64,000 bases of DNA. It comes from Niastella populi (GTDB lineage: Bacteria; Bacteroidota; Bacteroidia; Chitinophagales; Chitinophagaceae). Both the position numbers and the translations under genes were made by a program. The stretch is from contig NZ_LWBP01000210.1 in NCBI RefSeq assembly GCF_002078015.1, positions 186,001 to 250,000 on the forward strand, given 5' to 3'. The notes beneath the pieces are model-generated. The model was not told where the DNA came from. It saw only the letters and a list, made by a program, of their open reading frames with translations, and did no database searches. Positions 1 to 64,000 of the stretch are shown here, in pieces. Each line of letters opens with the position of its first letter. Position 1 is the first letter of the stretch.

Positions 1-339
1 TTGGCAATCGTTTAGTGCACACTGTTTCAGTTACTGCAATCTTTGATCAATGTTAGTTAATTGCAGCTGTTACATTGTCCTGCTCCATCCTGAATTGCAT
101 GAGGTCCCATTCGTTTTCTCAAAGATCAAATCAACATTTCACATTGCCCGTGCGGTATTTGAAAGGGTTGGCCCGGTAATTGACTTTACCGGTTTCTTTT
201 TGACGTTGCCAGCTCGGAATCTGACATGTCTGTTTGTTTTTTTATGCATTACCAGTTCGGTTATTGACACAACCATTTAGGTATTTGATCCCACCCGCTC
301 AGGTTTTCATTAATACAAGTCGGAAAGAAGCCAGTATGG

Positions 340-776
340 TGTAGTCAGCCATCCATTCCTGGCTGGTAATGGCTTTTACACCAATGGTTATAGCAATAAC
401 CGCACACGAAGGGTCATTTACCCGGTTGGAGATGGCTATTACTTTTTGGGTAATGTCAAAACCTGGCCCGGTGAAGTGAAAAACCGGTTGGCGATCGCTA
501 TAACCCGGTCGGCAGGGGCATTTACCCGATTGGGGAAGGCCTTGTACTGATGGGTGGAAGCATGCACCTGGTTGGCATAAGCCTTTCGCCGGTTGGGGGA
601 GGCTACAGCCTGATGGGGGGAAGTATTATTTCAACCGGCGAGAGGTTGAAAACGATAAGGTGAAATGAAAAAACAGGATGCCAAAGCATACTATCGATTG
701 GGAATGTCAGTTACCGCGCTGAACAGGTGACATGTTGAGTTGAATTGCCATTGGGCCGGTTGGGAAAGTCAATTGC
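340..776 (-). pseudogene. decayed heptapeptide-repeat gene remnant
   Basis: Read on the minus strand, this stretch gives heptapeptides with the pattern V-x-A-(I/F/S)-(P/A)-N-R, for example VNAPADR, VIAIANR, VIAISNR, VKAITSQ, and further out VTDIPNR (694-714) and AIDFPNR (756-776). A unit that is 20 rather than 21 bp long near 442-461 shifts the frame, stop codons follow, and no start or long open frame remains. I infer the debris of a low-complexity repeat protein gene, or a non-coding minisatellite that happens to keep codon period. Function unknown. Confidence 0.45.
421..629. repeat. degenerate 21-bp tandem repeat array
   Basis: Ten consecutive units with a core like CCGGTTGGGGAAGGC recur at strict 21-bp spacing: core GG/GA positions fall at 486, 507, 528, 549, 570, 591 and 612, with earlier units at 424, about 445 and 465. 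Units have diverged strongly, mostly keeping the NGGTTGG core. One unit (442-461) has lost a base. There are no unique spacers, so this is not a CRISPR array. Confidence 0.8.
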
Positions 777-1084
777 CTGGTTATTCATTGCCCAAACCCT
801 CTCCATCATCTGCCAACCCGTTTCGTGATCCGTTTTATCAGTTGGTCGGCAGCGCGTTTCCTGTTTTTGGTTCTTCCCATTTATTTTTCCGGTTGTACAT
901 CATAATTTTTCTCCCCGCTCTTCAACCCGGTTCCCACATAGTCATGCCCGTCACCACTCAATTGTAAACCATATTCAATCAAAATGCCTGCTTTCCCGAT
1001 CAATCAAACGGTTGTTCAACGCGGCATTTTACAGGTAAAAGGTCCTGAATTGTTTTCGGTGTAACAAGGGCGACGGCACTTTGC

Positions 1085-1097
1085 TGCAAAATTTGCG
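1085..1097. promoter_or_regulatory. imperfect copy of the TGCAAAT palindrome
   Basis: TGCAAAATTTGCG is a 6-1-6 inverted repeat with one mismatch and resembles the perfect palindrome 71 bp downstream. It may be an auxiliary operator for the same regulator. Inferred from sequence similarity only. Confidence 0.35.
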
Positions 1098-1155
1098 GAT
1101 TTATGATCTTTTTTGCAAGGAAAAAGGGGCTGGAAAATAAAATTATCGCCCATTA

Positions 1156-1170
1156 TGCAAATAATTTGCA
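1156..1170. promoter_or_regulatory. perfect 15-bp palindrome, likely operator
   Basis: TGCAAATAATTTGCA is a perfect 7-1-7 inverted repeat. The identical 15-mer occurs at 33211-33225 before the DeoR-linked susC gene, with similar flanks (ATTATTT here, GTTATTT there). A further half site, TTTTGCAAAT, follows at 1178-1186. I infer an operator for the DeoR-family regulator encoded at 32084-32866. Confidence 0.6.
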
Positions 1171-1177
1171 ATTATTT

Positions 1178-1208
1178 TTTGCAAATTTCGAGAATGGGGC
1201 TAAATTAG
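1178..1208 (+). promoter_or_regulatory. candidate Bacteroidota-type promoter
   Basis: TTTG at 1178-1181 and TAAATTAG at 1201-1208 are separated by 19 bp, matching the known Bacteroidota -33 (TTTG) and -7 (TAnnTTTG) layout except for a weak last half of the -7 box. The -33 element overlaps the extra half site, so repressor binding next to it would block transcription of the RidA gene. Confidence 0.4.
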
Positions 1209-1325
1209 ATGAGTAATTCAATCAGTACTTATTGCCAGGCCTGCTGCCGGTGACCGAAAGTTTCGCGCTGTAAACCGACAGCTTCCGGGCTCATTCGCCA
1301 TCACTAACACTTAAAGAAATTGCGC

Positions 1326-1799
1326 ATGATCAGCCAACGAAGAAACGCACTCAAAAAATTGTTTGCTACAGTTGCCGGAACCGTAGGATTGGGGTTGTTT
1401 GCAAAAGCGGGAGCCGCTGCTGCTGCACCAGATAAAGAAGACAAGGACGTATTTAATGTTGTTGATGACCAGGATGTGCCGCTTTTCTCAGGCGCCACAA
1501 AATTCAAAGGACTGGTTTTCATTGCGGGCAAAGGCGCTCATTTTGCCGGCGACATCAAAGCCCACACCGATCATGTATTGAAAGAACTTGAAAAAGAATT
1601 ACTCGCTGCCGGGTCTTCAATGGAAAAAGTGTTGAAAGTGAATGTGTACCTCGACGATATCAAAGACTATAAAGAGATGAATGAGGTGTACAAAGGTCGT
1701 TTTGGAAAGAAACCGCCGGTGCGTACTACCGTAGCCGTTGCCAAAGGCGGCGTGCCGGGCGATTCATTGGTAGAGATCGATTGCATTGCATATGTATAA
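1326..1799 (+). CDS. exported RidA-family enamine/imine deaminase
   Basis: RidA (YjgF/YER057c) proteins hydrolyse reactive enamine/imine intermediates such as 2-aminoacrylate released by PLP-dependent lyases. The 157-residue product has an N-terminal extension with a twin-arginine-like motif (QRRNALKKLF, residues 4-13), a hydrophobic stretch and an alanine-rich cleavage region, followed by a complete RidA domain. The Arg of the active site is kept at R133 in PVRTTVAVA. The ATG at 1326 is preferred; TTG at 1320 would add only two residues. Most RidA proteins are cytosolic, so export is odd and makes sense only with the exported PLP enzyme next door (2095-3315). The palindrome at 1156-1170 lies upstream. 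Family assignment is secure; the export route is inferred. Confidence 0.88.
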   Translation: MISQRRNALKKLFATVAGTVGLGLFAKAGAAAAAPDKEDKDVFNVVDDQDVPLFSGATKFKGLVFIAGKGAHFAGDIKAHTDHVLKELEKELLAAGSSMEKVLKVNVYLDDIKDYKEMNEVYKGRFGKKPPVRTTVAVAKGGVPGDSLVEIDCIAYV

Positions 1800-1910
1800 G
1801 GTTTATGGTTTATAGTTGCCTTGAAATTCGGGCGGTTACCATTTTTAGCAAAAGCCTGAATATTCGGGAGCCATAACCATAAACAAAAAACTATAAACAA
1901 TAAACTGTTT
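1800..1910. repeat. intergenic inverted repeat with TTTAT words
   Basis: The segment 1800-1816 (GTTTATGGTTTATAGTT core) is nearly the reverse complement of 1894-1910 (AACTATAAACAATAAAC), with about 77 bp between the arms. It follows the RidA stop codon directly and could fold as a long hairpin. There is no clear T-run. It belongs to the family of short word-like intergenic repeats seen across this window. Confidence 0.55.
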
Positions 1911-2034
1911 CAGGTTAAGGTTCGATTAATACACTACAACATCACATTTCTTATTCTCTTATCACTGTGATCTTGTGGTTACCATCACCTTATTGTATAC
2001 CCGGTCCGTTTGTTAATCCAGCTATGAACGGGAA

Positions 2035-2072
2035 GTGATCCAACCAAACATTTGTGATCCAACCAAACATTT
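2035..2072. repeat. 19-bp tandem duplication
   Basis: The 19-mer GTGATCCAACCAAACATTT occurs twice back to back at 2035-2053 and 2054-2072. It lies in the leader of the PLP-enzyme gene and creates an apparent GTG start at 2035 that I reject in favour of ATG 2095. Confidence 0.85.
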
Positions 2073-2094
2073 CCGCAAACCACAAACTAACTGT

Positions 2095-3315
2095 ATGCAA
2101 CGGAGAACATTGCTCAGGTATTTTTCACTTGTTCCCATGGCAGGCAGTGCCGCGCTGATTCCCTTTGCCACTGCCAAAGCCGCTCCGCCCCCTGCTGAAA
2201 AACGAAACCTTTTTAAAGAACTGGGTGTGCGCACATTTATCAATGCTGCGGGCACATATACTGCCATGACCGGTTCGCTGATGCACGATTATGTTGTAAA
2301 TGCCATACAGCAGGGCGCCGCCGAATTTTGCATGCTCGATGAATTGCAGGATAAAGTGGGCGCGAAGATCGCCGCGCTGGTGCATTCGGAAGCAGCAGTG
2401 GTAACATCGGGCGCCTTTGCCGGCATGACGTTGGGGCTGGCCGGTATTTTAACCGGGATGGACCAGCATAAAGTTGAACAGTTGCCTCACCTCGAAGGAA
2501 CGGGAATGAAGTCGGAAGTGATCATTCAAAAGGCACATGATATTGTATACAATCATGCCCTCAAAAACACCGGCTGTAAATTAATTTATGTAGAAACCGC
2601 CGCCGAAGCAGAGCAGGCCATCAATGAAAGAACGGCCCTGCTGCACTTCCTCAATATCGAAGCCGATAAAGGAAAGATCCTACACGAAGAATGGGTGGCG
2701 CTTGGCCGTAAACACAATATTCCCACATCTATCGACATTGCTGCCGATGTACCACCCGTATCAAACCTTTGGAAGTTCAATGATATGGGTTTCAGTTTCG
2801 TGGTGATCTCAGGCGGCAAAGCCATTCGGGGTCCGCAAAGCGCGGGATTACTGATGGGAAAGAAAGAGATCATTGCGGCTGCGCGGCTGCATATGCCGCC
2901 GCGTGGATTTAATATTGGCCGTGGGTTTAAAGTGAACAAAGAAGAAGTGCTGGGTATGTATGTGGCGCTTGAAAAATACATCCAACAGGATCACGATAAA
3001 GAATGGAAAGCGTGGGAAACAGCCACAGCGCAAATCGATACTGCCGCGAAGGCAGTAAACGGTGTAACAACCAGTATCTCCGTGCCGGCACTTGGAAACG
3101 TTACACCTACTTTACAAATCAGCTGGGATGCAACAAAAGTAAAAGTAACCGGTAAAGAACTGCAGGAGAAATTACGTGGCGGTCATCCCTCCATCGAAAT
3201 AGGCGGTGTAGGCGATAACAGCATTACCGTTACGGTCTGGATGCTGAAACCCGGGCAGGAAAAAATTGTAGCCACCCGTATCAGGGAGGAATTGTCGAAA
3301 GCGGGAGGCTGGTAG
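2095..3315 (+). CDS. exported SelA-like PLP-dependent ammonia-lyase candidate
   Basis: Fold-type I PLP enzyme of the SelA-related group (the group that contains D-glucosaminate-6-phosphate ammonia-lyase DgaE). The 406-residue product starts with a twin-arginine-type signal (MQRRTLLRYF, then a hydrophobic stretch ending near AKAAPPP), so the enzyme should act outside the cytoplasm. The PLP-binding lysine is expected at K242 in SGGKAIRGPQSAG; the SGAFAG loop near residue 105 would hold the phosphate. An upstream in-frame GTG at 2035 lies in a 19-bp duplication and would bury the signal peptide. Neighbours are an exported RidA and an exported deacetylase-type amidohydrolase, which fits deamination of an amino acid or 2-amino-aldonate with release of an enamine. 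It is not selenocysteine synthase: there is no tRNA-Sec context. The substrate is inferred. Confidence 0.82.
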   Translation: MQRRTLLRYFSLVPMAGSAALIPFATAKAAPPPAEKRNLFKELGVRTFINAAGTYTAMTGSLMHDYVVNAIQQGAAEFCMLDELQDKVGAKIAALVHSEAAVVTSGAFAGMTLGLAGILTGMDQHKVEQLPHLEGTGMKSEVIIQKAHDIVYNHALKNTGCKLIYVETAAEAEQAINERTALLHFLNIEADKGKILHEEWVALGRKHNIPTSIDIAADVPPVSNLWKFNDMGFSFVVISGGKAIRGPQSAGLLMGKKEIIAAARLHMPPRGFNIGRGFKVNKEEVLGMYVALEKYIQQDHDKEWKAWETATAQIDTAAKAVNGVTTSISVPALGNVTPTLQISWDATKVKVTGKELQEKLRGGHPSIEIGGVGDNSITVTVWMLKPGQEKIVATRIREELSKAGGW

Positions 3316-3420
3316 AGGCAATTGGAAACGTGAAACGGCAAACTTCAGCGCGGCGTACGCCGGCAATTCGCCTTCGCCAGGCTACGGCGAACAAGTCGGC
3401 AATCCTTGCCCGTCCGAAGC

Positions 3421-3443
3421 ATTGACCATTGACCATTCACCAT
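3421..3443. repeat. short intergenic repeat (TTGACCA words)
   Basis: ATTGACCATTGACCATTCACC is a short tandem run just before the amidohydrolase start. Related runs occur at 44057-44082 and, in reverse complement, at 62371-62397. Confidence 0.6.
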
Positions 3444-3455
3444 CGACATCAAAGC

Positions 3456-4706
3456 ATGTTCAAATTATACATCTTTCTCTTTCTCGCAAATGTGTGGCAG
3501 ATCGCATCGGCTCAAACCTACAATCTGGTTGTCAAAGGAGGTCATGTGATCGATGCCCGCAATAATATTGATGGCGTAATGGACATTGCCGTAAGTGATG
3601 GCAAAATTGTACGGGTGGCAAAAAACATCGATGAAACAAAAGCAACACAGGTCATCAACGCCAAGGGCCTGTACGTAACACCCGGACTTATAGATGCGCA
3701 TGTGCATGTATTTTATGGTCCCGATGCCGAACGCGCTTACAGCAACGGCCACCTGGCTGTTATTCCCGACCTTTTTACTTTCAGAAATGGCGTTACCACA
3801 ATAGTGGATGCCGGTAGTTCGGGCTGGCGTAACTTTTCCCAATTTAAAAAACAGGTGATCGATCTTTCACAAACAAGAGTGCTGGCATTTATAAATATTG
3901 TAGGCGAAGGCATGCGGGGTGGGGCATATGAACAGGATACAAAAGATATGGATGGCAAACTCACCGGTATGACGGCGAGGCGGTATAGCGATCATATCGT
4001 AGGAATAAAAGTGGCGCATTTTGTTGGCAGCGAATTTACGCCGGTTGATGAAGCCGTAAAGGCAGGCGCCATCGCAAGTTCACCGGTAATGATCGATTTC
4101 GGTGGTAGTAGTCCGCCCCTGTCAATTGAAGAATTATTCACCCGGCATTTACGGCCCGGCGATATCTTCACCCATTGTTTTGGCCAGTTGCGCGATCGCG
4201 AACCCATTGTTGACGTCGATACCAAAAAAGTAAAACCCTTTGTTTTTGAGGCGCAGAAAAAAGGGATCGCTTTTGATGTAGGATACGGTTCCATCAGCTT
4301 TGCTTTCTCCCAGGCCATTCCGGCAATAAAGAATGGTTTCTATCCCAACTCCATCAGCACCGATATTCATGCAAACAGTATGAATGCATCCATGAAGGAT
4401 CTGTTGAATGTGATGTCGAAAATGATGAGCATCGGCATGACCCTGCAGGGTGTTATTCAGGCCGCCACCTGGAACCCGGCCCGCGAAATAAAACATGAAG
4501 AGCTGGGGCATTTGTCGGAAGGCGCCATTGCCGATATCGCTATTCTTGGCCTGCGCAACGGTAAGTTCGGTTTTTTCGACTATACCGGTTACAAAGTAGA
4601 AGGCGCTCAAAAGCTGGAATGTGAAATGACCATCAAAGGGGGAAAAATAGTGTATGACCTCAATGGGCTCACGCCGCCGGCAACAAACAAAGCGGGCGGT
4701 CAATAA
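3456..4706 (+). CDS. exported amidohydrolase/deacetylase (EF_0837-type)
   Basis: Metal-dependent amidohydrolase, 416 residues, of the dihydroorotase-like group annotated as EF_0837/AHA_3915 deacetylases. Residues 1-20 form a Sec signal peptide ending in ASAQ. The N-terminal beta-sandwich strand leads into the metal-binding HxH at H82/H84 (GLIDAHVHVFYG); TTIVDAGSSGW follows, then HCFG and STDIHANSMN with the likely catalytic Asp. The ATG at 3456 is chosen because it places the signal peptide at the N-terminus; the frame is open from 3429. In other bacteria this family travels with SelA-related PLP enzymes, as here. It ends 13 bp before the RraA-like gene start. I infer removal of an N-acyl group before deamination by the PLP enzyme. 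Confidence 0.85.
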   Translation: MFKLYIFLFLANVWQIASAQTYNLVVKGGHVIDARNNIDGVMDIAVSDGKIVRVAKNIDETKATQVINAKGLYVTPGLIDAHVHVFYGPDAERAYSNGHLAVIPDLFTFRNGVTTIVDAGSSGWRNFSQFKKQVIDLSQTRVLAFINIVGEGMRGGAYEQDTKDMDGKLTGMTARRYSDHIVGIKVAHFVGSEFTPVDEAVKAGAIASSPVMIDFGGSSPPLSIEELFTRHLRPGDIFTHCFGQLRDREPIVDVDTKKVKPFVFEAQKKGIAFDVGYGSISFAFSQAIPAIKNGFYPNSISTDIHANSMNASMKDLLNVMSKMMSIGMTLQGVIQAATWNPAREIKHEELGHLSEGAIADIAILGLRNGKFGFFDYTGYKVEGAQKLECEMTIKGGKIVYDLNGLTPPATNKAGGQ

Positions 4707-4719
4707 AAATAAACTGATC

Positions 4720-5640
4720 ATGAAACCTGTTATCATAACGGCTGTTCTTCTGCTTTGTACAACAATGGCATTGCAGGCGCAAACCATGCCGCGTGAAGAA
4801 CTGATCTTTCTTACCGGCGAGTGGAAAGGCGAACGGTTTGCCGATGGGCGGCCAAAGATCCCCGACGATCTTATTCGCCGGGCGCGCAGTATCAATATTG
4901 AAGATGCATGGACGATCCTCAGCAACGAGGGCTATACCTGCCAGTATGAAGGCAGCTGGAAAACAGTGCATACCGATACGCCGGTGGTTGGCCGGGCATT
5001 GACCGCCCGTTTTATGCCAACCCGTCCCGATGTGGAGAAGAATATAAAAGAACGCGGAAAGAAAGAAGGGCGCGTAGGCAATACCAACGCCTGGCCTATT
5101 GATATGCTTACCAAAGGCGATGTATACGTGGCCGATGGGTTTGGAAAGATCGCCGATGGAACGCTAATCGGCAGTAACCTTGGCAATGCCATTTACAGCC
5201 GCTCGGGCAATGGTGTCGTTTTTGACGCCGCGGCCCGCGACCTCGAAGGGCTGGCAGAAATAAAAGGTTTCAACGCATATGTGCGCGACTGGCATCCCTC
5301 GTATTTGAAAGACGAGGTATTGATGGGACTGAACACGCCGGTCCGCATAGGGCATGCCATGGTGATGCCCGGCGACCTGGTGGTGGCAAAAAAAGGCGGG
5401 GTGCTGTTTATTCCGGCCCATATGGCCGAGACCGTTATCGTAACTGCCGAGTTTATTATTTTAAAAGACAAATTCGGCATCGGTATGTTGAAGGCCGCTA
5501 AGTATACACCGGGGCAGATCGACAGCCAGTGGACCGATAAAATAAAACAGGATTTCCTGGAATGGCTGCAGAAAAACCCCAATGAGATCCCGATGACCCG
5601 CGCGCAGTTGGATGAGTATATGAAGAAGCGGACGTGGTAG
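4720..5640 (+). CDS. exported RraA-family protein (aldolase-like)
   Basis: RraA-like proteins include 4-hydroxy-4-methyl-2-oxoglutarate/4-carboxy-4-hydroxy-2-oxoadipate aldolases, which cleave or decarboxylate 2-oxo acids with Mg2+. The product (306 residues) starts with a Sec signal peptide (MKPVIITAVLLLCTTMALQAQ). The family core runs from about residue 75 to 260, with the conserved R173-D174 in FDAAARDLEGL. It is longer than plain RraA because of N- and C-terminal extensions. The start at 4720 lies 13 bp after the amidohydrolase stop, so the two are probably cotranscribed. Placed after a deacetylase and a deaminating PLP enzyme, it could act on the 2-oxo acid they make; this is inference. 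Confidence 0.8.
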   Translation: MKPVIITAVLLLCTTMALQAQTMPREELIFLTGEWKGERFADGRPKIPDDLIRRARSINIEDAWTILSNEGYTCQYEGSWKTVHTDTPVVGRALTARFMPTRPDVEKNIKERGKKEGRVGNTNAWPIDMLTKGDVYVADGFGKIADGTLIGSNLGNAIYSRSGNGVVFDAAARDLEGLAEIKGFNAYVRDWHPSYLKDEVLMGLNTPVRIGHAMVMPGDLVVAKKGGVLFIPAHMAETVIVTAEFIILKDKFGIGMLKAAKYTPGQIDSQWTDKIKQDFLEWLQKNPNEIPMTRAQLDEYMKKRTW

Positions 5641-5947
5641 GGGGAGTTGACGGGTTGACGAGTTAACAAGTTGAGAGGTTGATAAAGGCATGTGATGAAA
5701 GTATATTATAAAGGGGCTGGTGGTGGCATGGTGCAAACAAAGTGAGCGCGCCGATTGCAGATGTAGGCCGCGCAGAGGTTTGCCGTTTCTCAGCCTGCCC
5801 CGATGAAGTCGGGGTTTGCCGATTCACGATTGCCGATTGCCGACGATGAAGCGAGTTCCAAACTGGGAAACCCTTTCACGATTCACGATTGCCGATTCAC
5901 GAAAACGAACAAAGATCCTTATCTATAAAAATGCTCATACTTAATCA
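5641..5947. repeat. intergenic repeat cluster with hairpin
   Basis: This 307-bp gap holds two word-like repeat families: GTTGACGGGTTGACGAGTT-type runs at 5645-5690 and GATTGCCGATTCACGA-type runs at 5818-5910. A hairpin CCCCGA-tgaag-TCGGGG lies at 5798-5814. No gene is visible. The hairpin lacks a T-run, so I do not call it a terminator. Confidence 0.6.
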
Positions 5948-7084
5948 ATGACTTCCTTAAAGATAGCCCTGCCGGTTGCTGCTGTATTTTTTATCGCTTT
6001 TGTCGTATTCAGTATTTTAAACGGCGCAGCAAATGCCGGTCCCTGGCTGATTGCCTGTTTCCTGTTTTTGTCAGCAGGGTTCAGGGTGTATGATGCCCTG
6101 AAAGGTTTTTCTTTCACCATGATCATATTTGCCGCCGTAACCACGGCGCTTTATTACCCGCAGTATTTCGTAAGCTGGGGCGGAGTGAAACTGGCTATTT
6201 TCTTCACTCCATTATTACAGATCATCATGTTTGGAATGGGAACCGAAATGGGCATTAAAGATTTTGCCGGCGTTATAAAAATGCCCAAGGCTGTGCTGAT
6301 CGGGTTGTTTGGTCATTTTACATTTATGCCGCTGGCCGGTTATACCCTTGCCCGCATTTTTAATTTTCCACCCGAAATAGCAGCCGGTGTAGTGCTTATT
6401 GGCAGTATGCCGTGCGGAATGGCGTCGAACGTGATGTCGTACCTCGCCAATGCCAATTTAGCGTTGTCGGTAACGTTAACGGCTGTTGCCACGCTGTTAT
6501 CGCCATTTTTAACGCCGTTGTGGATGAAGGTGCTGGGCGGACAATTCATCACCGTTGATGCCAGCGCTATGATGTGGGATATTGTGAAGATCGTTGTACT
6601 ACCCATTGGCGCCGGTTTGCTGTTCAACCGGTTCTTCAAAGGCAAACTTACCTGGCTCGATAAAATAATGCCGTTGATCTCCATGTTCGGTATTGCCTTT
6701 ATCATTGTGATCATTGTGGCCGCAGGGCGCGATAATCTTATTGTAATAGGACCGGCCCTCATCATTTGCGCACTTATTCATAACACCACCGGGTATATGT
6801 TTGGTTACTGGATCGGCAGGCTGTTCCGGTTGCCCGAACGCGATGCCCGTACCATTGCCATTGAAGTGGGAATGCAAAACGGGGGACTGGCCTCAGGACT
6901 TGCCAGGGAAATGGGAAAGGCCGCAACGTTAGGACTGGCGCCTGCGATCTTTGGTCCGCTCATGAATATTACCGGATCGATACTGGCGTCGTATTGGCAC
7001 AGGAAGCGGATAGTTGATGAGGATGGTTCAAAGAAAGAGGCTTTGGAAGCTATAGGTACGTTGGAGGTTAACAGGGTTGGTTGA
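5948..7084 (+). CDS. bile acid:sodium symporter (BASS) family transporter
   Basis: Integral inner-membrane carrier, 378 residues, with nine or ten predicted hydrophobic helices. The BASS signatures are clear: GMGTEMGIKDF, PLAGYTLA, and GSMPCGMASNVMSYLANANLALSVTLTAVATL split across two crossing helices, then EVGMQNGGLASGLA. Family members import organic acids (bile acids, pantoate, pyruvate or other 2-oxo acids) with Na+. It follows the exported deacetylase/PLP/RraA genes on the same strand, after a 307-bp repeat-filled gap, so it may import the oxo acid they make. The gap means cotranscription is uncertain. Confidence 0.88.
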   Translation: MTSLKIALPVAAVFFIAFVVFSILNGAANAGPWLIACFLFLSAGFRVYDALKGFSFTMIIFAAVTTALYYPQYFVSWGGVKLAIFFTPLLQIIMFGMGTEMGIKDFAGVIKMPKAVLIGLFGHFTFMPLAGYTLARIFNFPPEIAAGVVLIGSMPCGMASNVMSYLANANLALSVTLTAVATLLSPFLTPLWMKVLGGQFITVDASAMMWDIVKIVVLPIGAGLLFNRFFKGKLTWLDKIMPLISMFGIAFIIVIIVAAGRDNLIVIGPALIICALIHNTTGYMFGYWIGRLFRLPERDARTIAIEVGMQNGGLASGLAREMGKAATLGLAPAIFGPLMNITGSILASYWHRKRIVDEDGSKKEALEAIGTLEVNRVG

Positions 7085-7140
7085 GGTTGACGAGTTAACG
7101 AGTTGACTGGTTGACGGGAGGTTGAAAAGGTGATAAAGTT
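7084..7140. repeat. short intergenic repeat (GTTGACGAG words)
   Basis: GAGGTTGACGAGTTAACGAG followed by TTGACTGGTTGACGGG repeats the word family seen at 5645-5690, again directly after a stop codon. Confidence 0.6.
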
Positions 7141-7156
7141 GATGGAGGTAATAAAG

Positions 7157-7534
7157 TTAAAAGTGGGTATAATCGCAAGGCCATTTTAAATCATTAAATT
7201 CTTTGCCAAACCTATGTAGAACCTCTTCTACCTCATACAAATTGTATAACCTGTAAATATCATTACGCCTGTAATCCTCATTTGTAGGCCATATGTCACT
7301 TTCATAAACGTCTCTACGCAATTCCTGTACATGTATGCAGTATGGTTTTTCCCAGATAAGTTTTTCTTTCCTGAATTCAGGAGAATGAGGATCGTTTACG
7401 TATAAATCCAGCAGGCGTTGATTTGCAGTTTGCTTTGTAACACTGAGCCAACCTATATAGTCAGGGCCGGAATCGAGCTGAGCGCCCAGTAATTTTCCTT
7501 TGTTTATAAATTGAATTGCATGCTCTTTTTTCAT
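7157..7534 (-). CDS. hypothetical protein, 125 aa
   Basis: I do not recognise this family. The product is soluble, has no signal peptide or membrane helix, and is rich in charged and aromatic residues, with a DIYRLYNLYEVEEVLHRFG helix region near the C-terminus. Base composition is more AT-rich than the neighbours, and the gene stands alone between a transporter and an HxlR regulator, facing left. It could be a recent insertion or an orphan. Coding is supported by a clean open frame and ordinary amino-acid composition. Confidence 0.6.
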   Translation of the reverse strand: MKKEHAIQFINKGKLLGAQLDSGPDYIGWLSVTKQTANQRLLDLYVNDPHSPEFRKEKLIWEKPYCIHVQELRRDVYESDIWPTNEDYRRNDIYRLYNLYEVEEVLHRFGKEFNDLKWPCDYTHF

Positions 7535-7634
7535 AGGAGAAGAACTGGTAATCGGAAATTGTCTGGGTACTTGCCCTCAAACCTGAACTACTTACTAACT
7601 CAATAACTAACTCCTCTTTAGGGGCGGGGGTGAA

Positions 7635-8012
7635 CTAACCAACTTTCTTCTGCGCATACTTCGCCCTGTTTGCCAGAATACATTCCATATTCTTCTCGGC
7701 CCACAGTGCCAACTGCTCGATATGCGGTAATAAACTTCTGCCAAGATCGGTCAACTCATACTCTACCCGTGGCGGTATCTCGGGGTACAGTTTGCGCGAC
7801 ACCAGTCCATCCGCCTCCAATGATCGCAACGTTACCGTCAGCATCTTCTGCGAAATATCGCCTATCTGTTGATTCAATTCATTGAACCGCTGTTTTCCCA
7901 CATGGCCAAGTATCGAAATGATCAATATACTCCACTTGTCGCCAAACCGGTCGAGGATGTGACGGATGGAGCAATTGGGGAATGCATGTTTTTTTTCACT
8001 ATTATCTTTCAT
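7635..8012 (-). CDS. HxlR-family transcriptional regulator
   Basis: Winged-helix DNA-binding protein of 125 residues matching the HxlR/YodB/HypR family over its full length: CSIRHILDRFGDKWSILII, then FNELNQQIGDISQKMLTVTL as recognition region and the wing PPRVEYELTDLGRSL. C14 near the N-terminus is at the position of the redox/electrophile-sensing cysteine known in YodB and HypR. It is divergent from an NAD(P)-binding oxidoreductase and a DsbA-like protein, a usual arrangement for regulators of quinone or disulfide stress. Palindromes at 8039-8052 and 8066-8096 are likely binding sites. Confidence 0.9.
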   Translation of the reverse strand: MKDNSEKKHAFPNCSIRHILDRFGDKWSILIISILGHVGKQRFNELNQQIGDISQKMLTVTLRSLEADGLVSRKLYPEIPPRVEYELTDLGRSLLPHIEQLALWAEKNMECILANRAKYAQKKVG

Positions 8013-8038
8013 GTCTAAACATTGAGAATCAATAATAC

Positions 8039-8052
8039 TTACCTCGAGGTAA
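8039..8052. promoter_or_regulatory. perfect 14-bp palindrome upstream of HxlR gene
   Basis: TTACCTCGAGGTAA is a perfect inverted repeat ending 27 bp upstream of the HxlR start codon. It is a candidate autoregulatory operator. Confidence 0.45.
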
Positions 8053-8065
8053 CTGGCGAACGGGA

Positions 8066-8096
8066 AAGTAAGTTCTTTGTTGGTATTAACTTACTT
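8066..8096. promoter_or_regulatory. 9-bp inverted repeat, candidate HxlR operator
   Basis: AAGTAAGTT (8066-8074) and AACTTACTT (8088-8096) are perfect inverted copies 13 bp apart, in the divergent regulator/oxidoreductase region. The size and spacing suit a dimeric winged-helix regulator. A smaller hairpin, ACTCTC-caaaa-GAGAGT, follows at 8107-8123. Confidence 0.45.
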
Positions 8097-8260
8097 CTTA
8101 GCTTTGACTCTCCAAAAGAGAGTAAGAAACTAATAGGATGCAAGTTAAAACAAAAAAATAAGTAACACAAACCTGTTCCCCAAATTGCCCCAACAGGCAT
8201 TATAAGATACGCATAATGAGCCAATTGTGCAACTTGATCGGGAACAATAAATGATTGAAT

Positions 8261-9124
8261 ATGATATTGGTAACAGCAGCAACCGGACACCTTGGAAGCG
8301 CCACTATAGACTACCTGTTGAAGAAAAATGTACCCGCCGCCGGCATCGCCGCCCTGGTAAGGGACGAACAAAAAGCCGCCGGTTTAACCGCCAAAGGCAT
8401 CAGTTTGCGTAAAGGCGACTACCACAACGCCGCCTCCCTGCAGGCTGCTTTTAAGGGTATCGATACCCTGGTATTCATTTCATCGGGATCGATCCATGAC
8501 CGGGTAGCCCAACATAAAAATGTAGTGGATGCAGCCAAAGACAGCGGCGTTAAGCACATTATTTATACCAGTGTATTGAAGGCTTCCGATAAACTGAAGT
8601 TCGTACCGGGCATCGACCACTATCATACCGAAAATTTTTTGAAAGCAGGCGGTATCGCTTATACCGTTTTACGTAACACATTTTACATAGATGTGCTGCC
8701 GATGCTGTTGGGCGGGGCGCTCGAAAGCGGGCAATGGTACTATGCAGCAGGTAATGGCAAAGTGAATTTAGCGGCCCGAACCGATATGGCCGAAGCACTG
8801 GCCAATGTAGCCGCTGCGCCGGCTTCGCATGTAAATAAAATATATGAGATCGCCGGCAGCAACTCGCATACATTTCACGAAATAGCCGATGTATTGACGC
8901 AGGTTACCGGAAAAACGATCATTTATATCCCCATTCCGCTCGAAGCATTGAAGGAAGGCATGAAACAGGCAGGTGTGCCCGAAGACCATATACCCATGTA
9001 TGCCAGCATAGCGGAAGGCATCGCCGCAGGCGACCTCGATTCGAAGGATGCAAGCCTTGAAAAATTATTACAAAGAAAACCGGTTGGCCTGAAGGAATAT
9101 CTGCCCAAAGTTTTAGGGAGGTAA
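8261..9124 (+). CDS. NmrA/QorB-like NAD(P)-binding oxidoreductase
   Basis: Atypical short-chain dehydrogenase of 287 residues. The N-terminal TAATGHLGSATIDYLL is the GxxGxxG-type nucleotide-binding loop, followed by a Rossmann fold; YTSVLKA is a typical NmrA/QorB strand. QorB-type proteins reduce quinones with NADPH. The ATG at 8261 is preferred over the TTG at 8255. It is divergent from the HxlR regulator and 26 bp upstream of the DsbA-like gene, and all three probably respond to electrophile or quinone stress. Confidence 0.86.
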   Translation: MILVTAATGHLGSATIDYLLKKNVPAAGIAALVRDEQKAAGLTAKGISLRKGDYHNAASLQAAFKGIDTLVFISSGSIHDRVAQHKNVVDAAKDSGVKHIIYTSVLKASDKLKFVPGIDHYHTENFLKAGGIAYTVLRNTFYIDVLPMLLGGALESGQWYYAAGNGKVNLAARTDMAEALANVAAAPASHVNKIYEIAGSNSHTFHEIADVLTQVTGKTIIYIPIPLEALKEGMKQAGVPEDHIPMYASIAEGIAAGDLDSKDASLEKLLQRKPVGLKEYLPKVLGR

Positions 9125-9150
9125 AAACGAAAAACAGGAAATAAAATATT

Positions 9151-9852
9151 ATGAAAATAGAGATCTGGTCAGATGTGATGTGCCCGTTCTGCTATATAGG
9201 CAAACGGCGATTTGAAAATGCGTTGAACCTGTTACCGTTCAAAGACGAGATTGAAGTTGAATGGAAATCGTTCCAGCTCGATCCTTCCATTGAGAGTGAA
9301 CCAGGCAGGAACATACACCAATACCTGGCCGAACGGAAAGGGTTTTCGGTAGAAAAAGCCAAAGAGCTGAATGACCATGTAACAGCAATGGCGGCCGCCG
9401 AAGGGCTGCAATACAATTTCGATAAAGCGGTGGTGGCCAATTCGTTTGATGCGCACCGGTTTGCACAGGTGGCAAAAAAGAACGGCAAAGGTATTGAAGC
9501 GGAAGAAAGCCTGTTCAGGGCATATTTTACAGAAGGAAAAGATATCTCCAACCACGATACGCTGGCTCAGTTAGGCAGTGAGATCGGGTTAGATGGGGCA
9601 GCAGTAAAAGAGGCGCTGGAAAGCGATGCCTATACGAAAGAAGTACAAAAAGACATATCAGAGGCGGAAGCATTGGCCATACGCGGCGTTCCCTTCTTTG
9701 TGATCGATCGTAAGTACGCGGTGTCAGGAGCGCAGGCATCCGAAACGTTTGTACAGGCATTGAATCAATCATATACGGAATGGAAAAAACAAAATACGCA
9801 GTTAAAAACCATCGACGGACAAGTTTGTACACCCGGTGGTGATTGCAAATAA
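9151..9852 (+). CDS. DsbA-family (FrnE-like) oxidoreductase
   Basis: Thioredoxin-fold protein of 233 residues with the active site C11-P-F-C14 (SDVMCPFCYIGKRRFE) at the very N-terminus, the long helical insertion of the FrnE/HCCA-isomerase-like branch, and the cis-Pro loop IRGVPFFVID. A second pair of cysteines lies in the C-terminal tail (CTPGGDC). There is no signal peptide, so it is cytosolic, unlike classical DsbA. It probably forms an operon with the oxidoreductase at 8261-9124 under the HxlR regulator. Family members are known in disulfide handling under oxidative stress. Confidence 0.9.
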   Translation: MKIEIWSDVMCPFCYIGKRRFENALNLLPFKDEIEVEWKSFQLDPSIESEPGRNIHQYLAERKGFSVEKAKELNDHVTAMAAAEGLQYNFDKAVVANSFDAHRFAQVAKKNGKGIEAEESLFRAYFTEGKDISNHDTLAQLGSEIGLDGAAVKEALESDAYTKEVQKDISEAEALAIRGVPFFVIDRKYAVSGAQASETFVQALNQSYTEWKKQNTQLKTIDGQVCTPGGDCK

Positions 9853-10002
9853 GATCAAACATCTATATTTGCTTCCCCCTGAACGGCGTACCGTAACCGA
9901 TTGCACATACTGTTATGCTTATATGAAATTTTTCCGCGTTGTAAAACCGGAAGGGTTAGCATCTCATTATCTCTTACATTAATACTCAAACAATAAGAAA
10001 AC

Positions 10003-10575
10003 ATGAAAAAAGCAACTATCATTGCAGCATTATTGATCGCATCTGCAGCAACAACCTTTGCACAAACCTGGTCCATCGACAAAGCACACTCAAGATTAGG
10101 TTTCAATGTTACCCATATGGGCATCTCTGAAACAAGCGGTTCATTCAAGATCACTGACGCAAAAATTACTTCATCGAAACCCGATTTTTCCGATGCGGTA
10201 GTTGAACTGACCGCCGATGTAAAAAGCGTCAATACTGAAAACGAAATGCGCGACAAACACCTGCAGGGCGCCGATTTCTTCGATGCGGAAAAATATCCTA
10301 CCCTTACTTTCAAAAGCACTTCTTTCAAAAAAGTAAGCGGTAAAAAATACAAAGTAGCCGGCCAGCTTACATTACATGGCGTTACCAAACCGGTTGAACT
10401 GGATGTTACTTTCAACGGAACTGTTGAAAACCCAATGAGCAAGAAAACCATGGCCGGTTTCAATATTGCTGGTATCGTTAAACGTTCCGAGTTCGGAATT
10501 GCTACCGGTATGCCTGCTACCATGCTGGGCGACGGAGTTGCACTGCAGGCAAGCACTGAATTTCAAAAAGACTAA
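10003..10575 (+). CDS. YceI-family periplasmic lipid-binding protein
   Basis: Secreted lipocalin-like protein of 190 residues with a Sec signal peptide (ATTFAQ cleavage) and the YceI signature WSIDKAHSRLGFNVTHMGIS at the start of the mature chain, then MRDKHLQGADFFDAEKYPT. YceI proteins bind isoprenoid or other long-chain lipids in the periplasm. A second, divergent YceI gene follows 12 bp downstream, so the pair is an operon and probably an old duplication. Codon use is biased as in well-expressed genes. Confidence 0.92.
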   Translation: MKKATIIAALLIASAATTFAQTWSIDKAHSRLGFNVTHMGISETSGSFKITDAKITSSKPDFSDAVVELTADVKSVNTENEMRDKHLQGADFFDAEKYPTLTFKSTSFKKVSGKKYKVAGQLTLHGVTKPVELDVTFNGTVENPMSKKTMAGFNIAGIVKRSEFGIATGMPATMLGDGVALQASTEFQKD

Positions 10576-10587
10576 TAGTATTTGATT

Positions 10588-11124
10588 ATGAAGAAACTCA
10601 TCTTCTCAATGGCAACACTGCTGGCTTTTACAGCAGTGTTCGCCTTCACCGTTCTGGCTCAAAACTGGACGATCACTGATAAATACAGTATTAAGTTTTC
10701 GAGCCCCGATGTGTCAGGGATCTTTAAAACATTCAAAGGCAGCATTGCTTTTGATGATGCCAACCCTGCCGCTTCAAAATTCGATGTAACTGTTGATGTG
10801 GCCTCTATCAACACGGGCAATGGTTTACAGAACAAACACGCCAAAGGCGAAGAGTGGTTCGATGCAGCCAAACACCCTGTTATCAGGTTCACCAGCAAAA
10901 AGTTTGCAAAAACAGCCACAGGTTACAGTGTAACGGGCGATTTGCAAATAAAAGGTGTTACCAAAGAGTACACCATTCCCTTCACCTTTAAAAAAGCCGG
11001 CGCCGGCGCTACCTTCAATGGCAGCTTTACTGTAAACCGTTCTGATTTCAGGATCGGTAAACCCGGCGGCGATGTAGCTGAACAGATAAAACTCGATATA
11101 GCTGTTCCGGTTACCAAAGGCTAA
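10588..11124 (+). CDS. YceI-family protein, second copy
   Basis: Secreted YceI-like protein of 178 residues: signal peptide ending in VLAQ, then NWTITDKYSIKFSSPDVSG and the conserved NKHAKGEEWFDAAKHPVIRF segment. It is shorter and more divergent than the preceding YceI and lacks its first His, so the ligand may differ. The ATG at 10588 is preferred over the in-frame TTG at 10582. It is followed 13 bp later by a small membrane protein gene. Confidence 0.9.
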   Translation: MKKLIFSMATLLAFTAVFAFTVLAQNWTITDKYSIKFSSPDVSGIFKTFKGSIAFDDANPAASKFDVTVDVASINTGNGLQNKHAKGEEWFDAAKHPVIRFTSKKFAKTATGYSVTGDLQIKGVTKEYTIPFTFKKAGAGATFNGSFTVNRSDFRIGKPGGDVAEQIKLDIAVPVTKG

Positions 11125-11137
11125 TAAACGAACATGT

Positions 11138-11527
11138 ATGTTTAAAAGATTATTATTACTGGGTTTGGTATCGGGTGTATTGGCCGGGTTGGCAGCCTTT
11201 GTTTATCAAAAGGTTTATTTCAAAGCCAATGAAGTTGATTTCTCAGCGATCGTAACACCGGCAAAACTCTTCATCGGGGGCATACTGGTAAACCTGCTGG
11301 CTTCCGTTGTTTACGGTTTGCTCACCAAATGGTTGCCGAAAGCAGGCGAGATCATCTTCAACCTGTTGTTCGTAATAATTACGTTCGCATGCCTGGTAGT
11401 GCCTATCGGCTATATACTACCGCTCGATTATGAGCAGCCCGAATTATTCCCCGGTTTAACGGTGCCCATGCTGTTCTTCCCTGCATTGGCCTGGTTCACC
11501 ATAAAACCGGTTTTTATAAAGAAATAG
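11138..11527 (+). CDS. small four-helix membrane protein
   Basis: Product of 129 residues with four hydrophobic segments (about residues 3-25, 45-65, 72-96 and 103-125) and short polar loops. It resembles small uncharacterised Bacteroidota membrane proteins of the DUF6069 type, but I cannot confirm the family by eye. It starts 13 bp after the second YceI gene and is probably the last gene of that operon. Confidence 0.65.
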   Translation: MFKRLLLLGLVSGVLAGLAAFVYQKVYFKANEVDFSAIVTPAKLFIGGILVNLLASVVYGLLTKWLPKAGEIIFNLLFVIITFACLVVPIGYILPLDYEQPELFPGLTVPMLFFPALAWFTIKPVFIKK

Positions 11528-11874
11528 CCAGCCTTAAAAAGACGCTGTTGATGTTCGGGCCGGAAGAAGTGAACAGAAGATGAATAATTAAAGACAGGAT
11601 GTATAAAATAGATGATAGTTGTTGCTTCCGGCCGGTTTTTACTTCCCGCATTGGGAAGCAAGTGTGCCACACCTTCGAGGTGTGGCACACTTGTTTCACC
11701 GCCTTCCGGTTATACAAATCCTGTAATTTGATGTAACAGTTCATGATTTTATGGCCGCGGCTTCCTAAATGACCCTAACTTTGGCGTTGTAGCGCCTAAT
11801 TCTCAGTAGCCGTACAAATAATTTTACCTGATTATATTTGCTATATACTTGTAGACAGTAAAAGAATTCCTTAT
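11528..11874. other. gene-free spacer with hairpin element
   Basis: No gene is apparent in these 347 bp. The notable content is the double hairpin at 11642-11693. The right part, up to 11874, is AT-rich and should hold the promoter for the HD-domain gene. Confidence 0.6.
11642..11693. repeat. double hairpin, REP-like element
   Basis: A small hairpin CTTCCC/GGGAAG (11642-11658) abuts a long perfect one: 11659-11674 (CAAGTGTGCCACACCT) pairs with 11678-11693 across a three-base TCG loop, a 16-bp perfect stem. No T-run follows, so simple terminator function is unlikely. The structure resembles REP/BIME elements mobilised by REP-associated transposases. This is inference: no second copy lies in the window. 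Confidence 0.6.
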
Positions 11875-13119
11875 ATGAATTATTATACGTTATTGGATGA
11901 AGTAAAACAATACGTAACCACTTTCTTTCATACCCATGCTAATGATAAACTGGTTTATCATAACCTGGTGCATACAGAAAATGTAGTGAATGCGGCAATC
12001 GAGATCGGCAACCACTACCGGTTGAACGATTTGGATTACTTTATTGTGGTAACGGCGGCCTGGTTCCACGATATAGGGTACTATACCGAACCGGCCAGGC
12101 ATGAAGAGAAAGGGGCGGAAGAGGCGGCGGTATTTTTGAACAGGAAAGGCGTTGATGCAACAACCGTTGAAACCGTAGCCAATTGCATACGGGCCACGCG
12201 GTTGCCCCAAAACCCGCAAACCCTGCTCGAGAAAATAGTGGCCGATGCCGACCTGTTCCATCTTGGAACGGCCAAATTTGCCGAGTTGAATAAAGTAATA
12301 AGACGCGAATTCATTGAACTGCATAACATAGATATCAGCAAAGAAGAATGGCGGAATAAAACCATCCGCCTGCTCGAAACACATCAATACCATACCGATT
12401 ACTGCCGGCTGTTGTTGAACGATACCAAGGCCAAACACCTTGAAAAGCTAAAGGCAAAAGCGGCGGAGAAAAACCCGGAACAAAAAAATACCGTACCGGT
12501 TTCGCCCATTCCACAACCCCCAACCACCAAAACGAAATTAACTCCCCTGATACAGGAAGAGCCTGATGAAAAAGGAAAACGGAAAAACAGCCGGCCCGAC
12601 CGCGGCATCGAGACCATGTTCAGGATCACTTCGGCCAATCACCAGCGCCTGAGCGATATGGCCGATAGCAAAGCGCATATCATGATCTCGGTAAATTCCA
12701 TCATCATTTCCGTATTGTTGAGTGTGCTGTTGAAGAACCTGGAACAATTTCCGCAGTATACCATTCCCGCCATGACCCTGCTTACCATTAGCCTGGTCAC
12801 CATCGTATTTTCAATTCTGGCAACCCGGCCCAACATCCCCAGCGGAACTTTTACCCAAACCGATATCAACGAAAAACGGGTGAACCTGTTGTTTTTCGGG
12901 AACTTCTTTAGAATGAGCATGGATGAGTATACTTCGGGCATGTTGCAGATGATGGACGACCGCGACTTTTTGTATCGCAGTCTGATCAAAGACGTTTATT
13001 CGCAGGGAGTAGTGCTGGGAACAAAATACCGGCGCCTGCGCATCTCGTACAACGTGTTCATGTATGGGTTGATCGTTTCGGTGATCGCCTTTTCCATAGC
13101 TGCCATCGTTACACAATGA
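11875..13119 (+). CDS. HD phosphohydrolase fused to Pycsar-effector-like TM domain
   Basis: Product of 414 residues in two parts. Residues 20-180 form an HD-domain metal-dependent phosphohydrolase: H29/H33, the H65-D66 doublet in AAWFHDIGY, and a later Asp in VADADLFHLG. A proline/lysine-rich linker (about 185-240) leads to a C-terminal region that resembles the Pycsar effector membrane domain (PycTM, formerly DUF5706): TSANHQRLSDMADSKAH followed by two adjacent membrane helices (about 267-285, 293-315) and a last helix near 392-413. Known PycTM effectors respond to cyclic pyrimidine nucleotides; here an HD hydrolase sits where the sensor would be, and no cyclase gene is adjacent. It starts an operon with ppk 13 bp downstream. 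Confidence 0.82.
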   Translation: MNYYTLLDEVKQYVTTFFHTHANDKLVYHNLVHTENVVNAAIEIGNHYRLNDLDYFIVVTAAWFHDIGYYTEPARHEEKGAEEAAVFLNRKGVDATTVETVANCIRATRLPQNPQTLLEKIVADADLFHLGTAKFAELNKVIRREFIELHNIDISKEEWRNKTIRLLETHQYHTDYCRLLLNDTKAKHLEKLKAKAAEKNPEQKNTVPVSPIPQPPTTKTKLTPLIQEEPDEKGKRKNSRPDRGIETMFRITSANHQRLSDMADSKAHIMISVNSIIISVLLSVLLKNLEQFPQYTIPAMTLLTISLVTIVFSILATRPNIPSGTFTQTDINEKRVNLLFFGNFFRMSMDEYTSGMLQMMDDRDFLYRSLIKDVYSQGVVLGTKYRRLRISYNVFMYGLIVSVIAFSIAAIVTQ

Positions 13120-13132
13120 AATCGGTAATTGC

Positions 13133-15187
13133 ATGCAATCTGAATCTTTTTTCGACAGGGACCTCAGCTGGTTGTCGTTTAACGGAAGGGTGCTGGAAGA
13201 AGCAGGCAGCGACAACGTGCCATTATTGGAACGGATCAAATTCTTATCTATCTATTCGTCGAACCTCGACGAATTTTACCGTGTGCGCATGCCCGCTGTA
13301 ATGGCACTGGAAAAAATACACCAGTCGAAAGGGGAACATAAAAAAGAAAAGGCCAAAACAGAACTGTTGTTGCAGATAGATAAAATTATCAATGAGCAAC
13401 AGGAGCGCTTCGGGTTTATTTTTACCAACGAACTGTTGCCCCTGCTCAGGGAAAAGAATATTCATTTACTGTACAACGAACCGGTACCTGAAAATATAAA
13501 AGCCGAAGTGGCCGATTATTTCTACACCCAGGTAATGGCATTTCTGCAGCCGGTTTACCTGTCTATTTCCGGCGTTAAATTCTTTCCCGAGAATAATAAG
13601 ATCTACCTGCTTACCGTCATAGAGAACGATCGCGGGTACGATGAGCTGGTCATACTCAATATTCCATCAGACAACATGCCGCGGTTCTTCAGTGTGCAGC
13701 GCGGTGATGAACAGTTTGTCGTTTTTCTCGATGATATCATCAAAGACAACCTTTCGGCCATATTCAAACATGCGGTCATCAAGGGCTGTTACAGTTTTAA
13801 AATAACGCGCGATGCCCAGCTGGAGGTGGAAGATGATTATGAAGGCGATGTGGCCCGCAAAATTGAGGAGCAGTTAAGCAAACGCGATTTCGGGCTGGCA
13901 ACCCGGCTGCTGCATGAGCCCGGTGTCGAAGAGGGGCACCTGCAGTTACTGATCATGGCACTTAAACTGCAAAACGCCATGGTGATCCGGGGCGGCTGTT
14001 ATCACAACCTGAAAGACCTGATGGCATTTCCCGTAAAGGATGCGGCAATGAGTTATGATAAATGGCCGGCCATTGCGGTAAAACCCGGCGATGGGGTATT
14101 GTCGCTTTTCGATCTGGTTGAAAAGAAAGACATCATGCTGCATCCGCCCTATCAGTCGTACGACCTGGTACTGCGGTTCTTCAACGAAGCGGCGGTTGAC
14201 CCGGCTGTTACCGAGATCTATGTAACCCTGTACCGGATCGCCAGCGATTCAAGAATAGGCAATGCGCTGGTAAGCGCGGCAAAGAATGGAAAAAAAGTGT
14301 CGGTACTCGTAGAGCTGAAAGCCCGGTTCGATGAAGCCAATAATATTCGCTGGGCGAAGAAGATGAGTAAAGCCGGCGTTAAAATAATTTACAGCGCCAC
14401 TACCCTGAAAGTACATGCCAAGATCGCCCTGGTAAAACGAAAAAAAGACAAACGCATTACCTATACCGGCCTGCTGGCAACGGGCAACATGAACGAAAGC
14501 ACCGCCCGTTTGTATACCGATCATATTCTTTTTACCGCCCATGCCGGCATCCTCCGCGAAATGGAACTGCTGTTCATTTTCCTTGGGCACAGGAAGAAAG
14601 CCGGCAATCCCGGCCTTATAACATTCGACCAGTTACTGGTGGCGCAGTTCAACCTGCAGCAACGCTTCCTTGAAATGATCGACCGGGAAATGGCAAATGC
14701 CCTCGAAGGCAAGCCCGCCATCATCACCATCAAGATGAACAACCTCGAAGAAAAGGTTTTGATCAACAAGTTATACGAAGCCTCACAGGCGGGCGTGCAG
14801 GTACGCCTCATTGTACGAAGCATTTGCTGTTTGCGGCCGGGTGTGCCGGGGTTGAGTGAAAATATTACCGTAACCCGCATAGTTGACCGGTACCTCGAGC
14901 ATGGAAGGATCTTTGTATTTCATAATAATGGCTCAACCGAATTGTATATGGGTTCGGCCGACTGGATGAACCGGAATGTATACCGGCGCATAGAGGTGGT
15001 GTTTCCCGTGTATGATAAGGGCATTAAAAAACAGGTACTGGAGCTGTTGCAACTGCAGTTACAGGATAATGGCCAGGCCGTAGCCATCGACCAGCATCTG
15101 AACAATATACCGTTACCCAGCGAAGAAGGCAAAGCTTTTTGTTCGCAAAAAGCGATCTATCAGTTTTTGGCTGCAGGTAAGGCGTAA
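13133..15187 (+). CDS. ppk1: polyphosphate kinase 1
   Basis: Full-length PPK1 (684 residues), which reversibly makes inorganic polyphosphate from ATP. The N-terminal domain opens with FFDRDLSWLSFNGRVLEEA. The two phospholipase-D-like C-terminal domains carry the phosphorylated histidine H428 in LKVHAKIALV, followed by GLLATGNMNESTARLYTD, and the second motif GRIFVFHNNGSTELYMGSAD. Length and motifs match the family. It lies 13 bp after the HD/Pycsar-like gene and 16 bp before a lipoprotein gene, suggesting cotranscription. Confidence 0.96.
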   Translation: MQSESFFDRDLSWLSFNGRVLEEAGSDNVPLLERIKFLSIYSSNLDEFYRVRMPAVMALEKIHQSKGEHKKEKAKTELLLQIDKIINEQQERFGFIFTNELLPLLREKNIHLLYNEPVPENIKAEVADYFYTQVMAFLQPVYLSISGVKFFPENNKIYLLTVIENDRGYDELVILNIPSDNMPRFFSVQRGDEQFVVFLDDIIKDNLSAIFKHAVIKGCYSFKITRDAQLEVEDDYEGDVARKIEEQLSKRDFGLATRLLHEPGVEEGHLQLLIMALKLQNAMVIRGGCYHNLKDLMAFPVKDAAMSYDKWPAIAVKPGDGVLSLFDLVEKKDIMLHPPYQSYDLVLRFFNEAAVDPAVTEIYVTLYRIASDSRIGNALVSAAKNGKKVSVLVELKARFDEANNIRWAKKMSKAGVKIIYSATTLKVHAKIALVKRKKDKRITYTGLLATGNMNESTARLYTDHILFTAHAGILREMELLFIFLGHRKKAGNPGLITFDQLLVAQFNLQQRFLEMIDREMANALEGKPAIITIKMNNLEEKVLINKLYEASQAGVQVRLIVRSICCLRPGVPGLSENITVTRIVDRYLEHGRIFVFHNNGSTELYMGSADWMNRNVYRRIEVVFPVYDKGIKKQVLELLQLQLQDNGQAVAIDQHLNNIPLPSEEGKAFCSQKAIYQFLAAGKA

Positions 15188-15203
15188 AACAGCAAGTATG
15201 TAT

Positions 15204-16067
15204 ATGAAAAAAATAGCTCCGGGCCGGTTGATCGTGCTGGCATTTGCACTGGCGTCAACCGCCTGCGCACCAAAGCGGAAGTTTGAAAGTCCGAATGAGT
15301 ACGATATCAACAAACCGCAAAAGATCGTTATGCCGCCAAGCCTCGAAGAAATTTCGGGCATTACATTTTATAAAGGGAACAGCGATACATTGTATGCCCA
15401 GGAAGATGAAAGCGGCAAGCTGTATTACCTGAAACCGGGTGATAAACGGTCGCAGCATTTCAAGTTCGGCAAACATGGCGACTATGAGGATGTGGCTATC
15501 TGTAACAACACGGTGATCATGTTGAAAAGCAACGGCGTGCTGTTCACGTTTCCTTTTGCTGATATTCGTCACCCCGAAGAAACGGGTAATGTAAAGGAAT
15601 GGGAACACCTGCTGCCTGAGGGAGAGTATGAAGGAATGTATGCTGATGAAAAAGACAATACAATCTACATTATATGCAAGGATTGTGTTGATGAAAAAAG
15701 CAGTAAAACCGCAAAAGGCTATATCTTGCAGCTAAATAACGACGGATCGATTGGTCAGAAAGGGACTTTTGAGATCGATGTACACTCCATAAAGGATATT
15801 ACCGGCGAGAAAAAAATCAACTTTCATCCATCTGCCCTTGCCCGCAACCCCCGTACTAACGAATGGTATATCATAACATCAATAAATAAATTATTGGTGA
15901 TAACCGATAGCAACTGGAAAGTGACCGCCGCGTATAAACTGAATCCGGCCATCTATATTCAGCCAGAGGGAATGGCATTTGACAAAGACAACAATCTGTA
16001 TGTATCCAATGAGGGCGGAGACCTGCATTCCGGAAATATTTTAAAAATTAAATGGAAGGGAAAGTAA
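15204..16067 (+). CDS. SdiA-regulated/phytase-like propeller lipoprotein
   Basis: Lipoprotein with a lipobox ending in LASTAC (Cys about residue 21 from this start), then a beta-propeller-type sequence: EEISGITFYKGNSDTLYAQ, KHGDYEDVAICNN and IQPEGMAFDKDNNLYVSNEG. These are the hallmarks of SdiA-regulated or esterase-like phytase propellers. An ATG at 15198 would add two residues. It lies between ppk1 and an outer-membrane barrel gene and is likely cell-surface or periplasmic. A link to phosphate-rich substrates is possible but unproven. Confidence 0.72.
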   Translation: MKKIAPGRLIVLAFALASTACAPKRKFESPNEYDINKPQKIVMPPSLEEISGITFYKGNSDTLYAQEDESGKLYYLKPGDKRSQHFKFGKHGDYEDVAICNNTVIMLKSNGVLFTFPFADIRHPEETGNVKEWEHLLPEGEYEGMYADEKDNTIYIICKDCVDEKSSKTAKGYILQLNNDGSIGQKGTFEIDVHSIKDITGEKKINFHPSALARNPRTNEWYIITSINKLLVITDSNWKVTAAYKLNPAIYIQPEGMAFDKDNNLYVSNEGGDLHSGNILKIKWKGK

Positions 16068-16082
16068 ACCTTGGGAGAGCCT

Positions 16083-18620
16083 ATGTCAAAAAGAATTCTA
16101 CACCTTGCATTACTTATTGTATTCACCGCGCCGCTTGCGAAAGCGCAAACCGACAGTGCCGTTGTTAAAGCCCATCCTTCGTATGACAGTGTTACCAGGT
16201 GGCACCGGCGGTTATTTGGTGAAAATTTCCGGAAAGAATGGGCGGCGCCGGTTAAGCTGCCCGTTATCAATGTTAGTGCAAGAGGGCTTACCCCCATACA
16301 ACGCGGAGGCGGCCACCAGACCCGCTCTCTTCGGCTTAAAGACGCCAAAGGCAATGAATGGGTATTGCGTAGTATTGAAAAATACCCCGAAATAATTCTG
16401 CCCGAAACATTTCGCCAAACTTTTGCCGCCGATTGGGTACGCGATGCCATGAGCGCGCAGCATCCCTATGCACCCCTCATCGTTCCGGTGTTATCAGATG
16501 CGGCGGATGTGCCGCACAGCAATCCTGTTATTGGCAGGGTAGCACCCGAAGGGCTTGGCGAGTTTGAAAAGGAATTTGCCAACACCATGTGTTTGCTGGA
16601 ACAAAGAGAGCCGTATGGCGATTCAGACAATACCTTTAAAATGCTGGAACGCCTGAATGAAGACAATGACAACGTGATCGATACGGTGGCATTCTTCAGG
16701 GCCCGCCTGCTCGATATATTTATGGGCGACTGGGACCGGCATGAAGACCAGTGGCGCTGGGTAGATGAACAAAAGGGACGCGGAAGAAAGTATGCACCCA
16801 TTCCGCGCGATCGCGACCAGGTGCTGTACCGCAATGAAGGTTTTTTTCCACGGATCGCATCCCGCAAATGGGTGGCGCCCTTCCTCACCGGTTTCCGCGG
16901 TGACATCAAACGGCAGAACTACGCTTTCTTCAACGGCCGTTTGCTCAATGCCCGGTTTTTGATTCAGTTTGATCATGATCGCTGGATGCAACTCACCAAT
17001 GAGTTTCTGGCAAAAATGACCGATGAGGTGATAGAGGCGGCGTTGAAGCGGTTGCCGCCGGAAGTATATGTGATGAAACATGACGAGCTGCTGCAGAAAA
17101 TGAAAATGCGGCGCGCTGCCATGCCAAAGGCCATGGAAAATTACTATCGCTTTCTGAACCGCATTGTAGACCTTCAGCTCTCCGGCAAAAACGAGCTGGT
17201 TGAAATAACAGACGCTCCTGAAAATGGTTTACTGGTAACCATTCACAAACTTTCGAAGAAAGGAAAGGCCCAAGATCAACTATTTTCCCGCACATTTGTT
17301 TCATCAGAGACAAAGGAGTTGCGAATATTTATAGGAAAGGGCAACGACAGTGTGGTATTGAACAATACCAACAAGAAGATCAAAGTGCGTATTGTCGGGG
17401 GCGAAGGCAATAAAGTGTATAACGTGGCGGCATCGGGTAAAAAAGTGTGTGTGTACGAACGCGAAACAGGCGCCGTATTTACGGGTAAAACCGGCCGGTT
17501 GAAAACGCATTTGTCGAACGACACTGCTAATACGGGTTTTACCCCAACCAATCCCTACGCTATTGTAAAACCGGTGATAGCTGCCGGTTTTAACCTCGAT
17601 GACGGGCTTTTACTTGGCGGCGGCGTTAAAATATTTACACCCGGTTTTAAAAGAATGCCCTATGGCAGTATACAACAGATCTCCCTTGCGCATTCCTTTT
17701 CCACTGCTGCTTACCGCATCAGGTATCGGGGGGAATGGTTACGGGCTGTTGGAAAGGCCGATATAACGCTGCAGGCCAATATATTTGCGCCAAACAATAC
17801 CCGCAACTTTTTTGGCAGGGGCAACGAAACGGAATATATAAAAGAAGGGGATTTCAGAAGATTTTACCGTACCCGGTATAATGTATATCATTTTAACCCA
17901 TCGCTTCGCTGGCACCTGGGCCGGTCTGTAACACTGAGCGCCGGTCCCTCCCTTCAGTTCTATCATTCCGATAGCGTGGAGAACAAAGGCCGGTTCATAA
18001 ATACCAACGTATCGCTGATCAGTTCATATGACAGTAATACCATTCACCAGGACAAACTGCATGGCGGTGTAATAATTAACCTCATAAGCGACAAACGCAA
18101 TAACCCTATACTTACTACAGCGGGGCATTATATCAATTTGCAGGCGCATGCGCATGCCGGCATGAACGATATATCGAAATCCTATATGCAGCTGATACCG
18201 GAAGTTGCTGTTTATAAGCGCCTGAACAAAAGAGCTACGCTGGTAGTTGCCAACCGGTTAGGCGGCGCTGTTACCATTGGTAAAGCAGCTTTTTATCAGT
18301 CGGCCTTTTTAGGCGGACATGAAAACCTGTTTGGCTTCAGGCAGTACCGTTTTGCCGGGGAGCATATGGTATACAACAATCTTGAATTTCGTTTAAAGCT
18401 GGCTAACTTTGCCAGCTATATACTCCCTGGTCAGTTTGGAATGACGGGTTTTTATGATGTGGGCCGGGTTTGGGAAAAAAATGAGTCATCCAGCATATGG
18501 CACCAGGGCGTTGGGGGAGGATTTTATTTCGCGCCTGCTCAAATGGCAGTATTCCAGGTTACGGCCGGTTGGTCAAAAGAAGGCTGGTTTCCCTATGTGA
18601 TCATGGGATTCAGGTTTTAA
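16083..18620 (+). CDS. outer-membrane barrel with kinase-like N-terminal region
   Basis: Product of 845 residues with a signal peptide (LAKAQ). From about residue 490 to the end it is a BamA/TamA-type outer-membrane beta-barrel ending in the aromatic FPYVIMGFRF. Residues 70-400 look like an atypical kinase fold of the HipA/CotH/FAM20-like type: a glycine-rich RGGGHQTRSLRL, a possible beta-3 lysine K100 in WVLRSIEK, a catalytic-loop candidate MGDWDRHEDQWRW (D218), and a metal-binding candidate PIPRDRDQ (D243/D245). The D218 to D245 spacing is like that in such kinases. Kinase activity is inference; the barrel is clear. It begins 15 bp after the lipoprotein gene. The ATG at 16083 follows GGGAGAG. 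Confidence 0.75.
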   Translation: MSKRILHLALLIVFTAPLAKAQTDSAVVKAHPSYDSVTRWHRRLFGENFRKEWAAPVKLPVINVSARGLTPIQRGGGHQTRSLRLKDAKGNEWVLRSIEKYPEIILPETFRQTFAADWVRDAMSAQHPYAPLIVPVLSDAADVPHSNPVIGRVAPEGLGEFEKEFANTMCLLEQREPYGDSDNTFKMLERLNEDNDNVIDTVAFFRARLLDIFMGDWDRHEDQWRWVDEQKGRGRKYAPIPRDRDQVLYRNEGFFPRIASRKWVAPFLTGFRGDIKRQNYAFFNGRLLNARFLIQFDHDRWMQLTNEFLAKMTDEVIEAALKRLPPEVYVMKHDELLQKMKMRRAAMPKAMENYYRFLNRIVDLQLSGKNELVEITDAPENGLLVTIHKLSKKGKAQDQLFSRTFVSSETKELRIFIGKGNDSVVLNNTNKKIKVRIVGGEGNKVYNVAASGKKVCVYERETGAVFTGKTGRLKTHLSNDTANTGFTPTNPYAIVKPVIAAGFNLDDGLLLGGGVKIFTPGFKRMPYGSIQQISLAHSFSTAAYRIRYRGEWLRAVGKADITLQANIFAPNNTRNFFGRGNETEYIKEGDFRRFYRTRYNVYHFNPSLRWHLGRSVTLSAGPSLQFYHSDSVENKGRFINTNVSLISSYDSNTIHQDKLHGGVIINLISDKRNNPILTTAGHYINLQAHAHAGMNDISKSYMQLIPEVAVYKRLNKRATLVVANRLGGAVTIGKAAFYQSAFLGGHENLFGFRQYRFAGEHMVYNNLEFRLKLANFASYILPGQFGMTGFYDVGRVWEKNESSSIWHQGVGGGFYFAPAQMAVFQVTAGWSKEGWFPYVIMGFRF

Positions 18621-18808
18621 CGGATACAACTTTATATGATATATTGCCGGTTTCCGGTTCCTGCAGGTGACATTACAGCTGTTTTTGAGTTGTGGCATCT
18701 TATTCGCGAAACGTTAAATGGCAACCGTGAAAAGCGCCGCCCGAATATTCCCTTCCCGGTAGAATGCCAATTTTTGTGAAATTTGATCTGGCAACTCCCC
18801 GATTGTGG

Positions 18809-18838
18809 GTTTCACGTTTCACTTTTTACGTTTCACGC
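18809..18838. repeat. short intergenic repeat (GTTTCAC words)
   Basis: GGTTTCACGTTTCAC and ACGTTTCACG words are repeated just upstream of the GAF-type gene. They fall inside an upstream extension of its frame, another reason to start that gene at 18855. Confidence 0.55.
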
Positions 18839-18854
18839 CTTAAAGGCCTTGTGT

Positions 18855-21218
18855 ATGCAAACGATGACGTTAAATATTAATGAGAAGTTTACTTTAAATA
18901 AACTGGATACGGCTTTTTCACTGCGTCCCTTCATTAATTTTCTGAAAAAGAGTTTAAAGAACGATTCTTCATTAAAAGATAAACTGACCGCGTTTTTGCT
19001 GGAGAAAATGGAGCAATTTCCTGAACTGGAAGGCGACATTTCTGTCGAAAACATGGACAAATACCGCGACATACTCGAACTGATCTTTGTAAGTATGTCG
19101 AATGTCACTGAAGATGAAAACCGCCTTCCCTGGGCGCTGGGTATGCCATTGCGGCCACTGTTCATATATGGTACAGATGCCTTTTATAACCTGATGATCG
19201 ATACCCGCGATAAGAAACTCAAAAAGGCGGTGTTGCCGGGTGATGATAAGGTAATGAAGCTGCGCAATTTGCGCATGGCCTATACCTTTATCCTTGAACG
19301 TATTTACAATTTTTCCCCTTTTCACAAGAATGACATGATCCACACTTTTGTGGATGAAGAAACGGGGCTGCTGCGGCATTTGAAAATAAACATCGATACC
19401 CGTTTTATAGAAGTAACACCGGTTGGCCCCTTGCCCGATCTGAATTCGATCGCTGGCCCGGGCCAGTTGGATGATGAGCATGGTTTTGAAAAGCTGGAGA
19501 AGATATTGCCGTTAAGCATCTTTAAATTCAGGGGAATGTCGGTAGTTACTATCACTGACGAAACAGCGAAGTATGCCGTAGAAACCATCAGGAACACCAT
19601 TGTTTCGCATAACATGCATTCGGAAGATGAATGCTACAAAGACGTGTCGAAATCATTGAAAACGCTGGTGCAGAATAACGCCATCGATTTCAACGTAACG
19701 CCGTTGTTCATGATAAACGATGAACTGGTGTTGCCCGAGGTGCAGGACCTGAAAAGCGTACTGATGACCGAGGATTGTAATAGCCAGGCCGCCCGGAATG
19801 CTTATCGGTCGTTCGTTGGGGAATATATCCGCAATCCGAAACCGCTTATTTACAAAACCATTTCTTCAAAAGAAGCCAAATTATATCCCTTCCTGGCATC
19901 CTGCACCAGAACCGGTATACAGTCGTTCATGGTGTTACCGTTGTACTCGAATAATAAGCTGGCGGGCATCATGGAAATTTTTACCAGGGTGCCGGGCATC
20001 CTCGATGAGAAGGTGCTGGCCATGCTTGAACCGGCCTATCCTGTGCTGGCGCAACTGGTGCAGCTTACGATCGATCATTTCAATGCGGCCATCGATGGGG
20101 TGATAAAAGAAAAATTCACCTCACTGCAACCCGCAGTACAATGGAAATTCAATGAAGCGGCCTGGCGTTATATAGAACAGCAGGAAAATACCGGCAAAGG
20201 AAAAATAGAAACCATTGGGTTTGAGGATGTATACCCGCTGTACGGCGCTATCGACATCCGCAATTCAACCATTGAACGCAATAAAGCGCAGCTCAGCGAT
20301 CTGCAGCAACAGTTCGCCATCCTGCTCGAAACCCTGCAGGAGGTTAAAAAGCATTATACGCTGGCATTGACCGATGAAATGATCTATAAATGCCGCAAGT
20401 GGAAAAATACACTCGATGACTCCCTTACGCCGCATGGCGAAGTAAAGCTCACCGATTTCCTTGAAAAAGAAGCCGTTTCTTTCCTGAAACATTTCAAGCT
20501 AACCCATCCCGGATCGGCAGCCATCGTTGAAAAATATTTTGCCGCCATAGAGGAAACAAAAGGAGTGGTGTGGGCGAACAGACGGCAGCTGGAAGAATCG
20601 ATGCAGTCGGTAAACATGGCGGTGAACAATTACCTCGACCTGATGAAGGATGAACTGCAGCAATCGTATCCCTGCTATTTCGAACGCTTCAGGACCGATG
20701 GGGTAGAGTATGATATTTATATAGGACAGTCCATTGCGCCAAACAAACCATTCGATATACTGTACCTGAAGAACCTGCGCCTGTGGCAGCTTTCGTCAAT
20801 GGCTGCCATTGCAAAGATCACCCATGAGATGTTGCCGAAATTGTCGAAACCATTGGAAACAACCCAGTTGATCTTCATACACAGCAGTACGATCGATATC
20901 AGTTTCCGGAACGACGAACGCCGGTTCGATGCCGAAGGCGGCTACAACATCAGGTATCAGGTAATAAAAAAGCGGATCGATAAAGTGCATGTGGCCGATA
21001 CCAACGAACGGTTGACCCAACCCGGCAAAATTGCACTGGTATACTTTAACCGCCGCGATGCCGATGAATACATTTCGCATATTCAGTATTTGCAGGAGCA
21101 GGGAATATTGTTGAATGATCTTGAGTTCCTCGATCTGGAAGAACTACAGGGCGTAGCCGGGTTGAAAGCGTTACGGGTAGGCATTAACCTGGCGTATGAT
21201 AACAATGAGAACGCATAA
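18855..21218 (+). CDS. large GAF-domain-like protein of unknown function
   Basis: Soluble 787-residue protein without signal peptide. The middle (about 310-440) reads like a GAF sensor domain, including FMVLPLYSNNKLAGIMEIFT. A conserved-looking motif, YPLYGAIDIRNSTIERN, follows near residue 465 and is reminiscent of the first metal-binding motif of class III nucleotide cyclases (DIxGFT). I cannot see the other cyclase residues, so I do not claim activity. The rest is mostly helical. Starts at 18855 or 18864 are both possible; upstream codons lie in repeats. It follows the outer-membrane barrel gene on the same strand after 234 bp. Function unknown. Confidence 0.7.
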   Translation: MQTMTLNINEKFTLNKLDTAFSLRPFINFLKKSLKNDSSLKDKLTAFLLEKMEQFPELEGDISVENMDKYRDILELIFVSMSNVTEDENRLPWALGMPLRPLFIYGTDAFYNLMIDTRDKKLKKAVLPGDDKVMKLRNLRMAYTFILERIYNFSPFHKNDMIHTFVDEETGLLRHLKINIDTRFIEVTPVGPLPDLNSIAGPGQLDDEHGFEKLEKILPLSIFKFRGMSVVTITDETAKYAVETIRNTIVSHNMHSEDECYKDVSKSLKTLVQNNAIDFNVTPLFMINDELVLPEVQDLKSVLMTEDCNSQAARNAYRSFVGEYIRNPKPLIYKTISSKEAKLYPFLASCTRTGIQSFMVLPLYSNNKLAGIMEIFTRVPGILDEKVLAMLEPAYPVLAQLVQLTIDHFNAAIDGVIKEKFTSLQPAVQWKFNEAAWRYIEQQENTGKGKIETIGFEDVYPLYGAIDIRNSTIERNKAQLSDLQQQFAILLETLQEVKKHYTLALTDEMIYKCRKWKNTLDDSLTPHGEVKLTDFLEKEAVSFLKHFKLTHPGSAAIVEKYFAAIEETKGVVWANRRQLEESMQSVNMAVNNYLDLMKDELQQSYPCYFERFRTDGVEYDIYIGQSIAPNKPFDILYLKNLRLWQLSSMAAIAKITHEMLPKLSKPLETTQLIFIHSSTIDISFRNDERRFDAEGGYNIRYQVIKKRIDKVHVADTNERLTQPGKIALVYFNRRDADEYISHIQYLQEQGILLNDLEFLDLEELQGVAGLKALRVGINLAYDNNENA

Positions 21219-21352
21219 ACTTCAAAAAAAATCGTCGCAATAGTATTGCAGGCGGAGGGTTACACGTTATTACCTCGTACAACCATCGGAAGAAAGACTG
21301 GTATTTCAATTACCGGCAGATGCTTTCCATGTTGCCAGGCTAAACTGTAATT

Positions 21353-22375
21353 ATGAAGCGCGGACAAATAATTTTATTGTTGTTGTTAGGGATTGGAATA
21401 ACGGAAACGGGCCTTACGCAGCAGCAGGCGGCATACAGGCATTTGTTGCGCGCCTATGAGGACAATGACATTATCAATTTACCGGGCGAAGGCACCGACC
21501 GGGGTTATTCAAATGGCACCCGGCTCGACTATTTTCTGGTTAGCAATAAACAAACGCTTTTCTTTCTCAACCGCATTATGCCAAAGGCCGGCGACAGCAG
21601 CGTGAATACCTTTGGCTTCAGCCTCATGCAGGTGATCTACACCCCAAAGAATATCCTTAAAAGAATACCCGACAGAAATGATTTCGCCTATGCCGGCGGA
21701 TTGTTCGCCACCCACTCTTTGCTTTCAGCCAATGCCATAAAAAAGTACGGTTGGCAAACAGAAGTGTTGCTGGGTGTAATGGGGCCGCCCTCGCTGGCAA
21801 AAAATGCCCAGTTAAAAGCGCACCAGATCGTTGGCATTGTAAAACCGAATGGTTGGGATCATCAGCTAAAAACCGATCTGTTGTTGAACGTAAGTGTGGC
21901 GGGGGAAAAGGAGCTGTGGCACCTTGGCCATTTTATGGAAGCGGTCGGCGGCGCCCGGGCTTTTGCCGGAACCGCCATGAATGGATTTTCATTGTATGCT
22001 CTCATTCGCCTTGGTAAAATGACACCTTATTTCAAGGGGTATGTTTCACAGTTTTCTGCCCCACCGGGCCGAAAAAGCCGCTGGCAGGTGTATGGTATGG
22101 TGCGGCCTGTGGTTGAATACATGCTTAGCCATGCATTGATAGATGGCGGGGTGTTTAACCGTAATAATGAACCGGCGCCGGTGCCAGACCCCTACGCCGA
22201 TGAACCGGTGACCGGCGACCGGGTTCGGAACCGGGTTGTAGCAAAAATGGGGTATGGACTGGTTGTGTCGGCAGGGCAGGTGGGGATCTCTTTTACGCAG
22301 ACAACTATGACGCCGGTTGTAAAAGGAACGGGCAGGCAGGAGATCGGCAATATTTCGCTACACTTCGCCTGGTAA
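21353..22375 (+). CDS. LpxR-like lipid A deacylase
   Basis: Outer-membrane beta-barrel protein of 340 residues resembling LpxR, the lipid A 3'-O-deacylase: a signal peptide, then YEDNDIINLPGEGTDRGYSNG (Asn/Asp region of the active site), PDRNDFAYAGGLFATHS, and GVMGPPSLAKNAQLKAHQIVG. It ends in an aromatic strand (ISLHFAW), typical of an outer-membrane protein. It would remodel lipopolysaccharide in the outer leaflet. A Rho-independent terminator follows. Confidence 0.85.
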   Translation: MKRGQIILLLLLGIGITETGLTQQQAAYRHLLRAYEDNDIINLPGEGTDRGYSNGTRLDYFLVSNKQTLFFLNRIMPKAGDSSVNTFGFSLMQVIYTPKNILKRIPDRNDFAYAGGLFATHSLLSANAIKKYGWQTEVLLGVMGPPSLAKNAQLKAHQIVGIVKPNGWDHQLKTDLLLNVSVAGEKELWHLGHFMEAVGGARAFAGTAMNGFSLYALIRLGKMTPYFKGYVSQFSAPPGRKSRWQVYGMVRPVVEYMLSHALIDGGVFNRNNEPAPVPDPYADEPVTGDRVRNRVVAKMGYGLVVSAGQVGISFTQTTMTPVVKGTGRQEIGNISLHFAW

Positions 22376-22390
22376 AAAAGAATAGGATTT

Positions 22391-22429
22391 AAAGAGGAGG
22401 GTTTCCTGTTAAGGAAGCCCTTCTTTTTT
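22391..22429 (+). terminator. Rho-independent terminator
   Basis: GGGTTTCC and GGAAGCCC (one mismatch) form a stem around 22399-22420, followed by TTCTTTTTT. It lies 16 bp after the LpxR-like gene. Confidence 0.8.
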
Positions 22430-22548
22430 GTTTTTGCACCCCCTTTAGCATCGTATAGCAATCGAAAAAGCCACCATACGTACTCCCTGAATCAAGACTA
22501 TTTGCAGAAAATTATAATTTGATAGTCAATGGACTAGCGGGAGTAATG

Positions 22549-22584
22549 AAAAAAAATTAAAAACATTTAATAAAAAATTAAAAA
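22549..22584. promoter_or_regulatory. phased A-tracts upstream of ROK gene
   Basis: Four A-tracts centred near 22552, 22561, 22574 and 22582 recur at roughly helical spacing in a very AT-rich leader. This suggests bent DNA at the promoter of the ROK regulator. Confidence 0.35.
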
Positions 22585-22635
22585 GATATTTTAACTTACA
22601 ATTAAATTTGATAAAAGAACCAACTAACGCCGCGC

Positions 22636-23859
22636 ATGGAAAAAAACTTATTGTATAAAAGGAGGATCGTTAAACATCTCTATTTTGGCAATATGTTATC
22701 CTGTGCCGACCTGAGTGACAAGATCCACAAAAGCATACCGCTTACCACCCGAATGTTGGGTAAGTTAATGGAGGAGGGGATGGTAACCGAAACCGGGTAT
22801 GCAGCTTCAACCGGTGGAAGGCGCCCTGTAATGTACTCATTGAAACAGGATGTAATGTATGTAGTGTCTGTGGCTATGGACCAGTTGGTTATGCAGATAG
22901 CTATTCTCGACATGCAGAACAGGAACGTGACCGCTATTGAACTGTTCGAGCTACCACTCACTAAGAATCCGAATGCACCCGCAGCCCTTGCAGAAAAAAT
23001 CAACGAAATAATTATCCGTTCGGGAATTCCGAAGAGCAAAATTGCCGGCATAGGGATCGGAATGCCTGGTTTTGTAAATGCGGTAAAAGGGATCAATTAC
23101 ACCTTCCTTGAAACAGATGGATACACCATTAGCCAGTACATTTCGGCAAAAGTGAAATTACCGGTGTTCATAGATAACGACTCGCGTTTGATCGCGTTGG
23201 CCGAACTGAAGTTCGGAGCTGCGCGTGAAAAAAAGAATGCATTGGTGATCAATGTCGGCTGGGGAGTGGGGTTAGGGATGATCCTTGAAGGGGAATTGTT
23301 CAGGGGCCATGATGGGTTTGCGGGCGAGTTCAGCCATATACCATTATTTCTGAATAATAAATTATGCAGCTGCGGTAAAAGCGGTTGCCTTGAAACCGAA
23401 ACCTCATTGTTGGTAGTGATCGAAAAGGCGAGCAATGGATTGAAGAGTGGCAAACTGTCGATGCTGAAAGAATCGGCGCTTTTGGTCGATCACCCGGAAA
23501 AAGCATTTCAGAATATAGTAACCGCGGCCAGCCGGGGCGACAAGTTTGCGGTAGAGATCCTGTCAGAGGCAGGGTACAATATTGGAAGGGGCGTGGCCAT
23601 CCTGATCCACCTGTTGAATCCTGAGGTAGTGATCCTGAGCGGACGCGGCTCAGCGGCCGGGAAGATCTGGCAGGCGCCTATTCAGCAGGCATTGAATGAA
23701 CATTGCATACCGCGTTTATCATTAAATACAGAAATAGAAGTATCGGCGCTCGGGTACAATGCAGAACTGACAGGCGCAGCCGCGCTTGTTATGGAAAATT
23801 ATGAACGCGATGATGTGAAAAACCTGATATACGAAAACAGACCGGATGTTTTTATCTGA
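22636..23859 (+). CDS. ROK-family transcriptional regulator
   Basis: Product of 407 residues with an N-terminal winged helix (SCADLSDKIHKSIPLTTRML) and a C-terminal ROK sugar-kinase-like domain. The ROK zinc motif CSCGKSGCLE (about residue 247-256) and the sugar site around GHDGFAGEFSHIPL are present. The phosphate-binding LVINVGWGVGLGMI departs from the DxGGT consensus, as is common in regulators. It lies 134 bp upstream of a susC gene on the same strand and probably controls that pair in response to a sugar. Confidence 0.9.
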   Translation: MEKNLLYKRRIVKHLYFGNMLSCADLSDKIHKSIPLTTRMLGKLMEEGMVTETGYAASTGGRRPVMYSLKQDVMYVVSVAMDQLVMQIAILDMQNRNVTAIELFELPLTKNPNAPAALAEKINEIIIRSGIPKSKIAGIGIGMPGFVNAVKGINYTFLETDGYTISQYISAKVKLPVFIDNDSRLIALAELKFGAAREKKNALVINVGWGVGLGMILEGELFRGHDGFAGEFSHIPLFLNNKLCSCGKSGCLETETSLLVVIEKASNGLKSGKLSMLKESALLVDHPEKAFQNIVTAASRGDKFAVEILSEAGYNIGRGVAILIHLLNPEVVILSGRGSAAGKIWQAPIQQALNEHCIPRLSLNTEIEVSALGYNAELTGAAALVMENYERDDVKNLIYENRPDVFI

Positions 23860-23919
23860 TCCGGTCCTTTCTTTAATTAAGCTTTATACCTATACCTATA
23901 TAAGACTGTTTTTAAACCA

Positions 23920-23943
23920 GGAATGCGTTGAACGCAGCATTCC
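23920..23943. promoter_or_regulatory. inverted repeat in susC leader
   Basis: GGAATGC (23920-23926) and GCATTCC (23937-23943) are perfect inverted copies, about 50 bp before the susC start. It could be an operator for the upstream ROK regulator or an RNA hairpin in the leader. Confidence 0.4.
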
Positions 23944-23993
23944 GGCATCTGCTATATAAACAGGGAAAATTTTAAACAATCAAACAAACTGCT

Positions 23994-26900
23994 ATGACGA
24001 AAGCAACAATCCGTCTACTTCTGGTCATGCTGGCCGGTATCTGGAGCCTTACAGGTACTGCGCAGGAAAAAAGGATGATCTCAGGAGTAGTAAAGGACAG
24101 CACTGGTAAAGCTTTGCCAGGTGTTTCCATCTCTGAAAAAGGTTCAACAACCGCTACGGTTTCCGACATGAACGGTGTCTTCAGGATCCCGGTTTCTTCT
24201 GCTAACCCGATCCTGGTTTTTTCTTCCATCGGATTCGATAGAAAAGAAGTTACAGTAGGTAGCCAGACTACATTGGATGTTTCCCTGGCCGGCGAGATCA
24301 CCAGTCTCGAAGGCGTGGTAGTAACCGCGTTGGGTATTAAGAAAGATCAACGCAAATTAGGTTATGCCACTTCACAGGTAACAGGTAAAGACATCCTTCA
24401 AACGGCTCCTACCAACTTTGCCTCTGCATTGTATGGTAAAGCGCCCGGCGTTACCATTAGTACCAACCCTGGCGGTGCAACTAGTGCCGCGTCTATTCAG
24501 ATCAGGGGTATCAACTCAATTAATGGTCAGGGTCAGCCATTGCTGGTAGTGGATGGTGTGGTTATCCGTAATGGTGATGCCAACAGTGAAGGTTACTGGG
24601 GTGGCAACCAACGGTTGAATGGTAATGGTTTGCTCGATATCAACCCTGAGAACATTGAAAGCATCAACATCCTGAAAGGTGCTGCTGCTTCCGCACTGTA
24701 TGGTTCCGATGCCAATTTTGGCGTTGTCGTTATTACTACCAAAAATGGTAAAGGCCGTAAAGGATTAGGTGTAGATGTTAACCTGAGTGCCAACGTGGAG
24801 CAGGTGGCTGTAGTGCCCGATCTGCAAACAGAATATGGTCCGGGTTACGAACGTGCAGTAAATATAGGACAGGGTGCCGATGATCAGGGCTGGATCAACA
24901 GAACAATAAATGGCCAGGCGGTACAATACCCCAATTATAGAGCCTATGCCCAGTTTGGTCCAAAAATAGATGGCCGCCAGATCTATTACTGGGATGGTAC
25001 CATGCGTGAGTACAAAGGTCAAAATCTCTGGAAAGAATTTTACAGAACAGGGCATAGCCAAATTGCCAACATTGCCATCAATAACTCAACTGATAAAATG
25101 AATTACCGCTTATCGTATACCCGTAACGATTACAAGGGTATTCAGATTGGTGGTAAACAGGAAAAAAATACATTCAATTTTAACTCAACCTATAAGGTTA
25201 CATCGAAAGTTTCGGTTGATTTGATTGCAAACTACATTAACGAGAAAGTACATAACAGGCCACGTCAGTTGTATTATGTTACCAACAACTTCGGCGGTTT
25301 CTTCAGCCCTGCTGATAATATGGATGCATACTTCAACAAGTATCAGACATCCAAAGGGTACAAATGGGTTGACTGGAACAGCAATCTCGATGTGGAGGAA
25401 AGATTAAAATACAACATCCGCGCTAAGGACTTCCTCGACTTTTTGTGGAACCAGCTCGCTAATAATTTTGATGAAACCAGCAACCGCTTCCTGGTTTCCG
25501 CAACGCTTAATTGGAATATCGCCAAAGGATTGAACTTCCGCGGTCGTTATGGCACTGATTATACCGGTTATTATGCTGAAACAAAAGAAAAATCAACACA
25601 GCCCATTTCATTTGGTGCTACCGGCCGGTATGCTACCAATTCCAATCGCTTTGTTGTAAATTATGGTGACGTTTTACTGTCCTATAATCGCAAGCTTTCA
25701 GAAGATTTCAATACGACGGTATCAGTAGGTTATCAGGCGCGTAAAGAAGATTATCGTTGGAACGAGGCTACTACCAGGGATGGTTTAACACAGGAAAACT
25801 GGTTCAGTTTGAACGCCTCTAAAAACAACTCAGGCAGTACAGTAAGAAACCAAAGATTGGTTAAAGATGGTGCATTTGGTATTTTGAACATCGAGTACAA
25901 AGACTTCCTTTTCGTAGAAGGTACATTAAGAAGAGAAGTTACTTCGTCTCTGGCCCCAGGCAATAACACCTTTTATTATCCTGGTGTAAGTGCGGCATTT
26001 GAGTTAACCAATGCGCTTCAATTACCTGCCTTCTTTACCTATAGCAAACTGCGCGCTTCATGGGGTGTAGTGGGTAATCCGCCTCCGGCATATGTAGGTA
26101 ATGTTGCCTATTATTCTAACCCGCCATCCAATGTGGAAGGTATTCCCATCCTGTATCCGCCAACTACACGATATGGTAATAAGGATCTGAAGAACGAACA
26201 AAAGAACGAGATCGAGTTTGGTTTGGAAAACAGGTTCCTGAACAACCGTTTGGGTTTTGACCTCACTTACTATAATGACAAGATCAAAGATCAGATCCTG
26301 GAACTTACTACGCCTGCAACCATTGGTGCTTCAAGCGTGTGGGTGAATGTGGGTGATATGCGTAACTATGGGGTTGAATTGGGTTTGTATGGTACACCGG
26401 TTAAAACAAAAGATTATGCATGGGATACCCGCCTGAATATTGCTTTCAACCGTAACAAGGTTATCTCCCTGATGCCAGGTTTGGAAAGATTGCAACAGGC
26501 TAATCTCGATAACGGTTCTGCATTCGTAGTAGCTCAGCCTGGCAAGGCAGCCGGCGAAATTGTTGGTTACAAAAGAAGAACCGATGACAAAGGGAATTAT
26601 ATTATAACCGCCAGCGGTTTGCATGAGATCAATTTCGATACGCTGCAATCCCTGGGTAACCTGCAACCAAAAGCAGTAGGTGGTTTTATCAACAACTTTT
26701 CCTACAAGAACTGGAATCTGAATGTAGTGGTTGATTTCCGTTTTGGCGGTCAGATTATTTCACAGGCTATGTTGTACGGAACAGGTTCCGGCATGTATAA
26801 GAGCACGCTCCATGGCCGCGATACAGAGCATGGTGGTTTGTCTTTTTATACTGATGCAAGCGGAAAAAATATCCAGGTGCCTGCAGGAACAGCTGCTGGT

Positions 26901-27314
26901 CCGGGCGGACAAAAAGTTTACAACGATGGTATGATAATAAAAGGGGTAACTGCTGATGGTAAAGAAAACACTACTATCATAGATGCACCTACATATTACC
27001 GCTACCATTATAACTGGGGTTCATTTGTAGGATCAAATATCAGCTATGCTGACGCTGTGTTCGATAATGATTTTATCAAAATGCGTGAAGTGGTCCTGTC
27101 ATATACGTTGCCCAGAAAAGTGGCCGGCTTAATAAAAGCACAAAACCTTACGCTAAGTGTTTATGGTAGAAACCTGTTTTACTTCGACAAGGCGCTGCCT
27201 AACTACGATCCTGAAGAAGGTGTTGGTACTAACTGGGTTTCTCAGGGTACAACCAATGGTCAGGGTAACGCCGCTACCCGTTCATTCGGTGGCAGCATCA
27301 GGGTTTCATTCTAA
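23994..27314 (+). CDS. SusC/RagA TonB-linked outer-membrane transporter (pair 1)
   Basis: TonB-dependent oligosaccharide transporter of 1106 residues. It has a signal peptide (TGTAQ), a carboxypeptidase-regulatory-like beta-sandwich (GVVKDSTGKALPGVSISEKG), a plug domain (SALYGKAPGVTISTNPGG, VDGVVIRN, SINILKGAAASALYG) and a 22-strand barrel ending in GGSIRVSF. It has no STN domain, unlike its paralogue at 51981. Codon use favours GGT, AAC and similar codons more than the neighbours, hinting at high expression. A SusD partner follows. No glycosidase is attached, so it is an orphan pair that may import products made elsewhere. Confidence 0.96.
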   Translation: MTKATIRLLLVMLAGIWSLTGTAQEKRMISGVVKDSTGKALPGVSISEKGSTTATVSDMNGVFRIPVSSANPILVFSSIGFDRKEVTVGSQTTLDVSLAGEITSLEGVVVTALGIKKDQRKLGYATSQVTGKDILQTAPTNFASALYGKAPGVTISTNPGGATSAASIQIRGINSINGQGQPLLVVDGVVIRNGDANSEGYWGGNQRLNGNGLLDINPENIESINILKGAAASALYGSDANFGVVVITTKNGKGRKGLGVDVNLSANVEQVAVVPDLQTEYGPGYERAVNIGQGADDQGWINRTINGQAVQYPNYRAYAQFGPKIDGRQIYYWDGTMREYKGQNLWKEFYRTGHSQIANIAINNSTDKMNYRLSYTRNDYKGIQIGGKQEKNTFNFNSTYKVTSKVSVDLIANYINEKVHNRPRQLYYVTNNFGGFFSPADNMDAYFNKYQTSKGYKWVDWNSNLDVEERLKYNIRAKDFLDFLWNQLANNFDETSNRFLVSATLNWNIAKGLNFRGRYGTDYTGYYAETKEKSTQPISFGATGRYATNSNRFVVNYGDVLLSYNRKLSEDFNTTVSVGYQARKEDYRWNEATTRDGLTQENWFSLNASKNNSGSTVRNQRLVKDGAFGILNIEYKDFLFVEGTLRREVTSSLAPGNNTFYYPGVSAAFELTNALQLPAFFTYSKLRASWGVVGNPPPAYVGNVAYYSNPPSNVEGIPILYPPTTRYGNKDLKNEQKNEIEFGLENRFLNNRLGFDLTYYNDKIKDQILELTTPATIGASSVWVNVGDMRNYGVELGLYGTPVKTKDYAWDTRLNIAFNRNKVISLMPGLERLQQANLDNGSAFVVAQPGKAAGEIVGYKRRTDDKGNYIITASGLHEINFDTLQSLGNLQPKAVGGFINNFSYKNWNLNVVVDFRFGGQIISQAMLYGTGSGMYKSTLHGRDTEHGGLSFYTDASGKNIQVPAGTAAGPGGQKVYNDGMIIKGVTADGKENTTIIDAPTYYRYHYNWGSFVGSNISYADAVFDNDFIKMREVVLSYTLPRKVAGLIKAQNLTLSVYGRNLFYFDKALPNYDPEEGVGTNWVSQGTTNGQGNAATRSFGGSIRVSF

Positions 27315-27338
27315 ACACATTGAAAAACATTGACAATT

Positions 27339-28892
27339 ATGAAAAAACTTATTATAACAATCCCGCTTTTAATTATGGCGGCAGGCGCGCTGGTAACGGG
27401 TTGTAAGAAATCTGAGATCACGGGTAGTTATTTTGATCCCAATGCTTCTGTAAACGCCACTATTCCAGCTTTGTATTCAGGTTTATTCTATAATGAAAGA
27501 GTGTTACCGCGTTATTGGGGACTGTTCACTTTTCAGATCCCTATGATGGGTACTTATAGCCAGACCGCCGGTTATACCCAGGGCGATAAAGTTTATGAGC
27601 AGGCGGTTAACTATACCAAAGACCGCTGGGATTATTTTTATAATAATACCATAGCCCGGTATCGTGAAATTGAAAAGTACTATGGCAATCTTGCAACCGA
27701 TGCTGAAAAAGCAGGTTATCAGTTGTTCCTTGAAACGTCAAGGATATTCCTGTACGACCAAACTTCACAAATGGTAGATATGTGGGGTGATATTCCTTTT
27801 TCAACTGCAGGTCAGTTGAATACAACAGGAACTATTGTACTGGCTTCTTATGATAAGGGTGTTGATATTTATACGAACATCCTGAACGATCTGAAACGTA
27901 TTTCAGATTACCTGGCAACTGTAAAACCAGAGCAATTCTACCAGGATCAGTTGACCGCTTATGATTACATCAATAAAGGGTCAATTACCAAATGGCGTAA
28001 ATATGCCAACTCGTTGATGTTGCGCTTGGCTATGCGTATTTCTTATCAGAATGAAACCGCAGCCAAGTCACTGGTGCAAACCATTCTGGGTAATGCCACT
28101 CAGTATCCTACTGTTGATGCTGCTGCTGAAACTATAAAAATTCAACCTTCAAGCACTACCAGTACACTTACTGTTCTCAATGATATCAGAAATGGTTTTG
28201 GTGTAAATCCGTTTCCAGGCAGCAAAATGGTTGATACCATTATGGCGCCGGCAGCAGATCCCCGCTTACCCATTTACTTTACTGCAAATAGAAGAGGCGA
28301 ATACAAGGGTGTGCCTTATAACTGGACAGCTACCCGTGTGGCAGACTCAGTTGCTACCAATTACTTCTCCCGCTGGGATTCTACTACCTTCAGTGAGAAC
28401 AATGTGTTCCCTGGTATAATTATCTCCGCCGCCGAAGTAAGCTTTTTGAAAGCAGAAGCGTTTGAAAGATGGGGTGGTGGAAATGCAAAAACAGCATATG
28501 AAACAGGCGTTAAGCAATCCATTCAGTTCTATCAGTCGGTAAATGCAGGCAGCAGCCATACCGGAGCAAAAGAAGCAATGCCTTCAGATGGAGTTATTAA
28601 TACTTACCTGGCAAATCCTGCCATAGCATATGGTACCGATAACCTGGAAAAGATCGCCACGCAGAAGTGGATCGATTTTGGCGTGATCCAGGCTCACCAG
28701 GCATGGATCGAATGGCGCCGGACAAAATTGCCTAAGTTAAATTTCCCAAATGATCCTTCGTCTGTGCTGTCGCCCGCCCCGCCCACTCGGTTGTTGTATC
28801 CTTCAACTGAAGTCAGCTTAAATGCAGCAAACTATGCAGCAGTGAAGTCGAGTGATAACGTTACTACCAAAGTATTTTGGGATGTAAAATAA
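27339..28892 (+). CDS. SusD-like nutrient-binding lipoprotein (pair 1)
   Basis: Surface lipoprotein of 517 residues that caps the SusC channel. Lipobox LVTGC; then the SusD-like core with DRWDYFYNNTIARY, FLYDQTSQMVDMWGDIPF and KAEAFERWGG, matching the SusD/RagB 'nutrient-binding' (SusD-like 2) branch. The ATG at 27339 is preferred over TTG at 27330. It starts 24 bp after susC and ends before a strong terminator. Confidence 0.95.
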   Translation: MKKLIITIPLLIMAAGALVTGCKKSEITGSYFDPNASVNATIPALYSGLFYNERVLPRYWGLFTFQIPMMGTYSQTAGYTQGDKVYEQAVNYTKDRWDYFYNNTIARYREIEKYYGNLATDAEKAGYQLFLETSRIFLYDQTSQMVDMWGDIPFSTAGQLNTTGTIVLASYDKGVDIYTNILNDLKRISDYLATVKPEQFYQDQLTAYDYINKGSITKWRKYANSLMLRLAMRISYQNETAAKSLVQTILGNATQYPTVDAAAETIKIQPSSTTSTLTVLNDIRNGFGVNPFPGSKMVDTIMAPAADPRLPIYFTANRRGEYKGVPYNWTATRVADSVATNYFSRWDSTTFSENNVFPGIIISAAEVSFLKAEAFERWGGGNAKTAYETGVKQSIQFYQSVNAGSSHTGAKEAMPSDGVINTYLANPAIAYGTDNLEKIATQKWIDFGVIQAHQAWIEWRRTKLPKLNFPNDPSSVLSPAPPTRLLYPSTEVSLNAANYAAVKSSDNVTTKVFWDVK

Positions 28893-28920
28893 GTTACATA
28901 TTAAGTGTTGAGAGTTAACA

Positions 28921-28948
28921 GCCCCGGTAATCGTACCGGGGCTTTTTT
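28921..28948 (+). terminator. Rho-independent terminator
   Basis: A perfect 9-bp stem GCCCCGGTA/TACCGGGGC (28921-28929 and 28934-28942) with an ATCG loop, followed by TTTTTTA. It closes the susCD pair. Confidence 0.92.
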
Positions 28949-29008
28949 ATTGGGTAAAGTCGGCAATTTCTGACCAATTGCTTAAATTGACCCGTCAATA
29001 CCATTACC

Positions 29009-30370
29009 ATGGAAACAATATTTATAGTGCTGTTGGTTCTTCTGCTGCTGGTTAGCGTCATTACCCTGGGTGTTGCATTGAAAGTAATGGGGGCGAAGAA
29101 CAATACCGATTGGATGGCCATGAAGTATAAAATGGAAAATGTGATGACGGAGATCGCCCGGATAGAGGCTGCCGTGAAACAGGAAATGGTTACCAACCGC
29201 CAGGAAACGGGCGATAATACACAACGCATTCGCGCCGAGCTGGCCGCTTCGCTCAAAAATTTCGGCGAGCTTATAACCCAAACCATGTCAAGCGCCAGTA
29301 CGGTGCAGAAAGATAGCTTTCATGCTTTGCTGAACAAACAAAGCGAACAGAATAATGCCATAGCATTTCGGTTAGACCAGATGCGTGAAACCCTGGAGAA
29401 GAAAATGGCCGAGATGCAAACGGGCAATGAACGCAAGCTCGATGAAATGCGCGCAACCGTTGACGAAAAATTACAAAAAACGCTGGAGGCCCGTTTGGGT
29501 GAATCGTTCAAACTGGTAAGCGAGCGGCTGGAAGCTGTGCATAAGGGACTTGGCGATATGCAGCAACTGGCAACCGGCGTAGGCGATTTGAAGCGGGTAC
29601 TTACCAATGTAAAGTCAAGAGGTGTGCTGGGCGAATATCAACTGGAAAGCATACTTGAACAAATTCTCACCATCGATCAATACGGGCGCAACGTAAAAAC
29701 AAAAGAGGGTTCCAATGCATTGGTGGAGTTTGCCATAAAATTACCGGGGCGCGGTGACAAAGATAAAGTGGTATGGCTGCCCGTCGACTCCAAATTCCCC
29801 AAGGAAGATTTTGAAGCGTTGATGGATGCATACGATCAGGCAATACCCGATCTGGTGGAAGAGATCAGGAAGAATTTTATAAAAGGCATTCGGAAATGCG
29901 CCCTGGATATCAGCAGCAAATATATTGACCCGCCAAATACAACTGATTTTGCCATCCTGTTCCTGCCCTTCGAAAGCCTGTATGCCGAGGTGTTGCGTAC
30001 GCCCGGTTTGTTTGAAAGCATTCAACGGGAATATAAGATCATCATTACCGGTCCAACCACGTTATCGGCTTTGCTGAACAGCTTGCAAATGGGTTTCAGA
30101 ACGCTGGCCATTGAAAAAAGATCAGGTGAAGTATGGCAGTTGCTGGGAGCGGTGAAAACCGAGTTCGGCAACTTCGGCGGTATACTGGAGAAAACGCAAA
30201 AGAAACTACAGGAAGCCAGCAATGTAATAGAACAGGCAGGTGTGCGGTCGAGGGCAATTGAAAAGAAATTACGCGCTGTACAGGAATTGCCGAAAGACGA
30301 TGCGGTTGCACTTCTCGGAAAGCAGAATCCTTTGAATTTGGAGCAGGGGGATGAGGGTGAAGAAGGATAG
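29009..30370 (+). CDS. rmuC: RmuC-family DNA recombination protein
   Basis: Product of 453 residues: an N-terminal membrane helix (about 4-26), a long coiled coil (about 40-185), and the RmuC nuclease-like domain (SRGVLGEYQLESILEQIL, LPGRGDKDKVVWLPVDSKFP, DFAILFLPFESLYAEVL). RmuC proteins limit DNA inversions and are thought to act as nucleases. It stands alone between a terminator and a damaged Rhs locus. Confidence 0.95.
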   Translation: METIFIVLLVLLLLVSVITLGVALKVMGAKNNTDWMAMKYKMENVMTEIARIEAAVKQEMVTNRQETGDNTQRIRAELAASLKNFGELITQTMSSASTVQKDSFHALLNKQSEQNNAIAFRLDQMRETLEKKMAEMQTGNERKLDEMRATVDEKLQKTLEARLGESFKLVSERLEAVHKGLGDMQQLATGVGDLKRVLTNVKSRGVLGEYQLESILEQILTIDQYGRNVKTKEGSNALVEFAIKLPGRGDKDKVVWLPVDSKFPKEDFEALMDAYDQAIPDLVEEIRKNFIKGIRKCALDISSKYIDPPNTTDFAILFLPFESLYAEVLRTPGLFESIQREYKIIITGPTTLSALLNSLQMGFRTLAIEKRSGEVWQLLGAVKTEFGNFGGILEKTQKKLQEASNVIEQAGVRSRAIEKKLRAVQELPKDDAVALLGKQNPLNLEQGDEGEEG

Positions 30371-30690
30371 TTAATGTTTAACTTCGTGATAGGCAGGACC
30401 GGAATCTCGGCTGTCCCGTACTATTTTCAAGCCATTTTGACGGAACCGCTCACTTCAACCTGTATATACAAAAAACTACCAACGTGCCGTAATGAATATG
30501 CGAAAAGGGTCTTTACACTGTATGTGACCAAAGATCCGATCAGGACTTAAGGAAAATCCAACACATAACGTATTTTTTTTTTACTTTTGAATTCAAAGTT
30601 TCCAACTGGCCCAATACTATTCAATTAACTGTTAGCTTCAATAATTCAGATCAGTCAATTAACATCCTGGTTAAAATTTTAAAGGAATAT
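30371..30690. other. gene-free spacer after rmuC
   Basis: I see no gene, hairpin or repeat in these 320 bp apart from a T-run near 30570. The stretch is the upstream flank of the damaged Rhs gene. Confidence 0.5.
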
Positions 30691-31168
30691 TTATTATGTT
30701 TCAGAAGAGTTTTCTGTAGCCTTATCCTCATTGGCTTGTTAGCGTTACGGACAATTGCACAAACAAAACCATTGGCGGAATCCGTAATCGGGAAAGGTGA
30801 TTACCACAACTACAAATTATATAGGCGGCCTTGTTTACCAAAGCAAAGCGACTGTACCGGCAGAGGCAACTGACCATACCGATCAACTCCAGCATATAAT
30901 GCACGAAGAAGGAAGAACACGGTTTGTAGCTGCAGTGGACAACAACCCGGGCAGTTTTGAGCACGACTATTTTGTTAAGGATCATTTGGGTAATGTGCGT
31001 ATGGTACTGACAGAAGAACGTAAAACGGATATCTACCAGGCGACTATGGAACCGGCCATACGGAACTTTGAAGTAGCTTTATTCGGCAACAAGGTAGAGT
31101 CAACTGCCCAAACCAAAGACCCCGATTTTGATGCGGATAAACCTTCCCCATTGTTTCAAAACTATTGA
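30691..31168 (+). pseudogene. remnant of Rhs/YD-repeat protein, internally deleted
   Basis: Two pieces of one large gene appear to be fused in different frames. From 30691 a signal-peptide-like stretch (LILIGLLALRTIAQTKPLAE) lacks a start codon. At 30797 the frame changes to the C-terminal end of the Rhs core: TTTTNYIGGLVYQSK, LQHIMHEEGRTRF, and HDYFVKDHLGNVRMVLTEE, the Bacteroidota version of the Rhs core end. The many YD repeats between are gone. This fits an internal deletion that left the secretion signal and core terminus side by side. Confidence 0.75.
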
Positions 31169-31463
31169 TAGATTTAGCGAAGGTGTTGCAACAAGTATCA
31201 AGAGCATTGACATGGGAGCAAAGAGTTATATTGGAGCAGGTAAAGTATTCGATGTCTTAAAGGGATATATAGATGTATTAATGCAGTTTAAAGGTGGCTC
31301 AAGGGCCGGTGTCATTATTAAGGAAGCAGATATTACATCTAAAGTATTGCAGGTTGCAATAAAGCCGTTTGGCACCAGCCTGATGCAGTGGGTTGAAATA
31401 GCGAAAGCCTGGCAATATGCATACAAAAACAATATAGGATTTCAATTAAGATTAATAAAATGA
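31128..31463 (+). pseudogene. CDI-like endonuclease toxin C-terminal domain, detached
   Basis: In a frame different from the Rhs core remnant, this reads IDRFSEGVATSIKSIDMG, AKSYIGAGKVFDVLKGYID, then ITSKVLQVAIKPFGTSLMQW. That pattern resembles the restriction-endonuclease-like toxin ends of CdiA/Rhs proteins. The domain looks complete, but it has lost the reading-frame link to its carrier, so it is probably not delivered. It overlaps the next gene by 4 bp (ATGA). Toxin family inferred from recalled motifs. Confidence 0.65.
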
Positions 31464-31918
31464 TTTATATGCCTGGAGCTTCAATTTATAAGCTACATTC
31501 CGAAGATTACCTGATGTTTGCCTTATGCAAAACTAAAAGTGGATTCTCCGTTGCATGTGATCCGTTCACTCGTATCGCTAAAGATGATAGAGGCGTTGAT
31601 GTGGTTGTTAATGCATTAAAAGTTTCCCTCAATACAGATGATACAAAACGGTTACCCGATCCCCAGAACTGGAAGGAATTCGAACAGAATTTTTTACAGA
31701 AATGTGGACTGAAAACTTTACAGCCGCTGCAAAAGGCCGGAACGCTTTTGGTTGAAATTTATAGAGAAGACAACTATCTGGTATTTCTGCCAACGAAGCG
31801 TGGTGAAGATGCTAATTTTGAGCATAAGGACAGGGCCGAAGCTGTTAAAGTATTATTTACTGCTTCTAATAAAGAAATAATGCAGGCCCTGGAGGAAACT
31901 TTCAGCAAATGTGAATAG
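31460..31918 (+). CDS. putative immunity protein to the CDI-like toxin
   Basis: A 152-residue soluble acidic protein with no signal peptide, starting in a 4-bp overlap with the toxin domain. Position directly after a polymorphic toxin end, size and composition are those of immunity proteins, though I recognise no specific immunity family. The frame is intact while the carrier gene is wrecked, which suggests the immunity function is retained. The long inverted repeat after it closes the locus. Confidence 0.65.
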   Translation: MIYMPGASIYKLHSEDYLMFALCKTKSGFSVACDPFTRIAKDDRGVDVVVNALKVSLNTDDTKRLPDPQNWKEFEQNFLQKCGLKTLQPLQKAGTLLVEIYREDNYLVFLPTKRGEDANFEHKDRAEAVKVLFTASNKEIMQALEETFSKCE

Positions 31919-31942
31919 TGTTTATTTCAATTAATTTACAAT

Positions 31943-31991
31943 TATGGCTTCTAGTTGTAGAGAATTTTTATTACTACCACTAGAAGCCATA
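31943..31991. terminator. 13-bp inverted repeat after immunity gene
   Basis: TATGGCTTCTAGT (31943-31955) and ACTAGAAGCCATA (31979-31991) are perfect inverted copies with a 23-bp loop. Only TCTTTT follows, so terminator activity is plausible but weak. Confidence 0.45.
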
Positions 31992-32083
31992 TCTTTTAAA
32001 CAGAAGAACTGAAAAGAAAGAGTAACCTATTTATTATGCTGGAGTGAGACCCGAATTTCAGGCCCTCAACTATTCATTGGAGG

Positions 32084-32866
32084 TTACAGTAGCGTAAGAT
32101 TTTTAGCTTTATACGCCTGTAATTCGTTGCTGTCGGGGGTAAGTTCTGTGATTAAATAATCGATCTCATTTACGTCTGCGATCTTCATTTGCATCACCGA
32201 ATTCAGTTTTTCAGAAATGGTAAGTACGGCTACTTTGTCGGCCGCATTGATCATCGCTTTTTTTACCTGAATGGTTTCCCAGTCTGAATCGGTTAAACCG
32301 CTGTTGGAATCGATGGCATTGATACCGAGAATGCACAGGTCGGCTTTTATATTACTGAGGTATTGAAAAACTTCGCCGCTAACGGTCATCTGGCTGTAGG
32401 TAGAAATTTGTCCGCCGATCATAATGGTCTTGATCATTGGTTTATCGAGCAGCTCAACTGCAGAAAGTACATTTACGGTAATGAATGTGGCCCGCAGGGT
32501 AGCAGGTATTTTTTTGATGAACTCCCTGATGGTAGTCCCCCCGCCGATAAGCACGATCATATCTTCCTTCAACAGCTGCAGGGTTTTATCGGCAATGATC
32601 TCTTTATGTTGCTGCGAATAGGTTTGCGACTCATGGCCAATATGGTAGGCAGCCGACATCACCCCGCCTTTAATGCGGATCACCTGGCCCTCTTCGGCCA
32701 GCTCATTCACATCGCGCCGGATGGTGTCTTCCGACACATCTATCAGCTTTACCAGGTCGGTAAACATTAAACGGGTATGGATATTTACCTGTTTAGTGAT
32801 AAGCTTCTTCCTTTCCTTTTTCTGCAATGCAACCGGCGCCGGTGTATTGGGATTATTGTTTGCCAT
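32084..32866 (-). CDS. DeoR/GlpR-family transcriptional regulator
   Basis: Product of 260 residues with the DeoR helix-turn-helix (FTDLVKLIDVSEDTIRRDVNELAEEGQVIRIKGG) and the C-terminal sugar-phosphate sensor domain (LIGGGTTIREFIKKIP, GGQISTYSQMTVSG, CILGINAID). Such regulators usually repress sugar genes and release DNA on binding a phosphorylated sugar. It is divergent from a SusC/SusD and catabolic operon that includes a KDG-type kinase; the kinase product could be its signal. TGCAAAT palindromes lie in the shared region and also at 1156-1170, so it probably controls both loci. Confidence 0.92.
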   Translation of the reverse strand: MANNNPNTPAPVALQKKERKKLITKQVNIHTRLMFTDLVKLIDVSEDTIRRDVNELAEEGQVIRIKGGVMSAAYHIGHESQTYSQQHKEIIADKTLQLLKEDMIVLIGGGTTIREFIKKIPATLRATFITVNVLSAVELLDKPMIKTIMIGGQISTYSQMTVSGEVFQYLSNIKADLCILGINAIDSNSGLTDSDWETIQVKKAMINAADKVAVLTISEKLNSVMQMKIADVNEIDYLITELTPDSNELQAYKAKNLTLL

Positions 32867-33042
32867 AAACTATTGAAACATTGTTTGGATTAAGGTCCCT
32901 CTCCAATTGACAAAATTCAATATTTACCTCGAAATAAAACGGCTTCTTTAAAGGTTAGGCGATTTTATTTTTCAATCAGGAAGGGTAACCCCGGAATTGT
33001 AAAGACCTTCTATTTATGCAATTGTTGCAATAATACAATAAT

Positions 33043-33057
33043 TGCAAATATTTTGCA
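33043..33057. promoter_or_regulatory. TGCAAAT palindrome near DeoR-type gene
   Basis: TGCAAATATTTTGCA differs from the perfect palindrome at 33211-33225 by one position. With adjacent TTGCAA direct repeats (33025-33030, 33042-33047) it forms an operator cluster, likely for autoregulation of the divergent regulator. Confidence 0.5.
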
Positions 33058-33210
33058 AAGTTAATTCCATTCTTTCGTTTTTGACGTCTACCTGGCAGAT
33101 AATTTATTGTTAGTTGATAATCAGTATTTATTGTGGCATTTGCTTTATCTGCATCCTTAACCGCTCTCAAATGCCTTTATCTAAGTATTTGCAGTATTTT
33201 GAATAATAAT

Positions 33211-33225
33211 TGCAAATAATTTGCA
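33211..33225. promoter_or_regulatory. perfect 15-bp palindrome before susC, likely operator
   Basis: TGCAAATAATTTGCA is identical to the site at 1156-1170. Its TTTG (33220-33223) could serve as the -33 element with TATTTAAA (33242-33249) as the -7 region, 18 bp apart, so bound repressor would block the susC promoter. Confidence 0.65.
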
Positions 33226-33300
33226 GTTATTTCGTTTTTGTTATTTAAATTGAGACAGAATTCGCAACGTAACCAAACATTCTACTCAACTCAAACGCTT

Positions 33301-36300
33301 ATGAAACGAGTCAAACTAATTGCTTCGGGCAGCTTGCTGCTATGTTTTCATTTCTTATTCTCCTTCCCGGGCCTGGCCCAAACGACCCAATTGAAAGGGC
33401 TGGTAAAAAGCGAAGCCGACCAGTCGCCACTTCCCAACGCCACGGTAACCCTGGTAACAGGCAAAGGTGACGCCTCCACCACAACCGATTTAAAGGGACG
33501 TTTTACCCTGGTGGTGCCCGCCGGTTTGGGTTCTTCAGAGCTGCAATTACTTATTACCTCGGTAGGGTTTGAAAAAAAGCAGGTCACTGTTACGCCGGGT
33601 GAAACAATGATTACCATCTCGTTGAAAAATGGCAGTGCCGATATGCTCGACAACGTGGTAGTAACGGCATTGGGCGTGAAAAAAGAACGGAAAGCGGTAG
33701 CTTATGCCGTTACCGAAGTAAAAGGGAGCGAGTTTACCCAGGCTCGTGAAAATAACGTTGCCAATGCGCTGACCGGTAAAATTGCTGGCGTTAATGCCGC
33801 CGGTTTATCAACAGGTCCAGGCGGTTCAAGCCGGGTTACTATAAGAGGTAATGGTTCTTTAAATGGCGATAACCAGCCGCTGTATGTAATTAACGGAATG
33901 CCCATAGATAATTCAGTGCCGGGCGGTGCGCCTACTGTAAATGGTATTACGTTCAATATCGACCGCGGCGATGGCATAGCCGGTATAAACCCCGACGATA
34001 TTGAATCAATAAGTGTATTGAAAGGAGGAACGGCCGCAGCCTTGTACGGTTCGCGGGCGGCGAATGGCGTAATTCTTATTACCACAAAAAAAGGCAGGGC
34101 GCAAAGAGGAATTGGTGTGGAATATAATTCAACCTATACCATGGAGAACATTGCGGTCATTCCCGATTTTCAGTACGAATATGGCCAGGGCGCCCAGGGG
34201 GTAAAACCTACAACCCTTGCCGCATCACAGGCAAGCGGCAGGTTTTCGTGGGGGGCAAAAATTGATGGTTCGAAAGATTATGTAGGTGTTGACGGCAATA
34301 CACATCCGTATGTTGCACAAAAAAAGAACCTGCAGAACTTTTATCAAACGGGCACCACGTTTACCAATACCATAGCGCTTACCGGCGGTTCCGATAAGTT
34401 CAATTTCCGGTTCTCCGCTGCCGACCTGAACAGTAAAGGTATTCTACCAAATACTACCTATAAGCGCAAAACTTTTAACCTGTCTGTAAACAGTAAACTA
34501 AGCGATAAACTACACCTCGACGCGGTAGTGCAATATAATCTTGAAGAAGGGAAGAACCGTACCATGGCTGGCGATGCCCTTGGAAATCCTAACTGGACCC
34601 CGCTTGAAATTGCCAATACGGCCGATGTGCGCTGGCTCGATCCCGGTTATGATGCAAACGGCAATGAAACGATCTGGAACGATGTGGCCATTGCCTCGAA
34701 CGGGTATTTTGTGCGCAATAAATGGCAGGAAAACGACCGGAAGAACCGGTTTATAGGTCAGGCCGATATTTCGTACGAACTGGTAAAAAACCTGGTATTC
34801 AAAGGCTCGGTGAGCCGTGATTTTTATAACTATAATTACTCGCACGTAATGCCTACCGGAACGTTATATACGCCGAATGGCGAGTATGCCGGTTTGAAAT
34901 CTGATGTGTCTGAAACCAATGCCATGGTTACCGCCTCGTACAAAACATCTGTGGCGGGGAAACTCGGCATTTCGGTAATGGCCGGTGCAAATAGCCGCAA
35001 ATTCAATAACGACCAGCTTAACATGAGCGGCCGGAATTTTACCATACCTTATTACTACAGTTTTTCAAATTTGTCAACGGCATCTACCATACCGTATAAC
35101 GGCCGTATTACCACGAATTCGGTTTTTGCTTCTGTAGACCTCGATTACAAGAACCTGTTGTTTATTACGTTAACAGGCCGCGAAGACTGGTTCTCGACCC
35201 TCAGTTCAAAAAATAACCATATTTTTTATCCGAGTGTAGGCGGCGCCTTTATCCTGTCCGATGCGCTCAGCCTTCCTTCCCTTTTTAACTTTGCCAAACT
35301 GAGAGCCTCATGGGCGCAGGTAGGCGGCGGAGCGCCCGATCCGTATGCTATCAATCTTACTTATAGCAATGTGCCCAGTTCGGGGCCGGCGTTATTGAAC
35401 GTTACCAGTAACAATATCTCAAATCCCAACCTGAAGCCATATACTTCAACTACCTACGAAGCCGGTATTGAACTGCAAATGCTGCGCAACAGGCTGGGAC
35501 TTGATTTTACCGTTTACAACCGTAAAACAACAAACGATATTGTAAATACGGCTATTTCCTCTACCTCGGGTTATAACAATGTAATTCTGAATGTAGGCGA
35601 ATTGCGCAACCGGGGCATAGAGGCATTATTGACCGGTAAACCGGTTACCGGTAAGTTTAGCTGGAACGTTAGCTATAATGTAGCCTACAACAACAGTAAA
35701 GTTGTTCAACTGGCTCCCGGTTTAAAAAGTATCCAGATAGCCAATGCCGTTGGTAACTGGTGTTACATCAACCATATCGAAGGCCAGCCTTTCGGTACCC
35801 TCGTAGGTACCCGCATGGTTAAGGATGAAAATGGAAACACTGTTTTCAATGCTACCACAGGATTGCCGGTTGTAAGCCCGCTGCAGGAACTGGGCAACAG
35901 CGTGGCGCCGCTTACCATGGGGCTCACCAATGAATTCAGGTATAAAGATTTTTCGTTCAGCTTTTTGCTCGATGGTAAATTCGGTAACAAGGTTTTCTCC
36001 GTCTTCGAACTATATGCTACCCGTATGGGCAAATTGAAAAGTACGCTGCCCGGCCGTGAGAACGGACTGGAACTAAAAGGAGTTGACCAGGCCGGCAACC
36101 CGTATTCAAGAACCGTATCGGTAGCCAATCTGCGCCCATACTACGACAATTTCAAAACTTACTCCGAATTGTTCCTGCATGATGGCAGTTTTGTAAAGCT
36201 CAGGCAGGTGATACTCTCGTATAACATCCCCGTAAGTAAAATAAAGTTCCTGAAAATTCAGGCGGCCAGCCTGTCGTTCGTTGCCCGTAACCTGGCCATC

Positions 36301-36426
36301 CTTTACCGGCAAACCGACAATTTTGATCCGGAACAGAGTTTTACCAACAGCAATGCCCAGGGATTTGAGTCTATTGGCCTGCCACGTACAAGATCATATG
36401 GCCTGAACCTGGGTATTAAATTATAA
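33301..36426 (+). CDS. SusC/RagA TonB-linked outer-membrane transporter (pair 2)
   Basis: Product of 1041 residues: signal peptide (FPGLAQ), carboxypeptidase-like domain (LVKSEADQSPLPNATVTLV), plug (NALTGKIAGVNAAGLS, VINGMPIDN, SISVLKGGTAAALYGSRA) and barrel ending in SYGLNLGIKL. The ATG at 33301 places the signal peptide correctly; an upstream TTG at 33238 would extend it into the promoter. Its plug differs from those of pairs 1 and 3, so the ligand differs. It is divergent from the DeoR regulator and is followed by SusD, GH29 and GH20 genes. Confidence 0.95.
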   Translation: MKRVKLIASGSLLLCFHFLFSFPGLAQTTQLKGLVKSEADQSPLPNATVTLVTGKGDASTTTDLKGRFTLVVPAGLGSSELQLLITSVGFEKKQVTVTPGETMITISLKNGSADMLDNVVVTALGVKKERKAVAYAVTEVKGSEFTQARENNVANALTGKIAGVNAAGLSTGPGGSSRVTIRGNGSLNGDNQPLYVINGMPIDNSVPGGAPTVNGITFNIDRGDGIAGINPDDIESISVLKGGTAAALYGSRAANGVILITTKKGRAQRGIGVEYNSTYTMENIAVIPDFQYEYGQGAQGVKPTTLAASQASGRFSWGAKIDGSKDYVGVDGNTHPYVAQKKNLQNFYQTGTTFTNTIALTGGSDKFNFRFSAADLNSKGILPNTTYKRKTFNLSVNSKLSDKLHLDAVVQYNLEEGKNRTMAGDALGNPNWTPLEIANTADVRWLDPGYDANGNETIWNDVAIASNGYFVRNKWQENDRKNRFIGQADISYELVKNLVFKGSVSRDFYNYNYSHVMPTGTLYTPNGEYAGLKSDVSETNAMVTASYKTSVAGKLGISVMAGANSRKFNNDQLNMSGRNFTIPYYYSFSNLSTASTIPYNGRITTNSVFASVDLDYKNLLFITLTGREDWFSTLSSKNNHIFYPSVGGAFILSDALSLPSLFNFAKLRASWAQVGGGAPDPYAINLTYSNVPSSGPALLNVTSNNISNPNLKPYTSTTYEAGIELQMLRNRLGLDFTVYNRKTTNDIVNTAISSTSGYNNVILNVGELRNRGIEALLTGKPVTGKFSWNVSYNVAYNNSKVVQLAPGLKSIQIANAVGNWCYINHIEGQPFGTLVGTRMVKDENGNTVFNATTGLPVVSPLQELGNSVAPLTMGLTNEFRYKDFSFSFLLDGKFGNKVFSVFELYATRMGKLKSTLPGRENGLELKGVDQAGNPYSRTVSVANLRPYYDNFKTYSELFLHDGSFVKLRQVILSYNIPVSKIKFLKIQAASLSFVARNLAILYRQTDNFDPEQSFTNSNAQGFESIGLPRTRSYGLNLGIKL

Positions 36427-36480
36427 TTCCAAAAAATTGAAGGATGAAACGTCCATGGCAAAACTCATAAATATTTTCAG

Positions 36481-38013
36481 ATGAAAAAACTCATAACAAC
36501 ATATACGGCCTGCCTGGTTATATTGTCCGGTACATTTATCATGCAGTCGTGCGACAAGAATTTCGAAGAAACCAATACCAACCCGAATGCCGTTTCAACG
36601 GTAGTTCCTCAGTTTGTATTTACCAAGGCGCAGTACGATGGCGCTGGCAATATGCTCGCCTTGTTTTTAGGTCATATGCAATACACTACCAGCTATAATG
36701 ATGTGGCCGGGTTTGGGTCGAAGTATGTTACCAACCAAAGCCAGCAAACAGCCGCCGCTTTCAGCAGCGCTTATACGAATGAGATAAATGAAATTGGAAT
36801 AGTGATCAAAGCGGTACAGGGCGATGCAGCAAAAATTAATATGCTCGCAGCGGCTAAAATATGGCGGGTGTACTGTTTTAGCAGGCTTACCGACCTGTAT
36901 GGCGACATACCGTATTTTGAGGCCGGGCTGGGGTACGATTCGGCTTTGTACAAACCGGCCTACGATTCACAGAAAGACATTTATGCCCACATGCTGGCCG
37001 AACTTGAATCGGCCGCACAAAGCTTTGATGCTTCTAAAACCACTTTCGGAACATCGGACCTTATGTATGGCGGCGACATTGATAAATGGAAAAAATTCGC
37101 TTATTCTTTAATGTTGAGAATGGGCATGCGGATGACCAAAGTAGATGCCACCCTGGCGCAAAGCTGGGTTGCAAAAGCAATTGCCGGCGGTGTTATTTTG
37201 CAGGACGGCGATATTGCTAAAATATCTTACATCGGCTCTGGCCAGGATATTAATAAAAACCCGCTGGTCTTTGATTTATGGAATAGCGATTATATTGCCC
37301 AGAATGGATCTACCAATACAGAAGGAGGTAAGTATCATAATGTATTTATCAATTACCTCAAATCGACAAAAGATCCGCGCTTACCCGTTTTTTCTGTGGT
37401 TTGGGTTAATGGAACACCCAGTACCGATACTGCCATTCAGAAAGGAATGCCGGCCACGTTCATTAATATTAAACCGGCCGATTTCGTAACCTATTCAGAG
37501 CCCAACCCGAAAACCGTATTGCAGATGAGTTCGCCGTTGTTGTTATTTACCGCGGCCGAGTCGCATTTTCTGCTGGCCGAAGCCGCCCTCAGAGGTTGGT
37601 ATAATGGGGCAACAGCCAGTTCGTTGTACCGGAACGGCATTGAAGCGGCCATGCGGCAGTGGGCAATTATAGCCGGAAGCGCCGGTCAAATAGCCGAATC
37701 AGATATCAATAAATACGTTGCCGGCAATGCTCTTAATACAGGCGGCACCTTCGACCAGCAAATGGAACAGATCTATACACAGTTTTGGATAAGTATTTTT
37801 CCCGATGCCCAGGAAGTGTTTGCCACTTTCCGCCGTACCGGTTATCCGGCATTGGTTCCGAATAACTACCCCGGCAACGCAACCGGCGGAAAATTTTTCC
37901 GGCGTGCATTGTATCCGTTATCAGAACAAAACCTGAATGCGGAATCGTATAATGCTGCCGTGAGCCGGCAGGGTACAGATGAATTTTTAACCCGTATCTG
38001 GTGGGATAAGTAA
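36481..38013 (+). CDS. SusD-like nutrient-binding lipoprotein (pair 2)
   Basis: Surface lipoprotein of 510 residues; lipobox FIMQSC, then DKNFEETNTNPNAVSTVVPQF, KIWRVYCFSRLTDLYGDIPYFEA and YSLMLRMGMRM, typical of the SusD-like 2 branch. It lies 54 bp after susC 2 and is its partner. A repeat-containing gap separates it from the GH29 gene. Confidence 0.95.
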   Translation: MKKLITTYTACLVILSGTFIMQSCDKNFEETNTNPNAVSTVVPQFVFTKAQYDGAGNMLALFLGHMQYTTSYNDVAGFGSKYVTNQSQQTAAAFSSAYTNEINEIGIVIKAVQGDAAKINMLAAAKIWRVYCFSRLTDLYGDIPYFEAGLGYDSALYKPAYDSQKDIYAHMLAELESAAQSFDASKTTFGTSDLMYGGDIDKWKKFAYSLMLRMGMRMTKVDATLAQSWVAKAIAGGVILQDGDIAKISYIGSGQDINKNPLVFDLWNSDYIAQNGSTNTEGGKYHNVFINYLKSTKDPRLPVFSVVWVNGTPSTDTAIQKGMPATFINIKPADFVTYSEPNPKTVLQMSSPLLLFTAAESHFLLAEAALRGWYNGATASSLYRNGIEAAMRQWAIIAGSAGQIAESDINKYVAGNALNTGGTFDQQMEQIYTQFWISIFPDAQEVFATFRRTGYPALVPNNYPGNATGGKFFRRALYPLSEQNLNAESYNAAVSRQGTDEFLTRIWWDK

Positions 38014-38107
38014 CTGAAACGGCAATCGGCAATCGGCTCGAATTTTCGGGCGGCGCAAGGTCGTAATAAAATTTGAATAGTCGCGATGCCATTCACGATT
38101 CACGATT
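38014..38107. repeat. short intergenic repeats (GGCAATCGGCAATC, TTCACGA words)
   Basis: GGCAATCGGCAATCGG begins right after the SusD stop and CATTCACGATTCACGATT ends the run, the same word family as at 5818-5910. Confidence 0.6.
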
Positions 38108-38193
38108 TTTCGTACACAATACAAGTAGGTTTTAAGTGTAACCGGAGGGCATGTCTATGTCCTCCTTTAAAAAAATACCAATAATTGAATGGC

Positions 38194-39837
38194 ATGAGAA
38201 TAAAAAGAGGATTTGTAATTATCATTTGCATAATGCATTCGTTGGTTTCCCCGGGCCAGCACGATGTAGTGAAAGATGGTGAGGCCAGCGAATATAATCT
38301 CAATAAACCGGAAAGGGAAGAATGGTTGCGTAATTCAGCTGCAGGGTTGTTCATACATTTCAGCGTGGATGCACAACTGGGAATAGTGATCAGTCATTCG
38401 CTGGTTGGTGCATCGGATGATTATGTAAACAGGTATTTCAATGAACTGCCGAAAACATTTTATCCGTCACGTTTTGATCCCGTTGAAATTGCCACCCTGG
38501 CAAAACTGGCCGGTATGAAATATATTATGTTCACGACAAAACACCACTCGGGGTTTTGTATGTGGAATACGAAAACGACCGGCTTCAATATCATGAACAC
38601 ACCGTACCGAAAAGACCTGTTAAAGGATTTTGTAGAAGCCACGCGCAATGCAGGGTTACAGGTAGGGTTTTATTTTTCGCCCGAAGATTTTCATTTCCTG
38701 CATACGCATGATATGCTTATCAGCCGCGACGATGTTGTAATGACTGATGTGGTTAAGAAAGAATTTGATGAGTTTACCCGCCGGCAATGCGAGGAGCTTA
38801 TGACGAATTATGGAAAGATCGATCTGTTGTTTATTGATGGTGAGCCAAAGGAAGTGGTAAAGGAAACCTGCTGGAAGCTGCAACCCGATATTTTAATTAC
38901 CCGGGGAGCATTGAAAACAACCGAGCAGATGTTGCCCGGTGTAACCATTCAAAAACCCTGGCTTTCGTGTATTACCATTGGTACGGCCTGGCAGTTTCAG
39001 CCAACGAATGAACGATACAAATCGGGCACTTCATTGATTGATTTACTGGTAGAGGCCAGAAGTAAAGGCGGATCGTTATTACTGAATACCGGTCCCAAAC
39101 CCGATGGCGCCATGGTGCCGGAGCAGGAGAACCGGCTGCGTGAACTGGCCGCCTGGTATTTCATCAACAAAGAAGCGGTGGACAGCGTGCAGCCCTGGGT
39201 CATTAGCCGCGAAAAGAACATATGGTTTACAACGAAAAATAATAAACAAACCCTTTACGCAATTATTACCGGTTTGCCAGGCTGGGTAGAAGGTGACCGG
39301 AAAAGCTTTGTACTGCATTCAGTAAAGGCAACAGCCGGCACTTCAATCAGTGTACTTGGACAGAACGGCATCATCCAGGAATATAAACCGGGCCGGAACG
39401 TAAAACCCGCTTTTCAGCAAACTGATACCGGGTTAATTGTATCGGTGTTTCGCACCCAGCGCATTTACGACGATCATAAATGGCCTAATGCCGTGGTGGT
39501 AAAACTGAAAAATGTGCAGCCTGCCATTGAACCCGTACAGGTGGTAACGTTAGACGCCCGTTCATCAGGAACTACCATGGCGTTATCAGGTAAAATATTA
39601 AACTTTAAGCCGGCAACGCCAATGAAAGCACGATTTTACTATCGCCCGTATCACGGGCAGATAGAAGACCTGTATACCGGCCCCTGGATAAGGTCTGCCC
39701 CGGCGCCGATAGAAAGCAACGGACACTTCAAGGCAACCATTGCCGGTTTGAAAAAGGGACAGCAATATGAATTCAAGGCAGTAGCCGAATACAGCAATAT
39801 TGAATTGGAAGGAGATAAAAAATTGTGGACTCAATAA
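38194..39837 (+). CDS. GH29 alpha-L-fucosidase (DeoR locus)
   Basis: Secreted glycosidase of 547 residues with a signal peptide (SLVSPGQ). The GH29 barrel shows GLFIHFSVDAQLG, GMKYIMFTTKHHSGFCMW, and the nucleophile D215 in KIDLLFIDGEP, then GGSLLLNTGPKPDG. A C-terminal beta-sandwich and a fibronectin-like tail follow. It removes alpha-linked fucose from glycans, with retention. The ATG at 38194 is preferred over TTG at 38185. It overlaps nothing and is followed 3 bp later by the GH20 gene, so they are cotranscribed. Confidence 0.9.
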   Translation: MRIKRGFVIIICIMHSLVSPGQHDVVKDGEASEYNLNKPEREEWLRNSAAGLFIHFSVDAQLGIVISHSLVGASDDYVNRYFNELPKTFYPSRFDPVEIATLAKLAGMKYIMFTTKHHSGFCMWNTKTTGFNIMNTPYRKDLLKDFVEATRNAGLQVGFYFSPEDFHFLHTHDMLISRDDVVMTDVVKKEFDEFTRRQCEELMTNYGKIDLLFIDGEPKEVVKETCWKLQPDILITRGALKTTEQMLPGVTIQKPWLSCITIGTAWQFQPTNERYKSGTSLIDLLVEARSKGGSLLLNTGPKPDGAMVPEQENRLRELAAWYFINKEAVDSVQPWVISREKNIWFTTKNNKQTLYAIITGLPGWVEGDRKSFVLHSVKATAGTSISVLGQNGIIQEYKPGRNVKPAFQQTDTGLIVSVFRTQRIYDDHKWPNAVVVKLKNVQPAIEPVQVVTLDARSSGTTMALSGKILNFKPATPMKARFYYRPYHGQIEDLYTGPWIRSAPAPIESNGHFKATIAGLKKGQQYEFKAVAEYSNIELEGDKKLWTQ

Positions 39838-39840
39838 AAT

Positions 39841-42138
39841 ATGAAGTGTAAAAGAAGTTCCCTGGTGGTATTTATATTGAATTTTTTCCTGCCTCATGCC
39901 CTGTTGGCGCAGGCCGGCAGCAATGTATTGCCTGCCCTTATCCCTTTACCGGTTGAGGTAAAACGATCGGCCGGAATTTTCGATTTGAACCCATCGACAA
40001 AAATTGTAATTGAAAATAAGGACGTGAGCGGGTTGGCTGCATTGTTTAACGGCTATGTGACCGCCCTCAGTGGAAAACAGTTACCGGTAGTATCTGCCGC
40101 CCCGGCTTATAATTTTATCTTATTGGATCTCGACCCGGCATCGATAACCCATAAAGAAGGGTATCGGCTTCAGGTCAATGAAAAAAGCATCCGGTGTATT
40201 GGCCATGATGCAGCGGGGGTTATGTACGGCCTGCAAACCTTACGGCAGTTATGGAACGTTTCGGGCAATTCGATAAAAGTACCGGCATGTACCGTAAACG
40301 ATTACCCGCGGTTCGGGTACAGGGGCATGGCCCTCGATGTGAGCCGGCATATCTTTCCGGTACCATTTATCAAAAAATACATCGATCTGCTTGCCCTTTA
40401 CAAGTTCAATACTTTTCACTGGCACCTGACCGATGACCAGGGTTGGCGGATCGAGATCAAAAAATATCCAAAGCTGCAGTCGGTGGCTGCCTGGCGCAAC
40501 GAAACACTCATAGGGCATAAAAAAGAATTACCGCACCGGTTCGATGGAAAACGTTACGGTGGTTATTATACACAACAACAGATCAAAGAGGTGGTACAGT
40601 ATGCGGCCAGCCGGCATATAACCATTATTCCTGAAATAGAAATGCCCGGTCACGCTTCAGCAGCGCTGGCTGCTTATCCGTTTCTGGGTTGTACGGGCGG
40701 TGCATATAAAACTTCAACGTTCTGGGGGGTGTTTGACGACGTGTTTTGCGCAGGTAACGATAGCACATTTACATTTTTGCAAAATGTGCTCGATGAAGTA
40801 ATGGCGCTGTTCCCATCAACCTTTATTCATATCGGCGGCGACGAATGCCCAAAAACAAGATGGAAGGCTTGTGCAAAATGCCAGCAACGGAAACAGTCGC
40901 TGGGTTTGGCCAACGAACATGCATTACAGAGCTATTTCATTCAGCGGATGGAAAAATACCTGAATGGTAAGGGCCGGCAGATCATCGGCTGGGATGAAAT
41001 ACTGGAAGGCGGTTTGGCGCCCAATGCCACGGTAATGAGCTGGCGGGGTGAAGAAGGAGGAAGGGCCGCTATAGCTCAAAACCACCGGGTGATCATGACG
41101 CCCGAAAGTCATTGTTATTTCGATTATTACCAGTCGTTATACAATGAGGAGCCACTGGCCGCGGGTGGTTTTACACCTTTGCAGAAAGTATATGGTTATG
41201 AACCGCTTGCTGCAGATACGGATACTTTGCAAACCCAATACCTTGCGGGCGTTGAAGGGCAGGCCTGGAGCGAATACTTTACCAGTGAGGCAAAGGCGGT
41301 GTATATGATCTTTCCAAGGGCGTTGGCGCTAGCTGAACTGGCCTGGACGCCCAAAGCGCAGCGTAATTACAACGATTTCCTGCAACGGTTACGGTCGCAG
41401 AAAGAACTGATGCAACTGGCCGGCCTGCGTTATCCGGCGCATGTTGATGACATCACTTTCAATGCAACAGCCCTACAGAACAATACCGTTCAAATGACCT
41501 TGCAAACATCGCTGCCCGGTGCTGCAATCCGGTATACAACAAACAATAGTGTTCCAACCAAACAGAGTGCGCTATATACCGCACCGGTTGCGCTAACGAA
41601 AACAGGCACGTTAAAAGCGCTGGTATTTGACAAACAGGGAAAACCCTGCGGCAGGATATTTCAGCAGTCAGTTCATATACATAAAGGAGTGGGGGCGCAT
41701 GTAACAGTGAAGCATAAGCCGGTAGAACGTTTCAACCCCGGTAACAACGTATTGGTAAATGGATTGTACGGCAGCAACAGGTACAATGACAGCCAGTGGC
41801 TGGGTTATAGTGGCAGTGATTTCAGTGCCGTGATCGACCTTGGTTCAGTGCAAACGATTACACGACTCGGTTTAAACACCCTGAACTATCACTGGCAGCG
41901 GATGTGGGCGCCGGTTTCGTTACAATTCCTGGTTTCAACAGATGGAGCGCATTTTTCGGAAGTATACCGGCAGCAATCGTTTCCGGTGAACGGCATCAAT
42001 AAGGTGAAAAGCACCATAAAACCCGTTCAGGCGAGGTACATCAAAGTTACCGGCGTAAACAAAGGTGTAATTCCGGCTGGTGAATATGGCGCAGGCGGTA
42101 ACGCCCTGCTGCTGATAGATGAAGTAATAATTGAATGA
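39841..42138 (+). CDS. GH20 beta-N-acetylhexosaminidase
   Basis: Secreted exo-hexosaminidase of 765 residues. Signal peptide (ALLAQ), GH20b N-terminal domain, then a TIM barrel with FHWHLTDDQGWRIEIKKYP, the catalytic pair D334-E335 in HIGGDECPKTRW, and GWDEILEGGL. A chitobiase-like C-terminal sandwich (about 530-615) and an F5/8 type C (CBM32-like) domain (about 625-765) follow. It releases terminal GlcNAc or GalNAc by substrate-assisted catalysis. The release of amino sugars is the first step of the pathway I infer for this locus. Confidence 0.95.
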   Translation: MKCKRSSLVVFILNFFLPHALLAQAGSNVLPALIPLPVEVKRSAGIFDLNPSTKIVIENKDVSGLAALFNGYVTALSGKQLPVVSAAPAYNFILLDLDPASITHKEGYRLQVNEKSIRCIGHDAAGVMYGLQTLRQLWNVSGNSIKVPACTVNDYPRFGYRGMALDVSRHIFPVPFIKKYIDLLALYKFNTFHWHLTDDQGWRIEIKKYPKLQSVAAWRNETLIGHKKELPHRFDGKRYGGYYTQQQIKEVVQYAASRHITIIPEIEMPGHASAALAAYPFLGCTGGAYKTSTFWGVFDDVFCAGNDSTFTFLQNVLDEVMALFPSTFIHIGGDECPKTRWKACAKCQQRKQSLGLANEHALQSYFIQRMEKYLNGKGRQIIGWDEILEGGLAPNATVMSWRGEEGGRAAIAQNHRVIMTPESHCYFDYYQSLYNEEPLAAGGFTPLQKVYGYEPLAADTDTLQTQYLAGVEGQAWSEYFTSEAKAVYMIFPRALALAELAWTPKAQRNYNDFLQRLRSQKELMQLAGLRYPAHVDDITFNATALQNNTVQMTLQTSLPGAAIRYTTNNSVPTKQSALYTAPVALTKTGTLKALVFDKQGKPCGRIFQQSVHIHKGVGAHVTVKHKPVERFNPGNNVLVNGLYGSNRYNDSQWLGYSGSDFSAVIDLGSVQTITRLGLNTLNYHWQRMWAPVSLQFLVSTDGAHFSEVYRQQSFPVNGINKVKSTIKPVQARYIKVTGVNKGVIPAGEYGAGGNALLLIDEVIIE

Positions 42139-42163
42139 TGAAAAGCAAAATCAATAAAAAGTA

Positions 42164-43480
42164 ATGTCAATTGTAATCGTTCTGGTCTGCATAGTTATAC
42201 TCATCCTGCTGATAACGTGGGGTAAGCTGAATGCATTTCTGGCTTTTCTGATCGTATCACTGATGGCCGGTTTATTTCTTAGGCTGCCGGCCGAAAAGAT
42301 CATGGCATCTATTCAGCAGGGAATGGGCGATACGCTGGGCGGGTTGGTGAGCATTATCTGCCTTGGCGCCATGCTGGGTAAGCTGGTAGCGGAAAGCGGC
42401 GCTGCGCAAAAGATAGCTACGGTGTTGATGAACGCATTCGGCGTGCGTTACCTGCAATGGGCCCTCATGATAACCGGGTTTATCATTGGCATTCCATTGT
42501 TCTACGGCGTAGGATTTGTGCTGATGGTGCCGCTTATTTTTTCGGTTGTGTATCAGTATAAGTTACCGGCCGTTTATATTGGGCTGCCCATGCTGGCGGC
42601 CTTATCGGTAACCCATGGCTTTTTGCCGCCGCATCCTTCACCCACCGCATTGGTAACACAATTCGGGGCAGGAATGGGAGCAACGTTATTGTATGGTCTG
42701 GTAATAGCTATTCCTGCCATCGTCATCGCAGGCCCGTTATTTTCAAGGACGATCAAAAATATTTCAGCCCAACCGCTTGAAACTTTCAGGCCGCAGACAA
42801 TAGATAAGGCAAAGCTACCGGGAACCGCCGTTAGTTTTATCACTTCATTGTTGCCTGTGTTCCTGCTTACCGCCACCACCGTTGTAACATATTTCTTTAA
42901 TGAATACGAATCATTCAAAGGCATTTTGACGTTGATAAGCGAACCTGCGCTCATTATGCTGGTATCGGTGCTGGTTGCCGCTTTTACATTGGGCGTGGGT
43001 AATGGCAGAAAGATGAAGGACGTGATGCATATTTATGGAGAAGCGGTTAAGGATGTTGGCATGATCCTGTTGATCATTGCCGGCTCGGGCGCATTGAAAC
43101 AGGTATTGACCGACAGCGGCGTGAGCAAAGAAATAGCATCGGCTTTACAAACCTGGCCGGTACATCCGTTGATCCTGGCCTGGTGTATGGCCGGCATCAT
43201 ACGTATTTGCGTAGGCTCTGCAACTGTAGCCGGCTTAACCACTGCCGGTATCATTGCCCCGCTGCTTGCAGGTTCGGGTGTTGATCCCAACCTGATGGTA
43301 TTGTCGGTAGGCGCAGGCAGTTTATTGTTCTCGCATGTTAATGATGCCGGTTTCTGGCTGTTTAAAGAGTATTTCAACCTGAGCATAAAAGACACTATAA
43401 AAACATGGTCGGTGATGGAAACGATCGTTGCCGTGACGGGACTGGCCGGCGTAATGATATTAGACGGGATCATAGGTTAA
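42164..43480 (+). CDS. GntP-family aldonate:H+ symporter
   Basis: Inner-membrane carrier of 438 residues with about 12 hydrophobic helices. GntP signatures are present: GMGDTLGGLVSIICLGAMLGK, PLFYGVGFVLMVPLIF, HGFLPPHPSPTALV, and SHVNDAGFWLFKEYF near the end. Family members import gluconate, 2-keto-3-deoxygluconate-like acids or D-serine. It sits between GH20 and RidA in one operon with a KDG-type kinase, which points to a 2-keto-3-deoxy or amino aldonate as substrate. Confidence 0.93.
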   Translation: MSIVIVLVCIVILILLITWGKLNAFLAFLIVSLMAGLFLRLPAEKIMASIQQGMGDTLGGLVSIICLGAMLGKLVAESGAAQKIATVLMNAFGVRYLQWALMITGFIIGIPLFYGVGFVLMVPLIFSVVYQYKLPAVYIGLPMLAALSVTHGFLPPHPSPTALVTQFGAGMGATLLYGLVIAIPAIVIAGPLFSRTIKNISAQPLETFRPQTIDKAKLPGTAVSFITSLLPVFLLTATTVVTYFFNEYESFKGILTLISEPALIMLVSVLVAAFTLGVGNGRKMKDVMHIYGEAVKDVGMILLIIAGSGALKQVLTDSGVSKEIASALQTWPVHPLILAWCMAGIIRICVGSATVAGLTTAGIIAPLLAGSGVDPNLMVLSVGAGSLLFSHVNDAGFWLFKEYFNLSIKDTIKTWSVMETIVAVTGLAGVMILDGIIG

Positions 43481-43504
43481 ATATAAAAGTCAAATAACTA
43501 AAAC

Positions 43505-43966
43505 ATGAACGCAGAAGAAAGATTCAACAAACTGGGATTGAGATTACCGCCTGCTCCCACCCCATTGGGAGTGTACAAGCCTTATCTTATCGATGGAAAG
43601 TATCTGTACTTATCGGGCCATGGGCCTGTTCGAGACGACAAAACACTGATCATTGGCCGTATTGGCAGCGAACTGAATATGGAAGAAGGTAAGCTGGCCG
43701 CCCGGCAGGTAGGGTTAACTATGTTATCGACGATCGTAACACATATAGGCAGCCTCGATACAATTAAACGGGTAATAAAAGTATTGGGCATGGTGAACTG
43801 TACGCCCGATTTTGAACGGCATCCCTATGTAATAAACGGTTGCAGTGAATTGTTTGCAGCGGTATGGGGTGAAGAGAATGGGATCGGCGTGCGCAGCGCT
43901 GTTGGTTTTGGTTCCCTGCCCGATAATATACCGGTGGAAATAGAAGCAATGTTCGAGTTGTTTTGA
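43505..43966 (+). CDS. cytosolic RidA-family protein
   Basis: A 153-residue RidA/YjgF-type protein of the YjgF-like/endoribonuclease L-PSP branch with no signal peptide, unlike the exported copy at 1326. GKYLYLSGHGPVRDDKTL opens the domain; the active-site Arg is kept in GVRSAVGFGSLPDN and the end EIEAMFELF is typical. It lies 24 bp after GntP. It may clear enamine/imine intermediates imported by GntP or made in the cytosol, giving the regulon one RidA on each side of the membrane. Confidence 0.9.
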   Translation: MNAEERFNKLGLRLPPAPTPLGVYKPYLIDGKYLYLSGHGPVRDDKTLIIGRIGSELNMEEGKLAARQVGLTMLSTIVTHIGSLDTIKRVIKVLGMVNCTPDFERHPYVINGCSELFAAVWGEENGIGVRSAVGFGSLPDNIPVEIEAMFELF

Positions 43967-44089
43967 AAACGGAAGCCGGAAGTCAGTGGTCGGAAGCCGG
44001 AAGGAATAGTAAATTAGGTTTTGGATTTTAGCCGGAAAGCGCAAAATTCGTGAAACCATTGACCATTCCCCTTTCACCATTAAAAGCAC
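43967..44089. repeat. short intergenic repeats (GGAAGCCGGAAG, TTGACCA words)
   Basis: ACGGAAGCCGGAAGTCAGTG and GGAAGCCGGAAGG occur at 43970-44005, and ACCATTGACCATTCCCC with TTCACCATT at 44055-44082. Confidence 0.6.
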
Positions 44090-44092
44090 TTG

Positions 44093-45130
44093 ATGATGAT
44101 GCCACCATTAAATGGTCCTGTTCAGTTAACCGCATTTGGTGAGTTCATGATGCGGTTGCATAGCGCAGGATCTCAGCGGTTTTTACAAACCCAGGAATAT
44201 AAAGCTTATTATGCCGGCGCGGAAGCCAATGCATGCGTGTTACTATCCCGGCTTGGCATTCCCACCCGGTATATTACCCGGGTGCCTGACAATGATATCG
44301 CCCTGGCCGGCATTCAACAACTGCAAAGCCATGGTGTGGCTACCGGTCATGTAATATATGGCGGTGAAAAGCTGGGACTTTATTTTACCGAGCCCGGCAA
44401 TCATCTCCGGCCCACACGCGTCATTTACGACAGGGCCGGTTCTTCCTATGCCGAACTGCAGCCGGGTATGATCGATTGGAAAAAGGCATTGCATAACACC
44501 GCTTATTTCCACTGGTCGGGTGTGGCCGCGGCAGTTTCGCAAAGCGCGGCCGATGTATGTGCCGAAGCGCTGGCTGTGGCAAAAGAGAACGGCGTCATCA
44601 TTTCCGCCGATTTCAATTATCGCAGCACCTTGTGGAGGTATGGGAAGAAAGCTTCCGACATTATGCCTGCATTGTTACAATACAGCGAAGTGGTGGTGGC
44701 CGACCTCGATGCTGCTGCCATTTACTATGGAATAAAAACAGCTGAAGGCGCCTCGCTGGAAGATCGCTTTAAACAATGCAGCGACGCATTGCGCAAACGA
44801 TTACCGGCCATGAGAACGCTGGCCATGAGCTTTCGAAAGACCGAGGGGTTGATGCACGATTATTCCGGAGCCATGATGCACCAGGGGCAATATTATTTTA
44901 CAGCCGGCTACCGGCTGCCGTTTATTACCGATCAGATCGGAACGGGTGATGCCTTTACTGCCGGTTTGTTGTATGGCCTCATGAATGATCTGCCACCGCA
45001 GGCGGTAATTGAATTTGCAATGGCCTGTGGTGCATTGAAGCAAAGTGTTCAGGGCGACTGGGCCATCATCAATAAGCAGGAAGTAGAACAATTTATGCAG
45101 CAGGGCGCATCGGGAAGAATAATCAGGTGA
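44093..45130 (+). CDS. PfkB-family sugar kinase, likely KDG kinase
   Basis: Ribokinase-fold kinase of 345 residues most like 2-keto-3-deoxygluconate kinase: TAFGEFMMRLHSAGSQRF, YYAGAEANACVLLSRLG, DFNYRSTLWRYGKKASDIM, and the catalytic anion-hole motif DQIGTGDAFTAGLLYG. The DFNYRStLW segment is typical of KDG kinases rather than ribokinase. It should make 2-keto-3-deoxy-6-phosphogluconate in the cytosol. No KDPG aldolase gene is in the window. Several ATG codons run together; 44093 is the first. Confidence 0.85.
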   Translation: MMMPPLNGPVQLTAFGEFMMRLHSAGSQRFLQTQEYKAYYAGAEANACVLLSRLGIPTRYITRVPDNDIALAGIQQLQSHGVATGHVIYGGEKLGLYFTEPGNHLRPTRVIYDRAGSSYAELQPGMIDWKKALHNTAYFHWSGVAAAVSQSAADVCAEALAVAKENGVIISADFNYRSTLWRYGKKASDIMPALLQYSEVVVADLDAAAIYYGIKTAEGASLEDRFKQCSDALRKRLPAMRTLAMSFRKTEGLMHDYSGAMMHQGQYYFTAGYRLPFITDQIGTGDAFTAGLLYGLMNDLPPQAVIEFAMACGALKQSVQGDWAIINKQEVEQFMQQGASGRIIR

Positions 45131-45200
45131 AATGAAGAATGAGAAATGAAAACAGAGAAATGAGAAAGGCATAAAAACAGATGAAGATTGAATGTAGAAT
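45131..45200. repeat. short intergenic repeats (AATGAGAAATGA words)
   Basis: GAAATGAAGAATGAGAAATG and AGAGAAATGAGAAAG follow the kinase stop codon, another word-like run of a different composition. Confidence 0.5.
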
Positions 45201-45238
45201 TGTAAATCTCAAAGTCGGGAATTAAAAAGAACTAAACA

Positions 45239-46306
45239 ATGTTTACAATAGATGCACACCTCGATCTTAGCATGAATGCCATGGAATGGAACCGCGATCT
45301 GCGGCAGCCGGTTATGGATATCCGTAAACGCGAGGTAGGGCTAACCGATAAACCCGACCGGGCAAAAGGCACTGTAGCGCTGCCCGATTTACGAAAGGGG
45401 CATATCGGGTTGGTAGTGGCAACCCAGATAGCCCGGTATGTAGGGCCGGGAAATCCCTTGCCGGGCTGGCATTCACCCGAGCAGGCCTGGGCGCAAACAC
45501 AGGCGCAGCTGGCCTGGTACAAAGCGATGGAAGCCGCCGGCGAAATGGTGATGATAAAAAATAAACATGAGCTTGAAAGCCACATCGCATTATGGTTGAA
45601 TGGTGAGCCCGATGATAATAAACCTGTGGGTTATATCCTAAGCCTCGAAGGCGCTGATTCGCTGGTAACAGTAAAACATCTTGAAGCGGCGCATGCCTAT
45701 GGACTGAGAGCGGTTGGCCCGGCCCATTATGGCCCCGGGCGTTATGCCAATGGTACCGATGCAACCGGTGGTTTACAGGAGATGGGTGCAGCTTTGTTAA
45801 AAGAAATGGACCGCCTGAACATGATCCTCGATGCTACGCATTTGTGTGACGATGCATTTTGGGATGCCATGCGCATTTTCAACGGGCCCGTTTGGGCCAG
45901 CCATAACAATTGCCGCGCATTGGTTGATCATAACCGGCAGTTCAGCGATGAAATGATAAAGGTATTGATTGAAAGGGGAGCCGTTATTGGCGGCGCCCTG
46001 GACGCATGGATGATGGTACCGGGCTGGGTACGGCAGCAATCGACGCCGGAAGAAATGAACTGCAATCTCGACAAAATGCTCGATCATCTCGATCATATCT
46101 GTCAGCTGGCAGGTAATACGCTACATGTTGGTATCGGTACCGACCTGGATGGCGCTTTCGGAAAAGAGCAATCGCCATACGACCTCGAAACAATTGCCGA
46201 TCTGCAAAAGATCCCGGCACTGTTAAAGAAACGCGGATATGCACCGGAAGACATTGAAAACATCATGCACGGCAACTGGCTGCGGTTTTTACGCCGCGTG
46301 TGGTAA
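45239..46306 (+). CDS. M19 membrane-dipeptidase-family metallopeptidase
   Basis: Renal-dipeptidase-type zinc enzyme of 355 residues without a signal peptide. FTIDAHLDL carries the first metal ligands, SLEGADSL the bridging Glu, WASHNNCRALV the His, and GIGTDLDGAF the later Asp region. M19 enzymes cleave dipeptides, including D-residues at the C-side. It ends the DeoR-linked operon. In this setting it could free amino acids or an N-acyl amide, but the substrate is not shown. Confidence 0.9.
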   Translation: MFTIDAHLDLSMNAMEWNRDLRQPVMDIRKREVGLTDKPDRAKGTVALPDLRKGHIGLVVATQIARYVGPGNPLPGWHSPEQAWAQTQAQLAWYKAMEAAGEMVMIKNKHELESHIALWLNGEPDDNKPVGYILSLEGADSLVTVKHLEAAHAYGLRAVGPAHYGPGRYANGTDATGGLQEMGAALLKEMDRLNMILDATHLCDDAFWDAMRIFNGPVWASHNNCRALVDHNRQFSDEMIKVLIERGAVIGGALDAWMMVPGWVRQQSTPEEMNCNLDKMLDHLDHICQLAGNTLHVGIGTDLDGAFGKEQSPYDLETIADLQKIPALLKKRGYAPEDIENIMHGNWLRFLRRVW

Positions 46307-46317
46307 GTGCAACCACA

Positions 46318-46396
46318 GTTCATAGTTCATAGTTCATAGTTCGGAGTTCATAGTTCCACATTCCGCGTTTAGCCTTCAGCCTTTAGCCTTCCGCTT
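46318..46396. repeat. short intergenic repeats (GTTCATA, AGCCTT words)
   Basis: GTTCATAGTTCATAGTTCAT with a TTCGGAGTTCATAG variant, then TTAGCCTTCAGCCTTTAGCC, fill the gap between two convergent genes. Confidence 0.7.
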
Positions 46397-48037
46397 TCAG
46401 CGTTTCAAAACCTGGTATACGTTGTAGCGGTTTCGCGTTCTCACAGCCAACAGGTAAATACCGGCGGGATACCGGCTGATGTTGAATTCCTCCTGGTATT
46501 TACCTGGTTTTTTTTCACTGCGCCACATACCCACCTGGTGCCCCTGCATGCTATGCATGGTTATTTCAACCGCCGATAAAGAATCAATATAATAGTTCAG
46601 GGTGAATAGCCCGGCGTTGGGGTTGGGAAGAACACTGTGCTGCAACCCGAGTGACTGCAGCATTAACCGGCTGGCAAAATCTTTCGTAGTGTTTGCCGTT
46701 AAATGTATTTTATTAACTGAATTGTTGACACCGGGGTCGGTGCCGATAATATAGAAGTCATTGATGTCGATCTCGGTATTCGACCACCCGTCGCTGCTAA
46801 GGAAAATGGGATAGTTAACACGGATCTCATCCCATTTGGGGGCCGATCTTACAATGAACCTGCGGTCGGTCCAGTTTACAAGATCGACGGAAAACCGGAT
46901 GGCGATCTTCCACAATTTTTTATCTGAATAATCGATGAATTCTTCCACGCCAATGAAGTAATTCTCATGCTCAACTTTGGCAACGCTGAACCTTATTTCC
47001 TGGGCCTCATTTTTGGTATCGCCCATAATGTCGGTGGCCTTAGCGCCTTTCACCGTTATAAAATCAAGCATTCTTTCTTTGGTAAAACCAACGGGTAATG
47101 AGCGGTTCCATGATTCCTCTCCGTCCGGTGCTTTATAATACACCTCGTAGCTAAGCGGGTTCAAGGCATCGTTCAGTGGCGCCCGCGCTACCTTTATACC
47201 CTCGTGGCAGCCTTCTTCATCGGGGATATTATCTGCATAAGCGCCGCTTTCGACATAATAAACGTAAACGTAATTATTATGAACGATGGAGGAAGGATGT
47301 CTTAATCCGCAGGTGGCCTTAACTCCCTGGGTTGTTACGTATGCGTTTGCCGGCCAAACGATTGGCCCCAGTTCGTTGGAAAAAAACTGCTGGCCCCAGT
47401 TGGTGGCCTCGTTGTTGGGCACCCAGGCCGCACTGATGATACCGTTATAGGCCTTCCAGCCTTCAATGTAGGGGCTGCCGCCCGAATAGGTGGTGTGATC
47501 GAACGGATCGATGGGGCAATTTTTCTGAATGGTATTTGGGTATTTTTTGCTCATGGGGTTTTTGGCTTCGCCGGAAACGTAGTTCTTGTTCTCGCCATGC
47601 AAAAAACCAAGCGAAACCTTTCCTTCATTTGGGTGATGAAAGCTGGCAGCGCTGTAAATAGCATGATAGGTGCGCTTCCAGTCGTACCCTGGTTTCAGGT
47701 TATGATATGCTTCAGAGTTGATATAACTTTTCGATACATTATAGGGGCCAACACCTTCCTGCCTGAAATTGATCGACCGGTTGGTTGTAAGTGGTGAGGG
47801 CGATGACCAGATGTAAGAGCCGCTGCCATCAACGAACAAATATGACTTCCAGCCGCCGGGAATGATCCATGGTGGCACTTCCGTTTTTGCTTTTCCTTTA
47901 TCCCGTGCTCTGGCCTCGAATGTAACGGAAGTCACTTCGTCAACCGTAAACGAATGCAGATCGGGCAGTTGCCCGGTTTGAGCCGTTAATGAACAGGTAC
48001 AGAACCATGCTACAAATACAAGCGTTATTTGTTTCAC
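46397..48037 (-). CDS. T9SS-secreted protein, propeller-like, unknown function
   Basis: Product of 546 residues with a signal peptide (SLTAQ) and a C-terminal type IX secretion sorting domain of about 75 residues (VLPNPNAGLFTLNYYI, YPAGIYLLAVRTRN). The middle has repeated W/Y-rich strands such as GPIVWPANAYVTT, LRHPSSIVHNNYVYVYYV and VDLVNWTDRRFIV that resemble five-bladed propeller glycosidases (GH43/GH32-like), but I see no certain catalytic triad. It is convergent with the dipeptidase gene and stands alone. Surface or secreted location is clear; activity is unknown. Confidence 0.75.
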   Translation of the reverse strand: MKQITLVFVAWFCTCSLTAQTGQLPDLHSFTVDEVTSVTFEARARDKGKAKTEVPPWIIPGGWKSYLFVDGSGSYIWSSPSPLTTNRSINFRQEGVGPYNVSKSYINSEAYHNLKPGYDWKRTYHAIYSAASFHHPNEGKVSLGFLHGENKNYVSGEAKNPMSKKYPNTIQKNCPIDPFDHTTYSGGSPYIEGWKAYNGIISAAWVPNNEATNWGQQFFSNELGPIVWPANAYVTTQGVKATCGLRHPSSIVHNNYVYVYYVESGAYADNIPDEEGCHEGIKVARAPLNDALNPLSYEVYYKAPDGEESWNRSLPVGFTKERMLDFITVKGAKATDIMGDTKNEAQEIRFSVAKVEHENYFIGVEEFIDYSDKKLWKIAIRFSVDLVNWTDRRFIVRSAPKWDEIRVNYPIFLSSDGWSNTEIDINDFYIIGTDPGVNNSVNKIHLTANTTKDFASRLMLQSLGLQHSVLPNPNAGLFTLNYYIDSLSAVEITMHSMQGHQVGMWRSEKKPGKYQEEFNISRYPAGIYLLAVRTRNRYNVYQVLKR

Positions 48038-48703
48038 ATAAAAGGTTTGGAATATTCAAAAACCTGTCATAAGCGGCCGATAGAATGATCAGCTGCCGGC
48101 AGGCGATATAAATTTTAAGGGTATATATAAGCGCAGGAAAGGCAGGTATGAATCCCGTAAACAATTTACTAAATTATATTACAATTTTTTTAAGGCGTAT
48201 GAACTTTTTGTTGTCTTGTTGGCCTGCAGATGCCGATTGTTGTTTAATGACCGGTTAGTGACATTAAACATATTTTTTATCAATGTGTGGAATCGGAGAC
48301 ACGGAAAATAGTTTTCGTTTATTTCATGGGCCATATGCACAGCCATGCCAAAAAAGAATAACTGCTTCTATATAAAAGAATTAGTGCCCTTTTTCGGGTT
48401 AATGCCTTTTTTTAAGGGAAGTTTTATGAACAATAGGCACAATAATAGCAGCTAGCAGCATGGCTGCCATAGTTGCTATTATGTAAGGAACATCGATACC
48501 CTCCCCAATCGGGCCCTGGAAAGCCAGAAAGCCGGTCTGTAGTAGCTTCCATAATAAATTGCAAAGTAAAGAGTGCAGGCGCGCCCTGCACTTCTAAAAA
48601 GATCAGCACCCAACGTGATGCTGGTTGCAGGCGTATTGTTAACAATTAAACGACCATGGGCAAATTATACTTTACTGATTAATTGATTTTTATTGGAACG
48701 TAT
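48038..48703. other. gene-free spacer with hairpin
   Basis: No convincing gene lies in these 660 bp. A perfect hairpin GTGCAGG-cgcgc-CCTGCAC is at 48573-48591. An AATAGCA/TGCTATT inverted pair flanks 48445-48482. The left part is the divergent promoter region of the T9SS gene. Confidence 0.55.
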
Positions 48704-49804
48704 ATGAAGATCGTACATGTAGTAGAGCCTTTTGCTTCTGGCATAGCCACGTTTGTTCAATCGATCGTACAGAATTTGCGCGATGACCACCACATCGTTA
48801 TCCATGGCGAGCGGGAATGTGTGATGCGGTCGGCAGAAGTAATAAAATATTTTCCCGAAGATAATGTGCAGTTTATCCGGTGGCGTTCGGCGCAACGAAG
48901 CATCAGCCTGGTGAAGGATACCGCAGCGTTGGTAGAATTATGCCAGTTGTTGAAGAACCTGAAGGCGAAAAAGATGGTCGACGCCGTGCATTTGCATTCC
49001 TCCAAAAGCGGTTTTCTGGGCCGCCTGGCATGCCGCCTTACGAATATCCCGAATGTGATCTATACACCCAACGGCGCTCCGTTCCTGCTGAGTAATGTAA
49101 ACGCTATGAACCTGTTGTATAAACTGTTTGAAAAGCTGGGGTCCGCATTTGGCGGAAAAGTCGTTTGCAGTTCCCGGTCTGAACAAACCGCTTATCGCAA
49201 GCTGGGCATCAGGGCACTGAATATCAATAACGGCATAAGTATCAGTGAGAACCGTAATGCCGCGAAACTTAACCCGGTGTCAACAGCCAGGTTTCGCATT
49301 GTTACCAGCGCCCGCATCGTGCAACAAAAAGACCCGGCGCTTTTTAATGATATCGCTGCCTGTTTTAAGGATTTTGATCAGTTTGAGTTTATTTGGGTAG
49401 GCGATGGGGAAGACAGGCACCTGCTCACAGCTCCCAACATTACCATTACCGGCTGGCTTCCCCAGGCCGAAGTGCTGAGGTTGATCGACGGCGCCAATTT
49501 ATATTTATCAACATCCCAATACGAAGGATTGTCTTTTTCCGTTCTGGAAGCGCTTTCCCTCCGCAAAACCGTATTGCTGAAGGATTGCATAGGCAACAGG
49601 GATATTGTGAGAAAGGGGCTGAACGGCGATCTTTTTACCAGCAAGCAGGAAGCGATCGTTAAGATCTTTCAATACTATAACAATCCGGCCATGTTGCAGG
49701 TAATGGGTGAATACTCTGGCTGGCTTTGTCACAAAGAGTTCAATGTAGATGCTACCTGCCTGCTCTATCGTGACCTGTATAAACGGGTGGTAATAAACAA
49801 ATAA
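48704..49804 (+). CDS. GT4-type glycosyltransferase
   Basis: Product of 366 residues, GT-B fold, with the N-terminal KIVHVVEPFASGIATFV loop and HLHSSKSGFLGRL, and the C-terminal nucleotide-sugar domain with RIVQQKDPALF, FIWVGDGEDR and STSQYEGLSFSVLEAL (the E-x7-E motif). It transfers a sugar from an activated donor, probably to a surface glycan. The ATG at 48704 is preferred over an upstream start at 48683. It forms a two-gene unit with the coiled-coil gene and is not part of the PULs. Confidence 0.9.
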   Translation: MKIVHVVEPFASGIATFVQSIVQNLRDDHHIVIHGERECVMRSAEVIKYFPEDNVQFIRWRSAQRSISLVKDTAALVELCQLLKNLKAKKMVDAVHLHSSKSGFLGRLACRLTNIPNVIYTPNGAPFLLSNVNAMNLLYKLFEKLGSAFGGKVVCSSRSEQTAYRKLGIRALNINNGISISENRNAAKLNPVSTARFRIVTSARIVQQKDPALFNDIAACFKDFDQFEFIWVGDGEDRHLLTAPNITITGWLPQAEVLRLIDGANLYLSTSQYEGLSFSVLEALSLRKTVLLKDCIGNRDIVRKGLNGDLFTSKQEAIVKIFQYYNNPAMLQVMGEYSGWLCHKEFNVDATCLLYRDLYKRVVINK

Positions 49805-49822
49805 AAGCGTAAACAATTGTAT

Positions 49823-50227
49823 ATGGATATCACTATAAATGGACTGAAAGAACGGAATGAAGGCGCAAAACATTTAACTAACGGGCATGCGATAAGCGAT
49901 TCGTCGTATAAGCAGATCAACGAAAAGCTTGAACAGATAACCCAATATCTTTTACAGGAACTGGAGGCCAAACAGCGTACCATTGAAGAGCAGCGCAAAG
50001 AGATGGAACGGTTTAAAACAGAACTGGTTGAAAGATCGTCAGAAATAAACCAGCTTGAAGAGAAGCTGCAGCAATGCACACAAAATACGGAAGGCCATCG
50101 CCAGCTGATCAATAAATTATTGAATGATATTGAACATTTTCAGAACGATATCGAGTGGTATAAACGCACCTACGAACGCCGGAGCTTTTGGGGCGTATTG
50201 AAAGAAAAACTAACGAGAAAGAAATAA
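49823..50227 (+). CDS. small coiled-coil protein
   Basis: A 134-residue charged protein dominated by a coiled coil (about 25-115; QAK/ELE heptads such as KQINEKLEQITQYLLQELEA) with a basic C-terminus (KEKLTRKK). It has no signal peptide. It follows the glycosyltransferase by 18 bp and may bind or place it, for instance as a chain-length or scaffold factor. I do not recognise a family. Confidence 0.65.
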   Translation: MDITINGLKERNEGAKHLTNGHAISDSSYKQINEKLEQITQYLLQELEAKQRTIEEQRKEMERFKTELVERSSEINQLEEKLQQCTQNTEGHRQLINKLLNDIEHFQNDIEWYKRTYERRSFWGVLKEKLTRKK

Positions 50228-50235
50228 GTTCCAGC

Positions 50236-50805
50236 CTATAAAAAAAAGAAACAGAAGAATGCCATTGTCGTCAACAGCTTTTTTAACGACTTAATTGATT
50301 GGTACAGCAGGTTGCGGGCAGCCTGGTAATTGATATTCATGATCTCGCTCACTTCGTCATAGTTCAGTTCCTGGTAAAATTTCAGGTATATGATCTCCTT
50401 CTGCCGGTTCGAAAGCTGGCCAAGCGCCTGCAGCACCCGGGCCGTTTTTTCTGCATCCTGCTCCCGGCCCACCAGCAGGGTTTCATGGCTTAATTCAAAC
50501 AATACATCAGCGTGATTTTCATTAAAAGGCCCGGTCGTTCTGCGCTGGTTAGCCCGGTACAGCTTGTATTTGAGCGACTTGAACAGGTATGCCTTTACCG
50601 ATTGAACCTGGGTTTGGCTTTTGTTCTGCCATAGTTCAGTGAAGAGTTCCTGGATGCAATCTTCGAGAATATCGTTGCTGTTGGTGAGTTTACCGCCATA
50701 CTGAACCAGCGGTTCATAGTAGCGTCTGAAAAGCAATGCAAACGAATCGTGATCGCCTTTTTGATAGGCCTCCCATAAAGCAATATCAGTTTGGTTAAAT
50801 ATCAA
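50236..50805 (-). CDS. ECF sigma factor (FecI-like)
   Basis: Sigma-70 family ECF factor of 189 residues. Region 2 is around DSFALLFRRYYEPLVQYGG and ILEDCIQELFTELW; region 4 is around LGQLSNRQKEIIYLKFYQEL and YDEVSEIMNINYQAARNLLY. It is divergent from a FecR-type anti-sigma factor and a SusC with STN domain, the classical trans-envelope signalling trio of Bacteroidota. It should direct transcription of the SusC/SusD and glycosidase genes when the transporter senses ligand. Confidence 0.93.
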   Translation of the reverse strand: MIFNQTDIALWEAYQKGDHDSFALLFRRYYEPLVQYGGKLTNSNDILEDCIQELFTELWQNKSQTQVQSVKAYLFKSLKYKLYRANQRRTTGPFNENHADVLFELSHETLLVGREQDAEKTARVLQALGQLSNRQKEIIYLKFYQELNYDEVSEIMNINYQAARNLLYQSIKSLKKLLTTMAFFCFFFL

Positions 50806-50954
50806 GTTTTTATCAGCTAAGCTAGTTTTGTGAGTGTGAAACCGAAACAGATGTGAATTTAGGATATGTTTTAGTTGAAAATCACAAAAAAACCTAAAAA
50901 TATGATTACAAATAGTGATTTTGCAGTACTAAATTTAGAAGTGAAACCTACAAT

Positions 50955-51947
50955 ATGGATGTTACGAGCAATACTATTGAAGAACTGTTAAGTGATGAGA
51001 GCTTTTTGGCGTGGTACTTTAAAACCGATCCTTTAGCTACAGAAAAATGGAATGACCGTATAACCAACGACCCTGTGCAAAGGAAACTGGCTGAAGAGGC
51101 CGTTCAAATGCTTCAAACCATTACCATTAAAGAACAATCAGTTGATATACAACGGCTGAATAATGCTGAAACCAGGCTTGTCAATGCTACCGTCAATGCT
51201 GATGCAGATCAGCGTTTGGCGCCTGTTGTCGCTATCAGATCCCGTAAATATAAATGGTGGGCTGCTGCTGCAATTATTTTCTTAACTTCAGTAGGAGTTT
51301 GGCAATATTTCCGCACTACAGGCAAACTCGCCATTCAAACCGCCTATGGGGAAACCCGGCAGGATGTATTACCCGACGGATCGCAGGTAATGCTCAATGC
51401 TAACACCACACTGAATTATAAAAAATGGAGCGAAGGATCAGATCGCGAAGTGTGGGTGAAGGGTGAAGCCTTTTTCCATGTGAAAAAAACAGCTCAGAAA
51501 ACAAGGTTCATTGTACACACAGGAAATTTCGATGTGCTTGTTACAGGAACCCAATTCAATGTCATTGACCGGAACAATAAGAACAATGTGTTGTTGAAAG
51601 AAGGAAGTATTATCATACAACACGAAGGACAGGAAGTACATATGAAGCCGGGCGATTATGTTGAGTTCAGGGATAATGGCATTCAAAGGAGAGAAATCAA
51701 TAATGCACCGGTTCTGGCCTGGACGGAACACAAGTTCATTTTTGAAAAAACTCCTATGAAAGAGGTCGCAACCCTGGTAACAGAGTTGTATGGAGTAAAA
51801 GTTACCCTGGCTGATGAAGCTAGTTCAACTGATTCGATCTCCGGCATAATGCCTAATGATAACCTGGATGTATTTATACAGGCTTTGGAAGCGTCTAAAT
51901 ATGATGTAGTGAAATCGGATAAAGAGATTCAGATCAGAAGGAAATAA
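50955..51947 (+). CDS. FecR-family anti-sigma factor
   Basis: Product of 330 residues: an N-terminal cytosolic sigma-binding part, one membrane helix (about 97-114, KWWAAAAIIFLTSVGVW), and the periplasmic FecR domain with ETRQDVLPDGSQVMLNANTTLNY, WVKGEAFFHVKK, FNVIDRNNKNNVLLKEGS and KPGDYVEF. A C-terminal STN-like DUF4974 segment (PMKEVATLVTELYGVKV) completes it. It transmits the signal from the STN domain of the SusC at 51981 to the ECF sigma factor. Confidence 0.94.
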   Translation: MDVTSNTIEELLSDESFLAWYFKTDPLATEKWNDRITNDPVQRKLAEEAVQMLQTITIKEQSVDIQRLNNAETRLVNATVNADADQRLAPVVAIRSRKYKWWAAAAIIFLTSVGVWQYFRTTGKLAIQTAYGETRQDVLPDGSQVMLNANTTLNYKKWSEGSDREVWVKGEAFFHVKKTAQKTRFIVHTGNFDVLVTGTQFNVIDRNNKNNVLLKEGSIIIQHEGQEVHMKPGDYVEFRDNGIQRREINNAPVLAWTEHKFIFEKTPMKEVATLVTELYGVKVTLADEASSTDSISGIMPNDNLDVFIQALEASKYDVVKSDKEIQIRRK

Positions 51948-51980
51948 CGACCAGGCAGGTTTATGTTTTAAAATCTGCGT

Positions 51981-54900
51981 ATGAGGAAAAAAGGCTCGGA
52001 AAGATTTTTCCGGGGTTGTTTATTAACGGTTGCCATGTTGCTCGTTTGTGCTGCTTTTGCACAGAATGGCGTTACATTCAACCGGAATAAAGCTCCACGT
52101 AAATCTTTACATGCAGGCGTTTCAACACCGGCAAGGGATACTACTGTTGCCCGCCAACCCCTTTTCGTCATTCTAAAACAGCTCAATCAATCAAAAGGTA
52201 TTTTCTTTCTTTTCTCCGAAAAATCGTTTGGAGATGTACTGGTAAAGCCGGTCAGCAATAATAACCGGCCGGTTGAACAGATCCTGCAGGAACTACTGCA
52301 ATCAACCGGCCTGAAGTACAAAAGGGTGAACAATAAAACTTTTGTCATTGTAGACGCTTCACGTGATAATTCTCCGCTCAATAAATCATCCTCTTCTTCT
52401 TCCGCTTCTGAAACAGGGAATACTTCTGCCGAAAGTAAAATGCAACTGGTAAAAGGACGGGTAACCACCGTTGATGGAAAACCGCTGTTGAATGTAAGCA
52501 TTTGGGTAAAAGGTACTAACCGCGGCACTACCACCAACGCCAATGGTGAATTTGAAATGGAAGGTTCCAAAGGTGAAGTGCTTGAAATGACAAGCGTGGG
52601 GTACGATAGAAAAGAAGTTGTGCTCAATAATTCCAGCGCCATCATTTACCTGCATGCGCGGTTATCGGTTGTTGATAAGATGATGAATGAAGTGGTAGTA
52701 ACCGCGCTTGGTGTAAATAAATATTCCCGCTCTTTAGGGTATTCCTTAAGCACGGTCACTGCAGAGGACCTCACTTCGGCCGGCAATACCAATTTCGCTT
52801 CTGCTTTATATGGCCGGTCGCCAGGAGTGTTGATCAATACAGCGCCGGGCGGCGCCACCAGTGCCGTTCAGGTACAGATCCGCGGAGTGAACTCGCTAAA
52901 TTTCAATGCCCAGCCGTTATATGTAGTGGATGGCATCGTTATCCGCAATACCAATGAAAAAGGCATTGCCGGCATCAACAATGGCGGTTACTGGGTCGAT
53001 CCGCGTATTCGCGGCAATGGCATCCTCGATATCAATACTGCCGATATCGATAACCTTACTATTCTAAAAGGGGCCAGCGCTACGGCCCTGTATGGTTCCG
53101 AAGCCGCTGCGGGTGTGGTGGTGATCACCACAAAAAAAGGAGCACCCAAAAAGCGGTTGGGTGTTTCGGTAAATTATACGAACACCATAGAACAGGCCGC
53201 GTTTTTGCCCGACTTCCAACATACCTATGGCCCTGGCGCCGACCGCGCAACCAATTTATCGGAAGGCGCCACGGAAGAAGGCTGGATCCCCGTTGACCTG
53301 GACGGGGATGGCGCCAATGATCACCTGCGGCCAAACTTTACCGCCTATGCGCAATTCGGCCCGAAGTTCGATGGCCGCGATGTGGCCTGGTGGGATGGGC
53401 ACCTGCGGCCTTATAAAGCGCATGAGAATAATTACAAACAACTATACCGCACCGGGTTCAATTCTATTTTAAATACATCGGTTGCGAACCAAACCGATAA
53501 ATTCTCTTACCGGTTGTCGTATACCCGCAACGATTATAAAGGCATACAACACGGCGGCGATCTGCAGCGGAATACATTTCACCTCAACAGTAATTTTAAG
53601 ATCAATGATAAACTGAATGTAGATGTGATCTCCAGCTATTTTAACAGTAAAGTGCATAACCGCCCGTACCAGTTGACCCGCATCATTGCCGCATATGCCG
53701 GTTTTTACAGCCGGGCCGAAGATATGGGCGTGGTGCTCAATAAGTATAAAACAAGTGAAGGCTATAAATGGGTGCCCTGGAATCAATCGCAACGCAACCC
53801 GGCAGAAGCGCTGCGTTCAAACGTAAAAGTGGAAATGCTCGATTTCCTGTGGATGCAGTTGAGGAACAGCGAAGATGAATTTCAGGATCGTTTCCTTAAC
53901 AGTGTTACGCTCAATTATGAGCTGAACAGTAACTTGAAGTTCAGAGCGCGTATCGGTAATGACCTCACCAGTTTGAAAACAGAAACCCGCCAATACAATG
54001 AATACCCGGTTATTTATAATCCTTCCAATGCAAGTACCGGCAAATTCAAATTGGCCAACGGGCGGTATTCGATCTTTTATGGCGATGGGTTATTGACCTG
54101 GACGAAGAAATGGAATAGCAAATGGAGCCTTTCGGTAACCGGAGGGTTTCAGGCGCGCAAAGAGAATTACAACGACCAGTCATCCGAAACCACCGATGGT
54201 TTGCTGGAGGAGAACTGGTTCAGCCTCGAAAATTCCTATCATCCTGTACTTACGCAAACCGACAGAAGCGCCATTTTAAAATACGCTTACCTTGGGTTCT
54301 TCAATCTTGCGTATAAAAACTATTTATTTTTGGAAGGTACCGCACGAAAGGAGTATTCATCTACTTTACCGCCCGGTAAGAACAGTTATTTTTATCCATC
54401 CCTGAACACCGGGTTTATTTTTAGTGAAGTAATGAACCTTCCAGGCTGGATCTCTTTTGGTAAAGTGCGTTCTTCTTATGGTATTGTGGGCAATGCGCCG
54501 CCTGCCTATACCTCGCCGGTTGCGTATACACAAACCACGCTTTTTTCGATGAACGGCCCGGTGGCAGCATTGAATGCTCAGATAAATGCCGGCAATAATG
54601 ATATTCGTCCCGAAAATAAGTATGAACTGGAAGTTGGGCTGGAGTCCATGTTGTTCAAAAACCGGCTGGGTTTTGAAGTTACGTGGTTCAATAGCCGCAC
54701 GGTAAACCAGATTGTTCAATTGAGCATCCCTTCCAGTTCGGGCGCCATGACCAAACTGGTGAATGCCGGTGAGCTAAAAAGCAATGGCGTTGAAATGGGG
54801 CTGCATGCATTTCCGTTGACCGGAAAAAAATTAAAATGGAAAAGCCAGTTGAATGTATCGATGTCGCGGTCAACCGTAAGCAAACTGGCATCGGGGGTTT

Positions 54901-55712
54901 CGAATATCGTATTTTACGAAGCCGAACAAAATGCGGTGCGCATAGTGGCCGAAGAAGGCGAAACGGTGGGTAATATTTATGTTAATCCGCGGCTGAAAGA
55001 TAATGAAGGAAACTTCGTGATCGGTTCAAACGGCTTGTATGTAATAGATAATAACCGGTATGAAAAAGTAGGGAACGTAATGCCGCGGGTTACTGGTGGC
55101 TGGTTCAATAAGCTGAACTGGAAAATGTTCTCGCTCGATTGGGCCGTCGATTACCGACTTGGCGGTAAAATAGTATCGCCGCCTTTGAAATACAACCTCG
55201 GTGCGGGTATGTATAAAAGTACGTTACAATACCGCGATGCTGAAAATGGCGGATTACCTTATTATATCAGCAATGGTGAAAAGATCTTATTGCCCGGTCA
55301 CCAGGCACAGTCGCCCGATGGCAGCAAGGTATATCACGACGGCGTTATATTGCCCGGCGTTACGGTATCGGGAAAAGAGAATACAAAGATCGTCGATGCT
55401 GCATATTACTATATGAATACCTACATCTGGGGCGCATCGGCGGTAAATGAAAGTGTTGTGGTGAATAACAGTTATATCAAATTGCGCGAAGTTGTATTGG
55501 CGTATTCATTGCCGGCCAAATTTGCCAATAAGTTGCATTTTAACAATATCCGCTTTTCACTAATTGGCAGAAACCTGCTGTATTTCTACCGTACTCTCAA
55601 GAATATCGATCCCGAAGCAACCATCGGTTCCAACTGGATCAGGCAAAGCGTCGATGAAGGATCGATGGCCGCTACACGGAGCTTCGGGTTCTCTGTAAAT
55701 ATGGATTTTTAA
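51981..55712 (+). CDS. SusC/RagA transporter with STN signalling domain (pair 3)
   Basis: TonB-dependent transporter of 1243 residues. After the signal peptide come an STN domain (about 50-120, TVARQPLFVILKQLNQSKG), a serine-rich linker, a carboxypeptidase-like domain (GRVTTVDGKPLLNVSIWVKG), plug (FASALYGRSPGVLINTAPGG, NLTILKGASATALYG) and barrel ending in FSVNMDF. The STN domain contacts FecR and makes expression ligand-dependent. The plug and barrel are strikingly like those of the pair 1 SusC, including YRLSYTRNDYKGIQ and SKVHNRPYQL, so they are recent paralogues. It begins the PUL operon. Confidence 0.96.
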   Translation: MRKKGSERFFRGCLLTVAMLLVCAAFAQNGVTFNRNKAPRKSLHAGVSTPARDTTVARQPLFVILKQLNQSKGIFFLFSEKSFGDVLVKPVSNNNRPVEQILQELLQSTGLKYKRVNNKTFVIVDASRDNSPLNKSSSSSSASETGNTSAESKMQLVKGRVTTVDGKPLLNVSIWVKGTNRGTTTNANGEFEMEGSKGEVLEMTSVGYDRKEVVLNNSSAIIYLHARLSVVDKMMNEVVVTALGVNKYSRSLGYSLSTVTAEDLTSAGNTNFASALYGRSPGVLINTAPGGATSAVQVQIRGVNSLNFNAQPLYVVDGIVIRNTNEKGIAGINNGGYWVDPRIRGNGILDINTADIDNLTILKGASATALYGSEAAAGVVVITTKKGAPKKRLGVSVNYTNTIEQAAFLPDFQHTYGPGADRATNLSEGATEEGWIPVDLDGDGANDHLRPNFTAYAQFGPKFDGRDVAWWDGHLRPYKAHENNYKQLYRTGFNSILNTSVANQTDKFSYRLSYTRNDYKGIQHGGDLQRNTFHLNSNFKINDKLNVDVISSYFNSKVHNRPYQLTRIIAAYAGFYSRAEDMGVVLNKYKTSEGYKWVPWNQSQRNPAEALRSNVKVEMLDFLWMQLRNSEDEFQDRFLNSVTLNYELNSNLKFRARIGNDLTSLKTETRQYNEYPVIYNPSNASTGKFKLANGRYSIFYGDGLLTWTKKWNSKWSLSVTGGFQARKENYNDQSSETTDGLLEENWFSLENSYHPVLTQTDRSAILKYAYLGFFNLAYKNYLFLEGTARKEYSSTLPPGKNSYFYPSLNTGFIFSEVMNLPGWISFGKVRSSYGIVGNAPPAYTSPVAYTQTTLFSMNGPVAALNAQINAGNNDIRPENKYELEVGLESMLFKNRLGFEVTWFNSRTVNQIVQLSIPSSSGAMTKLVNAGELKSNGVEMGLHAFPLTGKKLKWKSQLNVSMSRSTVSKLASGVSNIVFYEAEQNAVRIVAEEGETVGNIYVNPRLKDNEGNFVIGSNGLYVIDNNRYEKVGNVMPRVTGGWFNKLNWKMFSLDWAVDYRLGGKIVSPPLKYNLGAGMYKSTLQYRDAENGGLPYYISNGEKILLPGHQAQSPDGSKVYHDGVILPGVTVSGKENTKIVDAAYYYMNTYIWGASAVNESVVVNNSYIKLREVVLAYSLPAKFANKLHFNNIRFSLIGRNLLYFYRTLKNIDPEATIGSNWIRQSVDEGSMAATRSFGFSVNMDF

Positions 55713-55725
55713 TGAATGATCGTAA

Positions 55726-57339
55726 ATGACCAAAACGGTTCAACATATAATTTTATTGGTATTGCTGGTTGCTGTAACTATCACCGGTTGCCGCAAAAAG
55801 CTGGCAGACCTGTATTATGACGCCGACAAAACCGTACAACCTTCCATTGAAAAGTTCTTTACCCAAATGCTTGACAACGACCGCGTACATCCCTCATACT
55901 GGAACGTGCGCACGTTTATTGCTTTGCACACCGGCGTGTATACCCAGTTGATCGGTTATTTGAACTATACGACCTCGTATCAGCAGAATGCAGGTTACAC
56001 GCAAGACAGGTGGAACGATTTTTACCGGCCGGGCACCGCCGGTGATGGCGGTAATGGCGGCATAATGGCCCATTACCGGTTGATAGAATCTTTGTACAAT
56101 TCCATAGAAGATGATCAGCAAAAAGCCAATGCCGCTGTTTTTGAAATGGCTGCAAGAGTAGTGATGTATGACCAGGCTTCGCAACTGGTCGATTGCTGGG
56201 GCGATATTCCTTTTAGTGAAGCCGGCAGGGTGAACACCTCCGGCGGTTCGATGTTGCCGGGGTTTGAAGCTGCGTCAAACGTGTACAATACCATCCTCGA
56301 TGGGTTGAAAAATGCAGCGCTCTATTTTTCAGGCGCAACGCTATCCCCGGCTGCGCATGCCGCATTCACCAAACAGGACATCCTGTTGAACGGACAGTTA
56401 GGTAAATGGCAGCGTTATGCCAATTCGTTGCGGTTACGCCTGCTGATGCGCCTGTCGTATGTTGATGAAACAAGAGCGAAAACGGAAGTATTGACAATAA
56501 TAAACAATCCCGACCAGTTTCCGTTGGTTGACGGTGCATCGAACTACATGCCTGCAACAACAGATGTTTTACAACAGCCGCTTGCCAACTATGTCGAAGA
56601 TCTGCATAATGCGCTTTCTGAAGTGTTCAATTATTCGGCTCCTGATCATTTGCTGAATAAAGCGATGAAGCCGGCCAACGATCCACGTATTCCGGTGATG
56701 TTCGATAAATACGGCCGAACCGAAGGGGATCAGTTTATTCCCAATGCCGATTACAATGGCCTGCCGGTTAGCTTCAATGCCGAACAGCAGCAGGTGAACC
56801 TGGGCCGTTACGCCATTCTTGATTCCGCTACATTTTTATACAATAGTAAGTTGCCGGGGATTGTGATCACCGCCCCGGAAGTGAACTTTTTAAAAGCCGA
56901 AGCCTGGGAACGCTGGGGCGGGGGCGATGCGAAGTCGGCATATGAAACCGCTATCAGGCAATCGATTGCTTTTTACTATTATCTCAATAGCCTGAATACC
57001 ATTACCCGTATGCCTCTGGCGCAACCGTCCGCTGCTGCCATCGACAATTTTATACAAGACGATCAAGTAAGTTATACAGGTACGGCCAACGAGTTGCTGG
57101 CTAAGATCTGGTTACAGAAATGGGTGCATTTTGGCTTTTTGCAATCGGTACAGGCCTGGGCAGAATACCGGAGAACAAAACACCCCCTGTTGCAGTTCTA
57201 TCCCTCTACCTTGCCCGGTTACGAATGGCCGCCTTCGAGGCTGGTGTATCCTTCCAGCGAAACATCATATAATACAAACTATATAACCGTAAAAGATAAG
57301 GATGTACGTACAGGCAGAATATTTTGGGATGTTAAATAA
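55726..57339 (+). CDS. SusD-like nutrient-binding lipoprotein (pair 3)
   Basis: Surface lipoprotein of 537 residues; lipobox VTITGC, then QDRWNDFYRPG, MYDQASQLVDCWGDIPFSEAG, NSLRLRLLMRLSYVDE and KAEAWERWGGGDAKSAYE. It matches the pair 1 SusD closely, mirroring the relation of their SusC partners. It starts 13 bp after susC and should bind the incoming oligosaccharide. Confidence 0.95.
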   Translation: MTKTVQHIILLVLLVAVTITGCRKKLADLYYDADKTVQPSIEKFFTQMLDNDRVHPSYWNVRTFIALHTGVYTQLIGYLNYTTSYQQNAGYTQDRWNDFYRPGTAGDGGNGGIMAHYRLIESLYNSIEDDQQKANAAVFEMAARVVMYDQASQLVDCWGDIPFSEAGRVNTSGGSMLPGFEAASNVYNTILDGLKNAALYFSGATLSPAAHAAFTKQDILLNGQLGKWQRYANSLRLRLLMRLSYVDETRAKTEVLTIINNPDQFPLVDGASNYMPATTDVLQQPLANYVEDLHNALSEVFNYSAPDHLLNKAMKPANDPRIPVMFDKYGRTEGDQFIPNADYNGLPVSFNAEQQQVNLGRYAILDSATFLYNSKLPGIVITAPEVNFLKAEAWERWGGGDAKSAYETAIRQSIAFYYYLNSLNTITRMPLAQPSAAAIDNFIQDDQVSYTGTANELLAKIWLQKWVHFGFLQSVQAWAEYRRTKHPLLQFYPSTLPGYEWPPSRLVYPSSETSYNTNYITVKDKDVRTGRIFWDVK

Positions 57340-57505
57340 ACTCTAAGGTTTCAGGACTTTTTAAAATCCGGTATGTATCGTTGAAAATTTGCGCCCAGTA
57401 CTTAGTTTTGACCCCCCTGTATCAACCTGATATCCGTTACTGCTATTTATAGCCACCGAAACAAAGATTGTTGCCAATTATTAATAACAAAACCAGCTTC
57501 TGTTT

Positions 57506-58948
57506 ATGATGCGTGTTTCATTCTATTATCTTTTTGTTTTACTCATACTGACAGGCAGTACTATGGCACAGGAACAGGTACACCCGCAGTCGACCCAATA
57601 CGAATGGCCAACCGACCCGGCCGTAAAAGAAAAGCTGGAGAACTGGCGCGATCAGAAGTTTGGGATGATCATTCACTGGGGATTGTATGCAGTACCCGGC
57701 ATGATAGAATCATGGGCATTGTGTTCGGAAGATTGGGTATCACGCGATACGAACAGCAATTACTGCGATTTCAAAAACTGGTACTGGGGTTTGAAAAAAG
57801 ATTTCAATCCCGTTCAGTTTAATCCCGACCAATGGGCGCAGGCCGCGAAAGACGCCGGTATGCGGTACCTGGTATTCACTACCAAACACCACGATGGCTT
57901 TTGTATGTTCGATACGAAAGAAACCGATTTCAAGATCACCAACGGTCCTTTCGCCGGTAATGCCAAAGCCAATGTAGCCAAATACGTATTCGAAGCGTTC
58001 CGCAAACAGGGCCTGATGATCGGCGCTTATTATTCAAAACCCGACTGGCATAGCCCATACTACTGGTGGCCAATGTATGCCACGCCCGATCGCAATAATA
58101 ATTATGATATCCGCAAACATCCCTGGCGCTGGAACAGGTTTAAGGAATATACGTATAACCAGATCAGTGAGCTGATGCACGATTACGGTTCCATGGATAT
58201 CCTGTGGCTCGACGGTGGTTGGGTGCGGCCGCTGGAAACGGTAACCGATGAAGTGCGGGCCTGGGGAGCTGCCATTCCGGCCTGGAGCCAGGATATCGAT
58301 ATGCCAAAGATTGCCGAAATGGCGCGCAAGGCGCAGCCCGGTTTGCTGATCGTCGACAGAACGGTTCATGGCCCGTATGAAAATTATCAAACACCCGAGC
58401 AACGGGTTCCCGATAAACAACTCGAACATCCCTGGGAAAGCTGCATTACACTTGGTGATAACTGGGGGTATGTGCCAACCGATAAGCTGAAAACGCCGTC
58501 TAAAGTTATTCATCAGTTGATTGAAGTGGTTGCCAAAGGCGGCAGCCTGTTGCTGGGCGTTGGTCCCAAACCCGATGGAACGTTGGATGCACCCGTTGTA
58601 GAACGCCTGGCCGCGATCGGCAACTGGCTGAAGGCAAACGGTGCAGCTATTTACAACACCCGGCCCATTCAGGGTTATCAAAGTGGCAAAGTGTATTTTA
58701 CGCAATCGAAAAATACCAGGTCGGTATATGCCCTTGCCCTGCTCGATGAAAACAGCCCCGTGCCTGCTACCATTGAATGGGATATCAATGTGCCGCCCAA
58801 AGGATCGAAAATAAAACTGTTGTCAACCGGCGCCAATGTGAAGTATGTTATCAATGGCGAAAAAGTGAAAGTAAATATTCCGGCTGCTGTACAAAAGATG
58901 AAAGGTGTTCCGGCCCTGACTTTTGAATTTATAGTGGCAGCAGATTAG
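57506..58948 (+). CDS. GH29 alpha-L-fucosidase (type A-like)
   Basis: Secreted fucosidase of 480 residues: signal peptide (STMAQ), then KFGMIIHWGLYAVPG, MRYLVFTTKHHDGFCMFDTK, and nucleophile D236 in MDILWLDGGWV; EHPWESCITLGDNWGYVP and GGSLLLGVGPKPDG follow. These fit the broad-specificity GH29 type. It acts on alpha-1,2-fucose such as that on xyloglucan galactose. Two ATG codons (57506, 57509) are equivalent. It belongs to the ECF-controlled PUL. Confidence 0.92.
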   Translation: MMRVSFYYLFVLLILTGSTMAQEQVHPQSTQYEWPTDPAVKEKLENWRDQKFGMIIHWGLYAVPGMIESWALCSEDWVSRDTNSNYCDFKNWYWGLKKDFNPVQFNPDQWAQAAKDAGMRYLVFTTKHHDGFCMFDTKETDFKITNGPFAGNAKANVAKYVFEAFRKQGLMIGAYYSKPDWHSPYYWWPMYATPDRNNNYDIRKHPWRWNRFKEYTYNQISELMHDYGSMDILWLDGGWVRPLETVTDEVRAWGAAIPAWSQDIDMPKIAEMARKAQPGLLIVDRTVHGPYENYQTPEQRVPDKQLEHPWESCITLGDNWGYVPTDKLKTPSKVIHQLIEVVAKGGSLLLGVGPKPDGTLDAPVVERLAAIGNWLKANGAAIYNTRPIQGYQSGKVYFTQSKNTRSVYALALLDENSPVPATIEWDINVPPKGSKIKLLSTGANVKYVINGEKVKVNIPAAVQKMKGVPALTFEFIVAAD

Positions 58949-58983
58949 GTAACCGATATAAAAATTTATAATCAGTAGAGCGT

Positions 58984-60444
58984 ATGAAAGTAAGTAAAGG
59001 AGTTATTTCAATAGCGACGGCGGCATTTGTGTCATTCTCATTTTTATCCGCACAGGCCCAGGTAAATGCGCCGGCGCCTGTTGGCCCGGTACCAACGCCT
59101 GCCCAACTTGCCTGGCACCAAATGGAAACCAATGCCTTTGTACATTTTACCATCAATACATTTACCGATAAAGAGTGGGGCTATGGCGATGAAAGCCCGA
59201 AGTTGTTTAACCCCGCCGCTACCGATGCCATGCAATGGGCGCGGGTGCTGAAGGAAACCGGTTTCAAACAAATGATCCTCACCTGTAAACACCACGATGG
59301 CTTTTGTTTATGGCCTACCAAATACACCGAACATTCAATAAAGAACAGTCCGTATAAAAACGGGAAAGGCGATATTGTAAAGGAAGCATCCGATGCCTGT
59401 AAAAAGTACGGGTTGAAATTTGGGGTATATCTTTCACCGTGGGACAGGAACCGGGCCGATTATGGCACACCTGATTACATTACTTATTACCGCAACCAGT
59501 TGAAAGAATTGTTCACCGGTTACGGACCGGTTTGCGAAATGTGGTTCGATGGGGCCAATGGCGGTGACGGTTATTATGGCGGCGCCAGGGAAAAAAGAAA
59601 GATCGATGGAAAAACGTATTATGACTGGCCAGCGACGTTAAGCCTGGTGCGGCAGATGCAGCCCAATGTGATCTTCTTCAGCGATGCAGGTCCGGGTGTA
59701 CGCTGGGTAGGTAATGAAAGAGGCGTTGCGGGGGAAACCAACTGGAACACCATTACACCCGATACCCTCTACGCCGGAAAAGCGGGCATCGAGGATTTAT
59801 TGAATACCGGCTCTGAAGATGGAACTGCATGGATCCCCGCAGAAGTGGACGTGTCTATAAGGCCCGGCTGGTTCTATCATAAGAAAGAAGATTCACTGGT
59901 TAAAACCGCGCAGCAGTTGTTCGACATTTATCTCACCTCAGTAGGCCGTGGCGCGGTGTTGCTGCTGAACATTCCGCCCGATCAGCGCGGTTTGTTCCAT
60001 GAAAAGGATATCAAATCATTGTACGGCTTCCGCAATATCCTCAACCGCGAATTAGGTAAGAATAAAGCTGCGGGCGCTTCTGCAACCGCCAGCAATTTCC
60101 GGGGTAAGGCAGGCGCTTATGCGGCCGGCAATGCGGTTGATAACAGCAACGAAACGTATTGGGCAACAGATGACGAAGTAACTACCGCATCGCTCGAAAT
60201 AAACACCGGCAAGGTGCAAACGTTCAAATACATCATGCTGCAGGAATATATAAAACTGGGCCAGCGCGTAAAATCATTTACGGTAGAGGTGTGGAACAAC
60301 GATGCCTGGCAGCAGGTAGCCGCCGGCACTACTATCGGGTATAAGCGCATCCTGAAACTTACGCCTGTAAAAGCCGGTAAAGTGCGGGTCAATATCACCG
60401 CTTCAAAAGCCTGTCCGCTCATTTCAAACGTAGCCCTGTATTAA
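58984..60444 (+). CDS. GH29 fucosidase (type B-like) with F5/8-type C-terminal domain
   Basis: Secreted protein of 486 residues: signal peptide (SAQAQ), GH29 barrel with FVHFTINTFTDKEWGYGDES, MILTCKHHDGFCLWPTKYTEHS, and nucleophile D189 in CEMWFDGANG; the distinctive GVYLSPWDRN segment. It fits the GH29-B group that prefers 1,3/1,4-linked fucose on branched glycans. The C-terminal part (about 360-486, NAVDNSNETYWATDDE) is an F5/8 type C-like carbohydrate-binding fold. It starts 35 bp after the previous GH29. Having two GH29 types side by side suggests two fucose linkages in the target glycan. Confidence 0.88.
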   Translation: MKVSKGVISIATAAFVSFSFLSAQAQVNAPAPVGPVPTPAQLAWHQMETNAFVHFTINTFTDKEWGYGDESPKLFNPAATDAMQWARVLKETGFKQMILTCKHHDGFCLWPTKYTEHSIKNSPYKNGKGDIVKEASDACKKYGLKFGVYLSPWDRNRADYGTPDYITYYRNQLKELFTGYGPVCEMWFDGANGGDGYYGGAREKRKIDGKTYYDWPATLSLVRQMQPNVIFFSDAGPGVRWVGNERGVAGETNWNTITPDTLYAGKAGIEDLLNTGSEDGTAWIPAEVDVSIRPGWFYHKKEDSLVKTAQQLFDIYLTSVGRGAVLLLNIPPDQRGLFHEKDIKSLYGFRNILNRELGKNKAAGASATASNFRGKAGAYAAGNAVDNSNETYWATDDEVTTASLEINTGKVQTFKYIMLQEYIKLGQRVKSFTVEVWNNDAWQQVAAGTTIGYKRILKLTPVKAGKVRVNITASKACPLISNVALY

Positions 60445-60512
60445 TCATATTATAGAACCAATTGTAGAAAGATATTATGCAATTTCTCTGGCGTTGTGGC
60501 ACGGTTAACAAC

Positions 60513-62363
60513 ATGAAATGGTTTCTTTTTGGTTTGGTGTGCATGTTGATGGCCGGTGCGTCCATGGCTCAAAAAGCCCGTTCATTTGAAGTGAAGAACG
60601 GGCTGTTCATATACGACAATCAACCTGTACAAATTCACTCGGGCGAAATGCATTATGCCCGCATTCCCGCGCAATACTGGCGGCACCGCTTAAAAATGGT
60701 TAAGGCCATGGGCCTTAACACGGTGGCTACTTATGTATTCTGGAACTATCACAACCCGGCCCCCGGAGTGTGGGATTTCAAAACAGGCAGTCACAACATT
60801 GCCGAATTCCTGCGCATTGCAAAGGAAGAAGGGTTGTTTGTAATTCTGCGGCCGGGTCCGTATGCCTGCGCCGAATGGGAATTCGGGGGTTATCCCTGGT
60901 GGTTATCGAAAGATACCAGCCTCGTCATTCGCTCATACAACCAGCCGTTTTTAGATTCCTGCAAGGTTTACATCAATAAACTGGCTGAGCAGGTAAAGCC
61001 TTACCTCGTGAGCAGTGGCGGACCCGTTATTATGGTGCAGGTTGAAAATGAATTCGGATCATACGTGTCGCAGCGGAAGGATATACCCATTGACACACAT
61101 CGCAGGTATAATGAAGCCATACATCAGCAACTGGTAAGTTCAGGGTTAACTGGGCCATTCTTCACTTCCGATGGAACGTGGTTGTTTGAAGGCGGTTCTA
61201 TACCCGGTATATTACCGACTGCCAATGGCGAAGACAATGTAGAGAACCTGAAAAAGGCAGTGAATAAATACCATAATAACGAAGGCCCGTATATGGTAGC
61301 GGAATATTATCCCGGCTGGTTACACCACTGGGCCGAACCGTTTCCCAATATCGGTGTGCAGCAGGTTGCGCAGCAAATAGAGAAATACCTGAAGAACGGT
61401 GTGCACTTCAATGTTTACATGGTACATGGCGGCACCAATTTCGGATTTACATCCGGCGCCAATTACAATAATGAGCACGATATTCAACCCGATCTTACCA
61501 GCTACGATTATGATGCGCCGATCTCCGAAGCAGGCTGGGCCACACCCAAATATCTTGCCGTGCGTGATCTGATAAAAAAATATGCAAAATATACGGTACC
61601 GGAAATACCTGCAAAGATCCCCGTGATCACACTGCCTGCCATTCAGCTGAACAGATCGATTGACCTGTTTGATCTTAAAAAAACAGTACAACCGGTAGTG
61701 GCCGATACACCACTATCTTTTGAAGCGCTGAACCAGGGGCATGGATATGTATTGTACAGTAAACGTTTTACCCAACCTGTACAGGGTACCCTGCAGATAA
61801 AAGGATTGCGTGATTACGCTGTAGTTTATGTTGACGGAAAGAAAGTGGCGGTCTTAAATCGCGTGAATAAAGAGTATACTGCTGCAATAAATATTCCTTT
61901 TAACGGTATGCTCGAGATTCTGGTGGAGAATATGGGCCGGATCAATTATGGCAGTGAGATAGTGCATAACAGCAAAGGCATTATTTCACCGGTGCTCATC
62001 GATGATATGGAGATCACCGGCGGCTGGAATATGTACAAACTTCCATTCGATAAAGCGCCGGTTGTTGGTACAGGCAAACAAAAAGAAGGGAAGGCGGCTA
62101 TTTACAGCGGTACGTTCAGTGTAACCAACCCCGGCGATGTATTCCTCGATATGCATAACTGGGGCAAAGGGATCGTATTTGTAAATGGCATCAACCTGGG
62201 CCGGTACTGGCAGGTAGGACCGCAGCAAACTTTATATTTACCTGGTTGCTGGTTGAAGAAAGGTATAAATCAGATCGTGGTATTTGAGCAGTTGAACGAT
62301 AATATTAAACCGGTGATACCTACGGTGGCAAAACCGGTATTGACGGAATTGAAGGGAGAATAG
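60513..62363 (+). CDS. GH35 beta-galactosidase
   Basis: Secreted enzyme of 616 residues: signal peptide (ASMAQ), GH35 barrel with IHSGEMHYARIPAQYWRHRL, GLNTVATYVFWNYHNP, acid/base E121 in ACAEWEFGGYPWWL, and nucleophile E264 in MVAEYYPGWLHHW. Jelly-roll domains with GIVFVNGINLGRYW close it. It removes terminal beta-linked galactose. The ATG at 60513 gives a proper signal peptide; 60477 is an upstream alternative. In the PUL it would follow fucose removal in xyloglucan-type side chains. Confidence 0.94.
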   Translation: MKWFLFGLVCMLMAGASMAQKARSFEVKNGLFIYDNQPVQIHSGEMHYARIPAQYWRHRLKMVKAMGLNTVATYVFWNYHNPAPGVWDFKTGSHNIAEFLRIAKEEGLFVILRPGPYACAEWEFGGYPWWLSKDTSLVIRSYNQPFLDSCKVYINKLAEQVKPYLVSSGGPVIMVQVENEFGSYVSQRKDIPIDTHRRYNEAIHQQLVSSGLTGPFFTSDGTWLFEGGSIPGILPTANGEDNVENLKKAVNKYHNNEGPYMVAEYYPGWLHHWAEPFPNIGVQQVAQQIEKYLKNGVHFNVYMVHGGTNFGFTSGANYNNEHDIQPDLTSYDYDAPISEAGWATPKYLAVRDLIKKYAKYTVPEIPAKIPVITLPAIQLNRSIDLFDLKKTVQPVVADTPLSFEALNQGHGYVLYSKRFTQPVQGTLQIKGLRDYAVVYVDGKKVAVLNRVNKEYTAAINIPFNGMLEILVENMGRINYGSEIVHNSKGIISPVLIDDMEITGGWNMYKLPFDKAPVVGTGKQKEGKAAIYSGTFSVTNPGDVFLDMHNWGKGIVFVNGINLGRYWQVGPQQTLYLPGCWLKKGINQIVVFEQLNDNIKPVIPTVAKPVLTELKGE

Positions 62364-62460
62364 GAGACAGGTGAATGGTCAATGGTCAATGGTGAATAAG
62401 CCGCCGGCATTCAACATTCCCCAAAAACCGGAATCATCTCACCACTCACAATTCACCAGA
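62364..62460. repeat. short intergenic repeats (AATGGTC, TCACCA words)
   Basis: GTGAATGGTCAATGGTCAAT and then TCACCACTCACAATTCACCA are related to the TTGACCA runs at 3421-3443 and 44055-44082, in the opposite orientation. Confidence 0.65.
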
Positions 62461-62492
62461 TCAGATATTCTAAAGCTAATTTTATATACATA

Positions 62493-64000
62493 ATGAATAA
62501 ACGAATTCTTTTTTCATTAAGTCTCTGCGTTGCATTAACGACGCAGGCCCAAAACAATACTGCTGTATTTCGCAATGCACAGCAACCAATGGATGCGCGG
62601 GTGAACGACCTGCTGCATCAGTTGACGCTGGAAGAGAAAATCTCCCTGCTGGGTTACCGCAGTAAGGAAGTACAACGGCTGGGCATACCTGCTTATAACT
62701 GGTGGAACGAGGCGCTGCATGGCGTTGCAAGGGCGGGAGTGGCCACCGTATTTCCGCAGGCAATTGGCATGGCAGCCACTTTTAACAACGATCTCATGCA
62801 TGAGGCCGCTACGGTTATTTCTACAGAAGCCCGTGCCAAATACAATTTATCGCTGGCACAGAACAGAAGACTGCAATATATGGGGCTTACCTTCTGGTCG
62901 CCCAATATCAATATCTTCCGCGATCCCCGCTGGGGGCGCGGCCAGGAAACTTATGGCGAAGATCCTTTCCTGACGGCGAATATGGGAACGGCCTTCGTAA
63001 AAGGATTACAGGGGAACGACAGTAAATATTTAAAGACCTCGGCCTGTGCCAAACACTTTGCCGTGCATAGCGGTCCCGAAGCGGGCCGGCATACCTTCAA
63101 TGCCGTGGTTGATGAAAAAGACCTGCGCGAAACATATTTGTATGCGTTCAAATCATTGGTTGATGCCGGTGTGGAATCGGTGATGTGCGGTTACAACCGG
63201 GTGAACGGCCAGCCTTGTTGTACCAGTGATATCTTACTACAACAGATCCTGCGTAATGAATGGAAGTTCAAAGGACATGTGGTTACCGATTGCGGTGCAC
63301 TGGATGATATCTTCATGCGGCATAAAGTAATGCCATCCGGCGTTGAAGTGGCGGCTGCGGCCATCAGGGCCGGTGTAAGTCTCGACTGCTCGAATGTGTT
63401 GCAAAACGACGTAATGAAAGCGATAGAGCAAAAGCTGCTGACTGAAAAAGAAGTGGACAGCGCGCTTGCGCATATTTTGCGCACCCAGGTAAAACTGGGT
63501 TTCTTCGATGCGGCAACCGCCAACCCATTCAGTAGTTACGGGGCCGACAGTGTGGCCAATGCCGGGCATGCCGCACTTGCCCGTACCATGGCGCAACAAA
63601 GCATGGTGCTGTTAAAGAACGATAAACAGTTACTGCCGCTCGATAAAAAGAATTATCCGGCTATCATGGTGGTTGGTTCCAACTCTGCATCCATGGATGC
63701 ATTGCTGGGCAATTATCATGGCGTAAGCAGTCGTGCAGTTAGTTTTCTCGAAGGCATTACCAATGCCGTTGATGCAGGCACCCGCGTTGAATATGACCTC
63801 GGCTGCGATTATACCGATACCGTTCATTTTGGCGGTATCTGGGCAGCCGGCAATGCCGATATTACGGTGGCGGTGATCGGGTTAACGCCCGTATATGAAG
63901 GGGAAGAAGGCGATGCATTTCTCGCAGCAAAAGGCGGCGACAAACCCGACATGAACCTGCCCGCTGCGCATATTGCTTTTATGAAAGAGCTCAGGAAAAA
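62493..64000 (+). CDS. GH3 beta-xylosidase/glucosidase, cut by window end
   Basis: Secreted GH3 enzyme; 502 codons are visible and the frame is open at the window end, so the C-terminal domains are missing. Signal peptide (LTTQAQ), then YNWWNEALHGVARAG, FWSPNINIFRDPRWGRGQET, CAKHFAVHSGPEAGRH, and nucleophile D266 in VVTDCGALDDIF. The DCGA nucleophile context is that of GH3 beta-xylosidases of the plant/fungal type. It fits trimming of xylose or glucose units in the PUL. The start at 62493 has a good signal peptide. Confidence 0.9.
   Translation, partial: MNKRILFSLSLCVALTTQAQNNTAVFRNAQQPMDARVNDLLHQLTLEEKISLLGYRSKEVQRLGIPAYNWWNEALHGVARAGVATVFPQAIGMAATFNNDLMHEAATVISTEARAKYNLSLAQNRRLQYMGLTFWSPNINIFRDPRWGRGQETYGEDPFLTANMGTAFVKGLQGNDSKYLKTSACAKHFAVHSGPEAGRHTFNAVVDEKDLRETYLYAFKSLVDAGVESVMCGYNRVNGQPCCTSDILLQQILRNEWKFKGHVVTDCGALDDIFMRHKVMPSGVEVAAAAIRAGVSLDCSNVLQNDVMKAIEQKLLTEKEVDSALAHILRTQVKLGFFDAATANPFSSYGADSVANAGHAALARTMAQQSMVLLKNDKQLLPLDKKNYPAIMVVGSNSASMDALLGNYHGVSSRAVSFLEGITNAVDAGTRVEYDLGCDYTDTVHFGGIWAAGNADITVAVIGLTPVYEGEEGDAFLAAKGGDKPDMNLPAAHIAFMKELRK

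Follow-up and report, generated by a model that had tools for sequence, protein, structure and literature searches.

The analysed window is a 64,000-nucleotide stretch of Niastella populi DNA (contig NZ_LWBP01000210.1, positions 186,001 to 250,000, forward strand), in which two gene groups are preceded by an operator-like palindrome (Table 1). Locus 1 encodes a RidA-type protein, a SelA/DgaE-like PLP protein, an amidohydrolase, an RraA-like protein, and an SBF transporter, while locus 2 runs from SusC to an M19 hydrolase beside a DeoR gene. All six genes named in the initial annotation open where it placed them and match its families in profile searches; however, its account of positions 1326-45130 omitted the RraA-like, SBF, DeoR, SusC/D, GH29, second Rid, and M19 genes. 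A GH29/GH35 locus lies downstream.

Table 1. Genes and operator-like sites of the two loci in the window.
Feature	Position	Strand	Basis
Operator-like palindrome TGCAAATAATTTGCA	1156..1170	.	Upstream of locus 1; 1 of 3 exact genomic copies
RidA-type protein, twin-arginine leader	1326..1799	+	PF01042 (Ribonuc_L-PSP/RidA) E 2.1e-21
SelA/DgaE-like PLP protein, twin-arginine leader	2095..3315	+	PF03841 E 1.8e-6; TIGR01437 E 1.5e-50
Exported PRK09237-type amidohydrolase	3456..4706	+	439.4 bits vs cut-off 371
Exported RraA-like protein	4720..5640	+	PF03737 E 8.6e-17
SBF/PanS-like inner-membrane transporter	5948..7084	+	PF01758 E 4e-41; PanS model 243 bits vs cut-off 400
DeoR-type regulator	32084..32866	-	PF00455 E 3.4e-34, PF08220 E 7.7e-13; adjoins two of three sites
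Operator-like palindrome TGCAAATATTTTGCA	33043..33057	.	Exact-copy genome scan
Operator-like palindrome TGCAAATAATTTGCA	33211..33225	.	Exact-copy genome scan
SusC-type TonB-dependent transporter	33238..36426	+	PF00593, PF07715
SusD-type lipoprotein	36481..38013	+	PF12771 E 9.7e-81
GH29 alpha-L-fucosidase family protein, leader-like N-terminus	38185..39837	+	PF01120 E 1e-61
GH20 beta-hexosaminidase family protein, leader-like N-terminus	39841..42138	+	PF00728 E 1.3e-119
GntP-type gluconate:H+ symporter	42164..43480	+	PF02447 E 6.9e-148; TIGR00791 503 bits vs cut-off 293
Second Rid-type protein (Rid2), no leader, cytosolic	43505..43966	+	PF14588 E 2.5e-14
PfkB sugar kinase, KDG-type	44093..45130	+	PF00294 E 1.9e-27
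M19 dipeptidase-type hydrolase, no leader	45239..46306	+	PF01244 E 4.5e-52; PDB 3ly0/3fdg

A whole-genome scan of the 8.6-Mb source genome finds exactly three copies of the palindrome TGCAAATAWTTTGCA, and all three precede locus 1 or locus 2. Base composition predicts 0.05 chance occurrences, and a reversed control pattern occurs once; chance is ruled out by this excess and by conservation in relatives. Eight related loci (L159-L165 and L168) have an exact copy upstream of RidA, and the exact occurrence of the palindrome at 8 of 74 DgaE-type loci is confined to Niastella and Longitalea, plus one Bacteroidetes MAG. With one mismatch, it lies between the DeoR and SusC genes of the genomes G175, G002, and G177; no copy within one mismatch lies there in G065 or G102, and in G102, which carries both modules, none accompanies either locus. 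Tandem repeats upstream of locus 1 were not found. In Niastella sp. OAS944, the two loci are united around the DeoR gene in one contiguous 20-kb block of 14 genes. The DeoR protein, 94.6% identical to its counterpart in the fused locus L269, is presumed to bind all three palindromes. The operator link drawn initially between the loci is thus upheld by the three exact copies and their conservation, which support reading loci 1 and 2 as one regulon.

Export signals recur among the relatives of locus 1. Across the 74 DgaE-type loci, the leader is preceded by a twin arginine in the SelA/DgaE-like proteins (79 of 86 copies) and in RidA (55 of 62), compared with 3 of 181 control ORFs, after removal of rows below 40% identity or with short N-termini (5 DgaE, 21 GSDH-B, 6 SGL, 11 CBM9, and 1 Rid2). 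All 76 amidohydrolases carry a leader-like segment, and TatC is encoded in all six genomes searched, the PLP protein and RidA thereby combining a twin-arginine leader with a Tat system. An artefact of start choice is ruled out by the conserved twin arginine against the control ORFs. Export of the amidohydrolase, the PLP protein, and RidA, proposed earlier from leaders visible on all three, is well supported by these sequence features. In RidA, R133 and E150 are conserved among relatives. Among the matches listed in an open-access literature search, there was no report of a Tat-exported RidA, of PRK09237 relatives, or of a periplasmic route in Bacteroidota.

The PLP protein is probably a 2-amino-aldonate ammonia-lyase. 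Its nearest solved structure, both by sequence (E 2.3e-28) and by fold, is DgaE (PDB 7lc0), the top match of its AF2 model (pLDDT 86.8; TM 0.78 by query and 0.86 by target). D214 and K242 align with 7lc0 and are invariant in 30 rows; we take K242 to be the catalytic lysine and D214 the PLP-binding aspartate, both shared with DgaE along with the fold. In contrast to DgaE, with which it is 24% identical in the fold alignment, the protein falls under both curated cut-offs (TIGR01437, 172.1 vs 385.3 bits; NF047797, 138.3 vs 600 bits) and is Tat-exported, so its substrate is presumably non-phosphorylated. An equally close fold, likewise at 24% identity, is that of Cap15 (8t7j), whose title describes it as oxygen- and PLP-dependent. 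The relationship to glucosaminate-type ammonia-lyases claimed at the outset is thus backed by fold and residues and weakened by the cut-offs and the equal nearness of Cap15. Membership of the DgaE or OngC family as such was rejected.

The amidohydrolase is probably an N-deacetylase. In common with EF_0837/PRK09237 amidohydrolases, including PDB 2ics, 2ogj, and 8je0 (the nearest solved structures go by such loose names as amidase, dihydroorotase, and adenine deaminase), it matches PRK09237 over its full length above the curated cut-off and retains the presumed metal ligands H82, H84, K185, H240, and D303, each kept by no fewer than 95% of the 104 rows (duplicates included). The differences are a Sec-type leader for export and a TIGR03583 (EF_0837) score of 230 against a cut-off of 432 bits. 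Identity as an OngB-type GlcNAc1A deacetylase was rejected: the protein has an HxH/Lys pattern and matches PpOngB (9kb1) over 66 residues only (query 29-94, chain 7-71; E 6.8e-4), and the OngB site belongs to subtype V (Cys/His/His) within the D-aminoacylase family (PMC12017989).

The neighbouring RraA-like protein is possibly a pyruvate aldolase. RraA-type class II pyruvate aldolases have a motif of an Arg-Asp pair and an upstream acid. The pair known from HMG-CHA aldolase (3noj) is retained as R173 and D174 in 27 of 27 rows; however, the window protein is exported and has Ser152 where the aldolase Asp of 3noj aligns, a position held by S in 14, D in 11, and Q in 2 of these rows, which include duplicates. 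Its AF2 model (pLDDT 64) was set aside. The RraA-like and SBF genes have no role in a pathway ending with the kinase, and were counted against the pathway proposed below.

The neighbourhoods of the 74 loci, up to 9 kb on either side, derive from the best 80 of 148 relatives, hence with a bias to close ones, and some relatives are near-identical, so that the loci are not independent events. Amidohydrolase genes occur in 60 of them, in agreement with the initial statement that SelA-type and amidohydrolase genes travel together, and RidA in at least 56, a lower bound since the longest-ORF script missed at least one RidA (L159). The same loci hold GSDH-cytochromes of type A (37) and type B (23), SMP-30-type lactonases (21), CBM9 (20), and GH20 (6). 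At 26 control loci, duplicates included and picked non-randomly around kinase, fold-III, or uronate genes, partly for their locus-2 genes, type B occurs once, type A, SMP-30, and CBM9 never, and GH20 in 6. Four regions were entered twice (L161/L036, L176/L038, L183/L040, and L186/L041), so the conserved-residue, control-locus, and RraA counts include duplicates, and the 74-locus and twin-arginine counts exclude them. The type-B proteins are weakly GSDH-like, and PIG-L is also found in DgaE-type clusters.

Fuller clusters accompany these counts. Two Spirosoma loci (L197 and L210) have DeoR, SusC, SusD, RidA, DgaE, and amidohydrolase genes in a cluster, and Terrimonas (L166) unites GntP, SusC, SusD, RidA, DgaE, amidohydrolase, RraA, GSDH-cytochrome, SBF, and GH29. 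A Granulicella plasmid carries RraA, DgaE, RidA, and a long DgaE (the last three Tat-like), together with an amidohydrolase, a lactonase, and a BBE oxidase lacking a leader at its annotated start. In haloarchaeal chitinase clusters, too, glucose dehydrogenase and RutC reportedly accompany a gene of the DgaE type (PMC12343721). The exported module of the relatives includes aldose-dehydrogenase-like cytochromes and lactonases of its own, which suggests an oxidative amino-sugar route that is largely exported; every step between the amino sugar and the keto acid could then take place outside the cytoplasm. Tentatively, and with somewhat less than even chances, Bacteroidota and Acidobacteriota may share a complete exported pathway, starting with an aldose oxidase or dehydrogenase and a lactonase, continuing with the amidohydrolase deacetylase and the Tat-exported pair of PLP ammonia-lyase and RidA, and in some members including an exported aldolase. 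Acetate, ammonia, and keto acids would then form outside, and the keto acids alone would be imported.

The same clusters bear on another reading, in which the substrates of the exported module belong to a different class, be they N-acyl-D-amino acids, acetylated hydroxy acids, or 2-amino-3-hydroxy acids of other kinds, or in which the PLP enzyme depends on O2 like Cap15; the sugar genes would then be merely co-regulated. The sub-threshold DgaE scores, the nearness of Cap15, and the loose names of the solved amidohydrolases would fit; however, the GH20, GSDH/PQQ-type dehydrogenase, lactonase, CBM9, and PIG-L genes in the clusters and the KDG-type kinase within the regulon make it unlikely.

The PfkB protein is probably a KDG kinase, matching the solved KDG kinase 2afb at E 9.5e-58, with scores of 173 vs a cut-off of 440 bits (NF041332) and 47 vs 400 (NF052444). 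The ending through KDG, GntP, and kinase proposed initially is possible but not required, because the two modules also occur apart (5 of 8 genomes have the kinase locus without DgaE, and 13 of 18 have DgaE clusters without a close kinase) and because the source genome encodes a cytosolic OngC-like fold-III protein, beside a second GntP on another contig (C100). Within the family, close kinase and DgaE co-occur in 3 genomes versus 0.7 expected. As for the steps sought elsewhere in the source genome, a KDPG aldolase is encoded on contig C200, and searches for oxidases of the PQQ, BBE, and type-B GSDH-cytochrome kinds gave nothing convincing. The matches are weak and partial: 93 residues at E 1.5e-6 for the type-B GSDH-cytochrome; E 8e-5 in a 620-residue frame for the PQQ dehydrogenase, formally above the cut-off with its neighbours; and 23.7 bits over 23 of 45 positions in a 1004-residue frame for BBE, formally above the cut-off of 20.6. 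AA10 LPMOs are absent from all nine genomes searched, including this one. The lack of a clear oxidase among these families weighs against the pathway proposed below. Chitin as the source, as first suggested, is unsupported, given the GH29 gene beside GH20 and the downstream GH29/GH35 locus.

The fold-III gene raises a rival reading of two parallel routes under one regulator. In this arrangement, locus 2 would be the Bacteroidota counterpart of the ong pathway: GntP would import the N-acetylated acid, the cytosolic M19 protein would deacetylate it, the OngC-like protein of C100 would deaminate it with the help of Rid2, and the kinase would phosphorylate KDG, while locus 1 would make its own keto acid outside, for cleavage by RraA or import by SBF. 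It is favoured by GntP-Rid2-fold-III-M19 groups in G120 (with kinase and KDPG aldolase), G045, and G006, an M19-fold-III-KDPG aldolase-kinase group at a contig end in G059, the second GntP beside the source genome's fold-III gene, locus 2 conserved without DgaE in G175, G002, G065, and G177, and the fold type III of OngC itself, which also deaminates D-serine and D-threonine (PMC9537276). However, the fold-III gene lacks an exact operator, and none lies within one mismatch in L132; a fold-III homologue occurs in 21 of 21 genomes searched, and may thus serve D-serine or D-threonine; aldonate deacetylation by M19 is a guess; and the window RraA has the serine described above. The arrangement is doubtful, at well under even odds.

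The M19 protein is possibly an N-acyl-D-amino-acid hydrolase. A further rival reading is the scavenging of D-amino acids or peptidoglycan fragments, with an M19 dipeptidase, uptake of the GntP/DsdX type, and deamination of D-amino acids. M19 and GntP families do act on D-amino-acid compounds in other bacteria, and the activities of OngC on D-serine and D-threonine point the same way. Such scavenging is nevertheless very improbable, leaving unexplained GH20, GH29, SusC/D, the KDG-type kinase, and the lactonase and dehydrogenase partners.

From the co-regulation and export signals, catalytic residues, and gene linkage, we infer, with a probability of about 0.5, a regulon under DeoR control that serves 2-acetamido-2-deoxy-aldonic acids, either N-acetylglucosaminate or one of its isomers, and whose key enzymes lie outside the cytoplasm. 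By family, SusC/D would import amino-sugar oligosaccharides, which GH20 and GH29 would trim in the periplasm. The exported amidohydrolase would take off the acetyl group, the Tat-exported PLP enzyme would release ammonia to give the 2-keto-3-deoxy acid, and the Tat-exported RidA would remove the intermediate enamine or imine. Uptake of the keto acid could run via GntP and/or SBF, followed by phosphorylation by the KDG-type kinase, with the KDPG aldolase of C200 as the putative final step. If this is true, oxidised amino sugars would be handled by another set of enzymes, and PLP and Rid chemistry that is usually confined to the cytosol would take place in the periplasm, in several families of Bacteroidota and in one Acidobacterium at least. 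A gene group now annotated just as aminotransferase, RidA, RraA, and amidohydrolase would gain a named function, and soil bacteria might have a means of using oxidised chitin or glycoprotein amino sugars.

The closest known system, the ong pathway of Pseudoalteromonas prydzensis (OngA/B/C/D and KdgK; Jiang 2022, PMC9537276), is the published oxidative chitin route that the initial annotation had mentioned, with enzymes predicted to be cytosolic. The regulon as proposed here shares with it GH20, uptake through a TonB-dependent transporter, removal of the acetyl group, deamination to KDG, a RidA protein, a probable KDG kinase, and a repressor. In the ong pathway, OngB and OngC are a predicted cytosolic D-aminoacylase and fold-III PLP enzyme, whereas their counterparts in the regulon, both with leaders, are an amidohydrolase of the PRK09237 type and an enzyme with the SelA/DgaE fold; a fold-III homologue lies on another contig. 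Furthermore, the AA10 LPMO was not found in the N. populi genome, and the SSS transporter and RpiR-type regulator of the ong pathway are replaced here by GntP plus SBF and by DeoR, respectively.

Locus 1 (the RidA, SelA/DgaE-like and amidohydrolase gene group) and locus 2 (the DeoR, SusC/D, GH29, GH20, GntP and kinase group) are probably co-regulated as one regulon, a reading strongly supported by their shared palindrome. An exact-match search locates exactly three copies of TGCAAATAWTTTGCA in the whole 8.6-Mb genome, at 1156 before locus 1 and at 33043 and 33211, both between DeoR and SusC, with 0.05 occurrences expected from base composition and one occurrence of the backwards-read control. 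Confined to these loci in the genome, the palindrome is kept in relatives, and the operator linkage proposed in the initial annotation stands. In the relative's genome G150 it again lies ahead of both loci; the exact site precedes RidA in 8 of 74 DgaE-like loci (L159–L165 and L168, of which L161 is G150 a second time), and L167 carries it with one mismatch. Sites with a single mismatch are present in the DeoR–SusC interval of G175, G002 and G177, and none within one mismatch was found in that interval in G065 and G102, or at locus 1 of G102. In Niastella sp. OAS944, both loci are fused into one block with three sites, in the order RidA-DgaE-amidohydrolase-RraA-SBF-(DeoR)-SusC-SusD-GH29-GH20-GntP-Rid2-kinase-M19. 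The six genes named initially are all open, with correct coordinates, and their description is confirmed; the RraA-like and SBF/PanS-like genes of locus 1 had been absent from it.

Features of the two loci, their surroundings and related loci
Feature	Position	Strand	Remark
RidA	1326-1799		locus 1
SelA/DgaE-like PLP protein	2095-3315		locus 1
PRK09237 amidohydrolase	3456-4706		locus 1
RraA-like protein	4720-5640		locus 1
SBF/PanS-like transporter	5948-7084		locus 1
HD-domain protein	11875-13119		C-terminal PycTM (Pycsar effector) domain
Polyphosphate kinase	13133-15187		directly after the HD-domain gene
DeoR	32084-32866	minus	locus 2
SusC, SusD, GH29, GH20, GntP, second Rid protein, PfkB kinase, M19 hydrolase			locus 2, after DeoR
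Second SusC/D glycan locus	50236-62363		sigma-70-type factor, FecR, SusC, SusD, two GH29, GH35 beta-galactosidase
Second GntP and OngC/D-threonine-aldolase-like fold-III PLP gene	L132 7965-10579		contig C100 of this genome
Longer DgaE-like proteins	L218 9653-11257; L231 14478-16142; L253 9701-11299		relatives' loci

Export of the locus-1 enzymes, also claimed initially, is strongly supported by leader signals predicted across relatives. Under a simple rule (a 12-residue hydrophobic stretch ahead of the mature domain, with RR directly before it) applied to the 74 contig-scan loci, the stretch is present in 81/86 DgaE-like proteins, 60/62 RidA, 76/76 amidohydrolases and 16/16 RraA-like proteins, and RR in 79/86 DgaE-like proteins, 55/62 RidA and only 2 amidohydrolases; control ORFs give 73/181 and 3/181, respectively. 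RR conservation reaches at least 95% in the DgaE-like and RidA families, and TatC was found in 6/6 genomes searched.

We put the chemistry of the exported route, namely deacetylation and deamination of an amino-sugar acid to 2-keto-3-deoxygluconate (KDG), at about even odds. Homology leaves the DgaE-like reaction unfixed, because the protein scores 172 bits against a family cut-off of 385 and because Cap15 (8t7j), whose title calls it oxygen- and PLP-dependent, is as close to it in fold as DgaE. The amidohydrolase exceeds its model's cut-off with conserved metal ligands, and RidA retains R133 and E150, which we take to be counterparts of the E. coli RidA active site. The RraA-like protein retains R173 and D174, and its Ser152 aligns with an acid of the CHA aldolase 3noj, numbered D102 in that enzyme. 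Across 27 rows, including a few duplicates, this position is S in 14, D in 11 and Q in 2, with Ser in all nine Niastella/Longitalea rows (the window counted, one duplicate), hinting that aldolase use may differ between lineages. In the CHA aldolase, R123 is important for activity, according to an excerpt of PMC5065237.

DgaE relatives occur in 20/195 family genomes (17 at E <1e-20), and the contig scan of the best of 148 relatives gave the 74 loci, in Niastella, Longitalea, Terrimonas, Spirosoma, Larkinella, Dyadobacter, Olivibacter, Aquiflexum, Mariniphaga and other named Bacteroidota. Up to 9 kb either side of DgaE, these loci contain amidohydrolase (60/74), RidA (at least 56/74), GSDH-cytochrome proteins of type A (37/74) and type B (23/74), SBF (24/74), SMP-30 lactonase (21/74), CBM9 (20/74), SusD-b (21/74), SusC-b (18/74), RraA (16/74) and GH20 (6/74). 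Among 26 control loci, type B occurs once, GH20 in six, and type A, SMP-30 and CBM9 in none. Pfam backs cytochrome c with GSDH clearly for type A and weakly for type B, as well as SGL, CBM9 and a PQQ dehydrogenase in G102, and places lactonase PF10282, PIG-L and FAD_oxidored in the neighbourhoods. A Granulicella plasmid has the order RraA, DgaE, RidA, long DgaE, amidohydrolase, lactonase, BBE oxidase. Four of these proteins, namely the two DgaE forms, RidA and the lactonase, begin with Tat-like leaders, and the BBE protein shows none from its annotated start. From these counts, the Pfam matches and the plasmid, the dehydrogenase/oxidase and lactonase missing from the window emerge as frequent module partners elsewhere. 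In the window's genome, searches for AA10, type-B GSDH-cytochrome, PQQ and BBE gave no clear oxidase: no AA10, one type-B match of 93 residues, and partial PQQ (E 8e-5) and BBE (23.7 bits) matches formally above cut-off.

In a 30-row tree, the short exported forms, including Granulicella, form one clade (100/99), and outsiders carry long-branch warnings. A second, longer DgaE-like lineage (~532–555 aa, Tat-like leaders), from Bacteroidota and the Granulicella plasmid, is separate from the short form.

GH29 adjoins GH20 within locus 2 and, with the second SusC/D locus close downstream, points to fucosylated glycans as much as to chitin; the make-up of that second locus suggests glycans carrying both fucose and galactose no less than chitin.

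The proposed ending, import of KDG by GntP and its phosphorylation, is possible, and a parallel cytosolic route for the product is a serious rival, given the kinase and DgaE distribution, the separate fold-III groups, the C100 and C200 genes and OngC chemistry. The locus-2 kinase resembles the solved KDG kinase 2afb (E 9.5e-58). Close kinases (at least 58%) occur in 8/195 family genomes, three of them with DgaE (0.7 expected, P 0.02); five Niastella genomes have both, with kinase identity of 79–83%, and 13 other DgaE genomes have kinases at 32–38% only. Locus 2 is kept without DgaE in G175, G002, G065 and G177. Separate GntP-Rid2-fold-III-M19 groups occur in G045, G006 and G120, the last also including a kinase and a KDPG aldolase, and in G059 an M19 gene stands with fold-III, KDPG aldolase and kinase genes at a contig end. 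Fold-III homologues are present in 21/21 genomes searched; in the window's genome, one adjoins a second GntP on contig C100, and the KDPG aldolase sought since the initial annotation is present on C200, neither gene having an exact TGCAAATAWTTTGCA in the whole-genome search. OngC, of fold III, makes KDG from GlcN1A, as stated in an excerpt of PMC9537276.

Among the matches listed in the open literature searched, no report of a periplasmic version was found. The proposed exported route would be a new variant of the Dga and Ong routes, the latter being the chitin-oxidation pathway of Pseudoalteromonas prydzensis, with enzymes OngB and OngC predicted to be cytosolic.
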